A stretch of DNA of 64,000 nt from Liolophura sinensis. Its lineage: Eukaryota > Mollusca > Polyplacophora > Chitonida > Chitonidae. Shown piece after piece: positions 1 through 64,000 of the stretch. The stretch spans positions 24,585,400 through 24,649,399 of the forward strand of contig NC_088305.1 in NCBI RefSeq assembly GCF_032854445.1. Reading direction: 5' to 3'. Under the pieces are notes generated by a model, which was given only the letters and a program-made list of their open reading frames with translations, was not told the origin of the DNA and did not search any database. Position 1 is the first letter of the stretch; each line of letters opens with the position of its first letter. The position numbers were made by a program, and so were the translations under genes.

Positions 1-359
1 ATTACCAGTGACACTTACCACTGACAATAACAGTGTGCCAGCCTCCAGGCCATACACAGGCCATCTAGATGTTACCAGTGACATTTACCTCTGACAACAA
101 ACAGTTTGCCAGTCTAAAGCACTGACACAGGCCATACACAGACCCTCTAGATATTACCAGTGACACTTACCACTGACAACAACAGTGTGCCAGCCTCCAG
201 GCCATACACAGACCCTCTAGATGTTACCAGTGACACTTACCACTGACAACAACAGTGTGCCAGCCTCCAGGCCATACACAGACCCTCCAGATGTTACCAG
301 TGACACTTACCACTGACAACCCACACACAGACCCTCTAGATGTCACCAGTGACACTTAC
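1..359 (-). repeat. Minisatellite made of copies of the RCCD1-like exon 4 end and its splice donor
   Basis: Units of about 70 bases (spacings 70, 82, 70, 70, 49) repeat the last ~50 bases of exon 360-481 plus ~20 bases of intron. The donor core (acttacc on the plus strand) recurs at 13, 165, 235 and 305, in altered form (atttacc) at 83, and is the real donor at 354-360. Most copies lack about 11 bases that the exon keeps, so they would not maintain the reading frame. The array runs off the left edge. Confidence 0.9.
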
Positions 360-481
360 CACTGACAGCAACAGTGTGCCAGCCTCCGGCACTGACACAG
401 GCTATACGCAGGCCTTCTAGTTGTTCCACTAGGGTCAGGTTCAGAGAGCTTTCTGTAGAGTTGTGACCCAATTGACCTCGG
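360..481 (-). CDS. RCCD1: RCCD1-like exon 4 (RCC1 repeat)
   Basis: 122 bases from acceptor TTTCTGTCAG to donor CAGTG/GTAAGTG. It encodes SRGQLGHNSTES, VEQLEGLRIACV and AGGWHTVAVS, a clear RCC1 blade. The terminal 50 or so bases of this exon with its donor are tandemly copied downstream at 1-359. Confidence 0.88.
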
Positions 482-3187
482 CTGACAGAAATGAAGAGAC
501 AAATGACGTGAAACAGTTTGTTTAATAAACGGCAATACCCTAATTCCTTGGCAATTTCGCACACGAAAGGGTAACTCTGAGTAAAATTTAAGCACATTTT
601 AAATTTGATTTTGGAGAAAAAACTACACTGGTTGGAGGGCTGAGTTTAAGGGCTTCACAAAAAGTACAGTTTTATCAGTCCACACGGAAAAATGTCGTCA
701 GAATTTGATTGAATAAACATCTTACAAGCATGCGAAAAGGTCGAAGAATTACAATAAAAATAAAAAAAGATTAAAATCATCTTCATCAGACATATTTCTG
801 AAAACTGGATCAAAAAATGCTTTACTTACAATTGTTTGCTTCAATATGATTCAGCATTTGAATATTACCATTCCAAAGTGTGCTTTATTGTCCATATTTT
901 TATTTATTTATTTATTTATTTATTTGATTGGTGTTTTACTCAAGAATATTTCACTTATACCACAGCAGCCAGCATTATGGTGGGAGGAAACCGTGCAGAG
1001 CTCAGGGAAAACCCAGGACCATCCGCAGGTTGCTGCCAGACCTTCCCACGTGCGGCTGGAGAGAAAGCCAGCATGAGCTGGACTTGAACTCACAGCGACC
1101 GCATTGGTGAGAGAATTGTGGGCCATTACGCTGCGCTAGCGCGCTAACCAACTGAGCCACGGAGGCCCCTCCATATTTATATTATTAGCTGTTAGGTTTC
1201 AACTTCACCTCCTACTGGTTCAGTTACAACATCTGATTTCAGGAGGTTTGTCTGGTACTCAGGTAACATGAAGCCGTAGAAACCTTTGGGGAGGAGGGAG
1301 GTGTCCTTGGTATAGGTATAGTAGTTACAAATACAAACAACACTTAACCAAAATCAAATATTAACCAAAATCAAATACATAGTTTAAAACCTGAAAACAC
1401 CCCACAGTATCAAAGCTTACCTGCCCAGTCCACAGGTATAAATCTGGCCCGTCTCCGAGAGCACGACAGTATGTTCCTTCCCACAAGTCACCTGTGTCAC
1501 CTGACAGGGTAAACTCAGCGGATTCCATGTCACAAGAGGCTGCAGATCAGATGAATCTTTGTCCCTGAACTCCAGCTCACCACACCTGCCATCCTCTATA
1601 TCAACATTATTTTATTTATTATTTATCAAATGTATCTTCATGCTTTTACACATGAAGATTATACCATCTATATCATCTATTTCATCTGCTAAAAAGTTTA
1701 ATTGTGAAGGAAAATAGAGCAGCACTCGCTGAAGGGAAAACATAGCATGTTAAGAAAATGACAACCTTCAAGACAAACCACCGTACATTGCTATGCACTT
1801 GACAAACTTTCAGGCAAACTACAGCACATTACTAAGCACTTGACAAACTTTCAGGCAAACTACAGCACACTGCTAATCACCTGACAAATCATAATACATT
1901 GTTATGCACCTGACAACATTCCAGGCGAACCACAGCACATTGTTAAGCAAATTTATATATATATATATATAACATTTTAATAAATACATAATCAATGTAA
2001 ACTTTCAGTACCACAACATTCAAAAAGAAAATTCAGCAAAATTACCTGAACATCCCAAGAGTGAATTTTCTCCTGCGGCCAAAAAGGACAGATTTATCTG
2101 CTGAGAGTTATCCCCCTTTGTTGTCACCACATAATCCCTTTTCACAGTTAACCCATCACACTTACAGCCTTCCTCATTGAAAGTTTGGAGTTTTCCATCA
2201 TCCAAAAGCAGCCAAAAGTCAGTCCACTTTACAGCAGCAGATGTGACTTTAGCGTGCGTTTCCAGTCGGCTCCAACCAAAGGTGTTGTGATTGGAAATGA
2301 AGGCTGATCCAAAATCTGATGGAGTAGTAATACAATAAATATATCCACTGACTGTTTTTCTTTTTGGACAAGATCATCATTTATTTTTTTGATTGAAGTT
2401 TTATGCCGCACTCAAGACTATTTCACTTAAACTACAGAGGCCACCATTATGGTGGGAGGAAACCAGGTAGAGAGACCATAGGAAACCTTCAACCATCTGC
2501 AGTTACTGAGATATTATGCTGTGATACCATGCTAATGTCTCTGCCACGAAGATCCCTGACAAGATCATAAGCTTTTATTTATAAAACAGTTTTCTCTGTG
2601 TCTCTAGCCTTACAAAGATAATCACCAAACCAGGTAGTTCAAATAAACGTTAAGGTCTATTTTCAACAATTTCTGATATTAACAGGGTCACATGCTGTAG
2701 AACTGTTCTGCATGTTTACTGTACTTTCTACTCAAAGAAATATTTATTTATTTATTTATTTATTTGATTCGTGTTTTACGCCGTACTCAAGAATATTTCA
2801 CTTATTCGACAGCGGCCAGCATTATGGTGGGTGGAAACCGGGCACAGCCCGGGGGAAACCCACGACCATCCGCAGGTTGCTGGCAGACCTTCCCACGTAC
2901 GGCCAGAGAGGAAGCCAGCATGAGCTGGTCTTGAACTCACAGCGACCGCATTGGTGAGAGGCTTCTGGGTCACTATGCTGCGCTAGCGCGCTAACCGACT
3001 GAGCCATGGAGGCCCCGCCTCAAAGAAATAGCCAGGAGGTAAACCATGCAAGGTAATTCAAAATGATTGGTATACTGGAGAAAATTCAATTAAGTCTTCT
3101 ATAATTTATTTCTCCATTGAATTTCATCGAAATGGGACCTGAGGAAAACCAAGGTAATTTAACATGGCTAGCTGTTAATATAAATAA

Positions 3188-3249
<62 letters not shown>

Positions 3250-4144
3250 ATAATGGGAGAAAATTGTTTCTTTTGTGATCTTAGTTGCTGACCTTTTCAA
3301 AGGTATCAGGACCAAGGCCTGCCACATATTTTTCACTGTTTCATGGACCAGAAGCAATTGCTATATGTCAGCTGAAAAGGCTCAGGGAGACATATCAATG
3401 CCTTGGCTATTTGACCATATCCTGGGAGCATGCTATTGTTGCTGAGAGGTAGCCCAGGTATTTTTCGCCCTGGGATAACATCATGGATATATGACTTAGT
3501 CATACGGTCATGATTGTACAGGACCATACACGTATGCTTATGCCACCAACAAGCAACATCAACAGTGCTCGTCTTCCAGCCACCTGCAGGCAGATGGTCG
3601 TCGGGCTCTGCCGGCTCCCCCCCCCTCCCCCCACCACCACCACCACCCCACCCCCACTATAATGTTGGTCGCCTTCATATAAGTGAAGTATTCTTGAGTG
3701 TGGCGTAAAACACCAATCAAATAAATAAATAAATCAACAGTGCTCAAGCAACGTACTAACAGTTCCAAGTCTAGTTCAACTGAACTAAACGTCGAGGTCT
3801 ATTTTCAACAATTTCGGAAATGTACCTGAGGCAGGTACTCCAAGTCTAAAACTATAGTAACTTGAAGTCTCGCATAGGTTTAAAAATACAACACATGTAT
3901 GTGTTTTTGTACTAGGCTAAGAGGCTTGAAAGCTAGGCGAAGTATTTACCATTCACACAGAGCATAGACGACCATGACAGTAGACATTGGGACATGTGCT
4001 CATCGTTAGGCTTACGGCGTGGTTGTTTTTCACAAGAGCTTTTAGCCGCGGCAACTCAAGCTTTTCCGGGCTCAGTACTCTATGATGTTCAATATCTTCA
4101 GTTGTCAGAGAAATAGGCTTAAATCCCGTGAAGTAAATACCCAT
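360..4144 (-). CDS. RCCD1: RCCD1-like RCC1-repeat protein, partial gene (exons 4016-4144, 2046-2315, 1421-1595, 360-481)
   Basis: Four minus-strand exons read as one RCC1-repeat protein. The most diagnostic pieces are TCGLGSRGQLGHN, formed across the 1421/481 junction, and AGGWHTVAVS at the end of the last exon seen; both match the RCC1-repeat part of vertebrate RCCD1 as I remember it. RCCD1 is a beta-propeller protein known as a partner of the histone demethylase KDM8. Phases fit between 2046-2315, 1421-1595 and 360-481. They do not fit between 4016-4144 (ends phase 0) and 2046-2315 (needs phase 1), so a small exon may be missed, one boundary may be wrong, or there is a frame error. The C-terminal propeller blades lie beyond base 1. 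A more distant RCC1 relative cannot be excluded. Confidence 0.75.
900..1169 (-). mobile_element. tRNA-derived SINE, family A, full length
   Basis: Minus-oriented copy with an (ATTT)n tail at 900-925 and head ending 'ggaggcccc' at 1169. It is flanked by the direct repeat tccatattt (891-899 and 1170-1178), a target-site duplication that supports retrotransposition. Confidence 0.9.
1421..1595 (-). CDS. RCCD1: RCCD1-like exon 3 (RCC1 repeat)
   Basis: 175 bases between acceptor GATATAG and donor GGGCAG/GTAAGC. It encodes EDGRCGELEF, then VTQVTCGKEHTVVLSETGQ and IYTCGLG. The pattern of C-G-x-x-H-T-x-x-L-x-x-x-G-x-x-Y-x-x-G is the RCC1 repeat core. It joins in frame (AG plus C gives Ser) to the next exon. 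Confidence 0.88.
1782..1948. repeat. Short tandem array in RCCD1-like intron
   Basis: About four diverged units of 40-48 bases share 'cacttgacaaactttcaggc' and 'aactacagcaca'. An (AT)n stretch follows at about 1951-1970. No exon similarity was noticed. Confidence 0.75.
2046..2315 (-). CDS. RCCD1: RCCD1-like exon 2
   Basis: Open for 270 bases from a CAG acceptor to a CAG/GTAATT donor. It encodes VKWTDFWLLLDDGKL, a beta-propeller blade like the RCCD1 'W-x-x-x-x-x-T-x-x-G-x-L' region, then a less conserved stretch ending ENSLLGCS. It is flanked on the upstream side by a partial SINE (about 2385-2545). Confidence 0.7.
2385..2545 (-). mobile_element. SINE family A, partial and diverged
   Basis: Shows the family end 'gattgaagttttatgccgc', then 'accattatggtgggaggaaa', but decays before the tRNA-like head. 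Confidence 0.7.
2741..3016 (-). mobile_element. SINE family A, full length, with target-site duplication
   Basis: Minus-oriented, with an (ATTT)n tail at its left end and a complete tRNA-like head. The 12-base direct repeat ctcaaagaaata occurs at 2731-2742 and 3019-3030. This is one of the cleanest copies in the window. Confidence 0.93.
3186..3246. repeat. (AT)n microsatellite
   Basis: About 60 bases of alternating A and T in the RCCD1-like intron. Confidence 0.95.
3575..3736 (+). mobile_element. SINE family A, 3' part, interrupted by a C-rich tract
   Basis: Plus-oriented 3' part ending 'gcgtaaaacaccaatcaaat' and an (AAAT)n tail. A CCCCCC/CCA simple repeat at 3618-3656 sits where the family normally has 'cccggtttcctcccacc'. 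Confidence 0.75.
4016..4144 (-). CDS. RCCD1: RCCD1-like first coding exon (candidate)
   Basis: The ATG at 4144 opens 43 codons beginning MGIYFTGFKPIS and ending VKNNHA before a GTAAGC donor. The start resembles the N-terminal first propeller strand of RCCD1 (a G-F-x-G-F-like stretch), but similarity is weak. The downstream exon phase does not match, so the exon is less certain than the other three. Confidence 0.5.
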
Positions 4145-5099
4145 CACAGTCACGTTTCAGACAAATTTTTTTCGGAATTTTGACAGTTTTCAACTTGACC
4201 CTAACATGTGCCTCACATGTAGTCATGTAAACAAAACTGCCCAACTGAACCTGTAACCTTCGACATGGACAGACCGATAATTCATGGGCCTTAACAGGAA
4301 GTTACGCTCGATACTCGAAAAAGTTGAAAACGCCTCGTGCGTCTTTCTTCACTTCCATCGTGTCGTTTTAGTTATGAACTAAACACTAGAGTGAACCACT
4401 TAGATTCCTCCTACACGAGACTGGTGTGGTAATTTTTTTTTTTACGCACGGAAATACTAGTGTACCCCTAAAGACGGCTGCCGTTCTGTACAGATCGAAA
4501 TAAAGCCAGTCACTCTTGTGTGTGTGGAGGTACATTTACTTACACTTTAGTGGCGGCATCATATCACTGGGCTTAAAACTCAAGCGATCGCTGATTTCAT
4601 AGTAGGTTTTTGGTACAAGAAACACTTTACAGTACAACCCGATTGTAAGCACTCTTGTTGCAGTTGGAATAAGTAGAGAAAGCAAACGTCAGCGGATGTT
4701 GAAAAACAACAACGTCTTACTAAACACTAAGCTTTGCAAACAACAAGACTCGAAGATGATCTGCCCGCATGTAACCTAGTGTCTCGACAACATACTTTAT
4801 GACGTATGGTATCTGTTGAGAGAAGATTAGGGCTACGGGTAGATAAGAGCTCTGCTTCTCCCCTGACACATTTTGTAATTGTATCACCATAATTCAGAAC
4901 CTTTCACTCCTACTCTAGTTCCTTTTCTTATACTTGCTTTGCGCCATTGAAGTCTTGACGCTAACAGTGTTAATTTCGTACTCAACAAAGGTCCAGGCCG
5001 ATTGTCTTTGGTATCAAACAAGTCTTGTGCACATAAAAGACACCAACCTAAAGGCCTGCTTTCACACCACACTTCCATAATATGTCCTTAATCACTTAC
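4145..5099. other. 5' flank or first intron of the RCCD1-like gene
   Basis: No further coding exon recognised. It presumably holds promoter and 5' untranslated sequence for the minus-strand gene. A sequence 'ctacgggtagataagagctc' near 4833 resembles one end of the fold-back element at 56865-56986. Confidence 0.4.
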
Positions 5100-5119
5100 C
5101 TCTCGGCTACTGCCGCCAT
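5100..5119 (-). CDS. Possible alternative first exon on the minus strand (MAAVAE...)
   Basis: On the minus strand AAGATGGCGGC is followed by six codons (M A A V A E plus two bases) and a good GTAAGTG donor. The ATG sits inside a YY1-type motif, a common arrangement at animal promoters. Spliced to the RCCD1-like exons I find, its frame does not continue, so it may be a mostly untranslated first exon of that gene or a separate transcript. Confidence 0.3.
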
Positions 5120-5122
5120 CTT
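5112..5122. promoter_or_regulatory. YY1-like motif between head-to-head RCCD1-like gene and PAN2
   Basis: GCCGCCATCTT on the plus strand (AAGATGGCGGC on the minus) is the YY1 consensus seen just downstream of many animal transcription starts. It lies in the 1.5 kb between the RCCD1-like start (4144) and the PAN2 start region (5683-5809), so a bidirectional promoter is plausible. No TATA box or initiator was assigned. Confidence 0.4.
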
Positions 5123-5414
5123 CCACTGCACCACAAAGAAGCAGGACGTGCATAACAGCTCAAGATGTCGGCATTGACCAAGTAGCTTGTGCCAAGGGAA
5201 GCCTTCGTGGCTTTAATAAGTCTATTCTAAAGATAGTAGAGACATATGGTGACAGGTGCTGTTGGTGTCTTTTATTTGCATGAAACTTGTTTGATACAAA
5301 AGACAATAGGCCTGGAAATATGTTCAGTACAGAATTAACATATGTAAGCATTGAGACTCCAAAGACAGTATAAGAAAGTTGGGTTCTTTTGGGGCTTATA
5401 CTTATTGTCACCAA

Positions 5415-5520
5415 TGGAATCTACAAATCCTTGTCCAAAGCTGGATTTGAACCTACACTTCATGTCCCTAATGATCGAAAGACAATCATCATAGTCAGAA
5501 CTTGCTCCCACATTCATATT
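5415..5520 (-). mobile_element. SINE family C fragment (minus)
   Basis: On the minus strand this reads as a tRNA-like piece with 'aggttcaaatccagc' (B-box-like) and 'tgattgtctttcgatc'. It is similar to the copies near 18.7, 25.5, 27.7 and 44.6 kb. Strongly diverged. Confidence 0.5.
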
Positions 5521-5600
5521 CAATTTGTTCTTTACTAGTACACAACTAGTCTTTCAAGTTTAATGATTTATTTCTTATCAGTTTTTTTTCTTCTCCACAG

Positions 5601-5979
5601 GTCGTAACTTCCATTTAAATCCAAATGTATTTTCAAGGTCTTGTTGATTTCTTTGCAGATGCACAAGAGCTTGTAGCTCAAGATGAACTTCAATGACATC
5701 CCCAGAAACTTCAATGGTGAGCCTTACACAGGGGAGATAACTGCGGGTCATCAGGATGGCTGATGGAGAATCCATACTTAACAGACCCAGTATGGCCATG
5801 GTCAGCCAATGGCAGCGCTGGGTCACATGGACCCGTCGTTGTATGATCAGGGGGAGACCACTGGGCTGGAAGGCGAGTACCACGAGCTGCATAGTATCAT
5901 GGTTGATGGAGGGGATCATTTTGGGGTATCAGCTCTGGCCTTCGACACCCAGGAGCTCCTTTGGATGGGCAACCAGGGG
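5601..5979 (+). CDS. PAN2: PAN2 exon 1 (5' UTR plus start; secure coding 5809-5979)
   Basis: A strong acceptor (tttttttcttctccacag) ends at 5600 and a second ends at 5658, so upstream noncoding exons are likely. ATG 5683 opens [10 protein letters not shown], like the MNF start of vertebrate PAN2, but its frame hits TGA at 5761 and TAA at 5776. The next in-frame ATG is 5809, then [23 protein letters not shown] and [13 protein letters not shown], the first conserved WD40 strand. Donor GGG/GTAAGT at 5979, phase 0. Confidence 0.85.
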
Positions 5980-8900
5980 GTAAGTTTGCTGTTAAACATG
6001 CATGTATATAATGAACCAGGAGCAGGTTCTACAAAGACTGTTTTCGCTTCTCAGTTTCTTGTATTGAAATGTGAACTGTGGACCTGTAGTCTTCTGATTC
6101 CATGCCTTGTTTTCTGACATCTGACATATATGTCTAACCCTTCGGCACTTAAATAGGCTTTTATGTCCTGACACTAAATATTATAATGTAATGAGCAAAG
6201 TGTAATTGCCTTTTTTATTTGTGTGGTACTAACATTCACAAATTTTGCGGCAAACACATTGCCGCGAAAATAAGTGCTATCCAATGTAAAAACCCATGTA
6301 AGTAATTTATTAATGTAGCATGCGTTACAGTTATAAATGCGTTAAGAAGCAATTCGTTAACACTGCTGCCCATCCAAAGGATGGTTCTAATACTTTTTCA
6401 AACACGTTAATTAGAAATACCTAATTAGAATGTATTCCGGCTTTCACAAATCCAGCTTAATTGATCGTCAGTTAATCTTGCCTTCTTTTCAGGAGGCTTA
6501 GATCCGTCTAATTATCGCCACATTGCGACATTGTTGTTGATTTATTGCTGCGGATAGAGACATACAAATCAATAATTTGTACTGGGCGTGTGTACATGAT
6601 ACGATATACATACGATGAGAGAGACTGTTTTCTTATCGACTGTACTTGACTTCCAGTCAGATCACCTTTCCGACGCACCCGATACATTGATACGGGGTTT
6701 CTGCACTTCGAACTTTCTTTTCATAATGATGATTTCTGAAAAGTTTACTCAAATCTTTCACAATTCACTCAAAGTTTCACTCACACTGCTGATGCACGAG
6801 AATTAAACAGTGGGATTTATTTATATCACATTTAATCCTTGTTGTCTCCCGGAGGGAGTGACACCAATATTTGCTAATGCAGCAGGTAAGGGCTTCGACT
6901 TATAAAGATTAACAGTCTTCAAAAGATTAAAAGCTCAGGAGGATTAATTTCCTTTGTTTGATCAAGTTACTGTATTTTATAGAATATTTGTCACATCTTA
7001 CAGGTACAAACAAGTTTAAATGATAAGATTGTTACTTGAGTGCTTGAGTTGTTTTACTACTTCATGTTTCTGTAATGAAGTTTGATTTTCGTTTATCAGT
7101 TGTCCAAAAATTCTGCAAAGATCCACGTAAGTTGATTCCCAGGAATATGTCTTCTTGCCAAATCTGCAAAAGTTTATACCCGCGAATAAAAAGGCATTTA
7201 CAGTAGTTACTAAACGTAAGCTTAAAGAAGGCTTTTTTGTGGGGTGGGTAGGGAGTTGGGATGGAAATGTTGAAGCTGCGAATTGTAAATGTAGAGGATA
7301 TGTCCTTTGTAAAAGATTATAAATCGGAGTAGATTAAAAATGTTGACAAGTTTCAGTACATCTAAAATGTAAAAATATTTTGTTTTCAGGGTCATGTGAC
7401 ATCGTATTATGGTCTACACCTGGAAAAACATGCATCATTCCAGGCTCATCCCCATGGCGATGACATTCGTCAGCTCATCTGTCATGAAATGGGCATTCTG
7501 TCCTTGTCCAAAAACCAACTGAGGTTGACAGAAAGACGAGGAGTCAGAGTGTTTGAATATTCGTAAGTCATTGCATAAAGTCACCTATTTGCTATGCTTT
7601 TTAAGGTATTCCACGCTCTAGAATCTATTTGCCCTTCACAATTTGGGGATTGCAGCAAGCAATAAAAGCAAGTTCACCTTATTGAATAACAGAACTTGTT
7701 TTAAGTCATGAGAACCATGGGGTGGGTGGTCGAATAAAGATTGTTGATTTTAGGATGTCATACAAAAATTATGTGTTGTTGGTCACCCAAGCCTAGCAGA
7801 AAAAATATGGCCGATTGGAAGAGAATTTTTTATTTCATTCTGGCTAATGAAATATATGGATTTTAAAGAAATTAACATTGACAGAAATATAGACAAAAAT
7901 TCCTTGAAAACATGTGATGAAAATTATTGATCTCAGAAAGGTGTTTTGAGGTTTGTTTGCAAGATACATGTTGGATGATTTGGGCCTTGCTTTCGTTGAG
8001 ATTCCAGGAATCGGATTGTCGTCATGACTACGTGAACCTGAGATAATTCCCTCAAAAAATGTCACATTCAAATTCATGGTTTTACTACAATAGAATATAC
8101 TTTATGTCAAGTCATCAATTGATGAACATGAAATACCCAAAATCTGTTTACTGTCATATTTAGTAATATCTGCATTGAGAGCTACTTTATTGTGATGCTA
8201 GATTTGGACCAGATTCTGGTGGATTGTTGCAGAGCGAATCCACGAGAATCCATTTAGATTTTGGTAAAAATGACGAAAATCTAACACTGATGATTTCCTA
8301 CTGGAACAGTATAAGTGTCAAGACAAAGAGTAACTGATTACATTGTTTTGCCAGTAAAAATGGTTAAGTTTTAGGCTGTTTTAGCAGGATGTAACATTCC
8401 CGTTCTGTGTTTGTTGTTTGTAGAGCTGAGGAAAATGCATGAGATGCAGTGTATGTTACAGATGAGTCCCACCTCTGTCATGATGGGAGGTCACCAAACA
8501 AAAGTTATAGAGGTGGACCTTCAGAAAGGCCAGGAAATCCGACAGGTGAGCTCTCATTATCAGCAGAAAGAATTTCGCAATGGGGATCAGTGTCATCGTG
8601 TTACCCCGTAAACAAATTTGACAGATGGTACAGGCCTGTGTCAGTGAATGACAAGTTCTTAAGTGTCAACAAACATGTACAGCATTGTTTGGTGTGTATG
8701 GACAACACTGTTGACTTCAAAGTGAACGTAAAGTGTGCGATTAGTTTTTGTTTGTATTTTCTCATTGTCACATTGTTACATACCAATGGTGCGGGAGAGC
8801 TCCTAGGTTTTGTGACATCACTCTAGATAGCTATAAACATGGCAAAATGGCGTCACCAAATGAGTGGCTAGGTACAGACGATTATTTGCTATTTACTTTG

Positions 8901-11900
8901 TTAAATGATTTTTAAAAATATTTTTAGAACATTTTTGGAATACTGCCTTATTAAATTATTCAGCTTTAGTGGCTGACTTTATGTTTCACTTTAATGAAAG
9001 TACAATAATTCTTCAACCATTTTTCCTCTTTGCAAGTTGTTTATTCAAGCATTTTCTGAAGGTATTGTTCTGTGTTGACTGATAAGATTGTACTTTTTGT
9101 GAATAATTTCTTTTTTATCAAAGATATAACTAAGTCAATTTACAGTGAAACTGCTTATTCCAAAGGCTGTCAGACACAAAAGAATTCAGAGTGAAGAAAT
9201 TTTGTACTTGTATTTCAGTGTCATGTCAAATTATGTAGCACATACAACAAAACAATAAAACAGTGTGATGTATTTTATGCTATATTTTGCAGGTTCTCAA
9301 AGTTTCACTGTGCTACTTGTGTTTTGGATTTCAAGTGGATGTGGAAAAGCCAGTCTGTGCTATATTCCACAGGTCCACAAAGTTTCTCTGTGGTACATTT
9401 CCTTTGTAATATGTTTCAGGTAGATGTGGAAAAGCCAGGCTGTGGTATATTTTGCAGGCCCACAGAGTTTCTCAGTGGTACATTGCTTTGTAATATGTTT
9501 CAGGTAGATGTGGAAAAGCCGGGCTGTGCTATATTCTGCAGGTCCACAAAGTTTCTCTGTGGTACATTTCCTTTGTAATATGTTTCAGGTGGATGCAGAA
9601 AAGCCAGGCTGTGCTATATTCTGCAGGTCCCACAAAGTTTTCTCTGTGGTACATTTCCTTTGTAATATGTTTCAGGTGGATGTGGAAGAGCCAGGCTGTG
9701 CTATATTCCGCATGTCCACAAAGTTTCTCTGTGGCAGGAGACACCAGTGGCAAGGTAATATACATGTACACAGATAAAAATACCATTTAGATGAAATTAC
9801 ACAGTAAAGTTGGAATTGTGTAGACAATTTTTAGAGTGAGATTGGAAGATAACCCACCGGAACCTCACAGGAGTATTATTTAAGCATCTGGTATGCATCT
9901 CCCTGTTGGCAAGGTTGATACCTGCTGTAGGCTTCGTTATCACCCTTGCTTTACTGTGTGTATACAAGTCTTCAGAAACGGTATTCTTTCAACAGCCAAT
10001 GGCATTGCGGCCCTTGTATTTCTGCCAGGGCATTTTCAGCCAATCATTGATTGTCCATTGTTTCGAAGCAAATGCATGTATGTTTGGATCCCATTTATTC
10101 CTTGGCACAACATTATAAACGCCAATAAGCAGTTTTATGAACGCTGATAGATGTGCTTTTATTGAAACGAACAGGCACCTCAAAGTCACTGTACTATTAT
10201 AGGCAATACTGGTGATAGCGAAAGAGGCCGAACGGCTGATTGATATAACATATGTTTTTGTTGTTTTCATCACTAATTTCTATCAAGCCTTTTTTGCCTC
10301 AAAATGCCCCCCCCCCCCCCCCCCCCCCCCAACTTTTAAAATATCGATGTGTAAGGAGTTATGTTTGCGCTAGGACTTCTGTGGCTAGTGTGAAATAGAC
10401 TTATTCTGTAGATTTATAGTTTTTCTTAGATTTCTGAGTAAAATGAAAATTAGGTGTAAGTTGGCAATGTTGGTGAACCTGATTATGCTAAACTAAATGT
10501 ATTAGTGCTGTATAAAAAATGTGACACTACAAAGAGTCTAATTTATACAGTTTCACTTTTGACTGTTGAAGAAATGCTGATAGTTCACCTTTATATTAAT
10601 AAGTAATAATCTTTCTTGAGTTTTGGTTGAAAGGCCTTATGAATTGAGAGATGAATAAATACTTGTAGAAACTAAGTCATGGGTTTTGCATAAATAAAAT
10701 AAATAAATTGTAGAAACCAATAAGGTATACGCTGTTAGTCATGTCGTATGATGGCTAAAATTTGAAATCGTTAATAAAATAATGCTGTACTTAACAAAAC
10801 TACAACAACAACAACAAATTGGTTGTAGGTGACTTTGTTTGACCCCAACACAATGATAGCAGAACATGTCCTGGAGGCTCACTCAGGCACGCTGTCTGAT
10901 TTTGATCTCCATGGCAACCTGCTCGTGACTGCTGGATTTTCTAACAGGTGAGGGTCATGTGTTTAGAATTGCCAATCACAGGTAATCTTTGAAAGGTCAG
11001 TTGTGTTATTTACCTTTGTGAAGTACACTTGATATGAATTGATGTGGACTATAATCGCATAGAAAACAACTCAAATAAATTTGAATATCAGTATTGAAGT
11101 CCTCTTTGGAAAAAAGAAATTAATTTTGGTGTGTGTGTTTGTGACTGTGCTGCCACAGTTGATTGGGATTGTCACCCTGTATATTTTAAAAAATTCTATA
11201 TTATAAATTGAGCAATGTGGTGAAGGGAAAGAAAATCGTTTGACTGAAGCAGATGTAAACATCAGTAGCAAGAGTTCATCCACATTGCCAACATTTGACT
11301 GTTTTTAATTCAGTGAAAAATAAATCTTAAAAAAAAAACAGAAAAGAATAAATAAAAATGGTTTTGATGATCTTTCCAGTAGTGCTTACTTACCTTAAAG
11401 TGACATGGTGGCCCAAATATTTAGTATCGGGTATTTTTCTCAAGAAGTAAAAGTCACAAGCTTTTGACCTCACCCACAGCATTGTACGTTAAGTGAATGT
11501 TTAGAAATAACAAAAAAAAAAACTGAAAACTGAAAATTCTGCCAGAATATTTAAATAAGGCGCTGTCAATTAAGTGAAAATGGAGCATGGGCACAGCGCT
11601 CAGTAAAATTTATGTGTAAATAAACATAGCTGACTATGGCCATGAAAGAAGGACTTATTCCTCACTTGTGACAGGATCAGCCCAAAAGAGGCATAGAAAA
11701 GAGTTCAACAGGTTGACAAACAAGTCTAGAGTTGTAATTGGCGGTCAGTTTGAACGGTGGAGTACACTGAAGAAAGAGAAGGGTCTTACGAAGCACTAAG
11801 ATGTCGCAAAACTGCTTCGGGATTGGTGGATGCAAATGTTGTTGTTGTTGTGGGCAGGGGTGTTAAACTTCAAAGAGACACACGTTTCTGACTCTTAGTG

Positions 11901-14900
11901 TAATGAGAAGATTATTTGTAACCTTTTCTCAATGCTGTGTAAGCGGTACTTTGCATGTATCTATGTGTATCTCGACTGAACGAAAGTCGATGTCATAGGG
12001 AACTTGCCGAAGGCTGCCCACATGCTTTGGGCCCTTCAGGTTGAGTGTTAATGAGACAAAATGGTCCCCCTGCTTTGTGTTGAATTTGAATAATGGCAGG
12101 ACTTCTCTGTGCTCGTACAAGCTACATATTCAATGAATATTTTTTATTTCAACGTAAGTGATTTAGTTTATGAACAAACTTTAAAACTTCGTTAAGAAGT
12201 CGCAGTCAGAATTTGTTCAAAAATCCAAAGTTTGAGCGACCATGTCACTTTAAAAGAAAATCGCCTCTTTATGTGTTGTTATTTTTTTGTTGATATTGGA
12301 GCTGCAGGTTTTGTTGTTGTTGTAGAATGGGCAGTCTGAATGTAGACCGTTTCCTGATGGTGTATGATCTTAGGACGATGAGAGCTATGGCCCCAACACA
12401 GGTCATCATTGACCCCATGTTCCTTCGTTTTGTTCCCACCTTCTCCAATAGGCTGGCAGTTGTATCACAGGTAAGGGCAGTACAGTAAGTCATTGATACA
12501 GGGTTACTTGTTTGGTGGTCTAATGGTTACAGCGTCTGCCTTGAAGTCAAGAGACCTGGGATCAAACCCAAAACGGAGTCAAAATGGCACTTGTTACTGC
12601 CTCGCTTGGCATTTGGCAATGAGGGAGTAGAACAAGGAAACAGGAATGGTTGACCCGGTGTCAGTGTAATGTTGACTGTGTTGGTGTCATGCCTGGTTCA
12701 GCAGCATGGTGCTTCAGTGGCGCAGCACTTTGGCGGCATGGACTGGCCATGTCACAAGTACACAGAGAATTTGTACACACACATGATACACCTACTGACT
12801 CCTTGTTGTAAAAATTGTAAAGAATGATATAAAACGTCAAGCAGACATGAAGACTTCATTGATACAGAGTTCCTGCAGGGCCTTGAAAATTTGAAAAAGT
12901 CTTTTTTATTGATTTATTTATTTATTTATTTATTTGATTGGTATTTCATGCCATACTCAAGAATATTTCGCTTATACGATGTTGGCCAGCATTATGGTGG
13001 GAGGAAAACCGGGCAGGGCCCAGGGGAATCCCCTACCCATGTGTAGGTTCTTGTCAGACCTTCCCATGTATGACCAGAGAAAAAATCCTGAACTCACACT
13101 ACCACATTGGTGGGACACTTCTGGGTCGTTGGGCTGCCCTAGTGTGCTAATCCCCCTCGGCCATGAAGACCCCCCTGGAATTTGAAAAGTAACTTGCCAT
13201 GGGCATTGAAAAGCCAGGAAAATCAGGGTGTGTTCTAGTTCAGCCCGGAAAACCCTTGAAATTGAGAGTATGGAAGGAAGCAAAACTGGGTCACCTTCTA
13301 TAGTATGCTGACATTCTCTGAAGAAATTTGTTTTGCAACATCTTTGAAATTGCTTTGTATATTGCTTTGTGTTTGTGAAATAACAGAGTTTAATTAATGG
13401 CGGTGATTTTACATTGCTTAAGTGTGTGACTTCAGTCCCAAGAGAGGCCAGGTGGAAATAAAGGATACTTTATGGAATATATATAACAAGGTTAAAAAAA
13501 TTTACAATGAATAATATTATTTAACCCCAATAAGTGAAGGGTTGTCAAAAACAAAATCTTCGGCAGTTTCCTTAAAGTTTTCTTCACATGACGTGATAAT
13601 ATTCCTTATGTGACGATGAATCAGGCTGATATGACATTGAGTAAGGCAGTTATGCTGAATGACGTCGTGCGTGTCTGAAAGTCCGACCTCATTTGTCGAT
13701 ACACGTCAGCGCCAGACCTTCCCACATACGGCAGGAGAGGAAGCCAACACGATCTGGCATGCTAACCCCCTTGGCCACAGGGACCTGTAGGTAGTAGCTC
13801 TTTAAGCGTGTGTAAGTGTACACTGCATTGTGATGTGACTAAAATTTGCAAGCGAGGGTTATATAAATCCCACGATAACAAGTGTTTGCCCTTTATAGCT
13901 CGCCTAACAAAGTAAGGAAGAGAGGGGGATCGGATGCTGTTGGTGTCCAGGTTGTTTAAGTTTTTGGCCAATCATAGGGTTGCAATGGCCACCCACAGTA
14001 CACAGACAGCCAGTCATTGGTAACGATTTGCATATCAAAGACCAAGGAAGTCTTGCCTCATAGCTGAACATTTTGCTGAGCTATTCACAGGGTTGCAATT
14101 GCCTATTGTAGTACATGTACGTTGATTGCCAAGTGCAGTTTATGATTGGCATATCTCAAGATCCTCTGTGATAAATTTGTGCACTCATTGAACACAGTGT
14201 CTTTTACCACAATGATTTACAACTCCATAACATACGAAGTCACTTCTGTGCAATCCTTGTGCACATAATAAACATAATCATAGTTGTGACAGTGTAATAA
14301 TTTTGTTTGTTCTTGTTGATTTAATGGCAAGATGTTAAAATTAGAGGATAATATCTGTGTATATCAGTGTCAGTCATTCTACCTTTTTGTTTTCTTTTTT
14401 GGGTTAAGAGGTCAATATTGTAATGTATCACATGACTTGAACATTTTGCAAACTGCTCGATCAGGCGAGATACCAGTATTCTCTGATTGCCTTTTTTTTG
14501 ACATGCAGACAGGCCAGTTCCAGCTTGTCGAAGCCACTGCCATGACGGCAGCTTCCATGATGTTGTACCAGATTCATACACACGGAGGCCTCATCAACAC
14601 ATTTGACATCTCATCCAGCTGTCAAACCATGGCCTTTGGAGACAGCACAGGTAAGGGTTATCTCCCTTTTAATGAAAAAGTGTGGTTCACATGCTCATGT
14701 TACTTTCTGTCCTTAGTCCCAGGTGAAAGTGTGTATGTGTTTGAAAAAATAATAAACTATAACACCTGTATCCCTTAGGGGATATTTACACCTGCATGAT
14801 TTCCCTCTCTTTAGGTTGATCAAAATTGGAGAGCAATTGATGACTTGAGGGTTTGTAATTAAATATGGTATAAAATCGTGACACACTTTTTACTGCTCTG

Positions 14901-17900
14901 CTGTTATCAAACTTTTGACCAACGTCAATTTTTAATCCATTCTGTGTACCTCTGTCTACAATTACCAGTGTGTATTCTTTTTGTCCTTGTTCAGGTTACT
15001 TGCATCTGTTTGGGAACACAGACCAGCCCGTTTTCAATTCCTTCCCTGAGCCCACAGAGTTTGTGCACCCGGTGAGATTTACCTACCTACATGTATTAAT
15101 GCTGTGACGTGTATGTGCAGTTTGAAAGGGGAAGAACAGTTAAGAAAAAGTATCACTATTAGGCAGGCCAGAATTTGAGGTAATGCCATTTCCTGTTGAG
15201 ACAGAGAACAGTTGATAGATAGGTTGTACAAATCAGGTATGAGATATTTCTTCATTTGGGGGACGGAAGCTTCAGAAAAATGCTCTGGGTTTAGCTTAGA
15301 TCCTGTTTAAAAGAAAAGACAACACCAGACTAAATCTGTGAAGCATAATTCTTCAATCTTTTTTATGTGTTTGTAAGGTGTTTATTCAAGCATATTCTGA
15401 AGGCATTAATCTGTGTAGATTGATGAAATAAGCCCTGAAACTGGACAATCCAACCAATGTAGGTTTGTTCCCCAAGTCAATTTAAAAATGTGCATTAGTT
15501 GTGCTGAAAGTTGGTCTTTTATATGCGAACAGCTGAGGAGTTAGGGTATACATTAAAAAAGCATCCCGCAAGTTTATGAAGATTAACGTTTGAGAACAAC
15601 TTTTGATGTTGAACAACTGAGATATCACAGAACAAAATTGTGTGCATTGATAAAATTGAAAATGCTGCCATGTTTGTAATTTTGATCAGTCAGATGCACA
15701 ATTTATTGTAGAACTTGAGAATGCAGCTTTTTCTGCTTACATCATCTGAACGCTGCTTTGCCTTTTGCTAAGTTGCTAGGTTGTTTTCCAATGGCTCATC
15801 CTGTGGCCTTATAAGAATTCCACATTAATAATTGATTTATTGAGTTGTTCCACATAAATAATTGATTTATTGAGTTGTTCCACATTAATAATTGATTTAT
15901 GGCCTCATAAGAATTCTACATTAATAATTGATTTATTGAGTTGTTCCACATTAATAATTGATTTATTTATGGCCTCATAAGAATTCCACATTAATAATTG
16001 ATTTAGTGAGTTGTTCCACATTAATAATTGATTTATTTATGACTTAATAAGAATTCTACATTAATAATTGATTTATTGAGTTGTTCCACATTAATAATTG
16101 ATTTATTTATGGCCTCATAAGAATTCCACATTAATAATTGATTTATTGAGTTGTAAAGCGCATTGCTGCTCTCCCTGAATAACTCAAATTATATTATGTG
16201 TTATGTGTCTTTTGTTTTAAAATGACAAAATGATGAAGTGTGTAACATACATATACACGTAGTTTCCTCAATTTTTCCTCAATTTCTCTCTCTCACTGAC
16301 AAAAATAAAAAAAGAAAAATGTTCTCTTCATTCTTACAGCCTGATCCACATCAGCCAATCCACATCAATGATGAGTTAACTCCCCTGTCTATCATTCCCA
16401 TGCAGTACCCCACCCAGGGCACACTGCTGTCTGATTGGCCACATTACCTGTGTCAGAAAGTGTACAGGTAGGTACTTATTGGACGTTGGGAAGACTGTGA
16501 CCATGGAACCTGATTGAGAACAGCATCTACTTGTAGTTAATCAAGGACGAACATATACATGTACTTTCCTCATTTATTTATTTATTTATTTGACTGGTGT
16601 TTTACGCCGTACTCAAGAATATTTCACTTATACGACGGCAGGCAGCATTAAGGTGGAATGAAACCGGGCAGAGCCCGGGGGAAACCCACGACCATCCGCA
16701 GGTTGCTGCAGGCCTTCCCACATAAGGCCGGAGAGGAAGCCAGCATGAGCTGGACTTGAACTCACAGCGACCGCATACTCTCCTCATTCAGACGCCCATA
16801 ACCTATTGTCTACAACATCTGCTGAAGGAGCTCACATATCTGATCCAGATGGCTTATTAACAGAATTGAGAATGGCCAATGAAAATGATCGTAGCAGCTT
16901 TAACATAGTAAGCCTGTTGTTGTAAAGTGTCTGAGAAAAAACAAAGGGGTAGGGTGAACACGAAATACCAAATTGGTTGATAGGGATTGAGTTTTAAGTT
17001 TGGAGACAATATATGGTACATTTGTGGGTTATCCGTGAAACCAGGTGTTGCTGAAGTAGTTTTCATTTGGCTGGAAATGCAAATACCAGAAGACGGCAAC
17101 CCGCATCTTCAATATTAACAACGACACATCTCCACCTCGACCAATGAAAATTTGTATTTGTTTGGCAAGTAGTTTTGTATTGTATGGAGCATTCATTGGC
17201 TATCACAGATTATGTAACTTTTCCCTCATATAAGAAAATGAGGTGTCATTCGACAAAGCATCATAGATTTATAGATTTAATTGCTCTGTTGTGGGGAGAA
17301 TGCAGAAGAAGAAGATTTAGCAAAAAAAAAAAAATAATAATAATAAAATAGTTGTTGACTAATATGTGGGACTGAAAAATATTCAGATCAGATAAACTGA
17401 TTGCCATCCTAAACAAGAATGAAACAAATAGTTTGTCTCAGTTTTGTTCAAATCGAGAAAGCTTGGTTTAAACACACTCAGAGAATCTGTTCACGTTGTA
17501 TGACATTGATAATTTTTTTGCAGAAAACCTAAACCAGTCGACAGTGAGATTTTAAGGTCGATGAAGATCTACCACAATGTTGGTTACGCTCCGAACCCAG
17601 GCAACAAACGTCGGAACCAAGTGCAATACAAACTAAATGAGAACAACAAACATCGAAGTCGCAAATCTAGTGTGCCAGAGTCCCCGATGGGAAGGGGTGA
17701 GTGGAGATGTATACATTAACATATTACTCTTGAAAGTTTTTACTTCTGTGTATGCCTGAATTTTGGTATTGTTTTAAAAAATCAGTATTTCAGATGTTGT
17801 AGAAACTTTGCGCTGCATTGACATTCATTTGAAAAAAAATTAAAATCATTTCAGTCTGCTTGTACTTGTTGCTGGATGTTAATTTTCTGCTTGCCGTTAC

Positions 17901-20900
17901 AATATAAGGCGTTACAAATTAACTACCGTGTAAGATGAAGTAGTATGTTGGGGCAGGTAAATGTGCCTTTGTTCTGGTTAATTGGTTAATTATAGTTTTC
18001 AGTCAAAATTCTTAATTATTAATTAATCTGAACATACAATGTATCTGTTGAATGTTTCACAATGTGGGCATCAGCATAAAAATAAGGTATTAAGCCAAAG
18101 TGTCTGCACTAAAGATTTTTGGATGAGAGCGTATTTGCTAATCAAACAAAAATTTTCTGTATTTTCAATGAATATGATACCTGTGCTAGTTATAGTGTTA
18201 AAATGATGCTAAAATTTAAACAAAACATTATAAATTTTTTCATAAACTTTATAGCTGATTTTGAAGGGTAACACATGCCCAGAAACGGCTGATATTTTCT
18301 GAAATGTAAATATTTGGGGTATTCTGAAACAAAAATTCTCATTGATTGTTTACCAAGTATGTTTGGTATATTCTCTTCAGTGTTGAAAAAATGAGAAAAA
18401 TAAACTGTACAACTTGTGGTTTGATGAAGATATGTTATATTTGACTTATTGCGGTCTAAATGCTGATTAACACGCAGCTGAAATTTCCAAAAATTATTTT
18501 ACAGGGGATGACCCATTTATTGTTGTTCCAAAGCGTTACAGACGAGTTGAGATCAAGTATTCCCGACTCGGCGTAGAGGATTTTGACTTCCGTCATTATA
18601 ACAAGACAAACTTTGCGGGTCTGGAGACTCACATTCCAAACGCATATTGCAATTCCATGTTACAGGTAAGAGGGGGTCTCAGTCTTAGGCCGTGATCTAA
18701 TGTGTAAAGGCTATTGCCTTTCAGTCACTAGGACCTACATGGTCTCGGTTCAATCCCGGCCTTGGACAGGGAATTTGTTTGTGTTTGTCTGACTTTTTCA
18801 TGAGATTCAGAGTGATCCTAATAGGGACTATTAAAATCTGAAATCAAATGCTGTTGTTTCAAAAGTTGGAAAGAAGATATCATACACATGATCTTCATTA
18901 CATGTTTGTACACATTGTTTGTCAACATTGTTTGTCCACATGATTTAGAAAAAATTGGCTTCTGGTACTGTGTAAATCTGACCTTTAGTCGACATGATTT
19001 AGAAAAACTTGGCTACTGATACTGTGTAAATCTGACCTTTAGTCAACATGATCAGGAAAAACTTGGCTACTGGTACTGTGTAAGTCTGACCTTTAGTCGA
19101 CATGATTTAGAAAAACTTGGCTACTGATACTGTGTAAATCTGACCTTTAGTCAACATGATCAGGAAAAACTTGGCTACTGATACTGTGTAAATCTGACCT
19201 TTAGTCGACATGATTTAGAAAAACTTAGCTACTGACACTGTGTAAGTCTGACCTTTAGTCAACATGATCAGAAAAAACTTGGCTACTGATACTGTGTAAG
19301 TTTGACCCTTAGTCGACATGATTTAGAAAAACTTGGCTACTGACACTGTGCAAGTCTGACCCTTAGTTGACATAATCAAGAAAAACTTGGCCACTGGTAC
19401 TGTGCAAGTCTGACCCTTAGTTGACATAATCAAGAAAAAGTTGGCTACTGGTATTGTGTAAGTGTGACCCTTAGTCAACGTGATTGAGAAAAACTTTGCT
19501 ACTGGTACCGTGCAAGTCTGACCCTTAGTTGACATAATCAAGAAAAAGTTGGCTACTGGTACTGTGCAAGTCTGACCCTTAGTCGACATGATCAAGAAAA
19601 ACTTGGCTACTGACACTGTATAAGCCTGACCCTTAGTCGACATGATCAAGAAAAACTTGGCTACTGATACTGTATAAGCCTGACCCTTAGTCGACATGAT
19701 CAAGAAAAACTTAACTACTGATACTGGTTAAGTCTGACCCTTAGTTGACATAATCAAGAAAAAGTTGGCTACTGGTACTGTGCAAGTCTGACCGTGTCTC
19801 AACTTCATTCGGAATTTGAAATGAAGTAATATAGACATTGAAAATGAATAGTGCAAAGCATTTATACGGTATATAGTATGATAAATGACCTAATATTTCT
19901 CCCCCAAAATGTGCATATTTGGAGCCAATTAAAGGTCATATAATAATACCTTTGGTGCTGAAACCTACATTTTTCAAGCAATGTATCATCCATGTAAACA
20001 AGGCACCTCTCTAAGGCCAACAGCACAGTTTTTTCAGGCAGAATGTCACAGAAAAATTTTAAGTAACTTACATATCTTATTGTTTATGCATGTGACATGT
20101 GAAAAATTTGCAACTTGGTCATGAGTAAATTTTTTATGTCATTATTACATAACATAAATACTCATACAGATACAGTGAAGTAAGACGTGCAACTTACTTA
20201 TGTGTGTAACTTTTAAGCGATATTAAAATTGTCAAAACTTGTGTGAAACTCCATTTGCTAGGCATTTATGCACTTATAGTAGGTCATTTACCGTAATGCT
20301 GTTGTTCCATCTTTTATCCCAGGTGCTATACTTTATTGAACCGTTGCGGGTCTCCTTGTTGAACCACATGTGTGCCAAGGAGTTCTGTCTGGCCTGTGAG
20401 CTTGGCTACCTCTTCCACATGCTAGACAAGCAGAAGGGACAGACCTGTCAGGTATTTGTAGCCTCCACTCAGTTATATGCATTCTCTGCCTCAGTTTCTG
20501 TTCTATTCTACCTTCTCAATAATTACAGATGCATTTTCAGACACTGTATACCATAGTGCCTTGCGAGGGATGTTGTTTAAAGTAATAAACTCTCCGTCGA
20601 GAGTAGGGGATTACTCGTAGTCGATCAGTGACAGCTGCCCACACCTCTGTCTCGCCTCAGTGATCCTCACCATGTTGGCAAGAGGGGTAGGAAACACACT
20701 GCCGTTTTTTTTTTTTTAAAGATTCACATTTTTCCATTGAACGGTTGTAAGAAGCAGGGATGGACTAAACACTTGTTTGCAATTACTGGTACTGTCCCAG
20801 CAAACAGTATGATTACTGGCACTTGGAAAGATGAAAATCCTGCCTCGGCCGGTATTTAGGCCCACATTGTCTTAGGCCTACAGATCCTGCATTTGACACA

Positions 20901-23900
20901 ATCAACATTCGAACTCTTCGATGAGTATGTGAAATGGCTAGTGAATAACCAGCTTTTATGTCTTCCGTTACAGTTCTTTCACTTTAAAGGCCATTTCCAT
21001 CAGAACAACATGTGGTGGTGTGTGTTACCTGCATGATCCTTACATCTGTGTGTCAAAACAGACATTCATATGCCAGACATCAACCAGTAGTTCCATATCA
21101 CTCATCGCAAGGCCAGTTCTCCAAATGACATATAACCTAGTTGAAAGTTGGGCGTGACAGCAAAAAGTACATACATGTAGCCTCACAAACAGCACTAGGA
21201 TTGTACGTGTGGTGTATTTTTTTTGATTTACTGCAAGGAAAATACTAACATACTTTGCAAACATCAAATGCAGTAAGAAGAAGAAATTTTGAACAGAAGT
21301 CCAACAATAAGAATGTCTGAGTGTTTGTAAGCCCGAGTGATTTTACTTGGTGATCTCAACCGATGCTGTAAGCCAGGTACTTGGAGACTCTTCCATACGC
21401 CATAGGGGTGATTGACCAATCTAAGTTACATAAACATTGCTTTGAGATTCTTTCACTGGGTAGCCACCACCCCTCTCATACTTTTAATTGACTGGCTGAA
21501 ACTTGAACTTACCATCCAGATACAGCATATGCTTGTGTTGTAGACTCCTGCCGATCAAGCTCTGCTTCCTGTGCATCAGAAGCTTTTATTGCCACCTTAA
21601 AAATAAAACCTGGTTCAAAAGTTTTGTCACAGTTTGGTTCACTCACCGATGTATGTACCTGTAGGCCTGTCGATAATTTGGGAAAGCTGCTTAAAATATA
21701 TTGTCAGTGAGATACATACAGGCTGTGAATTTCCATGATACTTTAATCATGCATTTTGTTCTGGGTTTGTTATCTGATAATAATTTCTAAAGCCAGTACC
21801 TGTAGCAATTGTTTTAGATACAGTCTTGATTTTTGTAATCAATATGCACTTAGCATATTTTGTTTCCCTAATGTTTAACTGAAGAGTTTTTCAAGACACT
21901 TCAGTTTATTTGAAGTTGGAATGAACTGAGTGAGGTGTCCAAGGAAAGAAGAAAGCCCCTTCCCTTTTGTCTGTGTCTTATTTATTTTATTTTTTTTGTG
22001 CTTTTTTTTTAACAAACTTGTCAGTTGATTAAAAGCTTTTTTTTCACTGTCTCTCTTTCGATGTAAAATATTACACCCTGAAAATGATTTCTGAATCATT
22101 TCATCTCGTTTGACTAGTAGTACTTTTAGCAGTAAACAGTCCATGGATAATGAAGTCTTTATGCATCATGGATGTTTCATACTAAAGGTTTCACTTTCAC
22201 TTTCTTCATTATTCGAAAAAAGGGAATTGTTCAGAAATCTCACTCACAACATACACCTCTCTGCCTTAATTAATGCATCAGATATATATGTCAGTAATCT
22301 AAACTGCACAACAATGGGAACTTCAACACATAAACGGGGCCTCCGTGGCTCAGTCGGTTAGCGCGCTAGCGCAGCGTAGTGACCCAGAAGCCTCTCACCA
22401 ATGCAGTCGCTGTGAGTTCAAGACCAGCTCATGCTGGCTTCCTCTCCGGTCGTACATGGGAAGGTCTGTCAGCAACCTGCGGATGGTCGTGGGTTTACCC
22501 CGGGCTCTGCCCGGTTTCCACCCACCATAATGCTGAGCGCCGTCTTATAAGTGAAATATTCTTGAGTACGGCGTAAAACACCAATCAAAAAAAAAAAAAA
22601 AAAATCAACACATAAACCAAAAAAAAGGGTACTATCGGATTATTACCCACAAGTAAAAGATCACCCATAGGGGAATATAATGAAAAAAGGGTGATGTGAC
22701 TTCAGGGTACCTTGGCAGTGGCAGTATTGTCCATATAGAGCACACCTTACAATTCAAACATTTAACTACATTTAACTGATATTAAAAAGAAATCTAAGCA
22801 AGTACGTAAAATACGGGTAGACAGACTTTTTAAGACAGTTCTTTTCTTTCTCCCGATGCTCATTCTTTTGCTGTCTTTTCCTTTGATTTCAGGCTAGTAA
22901 CTTTCTACGCGTGTTCCGGACAATCCCGGAGGCTGCTGCGCTGGGATTGGTCCTTGGGGATGCTGAGGAGTCGATGGGGAAGTTCAACCTGTCCCGGCTA
23001 ATCCAGAGCTGGCAGAGATTCCTACATCAACAGATCCACTCAGTGAGACAATGTCTTTTTTTTTTTTTAATTCTCATAAAACTCATTGCCATTTCATTCA
23101 AAAACAATATTTTGACTGTGTTGTTAGACAACAGTCAATTAGCCTTTCAATTTTGACTTAGCCCTGACATACGCCAACTGCCACTTTCACCAAATCTTGT
23201 AAATGTATTTTATGTAACTTCAATGAATATTATGTTGCCCGACAGCATTTTTAGCTTGCCTGTACGGAGTAAAGAGAGGTATTGTGAGACAGAGATGAGT
23301 ATGGTTAGTGTTGCAGTGGCTATCTGTAGTACACAGATAGCCAGTGGTTGATGGCATTCTGCGTAGAAAAAACCAAGGAAGTTTTTTATCTCATAGCTCA
23401 ACATTTCTTCAGCCATTCACAGGGTTGCGGTTGCCACCCATAGTACATGGATTGCCAAATGCAGACCTCTGCGGTAAATTTGTGCAAAAACTCCAGAGAG
23501 TATCTTTTACCACCACAATGATTTTCATTTCATTCCATAACATATGAAGTCACTGCTCTGCAATCCTTACTCATACGATAAACAGTCATAGTTGTGAGAG
23601 TATAATAATGTTTGCCTTTCTTGTTGATTTATTGGCAACATCTTTGCACTAAGCAAGAACTAATGAGGGACTAATATCTATGTATGACAGGGTCAATCAG
23701 TCTGTATTTTAGTTTAGAGGTTAATATTTGAACATATCACCTGACTTGAATGTTATGCAGTTTTACGAACTGCTCAATCAGGTGAGCTACAGGTATTCTC
23801 AGAATGCCTTGTTTTAAAATCCAGATATTATCATTTTGGAAAAACTGTTGTTGAAGGTTTACCCTGGCCTCTCTGGTTTTCTCATCCCCAAAAGCTGCTA

Positions 23901-26900
23901 GCCATTATCATGTATAAACATGATAACTGAAAAGTTTTTGACTATAGCGATAAGCAACACTGAAATAAATAAATAAATAAATAAATAATGGTGAGACTTG
24001 CAAGAACTTCTTGGAATATGTCATTTATCCAGCTTTCTGATCCACATTTGAGACCTTTACTTCTAGGTACATGTAGTTGAATGAATACTTTACCTGGACA
24101 GGAAACGTGCCCAAAGGTTCCGCCTGACTTGCCACCTGTGCCCTCTGACCCTGACCGTATTCCACCTGAGGAGAAACCACCAGAGGGGGAGGAGGAACAA
24201 GGGGAGAGCACTCCGGAGACTGAGACAGACACTGAGGAAGCACCAGTCCCTGAGAATAAGTGAGTGTGCGTCTCTCACTGATGATGAACTCCCAGTCAGA
24301 TATAAAAGATTGGTTTTATATATGTTGACCTTGTGTATGTCTTGGTATGTGTTTCCGTGTACTTCAGTTTTATCCGCACATTAACCTGACAGCCGTCATT
24401 ATTTGTATAAGTCAATTAGTCAATCAATCAGTCAGTCTTTACCTGTGTCAGTTTCATGAATAGTTCACCCCACAACCCCTCCTGTATGCATGTGTTCTCA
24501 CAGGAAAGCTGAAGGCTCTGTCATCAAGGAACTGTTCAGTATCCCTACATTGACAATGTTGAGATGTCGCTGCGGACATGAGGTGCAGAGAGAGACAGAA
24601 TCAACGCTGCTAACCCTGTCCTATCCTGACTGTTCACCTCCAGGTAGGAGGGGAGACTACTCCTGACCTACTGTATTCATTACTTATAATTACATGACTG
24701 CCTAAATTTGCTGTAGAACCGCTTGGGTGGCCTAATGGTTAAAGCGTCTGCCGGAAAAGGCGGGCACCTTGGGGTCAGGGTTGGGTTGGGTCATACCAAA
24801 GATTTTAAAAATTGTACTTGATGCAGCTTGGTTTGGTGTCCAGCACTGAAAGATTGGAACAAGGAAGCAGGACTGGTTATCCTAGTGTCAGTATAATGTG
24901 ACGTGGTGGGGTGTCATGTTTGGTGTCTTCGGCATGATACTTCATTGGCAGCGGCAGTTAGGTGATATGAACTCCCCATAGGATTTATGTATTTATTTAT
25001 TTATTTATTTGATTGGTGTTTTGCGCTGTACTCAAGAATATTTCACTTATATGACGGCGGCCAGCATTATGGTGGGTGGAAACTGGGCAGGGCCCGGGGG
25101 AAACCCACTGCCACCCGCAGGTTGCTGACAGACCTTCCCACGTACGGCTGGAGAGGAAGCCAGCATGAGCTGGACTTGAACTCACAGCGACCGCATTGTT
25201 GAGAGACTCCTGGGTTATAACGCTGCTAACGCGCTAACCAGCTGAGCAACAGAGGCCTCAACTCCCCATAGGAAGACACAATATACAGTGTGTGTACGCA
25301 CACCTACATATAAGACTTCATCGTCATTTGCAAGGTACGATGTAAAACCCAAAGCATATATAAACACATATATCTGCAATGCGTAATGGGATCTGATGTT
25401 GGGTAAGATGCAAACTGCCGTCCTGTAACTGGGGATGTACTTTTATGATTGAATATGATAAGAGGTGTCTTTAGCAGTTCAAATTTATCCGCCTTGTCGT
25501 TTGAGGATTAGGTGTGCTTGCCTTTCAATCGTTAGGACAACCTTGGACTTGGGAAAAATTGTAGAATCCGCCCCGATATGAGTGCTTGTGTGACCTTGAT
25601 GACAATGAGCGGTAGATAATTCCTTGAAGACCATTTGTCTTCCATCAATATAACTGCTGTTGTATAAGTTAAAAATTATTGAACATGGCATTAAGCAACT
25701 GTCAAATAAGCTAATAGATTAAATAGTTCAAGACGTTTTACAATGTTGTGGCATTGTTTTCGTCAGCTAAGAAAATGTGAGAATCCAGTATGGGAAACAT
25801 TGCTTTGAAAAATTTAGTGTTATCATGTGAAACCTGCAACATACTCTCTAATCCTGTTGCAGGTCCATTTCACATAAAACTGGGATCTGCAGCATACTGT
25901 CTAATCCTGTAGCGGGTCCATTTCACGTAAAGCTGGTAGGGGCAGCATACTCTATAATCCTGTAGCAGGTCCATTTCACGTAAGGCTGGGATCTGCAGCA
26001 TACTCTCTAATCCTGTAGTGTGTCCATTTCACGTAGAGCTGGTAGGGGCAACATACTCTCTAATCCTGTAGCGTGTCCATTTCACGTAGAGCTGGGAGAG
26101 ATAACATACTCTCTAATCCTGTGGCAGGTCCATTTCACGTAGAACTGGGGGATAGCATACCTTCTAATCCTGTGGCGGGTCCATTTCACGTAGAGCTGGG
26201 AGAGACAGCATACTCCCTAATCCTGTAGCGGGTCCATTTCATGTATGGCTGGGAGAGACAGCATTCTCTCTAATCCTGTAGCGGGTCCATTTCATGTATG
26301 GCTGGGAGAGACAGCATTCTCTCTAATCCTGTAACGGGTCCATTTCATGTATGGCTGGGAGAGACAGCATTCTCTCTAATCCTGTAGCAGGTCCATTTCA
26401 TGTATGGCTGGGAGAGACAGCATTCTCTCTAATCCTGTAACGGGTCCATTTCATGTATGGCTGGGAGAGACAGCATTCTCTCTAATCCTGTGGCAGGTCC
26501 ATTTCACGTAGAACTGGGGGACAGCATACCTTCTAATCCTGTGGCGGGTCCATTTCACGTAGAGCTGGGAGAGACAGCATTCTCTCTAATCCTGTAGCGG
26601 GTCCATTTCATGTATGGCTGGGAGAGACAGCATTCTCTCTAATCCTGTAGCAGGTCCATTTCACGTAAGGCTGGGAGAGACAGCATTCTCTCTAATCCTG
26701 TAACGGGTCCATTTCATGTATGGCTGGGAGAGACAGCATTCTCTCTAATCCTGTAACGGGTCCATTTCATGTATGGCTGGGAGAGACAGCATTCTCTCTA
26801 ATCCTGTAGCGGGTCCATTTCATGTATGGCTGGGAGAGACAGCATTCTCTCTAATCCTGTGGCAGGTCCATTTCACGTAGAACTGGGGGACAGCATACCT

Positions 26901-29900
26901 TCTAATCCTGTGGCGGGTCCATTTCACGTAGAGCTGGGAGAGACAGCATTCTCTCTAATCCTGTAACGGGTCCATTTCATGTATGGCTGGGAGAGACAGC
27001 ATTCTCTCTAATCCTGTAGCGGGTCCATTTCATGTATGGCTGGGAGAGACAGCATTCTCTCTAATCCTGTAGCGGGTCTATTTCATGTATGGCTGGGAGA
27101 GACAGCATTCTCTCTAATCCTGTAGCGGGTCCATTTCATGTAAGACTGGGATCTGCAGCATTCTCTCTAATCCTGTAGCGGGTCCATTTCATGTATGGCT
27201 GGGAGAGACAGCATTCTCTCTAATCCTGTAGCAGGTCCATTTCATGTAAGACTGGGATCTGCAGCATTCTCTCTAATCCTGTAGCGGGTCCATTTCATGT
27301 ATGGCTGGGAGAGACAGCATTCTCTCTAATCCTGTAGCGGGTCCATTTCATGTATGGCTGGGAGAGGTTGCATACTTTCTAATCCCTTAGCTTGTCCATT
27401 TCATGTATGGCTGGGAGAGACAGCATACTTTCTAATCTTGTAGCAGTTTCATTTCAGGTAAGGCTGGGAGAGGCAGAAAATAAAATCAACACAATGAAGT
27501 GATGCTATTTAATGCCATACCTAGCAGTTCCTCGTCAGCGAAATGAATGACTTACCCCCATAAGTATAAAAATGGTTCATGTAGATTTTAATATGTAATA
27601 TTGTAATAAAGTAGGAAACATTTCAAATATTAACATTGGAGGACACCAGTTAGTGATGAATTTTCCACCTGAGATGCCCTTACGTATTGGTGGAATTTAG
27701 TGGTCTTCAACGTCAACTGCCTTTTGTCACCGATGCCCCACAAGTAGTGAGGGGGGAGGAAATCCAGGGCAGGATTTGAACCCACACCTCATGTGTCCTG
27801 CCTGTGTAAAGGCAAGCACTTCTAATCACTAAACCACGGCCCGCTGCCAGACCTTTATTCAACCAGACAACCAATCTGTCAATGGCCCCTTTCCTTTTCT
27901 GCCCAGGGCCAGGGATGGATCCACAGCAGATCAGTTTTTCTCAGGTGTTACAACACAGTATGGTGTCAGAACAGAGTACCCAGGCTTGGTGTAACATTTG
28001 TGACAAGTACCAACCTCATGTGAGTGCTTAACTTTATAGTACCAACTTCGTGTGAGTGCTTATCTTAATAGTACCAACCCCATATAAGTGCTTAACTTAG
28101 CACCAACCTCACGCAAGTGCTTAAGTTAGTGCCAACCTCATGTGAGTGCTTAGCTTACATGTCGAACCTCATGTGAGTACTTAATTTAGTATCAACCTCA
28201 TGTGAATACTAAACTTGGTGCCAACCTCATGTGAGTACTTAACTTTGTACCAACCTCACGTGAGTGCTTAACTTAGTATCAACCTCTTCTAAGCACATAA
28301 ATTATGTGTAGTACCAACCTCACATGAGTACTTAACTTACATGTAGAACCTCACATAAGTACTTAACTTAGTAGTAACCCCATATAGTCTGGAACATGTA
28401 CATTGTACATAGCCTAGTATGCATCAGGATTAATGGGATGCCTCACCAAGAACCAACCCCTTGTGAGTATTTCATCTATTGTAAACCTCATGTGAATACT
28501 TTGACTGCCAGCATGATGTGAATACTTCACTGAGTAAACCTAACGTATTACAGAAAGTCAAAAGATAACAAGTATTTTTGGATCTTTTAGAATAATGTGA
28601 TTGCTCAAATAAAGTAATTTGATCTAAGAGTAATGTGATTGCTCTAATAAAGTAATATGGTCTTAGAGTAATGTGATGCCCAAATAAAGTAATATGATCT
28701 AAGAGTAATGTGATTGCCCAAATAAAGTAATATGGTCTTAGAGTAATGTGATGCCCAAATAAAGTAATATGGTCTTAGAGTAATGTGATGCCCAAATAAA
28801 GTAATATGGTCTAAGAGTAATGTGATGCCCAAATAAAGTAATATGGTCTAAGAGTAATGTGATGCCCAAATAAAGTAATATGCTCTAAGAGTAATGTGAT
28901 TGTCCAAATAAAGTAATATGGTCTAAGAGTAATGTGATGCCCGAATAAAGTAATACGGTCTTAATGTAATGTGATTGCCCAAATAAAGTAATATGGTCTA
29001 AGAGTAATGTGATTGCCCAAATAAAGTAAAATGGTCTCAGAGTAATGTGATGCCCAAATAAAGTAATACTGTCTTAGAGTAATGTGATGCCCAAATAAAG
29101 TAATATGGTCTAAGAGTAATGTGATGCCCTAATAAAGTAATATCGTCTGAGTAATGTGATGCCCAAATAAAGTAATATGGTCTTAGAGTAATGTAACGCC
29201 AAAATAAAGTAATATGGTCTAAGAGTAATGTGATGCCCAAATAAAGTAATACTGTCTTAGAGTAATGTGATGCCCAAATAAAGTAATATGGTCTAAGAGT
29301 AATGTGATGCCCAAATAAAGTAATATGGTCTTAGAGTAATGTAACGCCAAAATAAAGTAATATGGTCTAAGAGTAATGTGATGCCCAAATAAAGTAATAC
29401 TGTCTTAGAGTAATGTGATGCCCAAATAAAGTAATATGGTCTAAGAGTAATGTGATGCCCAAATAAAGTAATATGGTCTTAGAGTAATGTGACGCTAAAA
29501 TAAAGTAATATATGTCCATGCTTTCATGCTTTATTTGCTTCTTTTTTTTTCGTTAAAAAAAAAATAAGAAAAAGATGTGTTACACTTAAATCAGAGTAAA
29601 ATGATCTTTGAGCTGATGTTATATGGATACATGATACATGTATATGTACTGTTGTCTCCACATGTAAACATGTTAAAGTGTTTTTCTAAATATCCTTAGA
29701 TCCAGTCTAAAGCTGTCAAGTCTTTACCTGACGTCTTGGCTTTGAATTGTGAGATCGAAAACCAGCGAGATTTGGAATTCTGGAAAATACAGCAAAGGGT
29801 AAGGAAGTAGAATTAAGATGGTGTTATAATGTTCATATATTGTGTGTTAAAATTGATCAGTCCACACTATTCCCAGTATCCAGGTGACCAGTCCAATTCT

Positions 29901-32627
29901 CAGCAAGCCAAGGTCTCACTTTGTCCAACTTTCATGACTTTTGTTAGGAGAGGAATCTGCAAACCGGGGCCTTTGTGGCCGAGGTGGTTAGCACACCAGC
30001 GCGGCATAATGATCCAGGAGCCTCTCACCAGTGTGGTTGCTGTGAGTTCAAGTCCAGCTTATGCTGGCTTCCTCTCCTCTTGTGGGTTTGCCCCGGGGTC
30101 TACCTGGTTTCCTCTCACCATAATGCTGGCCACTGTCTTATAGGTGAAATATTCTTGAGTACGGTGAAAACTCCAATCAAATAAATAAATTAATCTGCTT
30201 ACCACGTTATATCAACATGATTAATGTTGTATGTGGTTTCCTGACTGTCTTCCTCAGCAAATCTTGCCACTCAAAAAACAGTGCTCTCTGCCTACACCAA
30301 TAACAATACCACTGATTTCAGTAACAAAGTGGTCATAAAAAGTTTTAACACATATTGTTATACGTAAGTAGGTAAAGGCCACGGTCACTGTGAGTTCAAG
30401 TCCAGTTCATGCTGGCTTCCTCGCCGGCCGTACTTGGGAAGGTGTGCAGCATCCTGCGGATGGTCGTGGGTTTTCCCCGGGCTCTGCCCGGTTTCCTGCC
30501 AGCGTAATGCTGGTTGCTGTCGTATAAGTGGGATATTCTTGAGAACGTTGTAAAACACCAATGAAATAAATAGATAATGGGCACTGCTGCTTTATGAGAT
30601 GCAGGATTTACTTCCCCTTGTAGAGCGCTGAAGACAGATCCCTATCAAGGGTTTCAGTGAATAAATACAAATAAATAACTTATCTGCAAACAAGATACAA
30701 AATCTAAAGGCTAATTTCCATCAGTGAAACATTTGAAAATGTTTGAATTTGTGGTAATTCTTTAAGAAGGTTTGTTTTTTGCTCGGTATCCTGGAAATGA
30801 TGTTAGCCAAAAAAATTTGCAGCGTAATTCAGCTATAGAGGTTAATCAAAGAAATTTAATTTGTCATGTAGCAAGTCTCCTGGAGACACTGCTGTCAGAT
30901 GAACAATTAGTGCTAATTTTGTTTGTATTTTAATATTAACAGTTCAGCCTCAAAATATTCTCTTAAATACTATATCTGATCTCATGAATTTTTTGGTTAT
31001 CTTTATTTTGAAGTATTATTCTTTACTGAAAAACCATCATCAGTTCACCACTCCAGTTGAAATCTTCTCGCAAATATTTTGTTATTTCACATATTGATGA
31101 AATATTCTGTGTTGTGAAAATCCGTCAAGAAGCATCATTATCTAGCAATTTAAAGCTCAGGGCAAAACAGTTCCCGACACTTTTTAAAAAATTTTTGATG
31201 AAATATAAAAAGCATTTAAAGTAGGAGAATTTGCAATGGTCTTTTTGAACCATATCAATGGTTTGATGTCACACACCTTTCTGAATAATAGGGACCTGTC
31301 AATTGCCTGGCAGTAGGACCTTGGCACCATTTCCCAACTCATTATTATTATGACGTCACAATAAGGACAGAATGACGTTACAGTAGAAACTAATACATTG
31401 TAGACGTTGTGCCACAATCATTTTTTGACCTAACAATGACTCGAGGTCCTGCTTCATACTAGTGCCATGTCATGGGATTAAAATGTATGCCACCTCCCCA
31501 TTTCCCCTATTTTTCTCCAGAAGATTTTGAGAATAGTTATTTTCTGTGAAAACATCACAGGAGCATTTTAGTTTTCAGGGATTTGTCTTCCATACATGTG
31601 ACAGTCTGTCGCCAACCTATAGATGGTCTTGGGTTTCCCTCGGGCTATGCCCGGTTTCCCCCCACCATACTACTGGCTGCTGTTGTATAAGTGAAATATC
31701 CTTGAGTACAGCATACACCGGTTAGAAAGAGTTTTTATGAACACAATTTTCTGTTGCTTATTTTTTCCTTAATTTACACATAATTGAATGTGTTACACTT
31801 TATTTAAGCACTATATACTGTTCTTCTCACAGATTTTTGTCATTTCAAATGTTGATGTAATATTCTGTGACATAACAGTTTATAAAGAGCCCAGAAGAGG
31901 AGAAAAGCGACACAGGGCCAAGGGAGTCCACTCCGCTGTCAAAGATGTGTCGTTATGGGGCACACTGTGCCCGACAGGACTGCCGGTTCAGACATCCAGC
32001 TGGGGAGGGCGAGGGGTATGCACACCCACTTATCTGTAGTTACATTTCCTTAGCCAGTGAAGTTGCATGTGTATCGAGTGCAATTTTGTGGTGCTTACGC
32101 TAGCAATGACAGAGGGGCATTGCCCTTTAGCTCAGTTGGTAGAGCGCTGGACCTCGCATAGACATATATGCACACATATATTCGCAGGTTTGCTTTGGTT
32201 CAGGACAAATAATACTAGTTGTAGAATTTTATAAATGTTCATGCTGTAGATGTACTTAAAGTATTTCATAAAGAAGTATCCTTTACCAGATAAGCAAAGA
32301 CCTCTGCTGGAGGTCTGCTTACCTTTGACCAGTGAGGTTACAAGTTCAAATCCAGCTCTTGTTGTTTTGTCCACACTTCACATCGGGAGTTTTTTTCTAG
32401 GTACCTCATAAGGTGCAGTGTTTTCATGCATGTGATATGAAATATTGTGACATCATAAGCTCTCTGGTTGTACCTGGGAAGGTCTCCCAGTAACCTGCAG
32501 ATGGTTGTGTGTTTTCACTTGTTTTCCACCCACCCTAATGCCTGCCACTGTGGTATAGGTGAAATATTCTTGAGTATGGGTTACCGCAACCCATTCTCAA
32601 GAATATTTTGCCTATATGACAAAACTG

Positions 32628-32664
<37 letters not shown>

Positions 32665-32806
32665 CTTGAGAATAAAATGAAGTTTGAAACTGCAGTTGGA
32701 ATATAACAGAATGTAGAAAGTTTAGAAGGCATTTTATTATTTTTTTTCCTATGTAAATTCTCCTCACCAGGGGATCTTTCTCTATTTCTTCAAATATGTA
32801 CATATA

Positions 32807-32856
<50 letters not shown>

Positions 32857-35800
32857 TTACAACATAAACACAAATCAGACAATCTTCTTCGAGGCTCTTG
32901 TAATATAAGGTCATAGTTTTACTTTCATTCTCTGTTTTTTATTGGTAGGGGGGAGGGGTTCATATCCCCTTGCATCTTAGGCTTGGTTTTATCCTCTACA
33001 AAGGTAGAGGCCAGAATTGTACTGTGTCATGTACAACAACACATGGGGATTTTTTACTTCCCAGTTGAGTTTTCCTCAATTTGTGTATCAAATTGAGATC
33101 AAATCTCGCAAGCGGTATTTTTTATTTCTGTGTAGGGATGGGGAGAGTTTCTTGGACCTGAGTCGGTTCAGTGATGAGGACTGTTTTGAGCCCAGTTGGG
33201 TTCCCCTGGGGCTGAAGATTTCCCAAACTGATGAGGGTCAGATCAACATTGAAGAGATTGCCGATGATGTAAGCATACTGCACAGTCTATCAGCCAAGGA
33301 GATGTTTGAACCTCTGTCATGCTAACTCAATGATATAATTACATGTACATGGAGGTCGGTAACTTTGATGAAGTACCAGGCAACGAGAACCAATTTCAAC
33401 CTGTATCGTGAAAGAGTACACAAAAACTGGGCATTTACCCCTTCTCTGCTAGAGTTGCAAAATGAATCCATATCCTCTCACCAGTGTGGTATGTGGATTC
33501 AAGTCCAGCTTATGCTGGCTTTCTCTACCCATGAGGGAAGATCTGCCAGCAACCGGCAGATGATCGCGGGTTTCAATGGGCTGTGCTCGGTTTCCTCATA
33601 CTATAATCATGATAATACTGCTACCATTGTTGAGCATAGCTTGAAAAACAAACCCAAAAATGTGACCATTTTGATGTTGTGGACTTTTACATATACATAG
33701 GTAGTATTTTCCAAGCATTGCATGTAACTCCAGAATGCTTGTTGAGTGGGATATTCCAAAGAATTGAAAGTGGTACTCGCTTGGTGCTCAGCATTAAGAG
33801 GTTAGAGCAAGGAAACTTAGAGCAAGAGAACTGCTTTACCCCTTGTCACTATTATGTTATTGGGTGGAGTTAGCATGAAACTTCAGTGAGGCAGCACTTT
33901 GTCAGCATGGGCTTGCCCTGCTGCGAGAAAATACAGTATATGACCCATTGTCATATGACTATGTATGACGTATTACCATACATGTACCTGTACATAACTA
34001 TTCATAAGCTTGACAACAGCGTTAATAAAATAGTTTTTAATACTGCATGAAACAAATGAATTACCAAAATTGTTTTTCTGTTTCTTGTGTATGTCAGGAA
34101 TCAATGGATCCATTACAAGCAGAGACATCAAACTATTATGAGATTTTTGCCAGCGTGTCACATGTGAAGGACTCAAAGACTGGGGGTAATTTGGTGGCCT
34201 GCATCAAGGTGGGAGAGAGATATCACCAGCGGAAAGAGAATGTCACCTGTACACAGTGGTACCTGTTTAATGACTTCTCCATCACACCTATAGAAAAGGT
34301 GAGATGTAAGACAAGGTGAAGGGGAGGTACTGGTACCTGTCTAATGACTTCTCCGTCACATCTGTGGAAAAGATTAGATGTAAGACAAGGTGAAGGAGAG
34401 ATAGTGAAGATTTCTTGTGATTTACATGTTTACATGTATGTCGCACATAGGGCAAAGGGGATTTCTCTGTCACACATATGGTAAGGGTGATTTCTCTATT
34501 TCACATATGTTAAAGGAGATTTTCTATCACACGTGGTAAAGGTGATTTCTCTATCACACATATTGCAAAGGTCATTTCTCTATCACTTGTGGCAAAGGGG
34601 ATTTCTTTATCACACATATGGTCAGGGTGATTTTTCTATCGCACATATGGTAAGGGTGATTTCTCTATCACACATATGGTAAATGTGATTTTTCTATCAC
34701 ATATGGTAAGGGTGATTTCTCTATCACACATATGGTAAGGGTGATTTTTCTATCACACATATGGTAAAGGTGATTTCTCTATCACACATATGGTAAGGAT
34801 GATTTCTCTATCACACATATGGTAAGGATGATTTCTCTATCACACAAATGGTAAGGGTGATTTTTCTATCACACATGTGGTAAGGGTGATTTCTCTATCA
34901 CACATATGGTAAGGGTGATTTCTTCATCACACATATGTTACGAGTGATTTCTCTATCACACATATGTTAAGGGTGATTTCTCTATCACATATGGTAAAGG
35001 TGATTTCTCTGTCACACAAATGGTAAAGGTGATTTTTCTATCACACATGTGGTAAGGGTGATATCTCTATCACACATATGGTAAGGGTGATTTCTCTATC
35101 ACACATATGGTAAGGGTGATTTCTTCATCACACATATGTTAAGGGTGATTTCTTTATCACACATATGTTAAGGGTGATTTCTCTATCACACATATGTTAA
35201 GGGTGATTTCTCTATCACATATGGTAAGGGTGATTTCTCTATCACATATGGTTAAGGTGATTTCTTTATCACACATATGTTAAGGGTGATCTTTCTATCA
35301 CACATATGTTAAGGGTGATTTCTCTATCACACATATGGTAAAGGTGATTTCTTTATCACACATATGTTAAGGGTGATTTCTCTATCACACATATGGTAAA
35401 GGTGATTTCTCTATCACACATATGGTAAGGGTGATTTCTCTTATCACACATATGGTAAAGGTGATTTTTCTATCACACATATGGTAAGGGTGATTTCTCT
35501 ATCACAGGTTGTAAATGTGATTTCTCTATCTTACATGTGGTGAAGTGAGGTGTTAGATAAGAGTGATAACTACACAGTAATGCTGGCTTCCGCTCTGGCC
35601 ACACGTGGGAAGGTCAGCCACATGCAAATGGTCCCGCGTGCTCTGCCCGGTTTCCACCCACCATAATGCTGGCCGCTGTTGGATAAGTGAAATATTCTTG
35701 AGTATGGCGTGAAACACCAATCAAATAAATGAATAACTGCACATCTTGTCCACTACTAGACATTTGGAAGGCTGCCACAAATACATAAAGACGTACAATG

Positions 35801-38800
35801 GTCGTTGTTAAGGAACAAAACCTGTTCATGGTCACTGAACTGTTATTGTTGTTCACCTTTCATGCAAATCTTCAGTTAGAAGGCTGCCATTTTAACCTGG
35901 AATGGAAGGTTCCGTCTGTGATTTACTTCATTCGACGCGACATCAACAGGTATTACAATCTTCAAGGTAAGAGCTCGCTAACTTCTGCCAAAGTCATACG
36001 TTTGTTTGCTCGATCTTGGAGCTCATTATTTATCTATTTGTTGATTGATTTATTTGATGGGTGTTTTATGTCGCACTCGAGAATACTTCACTGTGACCAG
36101 AATTTAGGAGGAAACAGGGGCAGAGACTCGGGAAATACTCATCTCCATAAGCAGGACTAAAACCAATATCAGTTATGTAGGTGAGAGGCACACAAACCAC
36201 TCGAACACGGAATTAACCTGATTAGCAGAATAAGCACGGGAATCATATGCCTGAGTCAGGAGCCGTCTCTGACTTCACCAGCTAAAACATTGTTCCTGTC
36301 ACAGCTCTCCTGACCAATGAGACAACAGGATTGAATCAGGATATTTTATATCAGGTACCTGATATGTTCTGGGTGCTCATCTTTCCTCCACCCACAGATG
36401 TGATAGCCGTCTTGTACACTGTATTATAGTGAAATTTTTTTGAATACAGTAATACACAATGACCCAGGAGCCTCCCACTAATGCGACCAATGTGAGTGCA
36501 AGTCCAGCTTATGCTGGCTTCCTCCCCGGCCCTACGTGGGAAGGTCTGGCCACAGCCTGCAGATAGTCGTGGGTTCTCCTGCCCAGTTTTCTCCCTCCTT
36601 AACATTTGCAACTGTCGTATAAGTGAAATATTCTTGAGTATGGCGTAAAACACCAGTCAAATAAATGAATGAGCATAATAAATTGGCACAACTGTGTTCA
36701 GTTTGCTCAGACATGCCAGACTTTTGATTTTGTCAGGTGTGTCTTATTACCGCACCTGGACTTTGTTTCAGGAGTGTGTTGTTTGTGGGAGAGTAATTGC
36801 ATGCCTCAAATTCAAAGGTCTAAACACCACTGCAAATAAATGCAAATCCCTGAACTAGTTTTTCTCTGCACATTCTGCAAGCAAAATGTTGCTGTCAGTA
36901 TGTTTGAGTTTAATCGACTAACCTTTGTTTATGTTTCAGTACAAAATCCCATCACATCAGACGTGTTATTTAATGACACATCATTGGTCAACGCCAAAAG
37001 GAGGCGTGTTACCATGACTCCCCTAAGCCCTGATGAAGTCCCGAAAGAAAACGATATCATCGGGCTGGATGCAGAATTTGTGTCACTTAATCAGGCTAGT
37101 GGAACCATGTTTTCATTCTTTTTTGCCAAACAATGGAACGATCACCACTGACAATGAAAATAATCTGATGACCACAACTGCGAGTCAAAAAACTACATCA
37201 ACCACTTAGAAAACTGGAAGGTTATTGACACCATCATTTTTCCCTTCAAGGGAACAAGTTTGAATATGAAGGTGTTTTGTTCGTGTTGCTATTCACCATT
37301 TTTTATATTGACCCAAATTGGTTGAATGTAATAAATACCTCTTCATTGTTTGTGAAACTTTTTTATCTGCTTATTTGATAGGAGGAGTCTGAGCTAAGGA
37401 GTGATGGGACTCGCTCAACCATAAAACCCTCCCACCTGGCTGTGGCCAGGATATCCTGTATCAGGGGGTAAGGATTGAAGGAAAGCTCCATAGCCAATCA
37501 AACCAATTATAAATACCCTGGTTTAGTATGGCTGACTTCCCTTTCTCTAGGAAGCACAAGGTGTAGGTCTACTCTAGACCTGGCCTTACACATGTACAGA
37601 GAATGTGTAGATTTTCATGTTCTCACTTTGGTGACAATAAGCGATGCTCATGTGGCTGTTTGCGCTGTCTAAAGCTCCTTGAAGACCATTTGTCTTCTAC
37701 CAATATGGTGCGCATATCTGTACACATCATATGTGAGGAAGTTAGTGAGTAACTTGCCAAAGCTTGGTGGTTTATGCCAGGTTTCGTCAGCCAGTAAACC
37801 CAATCGCCATCATATAGGCATTTAATTCTTGGGTAGGGGTCGAAGCAGCATTCTAATCAGCCAGTAAGTAAATAAATAATACTTCTGAGGTAGTTGCCAT
37901 GACTGATTTTAGTGGACAGGCCCTGGACCTATGAGGTTTAGAATTAGTATCCAGTTCCTGCTGGTTTGTCTGTGAACTTATGTGAATTGCTTAACCAATG
38001 TTCATGGTTTCCTCAACACATCCATTTATGTTACTTGGTGGAGGTGAAATTTAACCCAAATTTATATAGATATGCGTGAAAAGGTTTTTTTAGCTTAAAT
38101 GTTTGATAATGTCTTATTTATATACAGCAAATTTTAATTACATCTCGTGTAATGTTTGAATCAGAGATGTAAATAAATTGAACCAAATCTGGATTTGAAA
38201 ATGCTGATTTACATTCCCTGATAATTCGCCTAGTCTATGAATAAGTAATCAGTGAGGTAATTGACTGAATGAGTGTATGAATGAATGATTGAATCCATCA
38301 GTCTGTGGATACATGTACATTACTGTATCAGCTGACTTGGGCCTCATTGTCTAATACGGTTAAAGTGCGTGTTTGCCTGAACTATCAGGCCCTTTACCTT
38401 TTAATTTGTGTGTTCGGATTCGGATCTCGCTGTTGCATCTGCAGCTTTCAGTTGGGAGGTTTGTAAGGTTTCTGTTATAGGTTAACCCCGGGCTCTGTAG
38501 CTTCTTCCACCTATAAAGGTGACTTTTCCTTTAAGAGAAAAGTTCCTCAGCATCACAGCTCTAAACACCAATCAGTCATTCCTCTCTGTTTCTCAGGTCA
38601 GGTGAGTTGGCAGGTGAGCCATTTATTGATGATTACATCGCTACACAAGAGCAGGTGAGATTCTACAAACCAGTTAATCTCATTGAAGTCTGATCTAGCC
38701 CCTTGCTGCTCCCCTCTAATAACACAGTCAAAAAAATGTGATTGTTTGAAAAGAAAAAAAAATCAATTTTTCTTAAATTTTATTGGGAGACTGGTAAGAA

Positions 38801-41800
38801 TTTTTGTATTGATCAAGTAGTGTGAATCAAGAATTAATTTCTTATTTGAGAGAGCATGGTCGTGACTTTTTTTCTGATAATATCCACTACCAGGACATAT
38901 TCTTATTTAAAATAATCCCATTTTCTCAAATTAGTATTTTTTTTTTCTTTTAGTAGTTAAGATTGCTTTCTCTTAAGTGATTAACTGTTTGAGCAAAAAG
39001 GTTTGTCCATGAATAAGTCACCAGGTTTGCTTGTAAGGTAATATTTTATGGCCTTTCGTTTGCCTGGAAAATGCACTTTTTATTTATTTATTTATTTGAT
39101 TGATGTTTTACGCCGTACTCAAGAATATTTCACTTATTCGCCGGCGGCCAGCATTATGGTGGGAGGAAACCGAGCAGAGCCCGGGGGAAACCCACGACCA
39201 TCCGCAGGTTGCTGACAGACCTTCCCACTTCTGATCCCAAACTTTAATGGTCACATTGTGACTGTGCATAAAGAAATTGTAAAAATGCAACTCAAAATGA
39301 TGCTCTCTAAGAGTTTAAAAGTCTGTCATTGAAAAGAAATTTGTATGAATATTTAACTTTTTTATTGGTAAACCATCATATTTGTGTTTAGTTTACTTTT
39401 TCGATTTAATACAGCTTGTTTAGTTTGAATGGCCAACAGTTTGGGAGTGGCCAAACGTTTTCCAACACTGAAGTGAATCAGGATATGTCTTGGTTCTTGC
39501 TTTTCCTGCCTAAGGACAAAAGGTGTCTGTCGTACACACAAAGTCAACTTCTCAGACACACAAAGTCAACCTGTCAAACACACAAAGTCAACTTGTCACA
39601 CATGTAGTCAGTCTGTCGTACACACAAAGTCAACTTCTCAGACACACAAAGTCAACCTGTCAAACACACGAAGTCAACTTGTCACACACGTAGTCAGTCG
39701 GTCGTACACACAAAGTCAACTTCTCAGACACACAAAGTCAACCTGTCAAACACACGAAGTCAACTTGTCACACACAGTCAGTCTGTCGTACACACAAAAG
39801 CGATGTTTGTATATAATGTACATGTACAAGGGCACATACTTGATTGAAAGAACAGTGGATGGGTTAAAATAGGAAAAGCAACAAGCCTGCATATGGAGGG
39901 CTTTTTTATATCAGGCTTCAGCGAGATTTGTGTTATTTCAGATCTGTTTATCAACACGTCAGTTTAGGGGGGAGAGATCAGACTTTAATGAGAAACAAGT
40001 ACGCACACTTGTACACTCCACAAACAAACAGAGCGGTAAAAAGAAATTGTACCAATCTTGTCTTAAATCAGTGATGTTAGTTGGCCATGATAGTTACCAA
40101 TCACATCACAAAAAGAATGACTGTGGCTGTTTTATATCCCCCCCCTCCCCCCACCTCTCGTTCAAAATAACAATACAGGGTATTTGATTTGTGGTTTATT
40201 GATACACACGATTGATAGATCTGATTACTTCTTGAAGACCATTGCTTTTTTTTAGTCATTTTTACCAAAGTTTACTAAATGTGGTCATGGTTTATCGGGT
40301 TAAGTGTAATCTTGTAAAGCAGGAAATCTTTAATAATTAATTTACTAAGATCATTGAAATTTTTGTACTGTCACGTTAATATCCTGAGAAGGTTTTGATA
40401 AACATTGCTGGAACTTTTTTCAGTTTGTACAGGTTCAGTCTGGCTAATTTTAGTGTTACATTGTGAACAGGTGAGAACTACCCAGTATAGGCGGGTGTGT
40501 TTCTTGATAATCGACATAACTGGGAAAAAAATTGTGTCTTTGTGCTCGGGAAATGGGGTGAGGTGTATGTGTTTTGTCATCACTTAGGATATATAGTTTT
40601 GTTTAACTGTCCAACCCATCAGAGGCAATATCTTTGATAGAATATTTGTTTGGTGGTGATATCTACCTGATTCTTTCATCTATAGGTGGTAGATTACTTG
40701 ACACAGTTTTCTGGGATAAAGCCTGGTGACCTTGACCCTAATGTGTCCACCAAATACCTGACAAATCTCAAGTCCACGTACAACAAGCTGCGTTACCTCG
40801 TGGACCAGGGAGTCATCTTTGTGGGCCACGGCCTTAAGAAGGACTTCAGAGTCATCAACATTGTGGTGAGTGCAGACAGAATTTTTTAGTGATGTATTTA
40901 CCTGATTGGTGTCTCTTACTGTACCGGTACTCCAGAATATGTCACTTACAACAGCGACCAGCAATATGGTGGGAGGAAACAGGGCAGAGCCCTGGGGGAA
41001 CCCACAACCATCGGCAGGTTGCTGGAAGACCTTCCCACGTACAACCAGAGGGAAAACCAACATGAGCTGAACTTGAACTCACAGAGAACGCTAGCGGCCA
41101 TCATTATGGAATAAGGAAACAGTGGGAATTCCACAACCTTCCACAGGTTTTATATGATTGACAGAAGATTTGGCAAATGTTTCCAGCTTGGAATTAGATG
41201 GGAATGGAAACAGAAGTGGTCTATCATGATGTCATTGCTATTTCATCATTTATATGACCCAAGGTGTATTTTTATGATGTCAAATTTATGACGGGGCTCA
41301 CACAACATACAAATTCCAGATTTCACTCAAAGTCATAGGTTTGCCAGGTGCGTGACAAGATGCCATGGTTTCTGGTCACCTGTGGTAAGTTTCATCCTGT
41401 TCTCTCTTTAAATCAGGATGATTTGTCAAGTAGATGTACCTGGTAAGGTTCAGTAGTTTCCTCTGAATTTTGAAAAGGTTCTTGCATAGCCTGCCTAAAG
41501 ACAAAAGGTTTCTCATGTGCGTGGAAAGGGGCAGTGGTTTCCTCCGACCTTTGACAAGGTTCTTGCATATCCTGCCTAAAGACAAAAGGTTTCTCATGTG
41601 CGTGGAAAGGGACAGTGGTTTCCTCCGACCTTTGACAAGGTTCTTGCATATCCTGCCTAAAGACAAAAGGTTTCTCATGTGCGTGGAAAGGGACAGTGGT
41701 TTCCTCCGACCTCTGACAAGGTTCTTGCATATCCTCTGTCTTTCATCTGAATATACCATGAGGTTTCCCAGGTGGCTGGTACACAGCAGTGATTCTCTCT

Positions 41801-42876
41801 GAGCTATTCCAGGTCTCTCTTACCCAGACACCTGGGGCAGATTCCACAAAGCCATTTCTGACTTTATTCAAAATTTTTTTACAGCGCTCAGTTTTGGGTA
41901 CTGAAAGTTGAAATTTTGATACATTTGGCGTAAGATAACACTGATGAGGTGGACAAAATGTTACCTTATAAAACCAAAGAATGAACGTAAAGATGGTGTA
42001 CAAATTTTGACTTATGTCAGAAACGTCTTTCTGGAACCTGACCCAGACATCACCGACTCAGTCATTCATGTACACGTACATAATTCTCATGACGACGTGT
42101 ATTAAATTTCTTATGTACAAGTCCCATGTGTATCTGTAGGTGCCAAAAGACCATATCCTGGACACTGTGGAACTTTTCCAGCTCCCGCGCCAGAGGATGA
42201 TCTCTCTCAAGTTCCTTGCCTGGTACTTCCTGAGTAAGTCACACAGAAAATGGCCACATGGCTAAAGTGTTCTCCAGGCCAAGCCTTTCAGCAGTGAGAT
42301 CACGGATTCAAATCCATCTCCTGCTCACTCAGCAGTAGCTTTACATCATGAGGTAACTGCTTTGCCATCTTGGGATATGTGTAGGTTTCACCCAGAGCCT
42401 GTACCCTTGGTAGAATTTGAAGTCTTGGTTTTCTGTACCCATTGAGGTAACGAGTTCAAATCCAACTCTTGCTGGTCATCTTCGGCTTTCCCACTATACG
42501 GTTTGCAGTAACCTAGCCAACGTAGTGTAGAAAGTACAGCCTAAACATTTATAAGAAAATCCAAAAATAGACTTGAGAAGAATATATTCTGCATTTACTT
42601 CTAATGTAAGAAATTGCTTGCTGAAAGATCAAATTCCTGTTCAGTAATTTCAAGGACGTACGTGTTACAGAACTAAAGATCCAGTCGTTCACACATGATT
42701 CTGTGGAGGACGCCCGCACAGCGCTGCAGCTGTACGAGAAGTACCAGGAGATGTCGCAGGAAGGGATGGACACGGTTCGGGCGCGCATCAAGGAGATGTA
42801 CGAGTTTGGCCGCAAAGTTCAGTGGAAGATTCCAGAGGTGGAGGAAGAGGCAGATTCCCAGCTGGCAGAATTGTGA
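5683..42876 (+). CDS. PAN2: PAN2, poly(A) deadenylase catalytic subunit (27 exons)
   Basis: PAN2 with PAN3 shortens mRNA poly(A) tails in the cytoplasm. About 1205 residues counted from 5809; the human protein is about the same length. Order: WD40 propeller (exons 1-8), PAN3-binding linker (9-10), USP-like domain (11-21), DEDD exonuclease (22-27). The USP active-site Cys position is Ala in [10 protein letters not shown], as expected for this inactive USP. The exonuclease motifs are intact: [16 protein letters not shown] and [15 protein letters not shown]. Exons: 5809-5979, 7390-7562, 8424-8545, 9676-9754, 10829-10947, 12326-12470, 14509-14650, 14995-15071, 16340-16467, 17524-17696, 18505-18665, 20323-20451, 22893-23042, 24102-24259, 24504-24643, 27907-28019, 29700-29798, 31879-32015, 33136-33268, 34098-34298, 35876-35966, 36940-37094, 37382-37467, 38597-38654, 40686-40865, 42140-42233, 42671-42876. 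Phases match throughout except one extra base in each of exons 3 and 4. The start is uncertain. Confidence 0.95.
5980..7389 (+). other. PAN2 intron 1
   Basis: No exon, SINE or array recognised. AT-rich single-copy-looking sequence; short ORFs here have no recognisable similarity. Confidence 0.6.
7390..7562 (+). CDS. PAN2: PAN2 exon 2 (WD40)
   Basis: Acceptor TTTTCAG, donor GTAAGTC. Encodes [34 protein letters not shown] and [11 protein letters not shown], which matches vertebrate 'GGHATSFFG...DDIRQIQSLENGILFL'. Ends phase 2. Confidence 0.93.
8424..8545 (+). CDS. PAN2: PAN2 exon 3 (WD40), with +1 frame disruption
   Basis: Acceptor TTTGTAG, donor CAG/GTGAGC. The conserved reading [20 protein letters not shown] matches vertebrate 'LLVGGLQNHILEIDLN'. 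Read with the phase left by exon 2 the frame hits TGA at 8440. One base too many between about 8429 and 8436, most simply in the A4 run 8432-8435, explains it. The exon is 122 bases where 121 would keep frame. Confidence 0.85.
9336..9675 (+). repeat. Tandem partial copies of PAN2 exon 4 start with its acceptor
   Basis: Four units of about 84-86 bases (starting near 9336, 9420, 9505 and 9590) each carry the first ~58 bases of exon 4 and then the intron stretch 'tacatttcctttgtaat' leading to an intact 'atgtttcag' acceptor. Unit copies read [20 protein letters not shown] then run into a stop, so they would not replace the real exon. Confidence 0.9.
9676..9754 (+). CDS. PAN2: PAN2 exon 4 (WD40), last copy of a duplicated exon start, with +1 frame disruption
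   Basis: Acceptor ATGTTTCAG, donor AAG/GTAATA. Encodes [20 protein letters not shown], then in the next frame GDTSGK, which matches vertebrate 'VETPG...FFFCGHTSGK'. The exon is 79 bases where 78 would keep frame; the extra base lies near 9734-9738, where similarity to the upstream tandem copies ends. Only this copy is joined to the GDTSGK part and a donor. Confidence 0.82.
9755..10828 (+). other. PAN2 intron 4
   Basis: Contains a poly-C run (about 10307-10330) and a short CAA repeat before the exon 5 acceptor. No exon or SINE recognised; the short ORFs at 9893-10273 look accidental. Confidence 0.6.
10829..10947 (+). CDS. PAN2: PAN2 exon 5 (WD40)
   Basis: Encodes [20 protein letters not shown] and [22 protein letters not shown]-x-HGNLL is nearly identical to the vertebrate propeller. 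Donor AACAG/GTGAGG, phase 2. Confidence 0.95.
10948..12325 (+). other. PAN2 intron 5
   Basis: No SINE, array or exon recognised. AT-rich with short A runs. Confidence 0.55.
12326..12470 (+). CDS. PAN2: PAN2 exon 6 (WD40)
   Basis: Encodes [40 protein letters not shown]. Matches vertebrate 'DRFLKVYDLRMMRAITPLQVHVDPAFLRF'. Phase 0 donor GTAAGG. Confidence 0.96.
12508..12840 (+). mobile_element. SINE family B (tRNA-derived), longest copy
   Basis: A-box-like 'tggtctaatgg' and B-box-like 'gggatcaaaccc' mark a tRNA-derived head. The body ('gaacaaggaaacaggaatgg', 'agtggcgcagcactttggc') recurs at 24.7 and 33.8 kb. Ends are approximate. Confidence 0.75.
12904..13172 (-). mobile_element. SINE family A, near full length, diverged
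   Basis: (ATTT)n at 12910-12936, then 'gattggtatttcatgccata'; the tRNA-like head is degraded ('ctcggccatgaagaccccc'). Confidence 0.85.
13712..13787 (-). mobile_element. SINE family A, internal fragment
   Basis: 'agaccttcccacatacggca' and 'gaggaagcc' match the family core; the rest is missing. Confidence 0.5.
13960..14490 (+). repeat. Dispersed ~500-base repeat, copy 1 (before PAN2 exon 7)
   Basis: Matches 23290-23815 over its whole length with many small changes: shared 'attcacagggttgc', 'aagtcact', 'tcatagttgtga' and 'actgctc.atcaggcgag'. Both copies sit in PAN2 introns and end within roughly 20-290 bases of an exon. No terminal repeat or coding capacity seen. Confidence 0.75.
14509..14650 (+). 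CDS. PAN2: PAN2 exon 7 (WD40)
   Basis: Encodes [20 protein letters not shown], then [19 protein letters not shown]. Matches vertebrate 'GQCQFCE...LLMTFDVSASKQALAFGDSEG'. Phase 1 donor GTAAGG. Confidence 0.95.
14995..15071 (+). CDS. PAN2: PAN2 exon 8 (WD40)
   Basis: Encodes [20 protein letters not shown] then TEFVHP, matching 'GCVHLWTDSPEPSFNPYSRETEF'. Donor CCCG/GTGAGA, phase 0. Confidence 0.93.
15785..16155. repeat. AT-rich tandem array in PAN2 intron 8
   Basis: Alternating blocks of 'attaataattgatttattg', 'agttgttccac' and 'cctcataagaattc', about ten copies of the first. No exon similarity seen. Confidence 0.9.
16340..16467 (+). CDS. PAN2: PAN2 exon 9 (end of propeller and linker)
   Basis: Encodes [20 protein letters not shown] then [13 protein letters not shown]. 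'PLSLIPxPxxxxxTLLSDWP' is a PAN2 signature at the start of the PAN3-binding linker. Phase 2 donor GTAGGT. Confidence 0.95.
16566..16777 (-). mobile_element. SINE family A, 5'-truncated
   Basis: Tail (ATTT)n then body, stopping at 'cacagcgaccgcat' without the tRNA head. Flanks 'ctttcctcattt' and 'actctcctcattc' look like a slightly diverged target duplication, so truncation probably occurred at insertion. Confidence 0.85.
17524..17696 (+). CDS. PAN2: PAN2 exon 10 (PAN3-binding linker)
   Basis: Encodes [39 protein letters not shown] and a basic/Ser tail [14 protein letters not shown]. 'VDxEILRxMKxxxxxGYAPNP' is the conserved linker. Phase 1. Confidence 0.95.
17697..18504 (+). other. PAN2 intron 10
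   Basis: No exon, SINE or array recognised; AT-rich. Confidence 0.55.
18505..18665 (+). CDS. PAN2: PAN2 exon 11 (start of USP-like domain)
   Basis: Encodes [42 protein letters not shown]. Aligned to the USP Cys box (C-Y-x-N-S-x-L-Q), the catalytic Cys is Ala here (A-Y-C-N-S-M-L-Q), as known for PAN2, so no deubiquitinase activity is expected. Confidence 0.96.
18687..18850 (+). mobile_element. SINE family C copy
   Basis: tRNA-like: 'ggccgtgatctaatgtg' (A-box region) and 'ggttcaatcccggcc' (B-box). Similar heads occur at 25.5 kb and, inverted, at 27.7 kb. Confidence 0.6.
18905..19795. repeat. Tandem array, ~60-base unit, PAN2 intron 11
   Basis: About 15 units of 'acatgatttagaaaaacttg', 'gctactgatactgtgtaa' and 'tctgacctttagtc'. 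The first half shows a two-unit alternation (gatttagaaa / gatcaggaaa). No similarity to exon 11 noticed. A 126-codon minus ORF across it is a repeat artefact. Confidence 0.93.
20323..20451 (+). CDS. PAN2: PAN2 exon 12 (USP-like)
   Basis: Encodes [43 protein letters not shown]. Nearly identical to vertebrate PAN2 in '[17 protein letters not shown]'. Confidence 0.97.
20452..22322 (+). other. PAN2 intron 12, left part
   Basis: No exon or array recognised. A T-rich stretch lies at 21960-22045. Short ORFs at 21040, 21875 and 22110 show no recognisable family. Confidence 0.5.
22336..22604 (+). mobile_element. SINE family A, full length, reference copy
   Basis: Plus-oriented. A box tggctcagtcgg at 22346-22357; B box gagttcaagacc at 22414-22425; end 'gcgtaaaacaccaatc' and an A tail. 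The 13-base direct repeat tcaacacataaac occurs at 22323-22335 and 22605-22617. This copy has poly(A) rather than (AAAT)n. Confidence 0.95.
22893..23042 (+). CDS. PAN2: PAN2 exon 13 (USP-like)
   Basis: Encodes [50 protein letters not shown]. Matches vertebrate 'NNFLRAFRTIPEASALGLILAD...RLIQRWNRFILTQLH'. Phase 0. Confidence 0.97.
23290..23815 (+). repeat. Dispersed ~500-base repeat, copy 2 (PAN2 intron 13)
   Basis: Diverged copy of 13960-14490 in the same orientation; see there. Confidence 0.75.
24102..24259 (+). CDS. PAN2: PAN2 exon 14, Pro/Glu-rich acidic insert
   Basis: Encodes [20 protein letters not shown] then [27 protein letters not shown]. Phases fit on both sides (0 in, 2 out), acceptor CCTGGACAG, donor AATAA/GTGAGT. 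The segment is low complexity and disordered-looking, and sits where vertebrate PAN2 has a short loop before the zinc-binding RCRCG region. It could be alternatively spliced; skipping it would change phase, so it is likely constitutive. Confidence 0.85.
24504..24643 (+). CDS. PAN2: PAN2 exon 15 (USP-like, zinc-binding Cys pair)
   Basis: Encodes [48 protein letters not shown] corresponds to vertebrate 'LCRCGSET'. Phase 1 donor CCAG/GTAGGA. Confidence 0.95.
24722..24978 (+). mobile_element. SINE family B copy
   Basis: A-box-like 'tggcctaatggttaaagcg'; body 'ggaacaaggaagcaggac' and 'ggtgtcatgtttgg' match 12508-12840. B box degraded. Confidence 0.7.
24984..25259 (-). mobile_element. SINE family A, full length, inserted next to SINE B
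   Basis: Minus-oriented with (ATTT)n tail. The 14-base direct repeat aactccccatagga occurs at 24970-24983 and 25260-25273, so the insertion postdates the adjacent family B element. Confidence 0.93.
25488..25700 (+). mobile_element. SINE family C copy
   Basis: Contains 'gtgcttgcctttcaatcg' and 'ccttgaagaccatttgtctt', the latter shared with 37680-37700. Degraded head. Confidence 0.55.
25835..27470. repeat. Large minisatellite, ~54-base unit, about 30 copies, PAN2 intron 15
   Basis: Unit 'tctctaatcctgtagcggg', 'tccatttcatgtatggctgg', 'gagagacagcattc'. Variant blocks (for example acgtagaactgggggacagc) recur in the same order, so the array grew by duplicating multi-unit blocks. Many units contain 'ctgtagcag/gt', which resembles a splice acceptor, but no clear link to an exon was found. 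Confidence 0.95.
27697..27842 (-). mobile_element. SINE family C copy, minus
   Basis: Minus strand reads ggccgtggtttagtgatt (A-box region) and gggttcaaatcctgcc (B-box). Ends 60 bases before PAN2 exon 16. Confidence 0.7.
27907..28019 (+). CDS. PAN2: PAN2 exon 16 (USP-like)
   Basis: Encodes [35 protein letters not shown]. 'TQAWCDxCxKYQP' is the second zinc-binding Cys pair in PAN2. Donor CTCAT/GTGAGT, phase 0. Confidence 0.96.
28003..28390 (+). repeat. Tandem copies of PAN2 exon 16 end with its splice donor
   Basis: Units of about 31-37 bases derived from 'gtaccaacctcat/gtgagtgcttaact'. Starting in the last bases of exon 16, about ten decaying copies follow; several keep GTGAGTGC or GTGAGTAC donor-like cores. 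Degeneration increases to the right (28300-28540). Confidence 0.88.
28590..29515 (+). repeat. Minisatellite, ~37-base unit, with a sense AATAAA in nearly every unit
   Basis: Unit 'taatgtgatgcccaaataaa', 'gtaatatggtctaagag', more than twenty copies, in PAN2 intron 16 just before exon 17. Every or almost every unit holds the canonical AATAAA hexamer in PAN2 sense orientation. No exon similarity seen. Confidence 0.95.
29700..29798 (+). CDS. PAN2: PAN2 exon 17 (USP-like)
   Basis: Encodes [33 protein letters not shown]. Matches 'IQTRNIRHLPDILVINCEVN...FWRMQAE'. Phase 0 donor GG/GTAAGG. Confidence 0.95.
29966..30192 (+). mobile_element. SINE family A, near full length
   Basis: Head 'ggggcctttgtggccgaggt', end 'aaaactccaatcaaataaat'. 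Flanks aatctgcaaac / aatctgcttac suggest a target duplication. Confidence 0.88.
30385..30577 (+). mobile_element. SINE family A, head-truncated
   Basis: Begins in the B-box region ('gtgagttcaagtccag') and ends 'aaaacaccaatgaaataaat'. Confidence 0.85.
31610..31725 (+). mobile_element. SINE family A, 3' fragment
   Basis: Contains 'gatggtcttgggtttccctc' to 'gaaatatccttgagtacagc'; neither head nor tail remains. Confidence 0.7.
31879..32015 (+). CDS. PAN2: PAN2 exon 18, CCCH zinc finger insert
   Basis: Acceptor CATAACAG, donor GAGGG/GTATGC; phases 0 in and 2 out fit both neighbours. Encodes [16 protein letters not shown] then [19 protein letters not shown]. The Cys/His spacing is CX5CX4CX3H (31948-31995), the form found in poly(A)-binding fingers of the Nab2/ZC3H14 type. 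Vertebrate PAN2 as I remember it has no such finger here; PAN3 carries one at its N-terminus. RNA binding is inferred, not shown. Confidence 0.85.
32112..32165 (+). mobile_element. tRNA-like fragment (probable SINE head)
   Basis: 'tttagctcagttggtagagc' is a tRNA A-box region, but no acceptor stem closes and no B box follows at the right distance. A separate B-box-like 'caagttcaaatcc' lies near 32340. Confidence 0.4.
32460..32585 (+). mobile_element. SINE family A, partial
   Basis: 'acctgggaaggtctcccagt' to 'gaaatattcttgagta'. The right part is followed by an inverted echo of the same end. Confidence 0.7.
32630..32852. repeat. Two (AT)n microsatellites
   Basis: (TA)n at about 32633-32661 and about 32803-32851, in PAN2 intron 18. 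Confidence 0.95.
33136..33268 (+). CDS. PAN2: PAN2 exon 19 (USP-like)
   Basis: Encodes [50 protein letters not shown] corresponds to vertebrate 'WLPFSIRMKM'. Phase 0. Confidence 0.93.
33470..33610 (+). mobile_element. SINE family A, diverged partial copy
   Basis: 'cctctcaccagtgtggt' to 'gctcggtttcctcatactat'. Confidence 0.6.
33740..33955 (+). mobile_element. SINE family B, head-truncated
   Basis: 'gagcaaggaaacttagagc' and 'cagtgaggcagcactttg' match the family B body at 12600-12760. Confidence 0.65.
34098..34298 (+). CDS. PAN2: PAN2 exon 20 (USP-like)
   Basis: Encodes [55 protein letters not shown]. 'H-V-x-D-S-x-T-G-G-x-L-V-A-x-I-K-V-G-E-x-Y-H-Q-R-K' is almost identical to vertebrate PAN2. 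Donor AAAAG/GTGAGA, phase 0. Confidence 0.97.
34299..35535 (+). repeat. Exon-edge duplication then ~31-base minisatellite derived from PAN2 exon 20 donor
   Basis: At 34330-34410 a diverged copy of the exon end and intron start appears (tacctgtctaatgacttctc, then gtggaaaag), with the donor changed to ATTAGA. From about 34440 about 35 units of 'gatttctctatcacacatat' plus 'ggtaaggg' follow; they align to exon bases 'gacttctccatcacacctat' plus 'agaaaagg'. Each unit thus carries a GTAAGG-type donor-like core. Confidence 0.9.
35579..35735 (+). mobile_element. SINE family A, head-truncated
   Basis: 'atgctggcttccgctctgg' to 'gaaacaccaatcaaataaat'. It ends the minisatellite region and is followed 140 bases later by exon 21. 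Confidence 0.85.
35876..35966 (+). CDS. PAN2: PAN2 exon 21 (end of USP-like domain)
   Basis: Encodes [26 protein letters not shown]. Matches 'FDMNWKVPAILYYVKRNLNSRYNL'. Phase 1. Confidence 0.95.
36030..36215 (-). mobile_element. SINE family A, strongly diverged
   Basis: 'tttatttgatgggtgtttta' start, then only scattered similarity. Confidence 0.5.
36455..36672 (+). mobile_element. SINE family A, head-truncated
   Basis: 'caatgacccaggagcctccc' to 'aaaacaccagtcaaataaat'. Confidence 0.85.
36940..37094 (+). CDS. PAN2: PAN2 exon 22 (exonuclease motif I)
   Basis: Encodes [59 protein letters not shown] is DEDD motif I with its catalytic Asp and Glu. The exon must end at CAG 37094 to join EESELRSDG, so the intron starts with GC (CAG/GCTAGT). 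Confidence 0.93.
37382..37467 (+). CDS. PAN2: PAN2 exon 23 (exonuclease)
   Basis: Encodes [29 protein letters not shown]. Matches 'EEAELRSDGTKSTIKPSQMSVARITCVRG'. Phase 2 donor GG/GTAAGG. Confidence 0.96.
37540..37705 (+). mobile_element. SINE family C copy, diverged
   Basis: 'gtgacaataagcgatgctca' and 'ccttgaagaccatttgtctt' match 25560-25650. Confidence 0.5.
38340..38590 (+). mobile_element. tRNA-like dispersed repeat, diverged
   Basis: 'cctcattgtctaatacggtt' and 'gtgttcggattcggatctc' look like A- and B-box regions of an old SINE; family uncertain. Confidence 0.4.
38597..38654 (+). CDS. PAN2: PAN2 exon 24 (exonuclease)
   Basis: 58 bases; encodes [19 protein letters not shown], matching 'GIPFIDDYISTQEQ'. 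Phase 0. Confidence 0.95.
39078..39230 (-). mobile_element. SINE family A, 5'-truncated
   Basis: (ATTT)n tail at 39078-39097, body up to 'acagaccttcccact'. Confidence 0.85.
39535..39795. repeat. Tandem array of 'cacaaagtcaac' blocks
   Basis: Three higher-order units of about 85-90 bases, each built of four variants of 'acacacaaagtcaac' plus 'ttctcag', 'ctgtcaa' or 'ttgtcac' linkers. In PAN2 intron 24. Confidence 0.9.
40686..40865 (+). CDS. PAN2: PAN2 exon 25 (exonuclease motif II)
   Basis: Encodes [65 protein letters not shown] holds the motif II Asp. 60 codons, phase 0 on both sides. Confidence 0.97.
40893..41093 (-). mobile_element. SINE family A, diverged
   Basis: 'acctgattggtgtctcttac' then 'ccagcaatatggtgggagga' to 'cttgaactcacagagaac'. 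Starts 28 bases after exon 25. Confidence 0.8.
41440..41745. repeat. Tandem array, 81-base unit, ~3.5 copies
   Basis: Unit 'ggttcttgcatatcctgcct', 'aaagacaaaaggtttctcat', 'gtgcgtggaaagggacagtg', 'gtttcctccgacctttgac'. Because 81 is a multiple of 3, long ORFs appear on both strands; they are artefacts. No exon similarity seen. Confidence 0.93.
42140..42233 (+). CDS. PAN2: PAN2 exon 26 (exonuclease)
   Basis: Encodes [31 protein letters not shown]. Matches '[31 protein letters not shown]'. Phase 1 donor TGA/GTAAGT. Confidence 0.97.
42250..42520 (+). mobile_element. tRNA-like dispersed repeat, diverged
   Basis: Two B-box-like stretches ('cggattcaaatccatctcc' and 'cgagttcaaatccaactct') suggest one or two old SINE copies in PAN2 intron 26. 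Confidence 0.45.
42671..42876 (+). CDS. PAN2: PAN2 exon 27 (exonuclease motif III and stop)
   Basis: Encodes [66 protein letters not shown] and TGA at 42874-42876. [15 protein letters not shown] carries the motif III His and Asp, so the nuclease should be active if the upstream frame is intact. Confidence 0.97.
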
Positions 42877-43110
42877 TGTCTGGGATTTCATCTGATGGAA
42901 TTGTGATGTCAGTGATTTTCATCTGGTGGCATTGTGATGTCAGCGATTTTCATCTGATGGAATTGTGATGTCAGCGATATTCATCTGGTGGAATTGTGAT
43001 GTCAACGATTTTCATCCACAGTGAATTGTGACGTCAGCGATTTTCATCCACAGTGAATTGTGACGTCAGCGATTTTCATCCACAGTGAATTGTGATGTCT
43101 GGGGAATTTC
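42868..43110 (+). repeat. Tandem copies of the PAN2 stop-codon end
   Basis: The last codons and stop, 'cagaattgtgatgtc', are followed by about seven units of 33-40 bases built on 'gaattgtgatgtcagcgatt' and 'ttcatc'. The array is in the 3' UTR and starts inside the coding exon. Confidence 0.9.
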
Positions 43111-43223
43111 ATCGACTGTCTGGCGGAATTGTGATGTCAAATGATGTCTCTCATGCAATTTACATGAGAGTATAAAAGCAAGGGTGTCAGAAATTGTACA
43201 CGTACTGTGTAATAGATTTGTAC

Positions 43224-43229
43224 ATTAAA
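43224..43229 (+). terminator. Possible PAN2 poly(A) signal (ATTAAA)
   Basis: ATTAAA about 350 bases after the stop. A canonical AATAAA lies further on at 43838-43843. Neither can be confirmed from sequence alone. Confidence 0.3.
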
Positions 43230-43677
43230 TTCATTCATACATTTTGTTACATACATCATGTTCATGATTGTTGTGCTACATTTAGGATTAACTACTCCAT
43301 ATGTCATGTACTTGTCGTTGCATGTATGGAGAAATGATTTCTGACTCCTCAGTCCTGGTTCAGACGTTCTCACGCCATGACCACAATATTGCCAGTCTTA
43401 TTGAGCCATTATCATTTATTCATTTGAACTCATTAATGATCTGCTCATCTACAACTATGTGGAACAGGACACCAACACAAGTATCATTGTTACAGTGCAT
43501 GTACATCCCACGACAAATGTCTACATATCTGTGCTACGGTATGTCATTGGGAAATCCGTTCATAACCCATTCTCATTCCATCAATCAAATTTTGAAACAG
43601 TACTTGCTACATGTGTAATATATGTGCGCATATATACCAGTGAAGAGTATTGCTGAATGAAGGATAAGTTAACATTT

Positions 43678-43760
43678 AGTTATTTGATTGGTGTTTTTAC
43701 ACCACACTCAAGAACATGTCACTTATACGATGGCAGCCAACATTTCGGTGGGAAGAGGTA
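43678..43760 (-). mobile_element. SINE family A, short fragment
   Basis: 'ttatttgattggtgttttta' and 'caacatttcggtgggaagag' only. Confidence 0.7.
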
Positions 43761-46700
43761 AATTAATAAATCATCCAACGAATACTGTTGTATGTAACTT
43801 AATATGGTTTACATCACAAAATGTCATCAAAAAAAGGAATAAAAGTAAAGAGTATGAAGAGTTTTTTCTTCTCCTTTTTGTGGAGTGCTGTCATATGAGT
43901 TGAATTAAAATAGCATTAGTTCAGAGTGATTGCAGTTTCAAAATATTTTTGTCAGTATTTTAACCTTGTCATGTTGATCTCTTCTAGGTTGTCTCATTAA
44001 GGGTAAGCACATGTATAAGGTGAGGTCAGTTTACCGTGCTCAGACGGTTAGAACATACATCCTGAAAACTGTCTAATCTGCGTGAAACCTTGTGTTGGAG
44101 GTTGATTTTTCCTTACAACACCTATGAAAACGTATATGTACTGAAGTAATCGGAAAGCCTTGAAAACCTTAAGATCAGAAAAAATAAAGGTGGCTTTTTT
44201 TATCCTGGCTAGCTTCAACGGTTAATTATGACCGACTTTTTGCTGTGACCATCAGGCCTTTGACAAATGCGCTAAGGGTGAATCCAGTTCTCAGTATAAT
44301 ACAGCTGACAGGCTGAGGCTACAATTCGAGAGGTTTGTCAGGGACAGAAGATCAGTTTCCCGTAGTAGACTGGTTAACTCCACCCATGAAAAACCACACC
44401 ACTGTCATAAACCCTAATTCTTAAACGTTTTCAACCAATACTTTGAAAGATTCTGCCAGAACTACTGGGTTTGCTCAGTTTAATGACGCTTTATAGGCAC
44501 AGACAATTTTTTTAGCATCATTTTCATAATAATGGTAAGCATAAATTCCACTGTAAAAAAAAAAAAAAAAAAAAACTTGCTTAAGTGGTTGGAAAGGTTG
44601 AAGATTTACAGTAAGAGAAAATTCTCAAACCCAGCGTTTGAAACCTGTACCTGGCATGTCTTAGTGATTGAAAGACAAGCACTTTAACCACTTTGCCACA
44701 ATTATCCGGTCAACGTACCAAACATCAATCGGGCGTTCAGTTTCTGCATTAAGTTGCTGTGATATAATAATCTCCAGTAACGGTGATAAAATGCAACAGA
44801 CAACATTTAACATTTATTTACACATAATTTATAAATACTTTCTAAAATACTAAATTACTTCTTCCATTAAATTTATTGAGTAGTTTACAATACTCATTGA
44901 TTACCTAACTCAATCCACCCAGGCCAAAAACACAGCAGAAAATACATACATGTATAAGTCAGCACTGACATGACTGATGGGAAGGTTTATGAAACCAAAA
45001 CTGTACAATGGTTGGATGTCACTTGAGATGGGACATCACAAGTAATAGCTGAAGTTTTCATCACACTGGGAAGCCTACAGATTTAATGTAAAAATCAATA
45101 ATTCTTATCTTAGCCCATGCTTGCTAATGGAAATCAAACGATTGCTGGCTATGTTTGAAATGACAACAAAATCAACATGCTCTCAAGTCCCACAACACTA
45201 ATACATGTACTGTCCTCGATTAAAAAACAAAATTCTGCATTTAGTTAATAAAAGAACTCCACCAGACTGACTATGTCTGTTAGCTGTTGCTTTTCATACA
45301 CTTAGGACGCTAGCTCTGGCTGGAGAAGCACATACATCTTAAACAGCCCCTAAACCATCGTCACCCTCTGCTGCCACTGTGATGGACATATTACCGAATC
45401 AGCTTAAATATTGGGAAATAACATGCACGAAAGTTTAGGTCTGCGATCATAACATTTCTGATTCGGTGTGAATCAATACGCTAGGGCATGAGTAATGCAT
45501 ATTGTTAAATGGATACAGTATATGTACAGGTAGATACTGAAAACAGTCACACAAACTTTATTAAGAGAGAAAGACAGGCACAGAATATACATGTGCTCTA
45601 TTTTAAAATCCACAACCATTTTTCCACGTACGAAAGTTGTTCATTTTGAGACTACTTTACTGTCTACGATACCAGAACAACATTTTCTTGAAGCTCTGAA
45701 GTTTACATGTACAAACCCAACCAGTGTAGTTTTGCTGTATGAAATTGGTTTAAATTTGCCTATTCATATGTAAAAGGGTTCAGGATTTAGATCAGTTTGG
45801 GGCACACGAGTCTACAGGTTACAGTCACTATTCAAAGTCTGCCATTCACTGAGAATTTCATGTCCATATTTTTTTAAAATTTTTATTTTAGTCACCAATT
45901 TTCACATCGTATATGCAGATGAGTTAGTACAGCTTGAACTTAAGTCCATGTTAAATGACACTATTTAAATCAAATTCCATGCCATGCCTTACCACATCAG
46001 AAGCATTATCCACAACTTTGTACCAATTTGATCCCAGATTATGTTTTTAAAATGTTTCAAACACTTCTTTAGAAGTGTCAAGAAGGGCTTGTCTTGACCT
46101 ATTGTCTGTTTCCAGGTGTTAAGGTAAGTTTGTTTCATCAACCTTTTAAGTGTTACCACTGTATTTTGATCACTGTGTTCATTACACAGGTCACATCATT
46201 TTTAATAACAATTTAATTGATTCCAAACCTTAATGTGAAACTCTCACCCAATATAAAGTAGTATTAAATGCAAAGAGAACACTAACATGTAGGTTATGTC
46301 AGATGAGAGCCCATTACACAGTCTCCCCCAAAATAAATGGAGTTATTCCTTTTCAACCCAGAAAAATGCATTTGGAACTTCAGATTCTATACTGGGACCA
46401 CTGATGTCAAATTAGGTTTGAAATGCACGTACATGTAGATCTGTGAATGCGTTCGAGGAACAAATGTGGAAGTTAACCCTACAGACTACTGTACATTCTG
46501 ATGTTTTAAACCATTTTACTAGGCTGGAAAAATTTTAAAAAAAATAAATTAAACTATTTTGTTGGACAGTGTTTAATGGTCTTTAACTTAATATACGTTT
46601 CATTTTAGTGTTTTCTTTGCCTTGACACAGATTAGAATCCAGGGCACTGAACACAACATCTTTACCTTCAACAGAGCAGACAAGTTCTCAGGCAAATACA

Positions 46701-46909
46701 GATTTTGCATGCTGATGACTTCATTCAAGTCAAGCATTTCATTCACAATGAGTTCATTATGGAGAGTTTGATGCTGATGGACCAGACACCACTCGCTTAA
46801 CTTTAAAACTTTGAAAATTTACTTCATGTAATTACCTGCAGTTCATTGTTCATGTTTTCACATTGTGTTTCATAACATAGTAACATAGCCAGTCATATTC
46901 CATTCAAGT
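43761..46909. other. Region between PAN2 and MOB4 (untranslated or intergenic)
   Basis: No coding exon recognised. Holds a poly(A) run (about 44553-44575) and a SINE family C fragment near 44630-44700 (minus). It probably includes long 3' UTR sequence of the two convergent genes. Confidence 0.5.
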
Positions 46910-47100
46910 TATTGATTGATTTATATATTTGATTGGTGTTTACGCCATACTCAAGAATATTTCACTTATACAACGGTTGCCAGCATTATGGTGGGAGGAA
47001 ACCAGGGAAAACCCATGACCATCCCCAGGTTGCTGGGAAACCTTCCCACGGACGGCCGGAGAGGAAACCAGCATGAGCTGGACTTGAACTCACAGCGACA
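46910..47100 (-). mobile_element. SINE family A, 5'-truncated
   Basis: 'tatttgattggtgtttacgc' to 'cttgaactcacagcgac'. Confidence 0.87.
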
Positions 47101-47224
47101 AATTATTGAACCCCATCATTTACACAGAACAGCACTTCATGTCCACCTTCCATCCTAAATAGCATTGTGCTTGGGGTACTCTCGGTGGGGGGTACCCTTG
47201 CTCACTGTTCGCACTTCACTCTCT

Positions 47225-47812
47225 TTTTCCCACTCCTAAAACAGCATTTGGGTTATGATTGCTCAATGTTTAAGCCTCACCCTCTCCTTCCACTGTTTAC
47301 AATAGCATATGGGTCACCGCTGTGCAAGGTTTAAGCCTCACTATCTACTTCCACTGTTCAAAGAGCAATGGGGTCACCACTGTTCAATGTTTAAGCCTCA
47401 CCCCCTTCTTCCACTGTTTACACACAGCATATGGGTCACCACTGTGCAAGGTTTAAACCTCGCTATCTACTTTCACTGTTCAGAGAGCATTTGGGTCACC
47501 ATTGTTCAATGTTTAAGCCTCACCCCATCCTTCCACTGTTTACACACAGCATATGGGTCACCAATGTGCAAGGTTTAAGCCTCGCTCATTCTTCCACTGT
47601 TCAAGCAGCATTTGGGTCACCACTGTTCAATGTTTAAGCATCACCCTCTCCTTCCACTGTTTACACACAGCATATGGGTCACCACTGTGCAAGGTTTAAG
47701 CCTCACTCTCTCCTTCCACTGTTTACACACAGCATATGGGTCACCACTGTTCACTGTTTAAGCCCCACTCTCTCCTTCCATTCTTCACACACAGCATATG
47801 GGTCACCACTGT
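47225..47812 (-). repeat. Tandem copies of the MOB4 stop-codon end
   Basis: Units of about 60 bases contain 'gtttaagcctcactctctcc' and 'ttccactg', the complement of the MOB4 C-terminal codons GESEA and its TAA, alternating with 'cacagcatatgggtcacca'. About nine copies lie downstream of the real stop (47813-47815). Confidence 0.9.
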
Positions 47813-47944
47813 TTAAGCCTCGCTCTCTCCTTCCACTGCAGCCAATGCCTGCTCCTCCAAGATTGGAACAATCAAGTTGTCTTTCGACATCAGGTTGTAT
47901 TTGGTCACAAATGTTGTAAATCTCTTGCACAAATTAGTCTCATT
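47813..47944 (-). CDS. MOB4: MOB4 exon 8 and stop
   Basis: Encodes [43 protein letters not shown], then TAA at 47813-47815. Human ends '...SGESEA'. Confidence 0.97.
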
Positions 47945-50900
47945 CTACAACATAAATAAAACATTTTTTTTTTTAATTTCTTTGCATTTATTGCACTTAT
48001 AGTAGCATGTGACAATATTTATTTATTGTTAGTGTAGATGAAACTACATGTAATTTACGGAAAAAAACGTAAAGTGAGCTACAGGAACATTTATTTCTTT
48101 ATTTAATGTTACAAGATCTGAATGGAATGCTAGAAGCCTGCTAAAAGGTGCCGGGCTAGTGGTGAGCTGCTGGCATGCCACTTGGGAGTTCATATGTCAA
48201 GACTGATGTTATACACCGCACTAAAAAATTTTCAGTTGCATGATTTGAGTCAGGTTTCTGAGTGGAGCAAACTGGGTGGAGCCTGGACATGAGGACGTCA
48301 CCAGACCTTGCTGGACACATTCTGAGAAACCTCGTACAGCTGCCACCAAATCAACAGGAGCTTTAACCATTGACCTCATTGGCTAAAGTCTACAGAGCTT
48401 GCAGTTGAACCTTTTAGTCCCCTTGTGCAATGGTGAGAGCCCAAGGCAGAAGAGTGAGTGAGTGATTGAGTGCTTGGGGTTTAACGTTGTACTTAAACAA
48501 TTTTCCAGTCGTATGACGCTTTAGGAGTCAGTAGAGTACATGTACGTGTAATGTGCCTCGTTCTTGCAGGACGGATTTCCATGGCTCTTTTATCTAGTGC
48601 TGCTTCACTGAGACGACTTACTGAAGGAAAGTAAGCTTCCCAGCCAAAGCAATTATACTGGTACAGGTTAATCCCCTTAATTCCCTTACACTATCCCCTT
48701 AATGTTGAATGCCAAGCGAGGAAGCTACAACATTCTCTTTTAAGGTCTTAGGTGTGACTCAACTCAGACTGACCCTGGATCTACCGCCCCCGACCAGGGC
48801 AGAAGACAATTAAATAAATAAAACCATTAACTTAAAGGCAAAGAAAACACCAAAATAAAAAATGTATCACATGAAAGACCGTTAACAACTGTCCAGGAAA
48901 ATAGTTGGATTAATTTTTTTACAATTTGTTTAAAATGCATTTGAATATTTTATTCTATGGCAGATTTTTCTGGCCACAATACTATGGGCAACGTCTTATA
49001 AGCTTTTTGTAACTTTAGACTGCAACATTTCATCATTCAAAATGCATATACATATAGACCTATGCACGCATTCGCCAATCTGACCTTGAAATGAATTATT
49101 TCAGGCAAAAAGGTATAGATGTAACGTAATTGATCCCTTCCGGGTCATAACAGACCACTGTACAATCTGATCTGTTAACACAATTTTACTCAGTCAGAAA
49201 AATTTCAAAACAAAAAAAAAATATTTTCCTGGACAGTTTTAGTCTTTCATTTCATGCTTCATTTTAGAGTGGTTTTTGTCTTTAAAGAGGTTTTGCCAGA
49301 GACTATGCAAAACTCAATATTCCTCAATCAAATGAAATATTTACCTATGTGAACTCTTTACAAGGGCAAAATGATTTAAAAGTTTATAAAACGACCCGCA
49401 TTATATATTTCACACACTGTACTATGGCTTTTGAACGTAACATATGCAAAGAGAAAGCTGATATTTGTTAGAGGTAATAATTTGGGCAATTCTCAGAAGA
49501 ATAGCAAAAACTCTAATGGATTTGCACTTATTAATTTTGTTCAAAATATCTCCAATATGGTCTCTTTAACTTAAAAAAACTGACCTCATATTCATCAAAC
49601 AGTGTTCGATGATGAAAGTATGCATGTGAGAAAATCCTATAGACTCGCCGGCAGACCGACCCTAACTTAGCCACGGACGCTTCCTTTATACTGACCCTGA
49701 AAAGTGCAAAACAGTAGAAAGGTTAGTGAGACTAAGATGCATCATATTGGTGTCCTGCAGGAAAAGTTTCATACAGGGTTTTATACTGTATTTCACCCAA
49801 AATTTAGCTTTTTCAAGTGATATTTCACTTGATGACTGATATATCCACATTATAGGGGCTCTGACCAGTATTTTTTTTTTTTTTTTTTGTAAAGTTAATT
49901 TCTTACGATAAAAACTTAGGTCTGGGTCCCCCTAGGCTCTAAATATAGCTACAGATCCCCCCCCCCCCCACCCCAATTGCAGTTACACATTTGCCCCTGA
50001 TCTCTAAATAATGTTATACATTTTCCCCAAGCTCTAAAGATAGTTATACATTACCCCCTGGAACCCACAGATAGTTACATTTCCTCTTGGGCTCTAAACA
50101 CAGTTATACATTTCCCCCCAGGCTCTAAATATAGTTATACATTTGTCCCTGGAACCCACACAGTTACATTTCCTCTAGGGCTCTAAATGTAGTTCTACGT
50201 TTCCCCTCGGCCTCTAAATATAGTTATACATTTTCCCCTGGACTCTAAACATACATTTTCCCTCAGGCTCTTAATATAGTTACACATTTCCCCCCAGGCT
50301 CTAAACATAGCTATACATCCCCCTCCAAACCCTCTAAATACAGTTACACATTTGCCCATGGGCTCTAAATACAGTTATACATTTCCCCCTGGGCTTTAAA
50401 TATAGTTATACAATCTTAGAACACTGTAATATGCTGTTACTGGTTGAACTTTTGCTTTTACATGGAATTGCATCCAGCAATTTCAAAGATATTAAAAACA
50501 AATTTTTTCAAGAAAACATGAGCATACTGTATACATAAACAAAGTAACTCTGAAGAAATTAATTTTGACAACTTCAATGTTTTGATTTTAATTAAGTCAT
50601 CCTCAGAGGAATTGTCCTGAGATGTGATTGGTTTATAGATAGATCAGCCCAGAGTACATGTATGTGTGTCACGTTCAAATAACCCTGCCTGGGAAGCTGA
50701 AGACGAGAGTTGTTTTCAGTTTCCAGCGTTTTTAAGCTCTCTACCAGCTTTGCTTATAAAGACATCTGGTTACGACTTTTAACCATGCACTGTCAGGTCC
50801 TAGTTTTTTGATACTGAGCACAAGATACATGAGAAGATAGACTTACCTGCTAGGGAAATACTTATTACTGTTCAGTAGACATGCAGCGCCATCTAGTGTG

Positions 50901-53900
50901 TGACGAGTGTAGTCGATAGCTGGACACTGTGGACAAAACAATATCCTAATGAGGTCATCTGAGCAACACAAATGGTTTGCCATGTTGGTGTTTTCCAGAA
51001 GCAGGTAAGACCAAATGTAGATGCATTTACAGCGCTGTCTCACTAAAACGCCATGCTAACACTAACCAGACATTTATTGCTGAAACATGTAAGATCTTCA
51101 CATGGTAATTGTTAGCATGTATTTTAACTGAAAAACAATGCAAGCTGAGAGGTGGGATTCCAGGCCTAATGTGCAAATCATGTGAATGTCCTTACCTCTT
51201 TGGGAGTTTTATGGGCAGCGCAGAGGAAGATCCACTGCTCCGTCGCTGTCATCTGTGTGCAAGTCTCCGGGTTGCACTCAATCTGGAACATAACACAGTA
51301 AAGAATCCCTCAATTACACAAATACACTAAATCTGGAATGTAACACAGTGAATGTCCCTCAATAACACACACTCAATCTGGAACATAACACAGCGAACGG
51401 CCCTCAATAACACAAATACACTCAATCTGGAACATAACACAGTGAACGGCCCTCAATAACACAAATACACTCAATCTGGGATATAACACAGTTAACGGCC
51501 CTCAATAACACAAATACACTCAATCTGGAACATAGCACAGTGAACGGCCCTCAATAACACAAATACACTCATGTGAGACATTTGTCCACTAGGATATCAC
51601 ACTACCTTCCCAGCATTCCTCAAAACAGATCGCTAGAACATCTAGAACCTCAGAAATAAGAAACTCAGTGATGACAACGTTTTGGTTAAGCACTGTTAAG
51701 CACACAACATAGCATCACATAACACAGCATCATAACACAGGACCCAGAAGTGTCTCACCAATGCGGTCGCTGTGAGTTCAAGTCCAGCTCATGCTGGCTT
51801 CCTCTCCTGCCATACATGGGAAGGTCTGCCAGCAACCTGCGGATGGTCGTGGGTGATACACAGCATCACACAACACAGCATCATATAACACAGCACCACA
51901 CAACACAGCATCATATAACACAGCATCATATAACACAGCATCACATAACACATCATCACATAAGACAGCATCATATAACACAGCATCACATAACACAGCA
52001 CCACCTAACACAGCATCATATAACACAGCATCACATAACACATCACATAACACATCATCACATAAGACAGCATCATATAACACAGCATCATATAACACAG
52101 CACCACACAACACAGCATCATATAACACAGCATCATATAACACAGCATCACACAACACAGCACCACATAACACAGCACCACATAACACAGCACCATATAA
52201 CACATCATCACATAACACATCATCACATAACACAGCATCACATAGCACAGCATCACATAACACATCATCACATAACACAACATCACATAACACAGCATCA
52301 CATAGCACAGCATCACATAGCACAGCATCATATAACACAGCATCCCATAACACAGCACCACATAACACAGCACCACCTAACACAGCACCACCTAACACAT
52401 CATCACCTAACACAGCATCACATAGCACAGCATCACTAAACACAGCATCACATAACACAACATCACATAACACAGCATCACATAACACATCATCACATAA
52501 CACAGCATCACATAGCACAGCATCACATAACACAACATCATATAACACAGCATCACATAACACAGCATCACATAGCACAGCATCATATAACACAGCATCC
52601 CATAACACAGCACCACATAACACAGCACCACCTAACACAGCATCATATAACACAACATCATATAACACAGCACCACATAACACAGCACCACATAACACAG
52701 CACCACATAACACATCATCACATAACACAGCATAACATAACACAGCATCATATAACACAGCAACGTATAATACATATACACTGAATTTATTCTCTGCTGC
52801 CCCATCACATCTATTTTTTAATAATGGGGCTTACTGAAAGGGCTTACTGCTTACTGAAAATATCTGCTTATACAGCGGCATCCAGTCTTAAGGGCCTTTT
52901 CACACATAATTCCATTCCATCTACAACACATACCTGTAACTTGACTGCCAGACCATTCAGCTCCATGCAAAATTGTCTGTTGAAAAGAAAAATTTTTTTT
53001 TTAATGTTTCGGATTAAACACTGTATTTTTATGCTTTTTGTGCACACACAAGCTTAGACTTGCAATGGGACTCAAATATACCTACATGTACAGCATGCAT
53101 CTGTTCAGTTTAAATATGATTAGTCATCATTGTCACAATCAAGGATAATTCATTTTAATCAAATATGGCCTGAAGTGATCCTTCAGTTATAAAGCATAAC
53201 CAATTCTAAACTCTCAATCTATCTAGTAAAACAGACATTCTCTGAGTACTGCCATCTACAATTCAAGTGTTGACAAAAAAGGCCCTAATTTTGTTACCAA
53301 CACAGCGAGCAAAAAGAAATCTGGCCTGTTGTTTATAACAAAACCAGGAGCCAAGCTGGATTAGACACAAAAGGTGCTTGCTCACTGTGAATGCCAGGCC
53401 ACTAACCAACAATATAGCATGCTCGATTCTAGCTCTCACTGGGGTTTGTCAAGTACCTTGCATCGGTTTACTCAATGCCCTCCAGGTTTCACCACCCAAT
53501 CCACAAACCTAACCCCTGTCACATCACAGAGTTATTTATTCATAATTATGGCACTTAACACCAGTCAAATGAATAAATGAATATACCGTACGATTTGAAG
53601 GTTGTTGGATTGACAGGGACTTCACGTGGTCTAATTCAAGAGGCTATTATATGTTTACAAACTAGCAGTAACTTTTGAGTGCGTTCTGATTCTTGTGATA
53701 TATTGGAACAGAAGGCAATGTCATATTTCTCAGAACACAGCGGTATTTTGTCACATGACATCCAGTTAAGGAAGCTCCTCGCTGATGTCTTTCAGGATAG
53801 TTAACATGACTCCAAAAACAGCATTTGAAGTCCTTTTAGGCCCCATAAATAGCCTCAACTACCACACATGTATGGCTCATCCATTTCCTCACCTGAGATG

Positions 53901-56900
53901 TTCATACTTCCACACGCCCTCATCCTGGCCCTCAGGGGGCGTCAGTATCTCCTCAATGTCAGTGATGTCCTTACGAATCGCCTGCTGTATGAACTAATGG
54001 AAGGACAAAAAAAAAAAGATAATCAGGTCCCATGCTTGCACAAAGCAGTGGGGCGCATAGCCCGGGATGACAACGCTTGTAAGGCTTTGTGTAGTCATGG
54101 CTGGGTCCCCTTTAGCCCAGTAGGATGACGTAAATTTTGGAAAACAACTGATTACTATCATACCTCGCCCATCCAGCTATTCCTTTACAATGCTTAGGGT
54201 TCTAGGGTTCTAGGGCACCTGGCTGTCAAAATTCTGAGACGTCGATCATCCCAAAGGTAAATATCCACCCATATTTATCCTTTCCGCTGACTTTTCATTT
54301 ACAAAATGGCCAACATCTACACGGGGCGCATTCGCGGCCAGGCAGCTGGGTACAAAACTATCCTCCTCTTCAATTATGCTGTTTATGAAGTCATTTGTTG
54401 TTATGCGGTCATGTGCAGGCTGGTTTGCGTCCCATTTACATTATGATGGCCCCAAATGGCGCATCACGGAACCAAACTAGAGCACGTGCCGTTGTTTTGA
54501 CATGTCTGAGTGACCTCCACCAATAAAACCAGCAAAGGTCAGTCGCTTCGTATCGAACTGTCTGGCCACACATGCGTGTAGTGCAGATGGTGGCCATTTT
54601 ATGTTGGTTTTGGGAGTTGGGATGATCACTATTATGATTACTGAGTCAGTGATGTCCTTAACCAATCACCTGCTGTGTGAGCTAATGGAAGGACAAAAAA
54701 AAAAGACATGTATGAACAGTGGGGATGTTTTACCAGCTTGGGAGATTTATAACAAGCGTTTTATTCTTTTTTTTTTTTCCAGAAAGACATCTTACGACAA
54801 ATGTCAAAAATTTTCAAATACTACACACGGACATGTAGGTCCATAATTAATTTCACTTACTATGTGATTTTAAAAGTCAAGCTAAAGAGAAAGGCATCTT
54901 ACGACGAATGCCAAAAATTTTAAAATACTACATATGGACAAACAGGCATATATTCCATTTCGCTTAATACCTGGTTTTAAGAGCAAAGGATCATAGAAGT
55001 CGTCTGAATGAGCCGGTATTCGGTTTGTCGATTGAATAAAAAACTCAATAACTGGTTATATTTACACAACTTGAGGTTGCTTTTTGAAATATTCAAAATT
55101 TTACATAAACTAAATATGAACATAAAGTTTCGCCAAGCAACCTGTTCACGCTACAAGTGATCTCTCATTTACGGAAATCTTCATGACCCTCTACGTGGAT
55201 TAGATTTAAGAAGGCAATTTTGGAAGCAGAGGGGCCTATGAAATCAAACACGACACACAGTAAGCTTCTTTGGTCTATGCCAAATCAGTCCTCATGAATA
55301 ATTTGACCAACTTCATCTTCCGATCGTTCTGTTTTTGACAATAGCATAGCGTGAGTGACTGCACCTGTGCGCACTTGGTTTCCTCCCCCTGACGTCAGGT
55401 GGTGCTAATATCTTCGCTCCTTACAAGGCAAGCACGCAGGTTGCCTCCTGGTTTCAATTTCAGGATTCTGAAGTTTGATAAATGGCTTATAGCAGTGAAA
55501 TTAAAACCTTCTTGGCCAGACATAAACATTTACCAGCGACACTGGTTCACTATAAAAGCATTTTTTGTTCAAAGACTGAACATGTAGATGTGTGCCAGAC
55601 AGGACTTCAGGCCGCTGACATTCAGCCGTACTCATTGTGGCAGTGACAGTTCAATTAATGGACACATAAGGTAGCAGTGTGTTTTTTCTCTCTAAATATG
55701 TAGTATGTATATTTAAAGATCATTATTGTCAATAGTCCATGGGGTAAATCACTGATTGTGGGTCTCTTACTTTTCTAATTACCAGTGGCTGATTTTTGTG
55801 GAAAATTTCATGTTATTAGTACCCTGTCAATAAGTCAAATCAGACTTCGTTTTGAACCGCTTCTGTTATCTTTTTTTTTCTTATTTCCTTTTCTTGTTTT
55901 AGATAATGCACATAGCATTCAAGTGGATGCCTAATTCAGATTAGTTTCTAGTATATATGTAAGGTGCTACATGAATTTTGATTTTCTATGTTTCTTTTTT
56001 TTTCTTTAGATCATTTTTGACATTTCCTTTTACAGACTGAGAGTGACAACCACATATTCCGTATGGCATTAATGCTTGACCATTCTGTCTTGTTTCATGA
56101 CTACTGAATATTTTTTTAAAAGTGATTTCAAGATCAATTGCTCATGTTGTGAGTTCAGTCAATCTAGACTGATGCTCTAGGTTTGTAAGCTTCCTGGGCA
56201 GGTCTTCACACTTCACTGAAATGGTATCCTAATATATGTGTAACAATAACTGCAATGTGAGCTGCTTATTGGTTTGCAGCATCAACTAGGAGGCCAGACT
56301 TAGCTTACATACAGGCAATGATAATAACTTCAATCAATGAAGTATATTGTAACATATAAAAATATTCAATTTTAGTACTTCAAACAGCCGATTGAAACAA
56401 AAAAAACTTAATTTCAGTTGAAACAAAAACTCAGTTTGGCTAAGAAAGTGGTGGCTGGTATGAGGAAAAACGCCTTCTACAAACCCCTGAAGAGTCAAGC
56501 TTAATGATGGAGAGGCAAACTCTGTTTTACAGTACCTGTTGTACAGCGAGTGTACTGTCCATCTCCTCAAATGCTTCATCTGGCCATCTGCACCAGTCCT
56601 AGAATCAAAAGATAAACCAGTTACATGTACAACACGCACACGTCATATATCATTGGTTGTTGTAGTCATGAAACACAGAAATATCTGACCAGAACCTGCA
56701 GCAGACACTGTGATGAGCCTGACGACATGCTGCAGTTCTAGTCAGAAATCGCTAAATCATTAAGGTCGTGAAAGCGTGGACGAAGCAGAGTTGTCGAAAG
56801 CTTTGCTAGTCAAAATACTGTTCAAAATGAACTTCATACCAGCCAAAAAGGAGAGAATGTCAACAGCTTTTATCTACCCCTAGTCCAATCACGTCTCTCC

Positions 56901-57370
56901 ACACATACTATCTGTCACATAGCAGTATGTGTGGAGAGTGGAGAGACAGATTGAATTACGCCCTCGTATAGGGGTAGATAAAAGCTCATGTGTTGAAAAT
57001 GACAGCCATTATTTTGACACCTTTTCAGGTCTTTAACTTTTTCAGGATAGTTAATCATCAATAAATACAAGCGACATCAATTACATTTGTCACTACCGTC
57101 CAGCATCGCTCTCAAATGTGAACAGACGGAAAATATAAATAAAAATCACAATCACAGATATCGGAAACTGGACCTTCTATGAAGACGCACTTACAAAGAA
57201 TTAGGGTCTTTGGAAGGCCATATTTAATTACCGATATTTCCTCTCCGCATCCACACAAATAGTTCAGATATTCCAAGCACTTTTATAGTGCTCAGTTTTA
57301 GAGAAGAACTCACCTCGGCTTTTGTACCAGGACGATTTCTGCGAACGACAGCCTGAGCGTCAGCCAGCAT
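47813..57370 (-). CDS. MOB4: MOB4 / phocein (8 exons, 224 aa)
   Basis: MOB4 is the Mob-family subunit of the STRIPAK phosphatase-kinase complex, acting in the cytoplasm and Hippo-related signalling. Exons from the 5' end: 57314-57370, 56536-56598, 53893-53993, 52934-52976, 51196-51282, 50847-50926, 49585-49696, 47813-47944. All phases match and the total is 675 bases with stop; human MOB4 is 225 residues. Diagnostic stretches: [92 protein letters not shown] and ending GESEA. The Mob zinc site is present as CNPETC and HAYFHH. This is an intact, strongly conserved gene. Confidence 0.97.
48450..48830 (-). mobile_element. SINE family D, partial
   Basis: 'ggtttaacgttgtacttaaa', 'ttttccagtcgtatgacgc', 'gctgcttcactgagacgact' and 'aatgccaagcgaggaag' recall a dispersed element I have seen in bivalve genomes; recollection only. 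The tRNA-like end at the right is degraded. In MOB4 intron 7. Confidence 0.65.
49585..49696 (-). CDS. MOB4: MOB4 exon 7 (zinc-site His pair)
   Basis: Encodes [43 protein letters not shown] is the HX4H zinc half-site. Donor GAG/GTCAGT is a slightly weak donor. Confidence 0.97.
49870..49890. repeat. Poly-T run
   Basis: About 20 T, followed by C-rich minisatellite sequence. Confidence 0.9.
49920..50420. repeat. Diverged tandem array, ~36-base unit, MOB4 intron 6
   Basis: About 14 units of 'ggctctaaatatagttatac' plus 'atttccccct'. Length and spelling vary. No exon similarity seen. Confidence 0.88.
50847..50926 (-). CDS. MOB4: MOB4 exon 6
   Basis: Encodes [26 protein letters not shown]; identical in this part to human MOB4. 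Phase 2 donor GCAG/GTAAGT. Confidence 0.98.
51196..51282 (-). CDS. MOB4: MOB4 exon 5 (zinc-site Cys pair)
   Basis: Encodes [35 protein letters not shown] is the Mob CX4C zinc half-site. Acceptor ATGTTCCAG, which is tandemly copied upstream (51290-51570). Confidence 0.97.
51275..51570 (-). repeat. Tandem copies of the MOB4 exon 5 acceptor
   Basis: On the plus strand, about five units of 49 bases: 'acactcaatctggaacataa', 'cacagtgaacggccctcaat', 'aacacaaat'. The complement of 'actcaatctggaaca' is TGTTCCAG plus the first bases of exon 5 (ATTGAGT), so each unit carries an acceptor-like sequence. Confidence 0.9.
51690..52765. repeat. 15-base satellite ('acagcatcacataac'), about 60 copies, MOB4 intron 4
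   Basis: Near-perfect units acagcatcacataac with acagcatcatataac, acagcaccacataac and acatcatcacataac variants. 15 is a multiple of 3, so very long ORFs exist on both strands (326 and 229 codons); they encode only repeats and are artefacts. Confidence 0.97.
51737..51853 (+). mobile_element. SINE family A core inside a tandem array
   Basis: 'gacccagaagtgtctcacca' to 'ctgcggatggtcgtgggt'; both head and tail are missing. The same 15-base array motif flanks it on each side. Confidence 0.85.
52934..52976 (-). CDS. MOB4: MOB4 exon 4
   Basis: 43 bases; encodes [14 protein letters not shown] (human [14 protein letters not shown]). Acceptor TCAACAG, donor CAG/GTATGT. Confidence 0.96.
53893..53993 (-). 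CDS. MOB4: MOB4 exon 3
   Basis: Encodes [33 protein letters not shown]. Acceptor CCATTAG, donor CTCAG/GTGAGG, phase 2. Confidence 0.97.
54000..56535 (-). other. MOB4 intron 2
   Basis: Apart from the exon 3 fragment at 54640-54695 and a repeated 'catcttacga.gaatg.caaaaattt' pair at about 54788 and 54896, no element recognised. Confidence 0.5.
54640..54695 (-). repeat. Diverged copy of the 5' part of MOB4 exon 3 with its acceptor
   Basis: 'gtcagtgatgtccttaacca' through 'gagctaatggaaggac' and an A run matches 53957-54015, that is the first ~35 bases of exon 3, its TTAG acceptor and the adjacent intron. The copy is shifted and shortened and would not code. Confidence 0.8.
56536..56598 (-). CDS. 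MOB4: MOB4 exon 2
   Basis: Encodes [21 protein letters not shown]; human '[21 protein letters not shown]'. Donor CAG/GTACTG, phase 0. Confidence 0.97.
56865..56986. mobile_element. Fold-back element (122 bases), MITE-like
   Basis: Starts agcttttatctacccctag and ends taggggtagataaaagct, a near-perfect inverted repeat. Inside, 'ctctccacacatact' pairs with 'agtatgtgtggagag'. No coding capacity. In MOB4 intron 1. Confidence 0.75.
57314..57370 (-). CDS. MOB4: MOB4 exon 1
   Basis: Encodes [19 protein letters not shown]. Human MOB4 has '...[12 protein letters not shown]'. The context AAGATGC is a fair start site. Donor GAG/GTGAGT, phase 0. Confidence 0.95.
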
Positions 57371-59927
57371 CTTGGGACGATCTGTATACCGGATGTGATA
57401 TCATATACACGAACACCCATACAATGCGCATGTTCACACCATCTCAGTCACTCCTGCACGAACCATCTTAGTTCTTGAAATGCCCTAGCACATACGAGCA
57501 GAAATACATGTTTGTCCTGCATTTTATTTGTAAAAATGGTAATATCTAGAGATAAGGTTTCATAAGATATCCGTGCAGACCAAATACAAACATTCTTATG
57601 TGGGTGACGTAGGCTTACGCTTACACTTTTGTACGCGTTGGTTTGGTGAACGGCACCGTCAAAACTGTGCTTTTCGGGGGGAACAATCTTGAATCATATC
57701 TCAGTCCTTCTAGAATTCCTATAAGGCTCCATAGAACAATTTGGGGAAAATAATTTGCTGCACCGCGGCTGGGCACATGAAGAGGGCGTGAGGAATTTCC
57801 ACAGTGTATCGCATGATAGGCTTATTACGCAGCCTTAAAAGTGACATCGTTAATTATAGAAGAAAAAAAATATGTATATTGAGAAAAACATAAGCAAATA
57901 CCGTAACAACACAACTTATGGTTGAGATATGTGGTTTTTTTTTTAATAAGCCGTGGTCAAGAGATAATTCACCAACGGAAACACGGATTTAAGCCCAGGT
58001 CTATGTCGTGCGCACGAGATCTTCGGTAGCACCATGGCTTGACCGCAAATTGTTGGACTCAATCAGATCGTATCTTACAAACCTGGCTGTTTCGTCCAAT
58101 CACAGCAGTTCTTACTCAGGCACTCGGGTCGATCATTGGCACATGTAACTTCAGTTCAATGGAAGGTGTTGCTACATCAGCTGATGTAAGCTCACTTATT
58201 TTTACTATTTTTTAGGTAAAATTTTATACGCATCATAATTAATCCAAACAGTGCTCGCCAATCTATGAATTACGCTTGCCATTCTGTGCCATTTGAGTTC
58301 ATCAGTGTACAATGTAGGCTAATTACAACAGCGCAAACTGTCAAAGTTGTTGTTGTGCTCTTTATTTTAGCAATGTTAGTGCATGACGTACTCATCCTCA
58401 GTATTTAATAAGTCCAACTTAGTAGTTGCAAACGTAAAGTTGGTGGTAGCTCTGTGTGGCTAGGTTTGTGCAGAAATATATGTAAGCATTTACTTTCCCA
58501 GCACTCTTTGGTTCTCAGTGTGCTATCCTCAACACACTGGTGTTGTCCACAGTTAGCCCGAGACCTCGGTCTAAGAGTGGCTTATATATACTGGACCGCT
58601 AGCCATCCTTAGCCCGAGAGTTGTCTGCACCCGATTTCGGAATATTGCTTACAAAGAGCTACAACCTCATTCAATTCAAATGCATGCGTTTTAGATTCGT
58701 CCTGAATACACATAAAGCACGGCTATTCTGAAAGCTAAAATATTTACGCACATCTTGCCACAGCCGCTACTCGCCTTTACATCCCCACTCTCCTGTAAAT
58801 CTTAGCTGAAGTCAAAAATATGGTTATATTTGGCAGGTCGCCATGCGCTGGCATGTTTTTAAAATCTGGGTTAGCAAGGCACGCTTGCGCAGCAGTGGAT
58901 AACCTTTCCGGAAAATTTCCGGAAATTGAAATTCTGACGACTTGCCAGCTGTTGCTGTCAACAGCAAATGGTAACAGTCAGGGAGTGTTTTGTCTTTTCT
59001 GACGTACCTGCCACATCCTTTGGCAAAAAACTATCAAGGCCTTCACGCACCGTAATGCCTATGGTACCCAATTTTGAATGGAGCGGATGTCGAAGGTAAC
59101 CCACGTTTTTCATTTGCTAAAAAAATAATTTTAATCTGATAGTTTGCACAAACTGTGAGGTCTGTCATTTTGTGCCATAGGCTTCTGTCAAATTTGAATC
59201 TCCTCAGTAATATGGCTTTGTGCCTGTCAGAACTGACAGCCAGCTCAAAACATAGTGACGTAATGAAAGGTCAACCATGAATGCACATGGGCGGGTAGCA
59301 GTAACATGGTTTTGTAGGTCAAAATGTCAACACGGCATGTGAGCGTAAGTCACAACTGTGAATTATCTTAGATTTACTGGCCGTAAAGGGTACAGAATGT
59401 TGGAAAACTTGGCAGAGGATGACTCGGTGAACATAATTCATTGGAGTTTTGTCCTGTTAATGCATGTACTGGTACATTTTGCACAGATTTTTGTTGCGCG
59501 TAGTTTCTCCGCGGTTGGCTATTTTTACATACCACTGTTTTAACCTGGATGACTCCTCGGCTGTGATCTATGCCTAACCCCATATTAAAAGATCACAGCC
59601 GAGATCCTTGCCTAGTTCGCAGTAGGCCCAGTGTATGATGTGGTTGCTCGTAATGCCTGTCCTTTTCTGCGACCGATGTATGTCAGTTTAGTGATATGCT
59701 ACGTTTTGGAAGTATGCACTGCACCCTTACTTCTATGTGTACATCACCTACTGGCATCATCTGCCATTCATGCACCATGTTTCAAATTTCAGTATAATCG
59801 CTCGGAAGTACTTCTTTACATGCATGTTAAATTTCTGTTTGTGCAACCCATCAAACCTACAGCCATTGCATATGTCACATATCCTTTTTTTAATACCATT
59901 GAAACAAGATTGGCCTTCTTGTCTGAG
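57371..59927. other. 5' flank of MOB4; possible start of a divergent gene
   Basis: No secure gene. Two pieces could be plus-strand exons: ATG 58159 with MEGVATSAD and a GTAAGC donor at 58186, and 59318-59344 (acceptor TTTTGTAG, donor GTAAGT), which would join in frame. I recognise no family, and such short pieces arise by chance. A short inverted repeat (ctcggctgtgatct / agatcacagccgag) lies at about 59552-59608. Confidence 0.25.
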
Positions 59928-60136
59928 GGAGTTAGGACGCCAGTGCTGCCATGTGACCCAGTCGCTAAGAGATCAACTCTAGTTCATGCTGGCTTCCTCT
60001 CTGGCCGTACATGAGCAGGTCTTCCAGCAACCTGCGCATGGTTGTGGGTTTCCTCCTCACTCTGCCCAGTTTCCTCCCACCATAATGCTGTACTGGAATG
60101 CTCTTGAGCGTCAAACACCAATGAAATAAATAAATT
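59928..60136 (+). mobile_element. SINE family A, diverged
   Basis: 'agttcatgctggcttcctct' to 'gtcaaacaccaatgaaataa'; head badly decayed. Confidence 0.75.
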
Positions 60137-63100
60137 TATCATTTATACAGTATGCCAACAACATGCACCATTTCCAGCATGCACTTGTTCCCTTCTTTAA
60201 ATGTTGCGTGCATCAAGTTCCCATAACATTCCCCTAATGCATGTTTATGTTATGCCATTCTCGGCTTCACACTGTCTCAAAAATGCATTTGTGTAAAACC
60301 TCTAATTGTGTTTTTGTGTATGGTTAGCAAAAACAGAATGCTGTGAAGTACTTAATTTTTGCATAGAACTAATTTTCGTATCAATAATTTACCGCAAAAA
60401 ATAATTTCAGCGAAAAATATCCAATATTGAATGATGTGCTACAGGTCGAAGGTAAATTATGGTTTAAATATGTACAAACTCTGATGCTAAGGCTTTGTTG
60501 GTATAAAACAAAGTGGGAGTTCATTCGTCTGTAGTTAGATTAGTCTTCACTGTGCCAGTAAAGTGAAAGAAAAGTACATTCTAGCATGTGCTGGCTTCTA
60601 ATGAATGTCGCTGTGATAAGCGCTATGTCATTAGCTGTGTCTCTCTTGTGATCCAATAAGTTCTAACAAACTGTGAAGTGTGTATAACACAATGGCCGTT
60701 TGACAGCTACAGCAATGTTTGCGGTTTCTAACCTGCTACAGAGGACGATTAAAACTGAAAACAGTGCAAAACTTACTGTGTTGCTTGATAAAGAATGAGT
60801 GATTGGCGCCGATAATGGTGAATTCACATGTTTTGAAGTAAACTGCTCAAAAGGTGACAGGTCACTTTGCCAGAAGTTGATGAGTACTTTAAAAGTACTC
60901 ATCAGTGAATCAAAAAGAAGTGACACCTGTTTGAGTACTGCTCACAGTAGGTGCGAAGATAATCTTCTTACGTAGTGTTAAAGCATCCCCCATTGTTTTA
61001 ATCTATGATCCAGATCACAAGGATTAGTGACACTGCAGGAAACAAAGGAGAATTAAAGCCACCCATGATGATTCAGGTTTGACGTGCTTGAATAATTTGG
61101 GCCATATCTTGGAAAATTTAAGATTTTAAGATTTGTCTTTCAGTATTCTCTTAAATACACAAAAATTAATTCCAGCAAACATAGTTTTGGAGAAAACCCA
61201 CAAAAATAAATTCCAGAGAATAATAAGGACTTTACAGTAATCCCTTGTGTTCCAAGTTCAACTGCTTGAACATTCCGTCTTATTCCTCAATATTTTAATC
61301 TCAGATGTGTTTGTGTTTCCATCACACTTGTATATTCCTTTAGATCATGTCACATGAATGTCTATTTTACGCCTGTGTCACTTTTGTGTTTAAGTTTTAT
61401 ACATGTAAACTATGTCCAGAAAATCTATGCTAATCTTAACTCTTTGTACAGAAACTATATTATTCTGGTTCCCAAAACCATTAACTACGCCATCATATGG
61501 CCATAAACTTGTCATGTGTTACCAATGCAGATTCTAATCAACATACTGCTTCAGTTGTTTTTCCTCAGTTCTGTTAGTATTTGTGTATTATTTCAATCTC
61601 ATGGCTGTATTAAAATCATACAAAATTTCCAGGTTCTAAACATATTTTGTTTTCATGTTCACACATCTGTGGCTTGTGCATAGCTGTATATATGTACATC
61701 TTTTACATGTTGAATTTTTGTTATTTTTTCCCCCCCTAAAATGGCTTTTGTTGCTCTCTGGCATCAGTATGCTCATGTATTGCAGCTTCTGTTATCAGCA
61801 GCCTCTATGGTTAAACTTTGTAGCTTATGTCGTACCCCGGGCGTCAGCATCTGCATCTGATAATGGAGAAAACGATGTTAAACAAAATGTTAGGAGGTGG
61901 TATCTTAAAAAGTACTGCGGGTATTGAGCTCAGGGTTTGCCCACTTGTAGAGCACAGTATAGGGTTGGTATCTTACAAAGTATGTCATGTATTGACCTGA
62001 AGTTTTACATACATATAAATCTCCTTGAGCATATTAATTACTGTAAATTACCAAATTCACGATTTCAGTTCTTTATGCATTGGGCGGAAGTTTTGCTTTC
62101 ATGTGTCTCATACAGGCGAGCCCTTTGGTAGCAATTATAAGTTTAGCATAACATGTTGTTGTTCATTTGTTTTTATTGCATTCTTACACCATTACACTTT
62201 TTCTGTAAGCCTCATACTGTTTGTGTTGCTCATACATGCTCTTGATTAAAGCCTTCTCTCATAATATATCGATAGTGTGCCAATTGTTTTATGACCAGAG
62301 GCTTGGTCATTTTCCTAACTAATCTAAAGTATGCAACTAATCGTTGCATACTTCATTGTTATCACATTGATTAAATGATGTAAAGTTTATCTTAAACACA
62401 AATCTCTTATAACATTACTTGAGTTTCCTTTTATCATACATGTAGTATGTGTTCAGTGAAAAAAAGCATAATTTACATGTACCTTTTTTAAATTTCAGGT
62501 TTACTTATCCTCAGCATTCTTGTCAATATGGGGTAGGCCAATCTTTTCACCTTTTATGCAACATTGGTAAGGACACATCATCTTTCAAGTTTATCAACAG
62601 CCACCTATTTTGCCATTTCAACCTTAAACTCCTGTTACATTATCTGTTTATGTTCTTCGTTATGCTGTTGCAAATCATTGTAAAATACATAGCAACATGT
62701 AAACATGGCCACAGTCAACAAGTGTGCTACAATGTCTGTATATGCTACTAGTTTTGCAAACAAAGGCACTTCCCAATTGCACTCAAAGTTGCAACAAGTG
62801 GTCTACACCACTCCTGGTGCTGAGGTAATACCTAAGGTTGGTTTCAAAACATTTGCCTTCATCCAGTATATTGTAGTTTGCAGGCAGTGGCCCAGTGGTT
62901 AAGATACACAAGATACATATAGCCACCCCAGTTTGGAAGGCAATTGTACACATCCCGCTCTTAATTTTTATGGCTCCTTAAGCATGACAATAATCCGTCG
63001 ACCATGCTTGTGTGGTCGTCATCAAAGAAGTTGGTTTCAGAAGTAAAATTCACACAACACAGAATGCACTTGTCTAGCACTGCCAGTCAAAACCTGTGTG

Positions 63101-64000
63101 TTGCATGTGGCAAAGCTCACCAGCTGCTGACCAAAGGCCTATGTTTTTTTGTTTTTTTTTTCGGCACAGCCATGGTCTCAGTGAAATGCACAAATAATCA
63201 AATATTACGTAGTATCAAGGCCATATGTAGAGCCATTTAATGTCCACAAAACAGTTTGTCTCTGAAACTGTTGCACACCCAAACTAATCAAACTGTTATT
63301 AAAACTAGCTGACATACTGAGCAAAAATATCACAGTTTACCAATAAAAAGCTTTTGTTTTCATACCAATTTCTCTCATTCACACACTCCAAAACTCCCAA
63401 GCATGAATTTTAGTTGCATTTCATAAAATGTTATTTTTAATGTTTGGCATCACAACCTACTAGTTTTTTCTACACATGGCCTTCGGTATTGCTTCAAACC
63501 AAAATCAAATAAGGTCACTTTCATATGTATATCATTGTTTCACTGTTTATCATATTGCCTCTCCATCAGTGCAACTTCGTCATGGTTCTTCTTATCAATC
63601 ATAAAATTGGGTCAATTTGGTTAAATGTGTATATGTAGATCAAAGAAACTGTGTAATAGTAACCCATTTTGTTAACTTGTCTCTTTGCACTGATTTCCTC
63701 CTCACAATTTTATGTTCCTTGTTGCTACATTTACATGCACTGTGTAGCTGCAGGTGTTTCAGTTAATTAGTAACAATAGTTCTTGTTTACTGCCAATTCT
63801 CAAACCAAACCAGTTAATTTAAATAAAATCCTTTCAAAATATGTGGTTAACTGTGCATGTAGTTACATTTTTGTAACGGTAACACATTAAATATTATTCA
63901 AGGCACAACCATTTGCAGCATCAGCGGTCATCTCATGCCCTCCCTTAGCATAATGTATGTAAATCATGTAGGCAACACTTTTACAAAATATATGTGTAAT
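60137..64000. other. Right flank, no gene identified
   Basis: AT-rich sequence with T-rich plus strand. Contains two compact palindromes (60879-60905 and 62327-62352). Short ORFs such as 61655-61927 and 62449-62751 have no recognisable domain and no convincing splice context. Confidence 0.5.
60879..60905. repeat. Perfect short palindrome
   Basis: tgatgagtacttt, one central base, then aaagtactcatca; about 13-base arms with almost no loop. Confidence 0.8.

Follow-up and report, generated by a model that had tools for sequence, protein, structure and literature searches.

Mirage-type minisatellite arrays at exon edges in the chiton Liolophura sinensis, with a candidate newborn intron in PAN2

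This study focused on a 64-kb stretch of the 609-Mb genome of the chiton Liolophura sinensis (hereafter the window, meaning the whole stretch that was analysed), in which local copies crossing an exon edge were found at nine of 78 modelled edges, representing eight loci. In anatomy the arrays are mirages, which the relevant passages of PMC3087553 describe as minisatellite-like tandem duplications of exon–intron boundaries in the amphioxus Adh3 gene and globin genes BflGb6 and BflGb9. The chiton arrays are likely to be minisatellites of this type, founded where a local duplication caught an exon edge by chance and then multiplied into the adjoining intron or UTR, the edges themselves not being clearly favoured. 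Among them, the array at exon 4 of PAN2 has features that might be expected of a newly formed intron.

Exon-edge copies in the window

Three genes were modelled, comprising altogether 39 CDS exons (78 edges; 4,848 coding bases). Open frames, splice signals and phase served to build the exon models, which were checked against solved PAN2 chains, MOB4 and Pfam. PAN2 (plus strand) has 28 CDS exons as modelled, with an uncertain start codon, and the model is supported by human and fungal PAN2 chains. MOB4 (minus strand) has eight exons and a full-length match to 7k36_H (E 3.3e-130), while the third gene, also on the minus strand, has three exons within the window and specifies an RCC1-repeat protein that is RCCD1-like, with a match to RCC1 in Pfam. 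Some peculiarities of PAN2 were seen. Exon 31888-32015 (plus strand) carries a CCCH-like stretch amid exons of the UCH-like domain and lies outside the human PAN2 alignments examined; the best splice sites at the junction of exons 2 and 3 (7562 / 8424) are out of phase, reflecting either a missed microexon or a base error; and exon 22 appears to end at 37094 with CAG/GCTAGT (here and below, a slash within a motif or between coordinates marks the exon edge), either a GC donor or a base error.

Rfam and ARAGORN report no RNA genes in the window, tRNA genes included. A SINE-like element with a tRNA-like end, which we take to be of a mollusc type, occupies 25 intervals (e.g., 906-1170, 2746-3019 and 24991-25257), and its core found no match in the bacterial or viral contigs searched, nor in the papers searched. 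Other repeats include a 53-bp minisatellite with a 369-bp higher-order repeat (25840-27476) and a 15-bp array of about 60 copies (51858-52762) that lies within a minus-strand open frame of 350 codons, a false ORF produced by the array.

Exon edges were examined with 60-bp probes, each centred on one edge and aligned to 2 kb on either side. The nine edges with an edge-crossing copy scored 51 to 110. Among the best 26 rows, the next score below these, 45, belonged to the left edge of PAN2 exon 4b, where the match does not cross the edge, and the one after that was 30. Lowering the cut-off to 38 still passed only nine of the 78 edges, the remainder having no edge-crossing copy at a cut-off of either 38 or 45. 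All eight exon-edge cases that the first-pass annotation had listed were recovered by these probes, and no additional edge joined them. TRF returned 48 rows in the window, which were merged by hand, with two array ends placed by eye, into 23 arrays with a unit of at least 13 bp and a total length of 9.7 kb; a CDS edge lies inside seven of the 23. The array units contain from 8 to about 58 exon bases (judged by eye) together with the splice site or stop codon (Table 1). For the RCCD1-like gene, an array at 1-359 had been described, and a donor array is indeed present there, but the window holds only its right end: it starts upstream and is about 1.56 kb as a whole, with 20 donor octamers including the real one.

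Table 1. Exon-edge arrays, single copies and associated features in the window.
Feature	Position	Strand	Description and evidence
RCCD1-like donor array	1..367	-	70-bp units = end of exon 360-481 plus GTG/GTAAGT; edge 359; TRF
RCC1-repeat exon, donor end within array unit	360..481	-	ORF, RCC1 Pfam
PAN2 exon 4 array, both edges duplicated	9279..9737	+	85-bp units: TTTCAG, 58-bp exon piece, GTACAT
PAN2 exon 4 piece, copy 2	9420-9477	+	Open frame
PAN2 exon 4 piece, copy 3	9504..9561	+	Intact frame; alignment of fused protein with PAN2 of human and fungi
PAN2 exon 4 piece, copy 5 (last)	9676..9733	+	Best fit to conserved residues by eye; followed by GCAG
4-bp GCAG at repeat joint	9734..9737	+	Shifts the frame when read through; a 3' splice site when used as acceptor
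PAN2 exon 4b, 17 bp (DTSGK)	9738..9754	+	GAGACACCAGTGGCAAG/GTAATA; donor AAG/GTAATA
PAN2 exon 16 donor array	28006..28390	+	29-bp units; donor edge 28019; TRF
PAN2 exon 20 donor, first duplication (74 bp, of which 42 bp exon)	34257..34443	+	Donor edge 34298; TRF, probe
PAN2 exon 20 donor array	34444..35541	+	~38 units of 29 bp like exon end; TRF
PAN2 stop-codon array, 3' UTR side	42868..43110	+	31-bp units; stop edge 42876; TRF, probe
MOB4 stop-codon array	47225..47838	-	~62-bp units with last ~25 bp of CDS; stop edge 47812; TRF, probe
MOB4 exon 5 acceptor array	51275..51571	-	49-bp units with AG/ATTGAGTG; acceptor edge 51282; TRF
MOB4 exon 3, single displaced copy of its acceptor with the initial exon bases	54651..54704	-	Score 81; ~0.7 kb upstream of real acceptor 53993

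Every straddling array found, with the exception of that at PAN2 exon 4, extends away from its exon. In the flanks of an independent set of myosin exons (described below), arrays covered 7.8% of bases within the 50 bp nearest the exon, about 24% of those at 200-300 bp and 17.8% beyond 300 bp, and an array of at least 60 bp was present in the fetched flanks of 20 of 40 loci. The earlier suggestion that growth is tolerated only on the intron side, with the exon kept as the recognisable ancestor, draws support, for the UTR side too, from both the outward arrays and the myosin flanks; together, outward growth and low coverage near exons fit selection against arrays that lie inside exons or directly beside them.

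Frequency and origin of edge-crossing arrays

Three nulls were used in the window: shuffling of whole arrays, placement of founder units in the collapsed sequence, and the probe test with founder-weighted control positions. Whole-array shuffles, run with some RCCD1-like edges one base off, gave 5.8-6.6 straddling arrays where seven were seen (P 0.34-0.52), whereas founder-unit placement gave only 1.1 to 1.3 for the same seven of 23 arrays (P 0.0002 or less). An overlap no higher than in shuffled controls had been proposed as evidence against any edge preference; this is what whole-array shuffles return, but not founder-unit placement. Shuffling of whole arrays lets long arrays swallow edges and is a poor null because array growth brings in no new edges; it was rejected as the main null and is retained for comparison only. 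With the 25 SINE-like intervals masked, the probe test found nine of 78 edges where 2.1 were expected (P 0.00024; eight of 75 loci, P 0.0009), a 4.3-fold excess that is post hoc, the window having been flagged for these very arrays. The first probe runs, in which SINEs were kept and some RCCD1-like edges were one base off, gave nine of 78 edges against 3.5 expected (P 0.0084) and eight of 75 loci (P 0.019). The overlaps could be ascribed to plain coincidence between dense arrays and dense exons, as the whole-array shuffles would allow, but we regard this as very improbable. The whole array is the wrong unit, since a 30-bp founder must itself have overlapped an edge for the array that grew from it to do so, and the units are true copies of the exon end, which chance adjacency would not yield; the unit-to-exon alignments mostly refute coincidence.

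Independent exons of the same genome were taken from two sources. A systematic set consisted of nineteen 10-kb stretches at round positions (190 kb), in which arrays with a unit of at least 10 bp make up 10.5% of bases. Their exons were predicted by a small ab initio model trained on the window, where it recovers 27 of 33 exons exactly with eight extra. The predictor is noisy outside gene-rich DNA, giving 51 exons at the cut-off compared to 21 in a reversed-sequence null. Before edges were counted, 11 of the 51 were set aside for a repeated interior or a SINE, leaving 79 edges. An edge-crossing copy was found at three of these, against 1.9 expected (control 0.0242), all three being donors at the end of an array longer than 1 kb (L010, L019 and L020). 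Counting against them, the predicted exon of L019 has no family match, that of L020 is DSL-like at an E value of 0.0089, below the curated cut-off, and at L010 the match to the lysine-methyltransferase family PF10294 spans residues 56-125 of the joined protein, which come from the in-phase downstream exons, and leaves out residues 1-37, which the straddling exon supplies. Presumably the latter exon belongs to an EEF2KMT-like gene.

The second set was provided by a profile search with the myosin-head family PF00063, which gave 81 matches. Leaving out 26 with internal stops or an open frame of more than 300 codons, 55 were fetched with about 350 bp of flank, and 49 of the 55 gave an exon model. 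Edge-crossing copies were present at four of 98 edges, three donors (L033, L034 and L054) and one acceptor (L043), against 3.9 expected from a founder-weighted control of 0.0400 taken at these same loci; this control replaced an unweighted value of 0.1775, which ignores array length. L051, where the TRF array overlaps the exon by 5 bp, has no edge-crossing copy and was not counted. At another locus (L038), arrays at 1-341 and 522-834 flank the myosin exon 356-506, each ending about 15 bp from it.

Pooled, the independent sets have an edge-crossing copy at seven of 177 edges (4.0%, 95% interval 1.6-8.0%) compared with 5.8 expected (P 0.37), and the window differs from them at P 0.045 for edges and 0.076 for loci. 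The proposal that exon borders are preferred starting points for duplication was not confirmed genome-wide, although a weak preference may exist. We read this as no general edge preference, with the window lying in the upper tail of the places that a reader would single out.

A chance origin would proceed as follows. A local tandem duplication happens to take in an exon edge; the unit could then be multiplied into the intron or UTR through unequal exchange or replication slippage, and the real exon would stay at one end of the array as an anchor copy, because an exon cannot grow without altering the protein. Minisatellites make up about 10% of the bases sampled in this genome, a density at which a few percent of exon edges would be caught. 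The agreement of the independent sets with the founder-based expectation favours this explanation, while the window, at about four times that expectation, is not predicted by a purely random origin. The main competitor is that exon borders are hot spots of duplication through features of splice sites, such as short AG/GT repeats, R-loops or pausing at exon ends. The excess in the window would be accounted for in this way, as would that in the three sets pooled (16 of 255 edges against 7.9 expected, P 0.0075, with the post hoc window included), and donors outnumber acceptors nine to three across all sets when exon 4 and the stop codons are excluded, a difference that is not significant (P 0.15). 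However, neither independent set has a clear excess, and stop codons rather than splice borders account for two cases in the window, splice-site loci alone giving six of 71 against 1.9 expected with SINEs masked (P 0.012). Hot spots are, on balance, unlikely, and a founding duplication that met the edge by chance is the reading we prefer.

Decoy splice sites and the PAN2 exon 4 array

The splice dinucleotide is retained in 36 of the 43 array copies that align at a splice site. GT is kept in all five such copies of the RCCD1-like array, in six of ten at PAN2 exon 16 and in 20 of 23 at exon 20 (both arrays together), and AG in five of five copies at the acceptor of MOB4 exon 5. Splice scores were obtained from a weight matrix trained on the other splice sites of the window, two RCCD1-like training sites being out of register and some edges of that gene one base off in the scoring. 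On this scale, three RCCD1-like decoys in the window reach 9.2 bits, equal to the real donor, and of six decoys above the cut-off at PAN2 exon 16, four score 7.8 or 8.4 bits, against 7.8 for the real donor. Decoy splice sites can number in the dozens within one gene. From what is understood of exon definition, the copy nearest the exon would be chosen as the working site, and normal splicing would survive.

At PAN2 exon 4 an acceptor array had been described. The acceptor is indeed part of the units, but these also contain 58 bp of exon and a GT. The unit begins within intron 3 and ends within the exon, and consists of TTTCAG, the 58-bp piece (19 residues plus one base, which opens a G codon) and then GTACATTTCC. 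There are five copies of the piece, and a degenerate copy of the unit can be seen by eye upstream of 9329. Copy 1 has a shifted acceptor and copy 4 carries two single-base insertions, while copies 2 and 3 are open and are the only ones that join exon 3 to exon 4b in frame. Copy 5 retains, by eye, residues of human (R) and fungal (K-M-S) PAN2, and to judge from these letters is probably the original exon 4.

The GCAG that follows copy 5 breaks its frame: the 58-bp piece and the 17 bp of exon 4b (75 bp without GCAG) stay in frame, whereas reading through GCAG shifts it. To restore the frame, one of the inner copies 2 and 3 would have to be spliced to an acceptor at 9737/9738. Such an inner copy might serve as exon 4a, and all that lies between it and the new acceptor would be a new intron. 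The anatomy of intron gain is present, in that part of the exon is duplicated and the would-be intron is bordered by AG and GT, and removal of that intron restores the conserved frame. The alignment of the fused product of exons 4a and 4b with human PAN2 (192.6 bits) continues across the joint, with one single-residue gap nearby. The candidate acceptor at GCAG scores 5.1 bits, and the inner-copy donor GTG/GTACAT only 1.7 bits, the lowest among in-register donors, compared to a median of 9.0 for either.

It may be instead that exon 4 is a normal exon, the GCAG being an assembly error or a broken allele and copies 1-4 inert mirage repeats, and we consider this to have a slightly better than even chance. 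The weak donor of the copies agrees with it, as does the impression by eye that copy 5 holds conserved residues better than copy 3. The irregular junctions of PAN2 at exons 2/3 (phase) and after exon 22 also point this way, and switched repeat copies are a usual fault of assemblies. Against it, the insertion sits at the repeat joint, creates AG/G, and has a size that puts an inner copy and exon 4b in frame. That exon 4 holds a new intron made of mirage repeats is a possibility to which we give rather less credence, its standing being lowered by the weak inner-copy donor and the two other odd junctions.

Comparison with known mirages and biological meaning

The chiton arrays resemble amphioxus mirages in that units of tens of base pairs span an exon edge, in that both kinds of boundary are affected (donors in the RCCD1-like gene and PAN2 exons 16 and 20, an acceptor in MOB4 exon 5, and both among the myosins), and in that many copies, though not all, keep AG or GT, with the authentic exon at one end of the array. 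They are unlike them in occurring in another animal, at nine edges of a single 64-kb window and at about 4% of independently sampled edges, and in including stop-codon versions and up to about 38 copies. An earlier paper on amphioxus mirages is reportedly that of Canestro et al. (2002). Amphioxus is the only lineage for which PMC3087553, in its passages on the subject, reports mirages; length polymorphism is described there, and RT-PCR suggested regular splicing. In the part of the literature that was searched, this was the one paper recognised as dealing with minisatellites that span exon boundaries. What the present study appears to add is another animal, a rate, the stop-codon versions, a founder-based test and the case of PAN2 exon 4. 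Intron gain by tandem duplication is said to have been treated by Rogers and by Gao and Lynch.

Figure 7 of PMC3087553 sets out a model of intron gain in which an inner mirage copy takes the role of exon a and is spliced to exon b through an acceptor within the old exon. An intron gain by tandem duplication is reported for the potato RdRp gene (PMC4974935). PAN2 exon 4 is like the model in its repeated exon piece with AG and GT, its acceptor in the old exon and the repeats inside the would-be intron. It is unlike it in its weak donor and in an acceptor carried by a 4-bp insertion, and it is known here from genomic sequence alone. If real, it would be a candidate for intron birth that matches the published model (PMC3087553). 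In its broadest form, the proposal would be that in this lineage about one exon edge in 25 bears a mirage array, that such arrays are a lasting reservoir from which new introns and exon variants arise, and that at PAN2 exon 4 a frameshift in the original exon has been rescued by an inner copy, leaving an intron newly born; taken as a whole we hold this to be doubtful.

For work on other repeat-rich genomes there is a methodological trap to be avoided: arrays need to be collapsed to their founder units before preference for exon edges is asked about. The natural arrays described here, in which the real splice site is accompanied by as many as dozens of almost identical ones, are a ready test of how the spliceosome chooses. 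If a value of about 4% holds, and a few hundred thousand coding exon edges are assumed, mirage edges would number in the order of ten thousand per genome. Known until now from a few genes of amphioxus, mirages would then seem to be a common condition across an entire genome.
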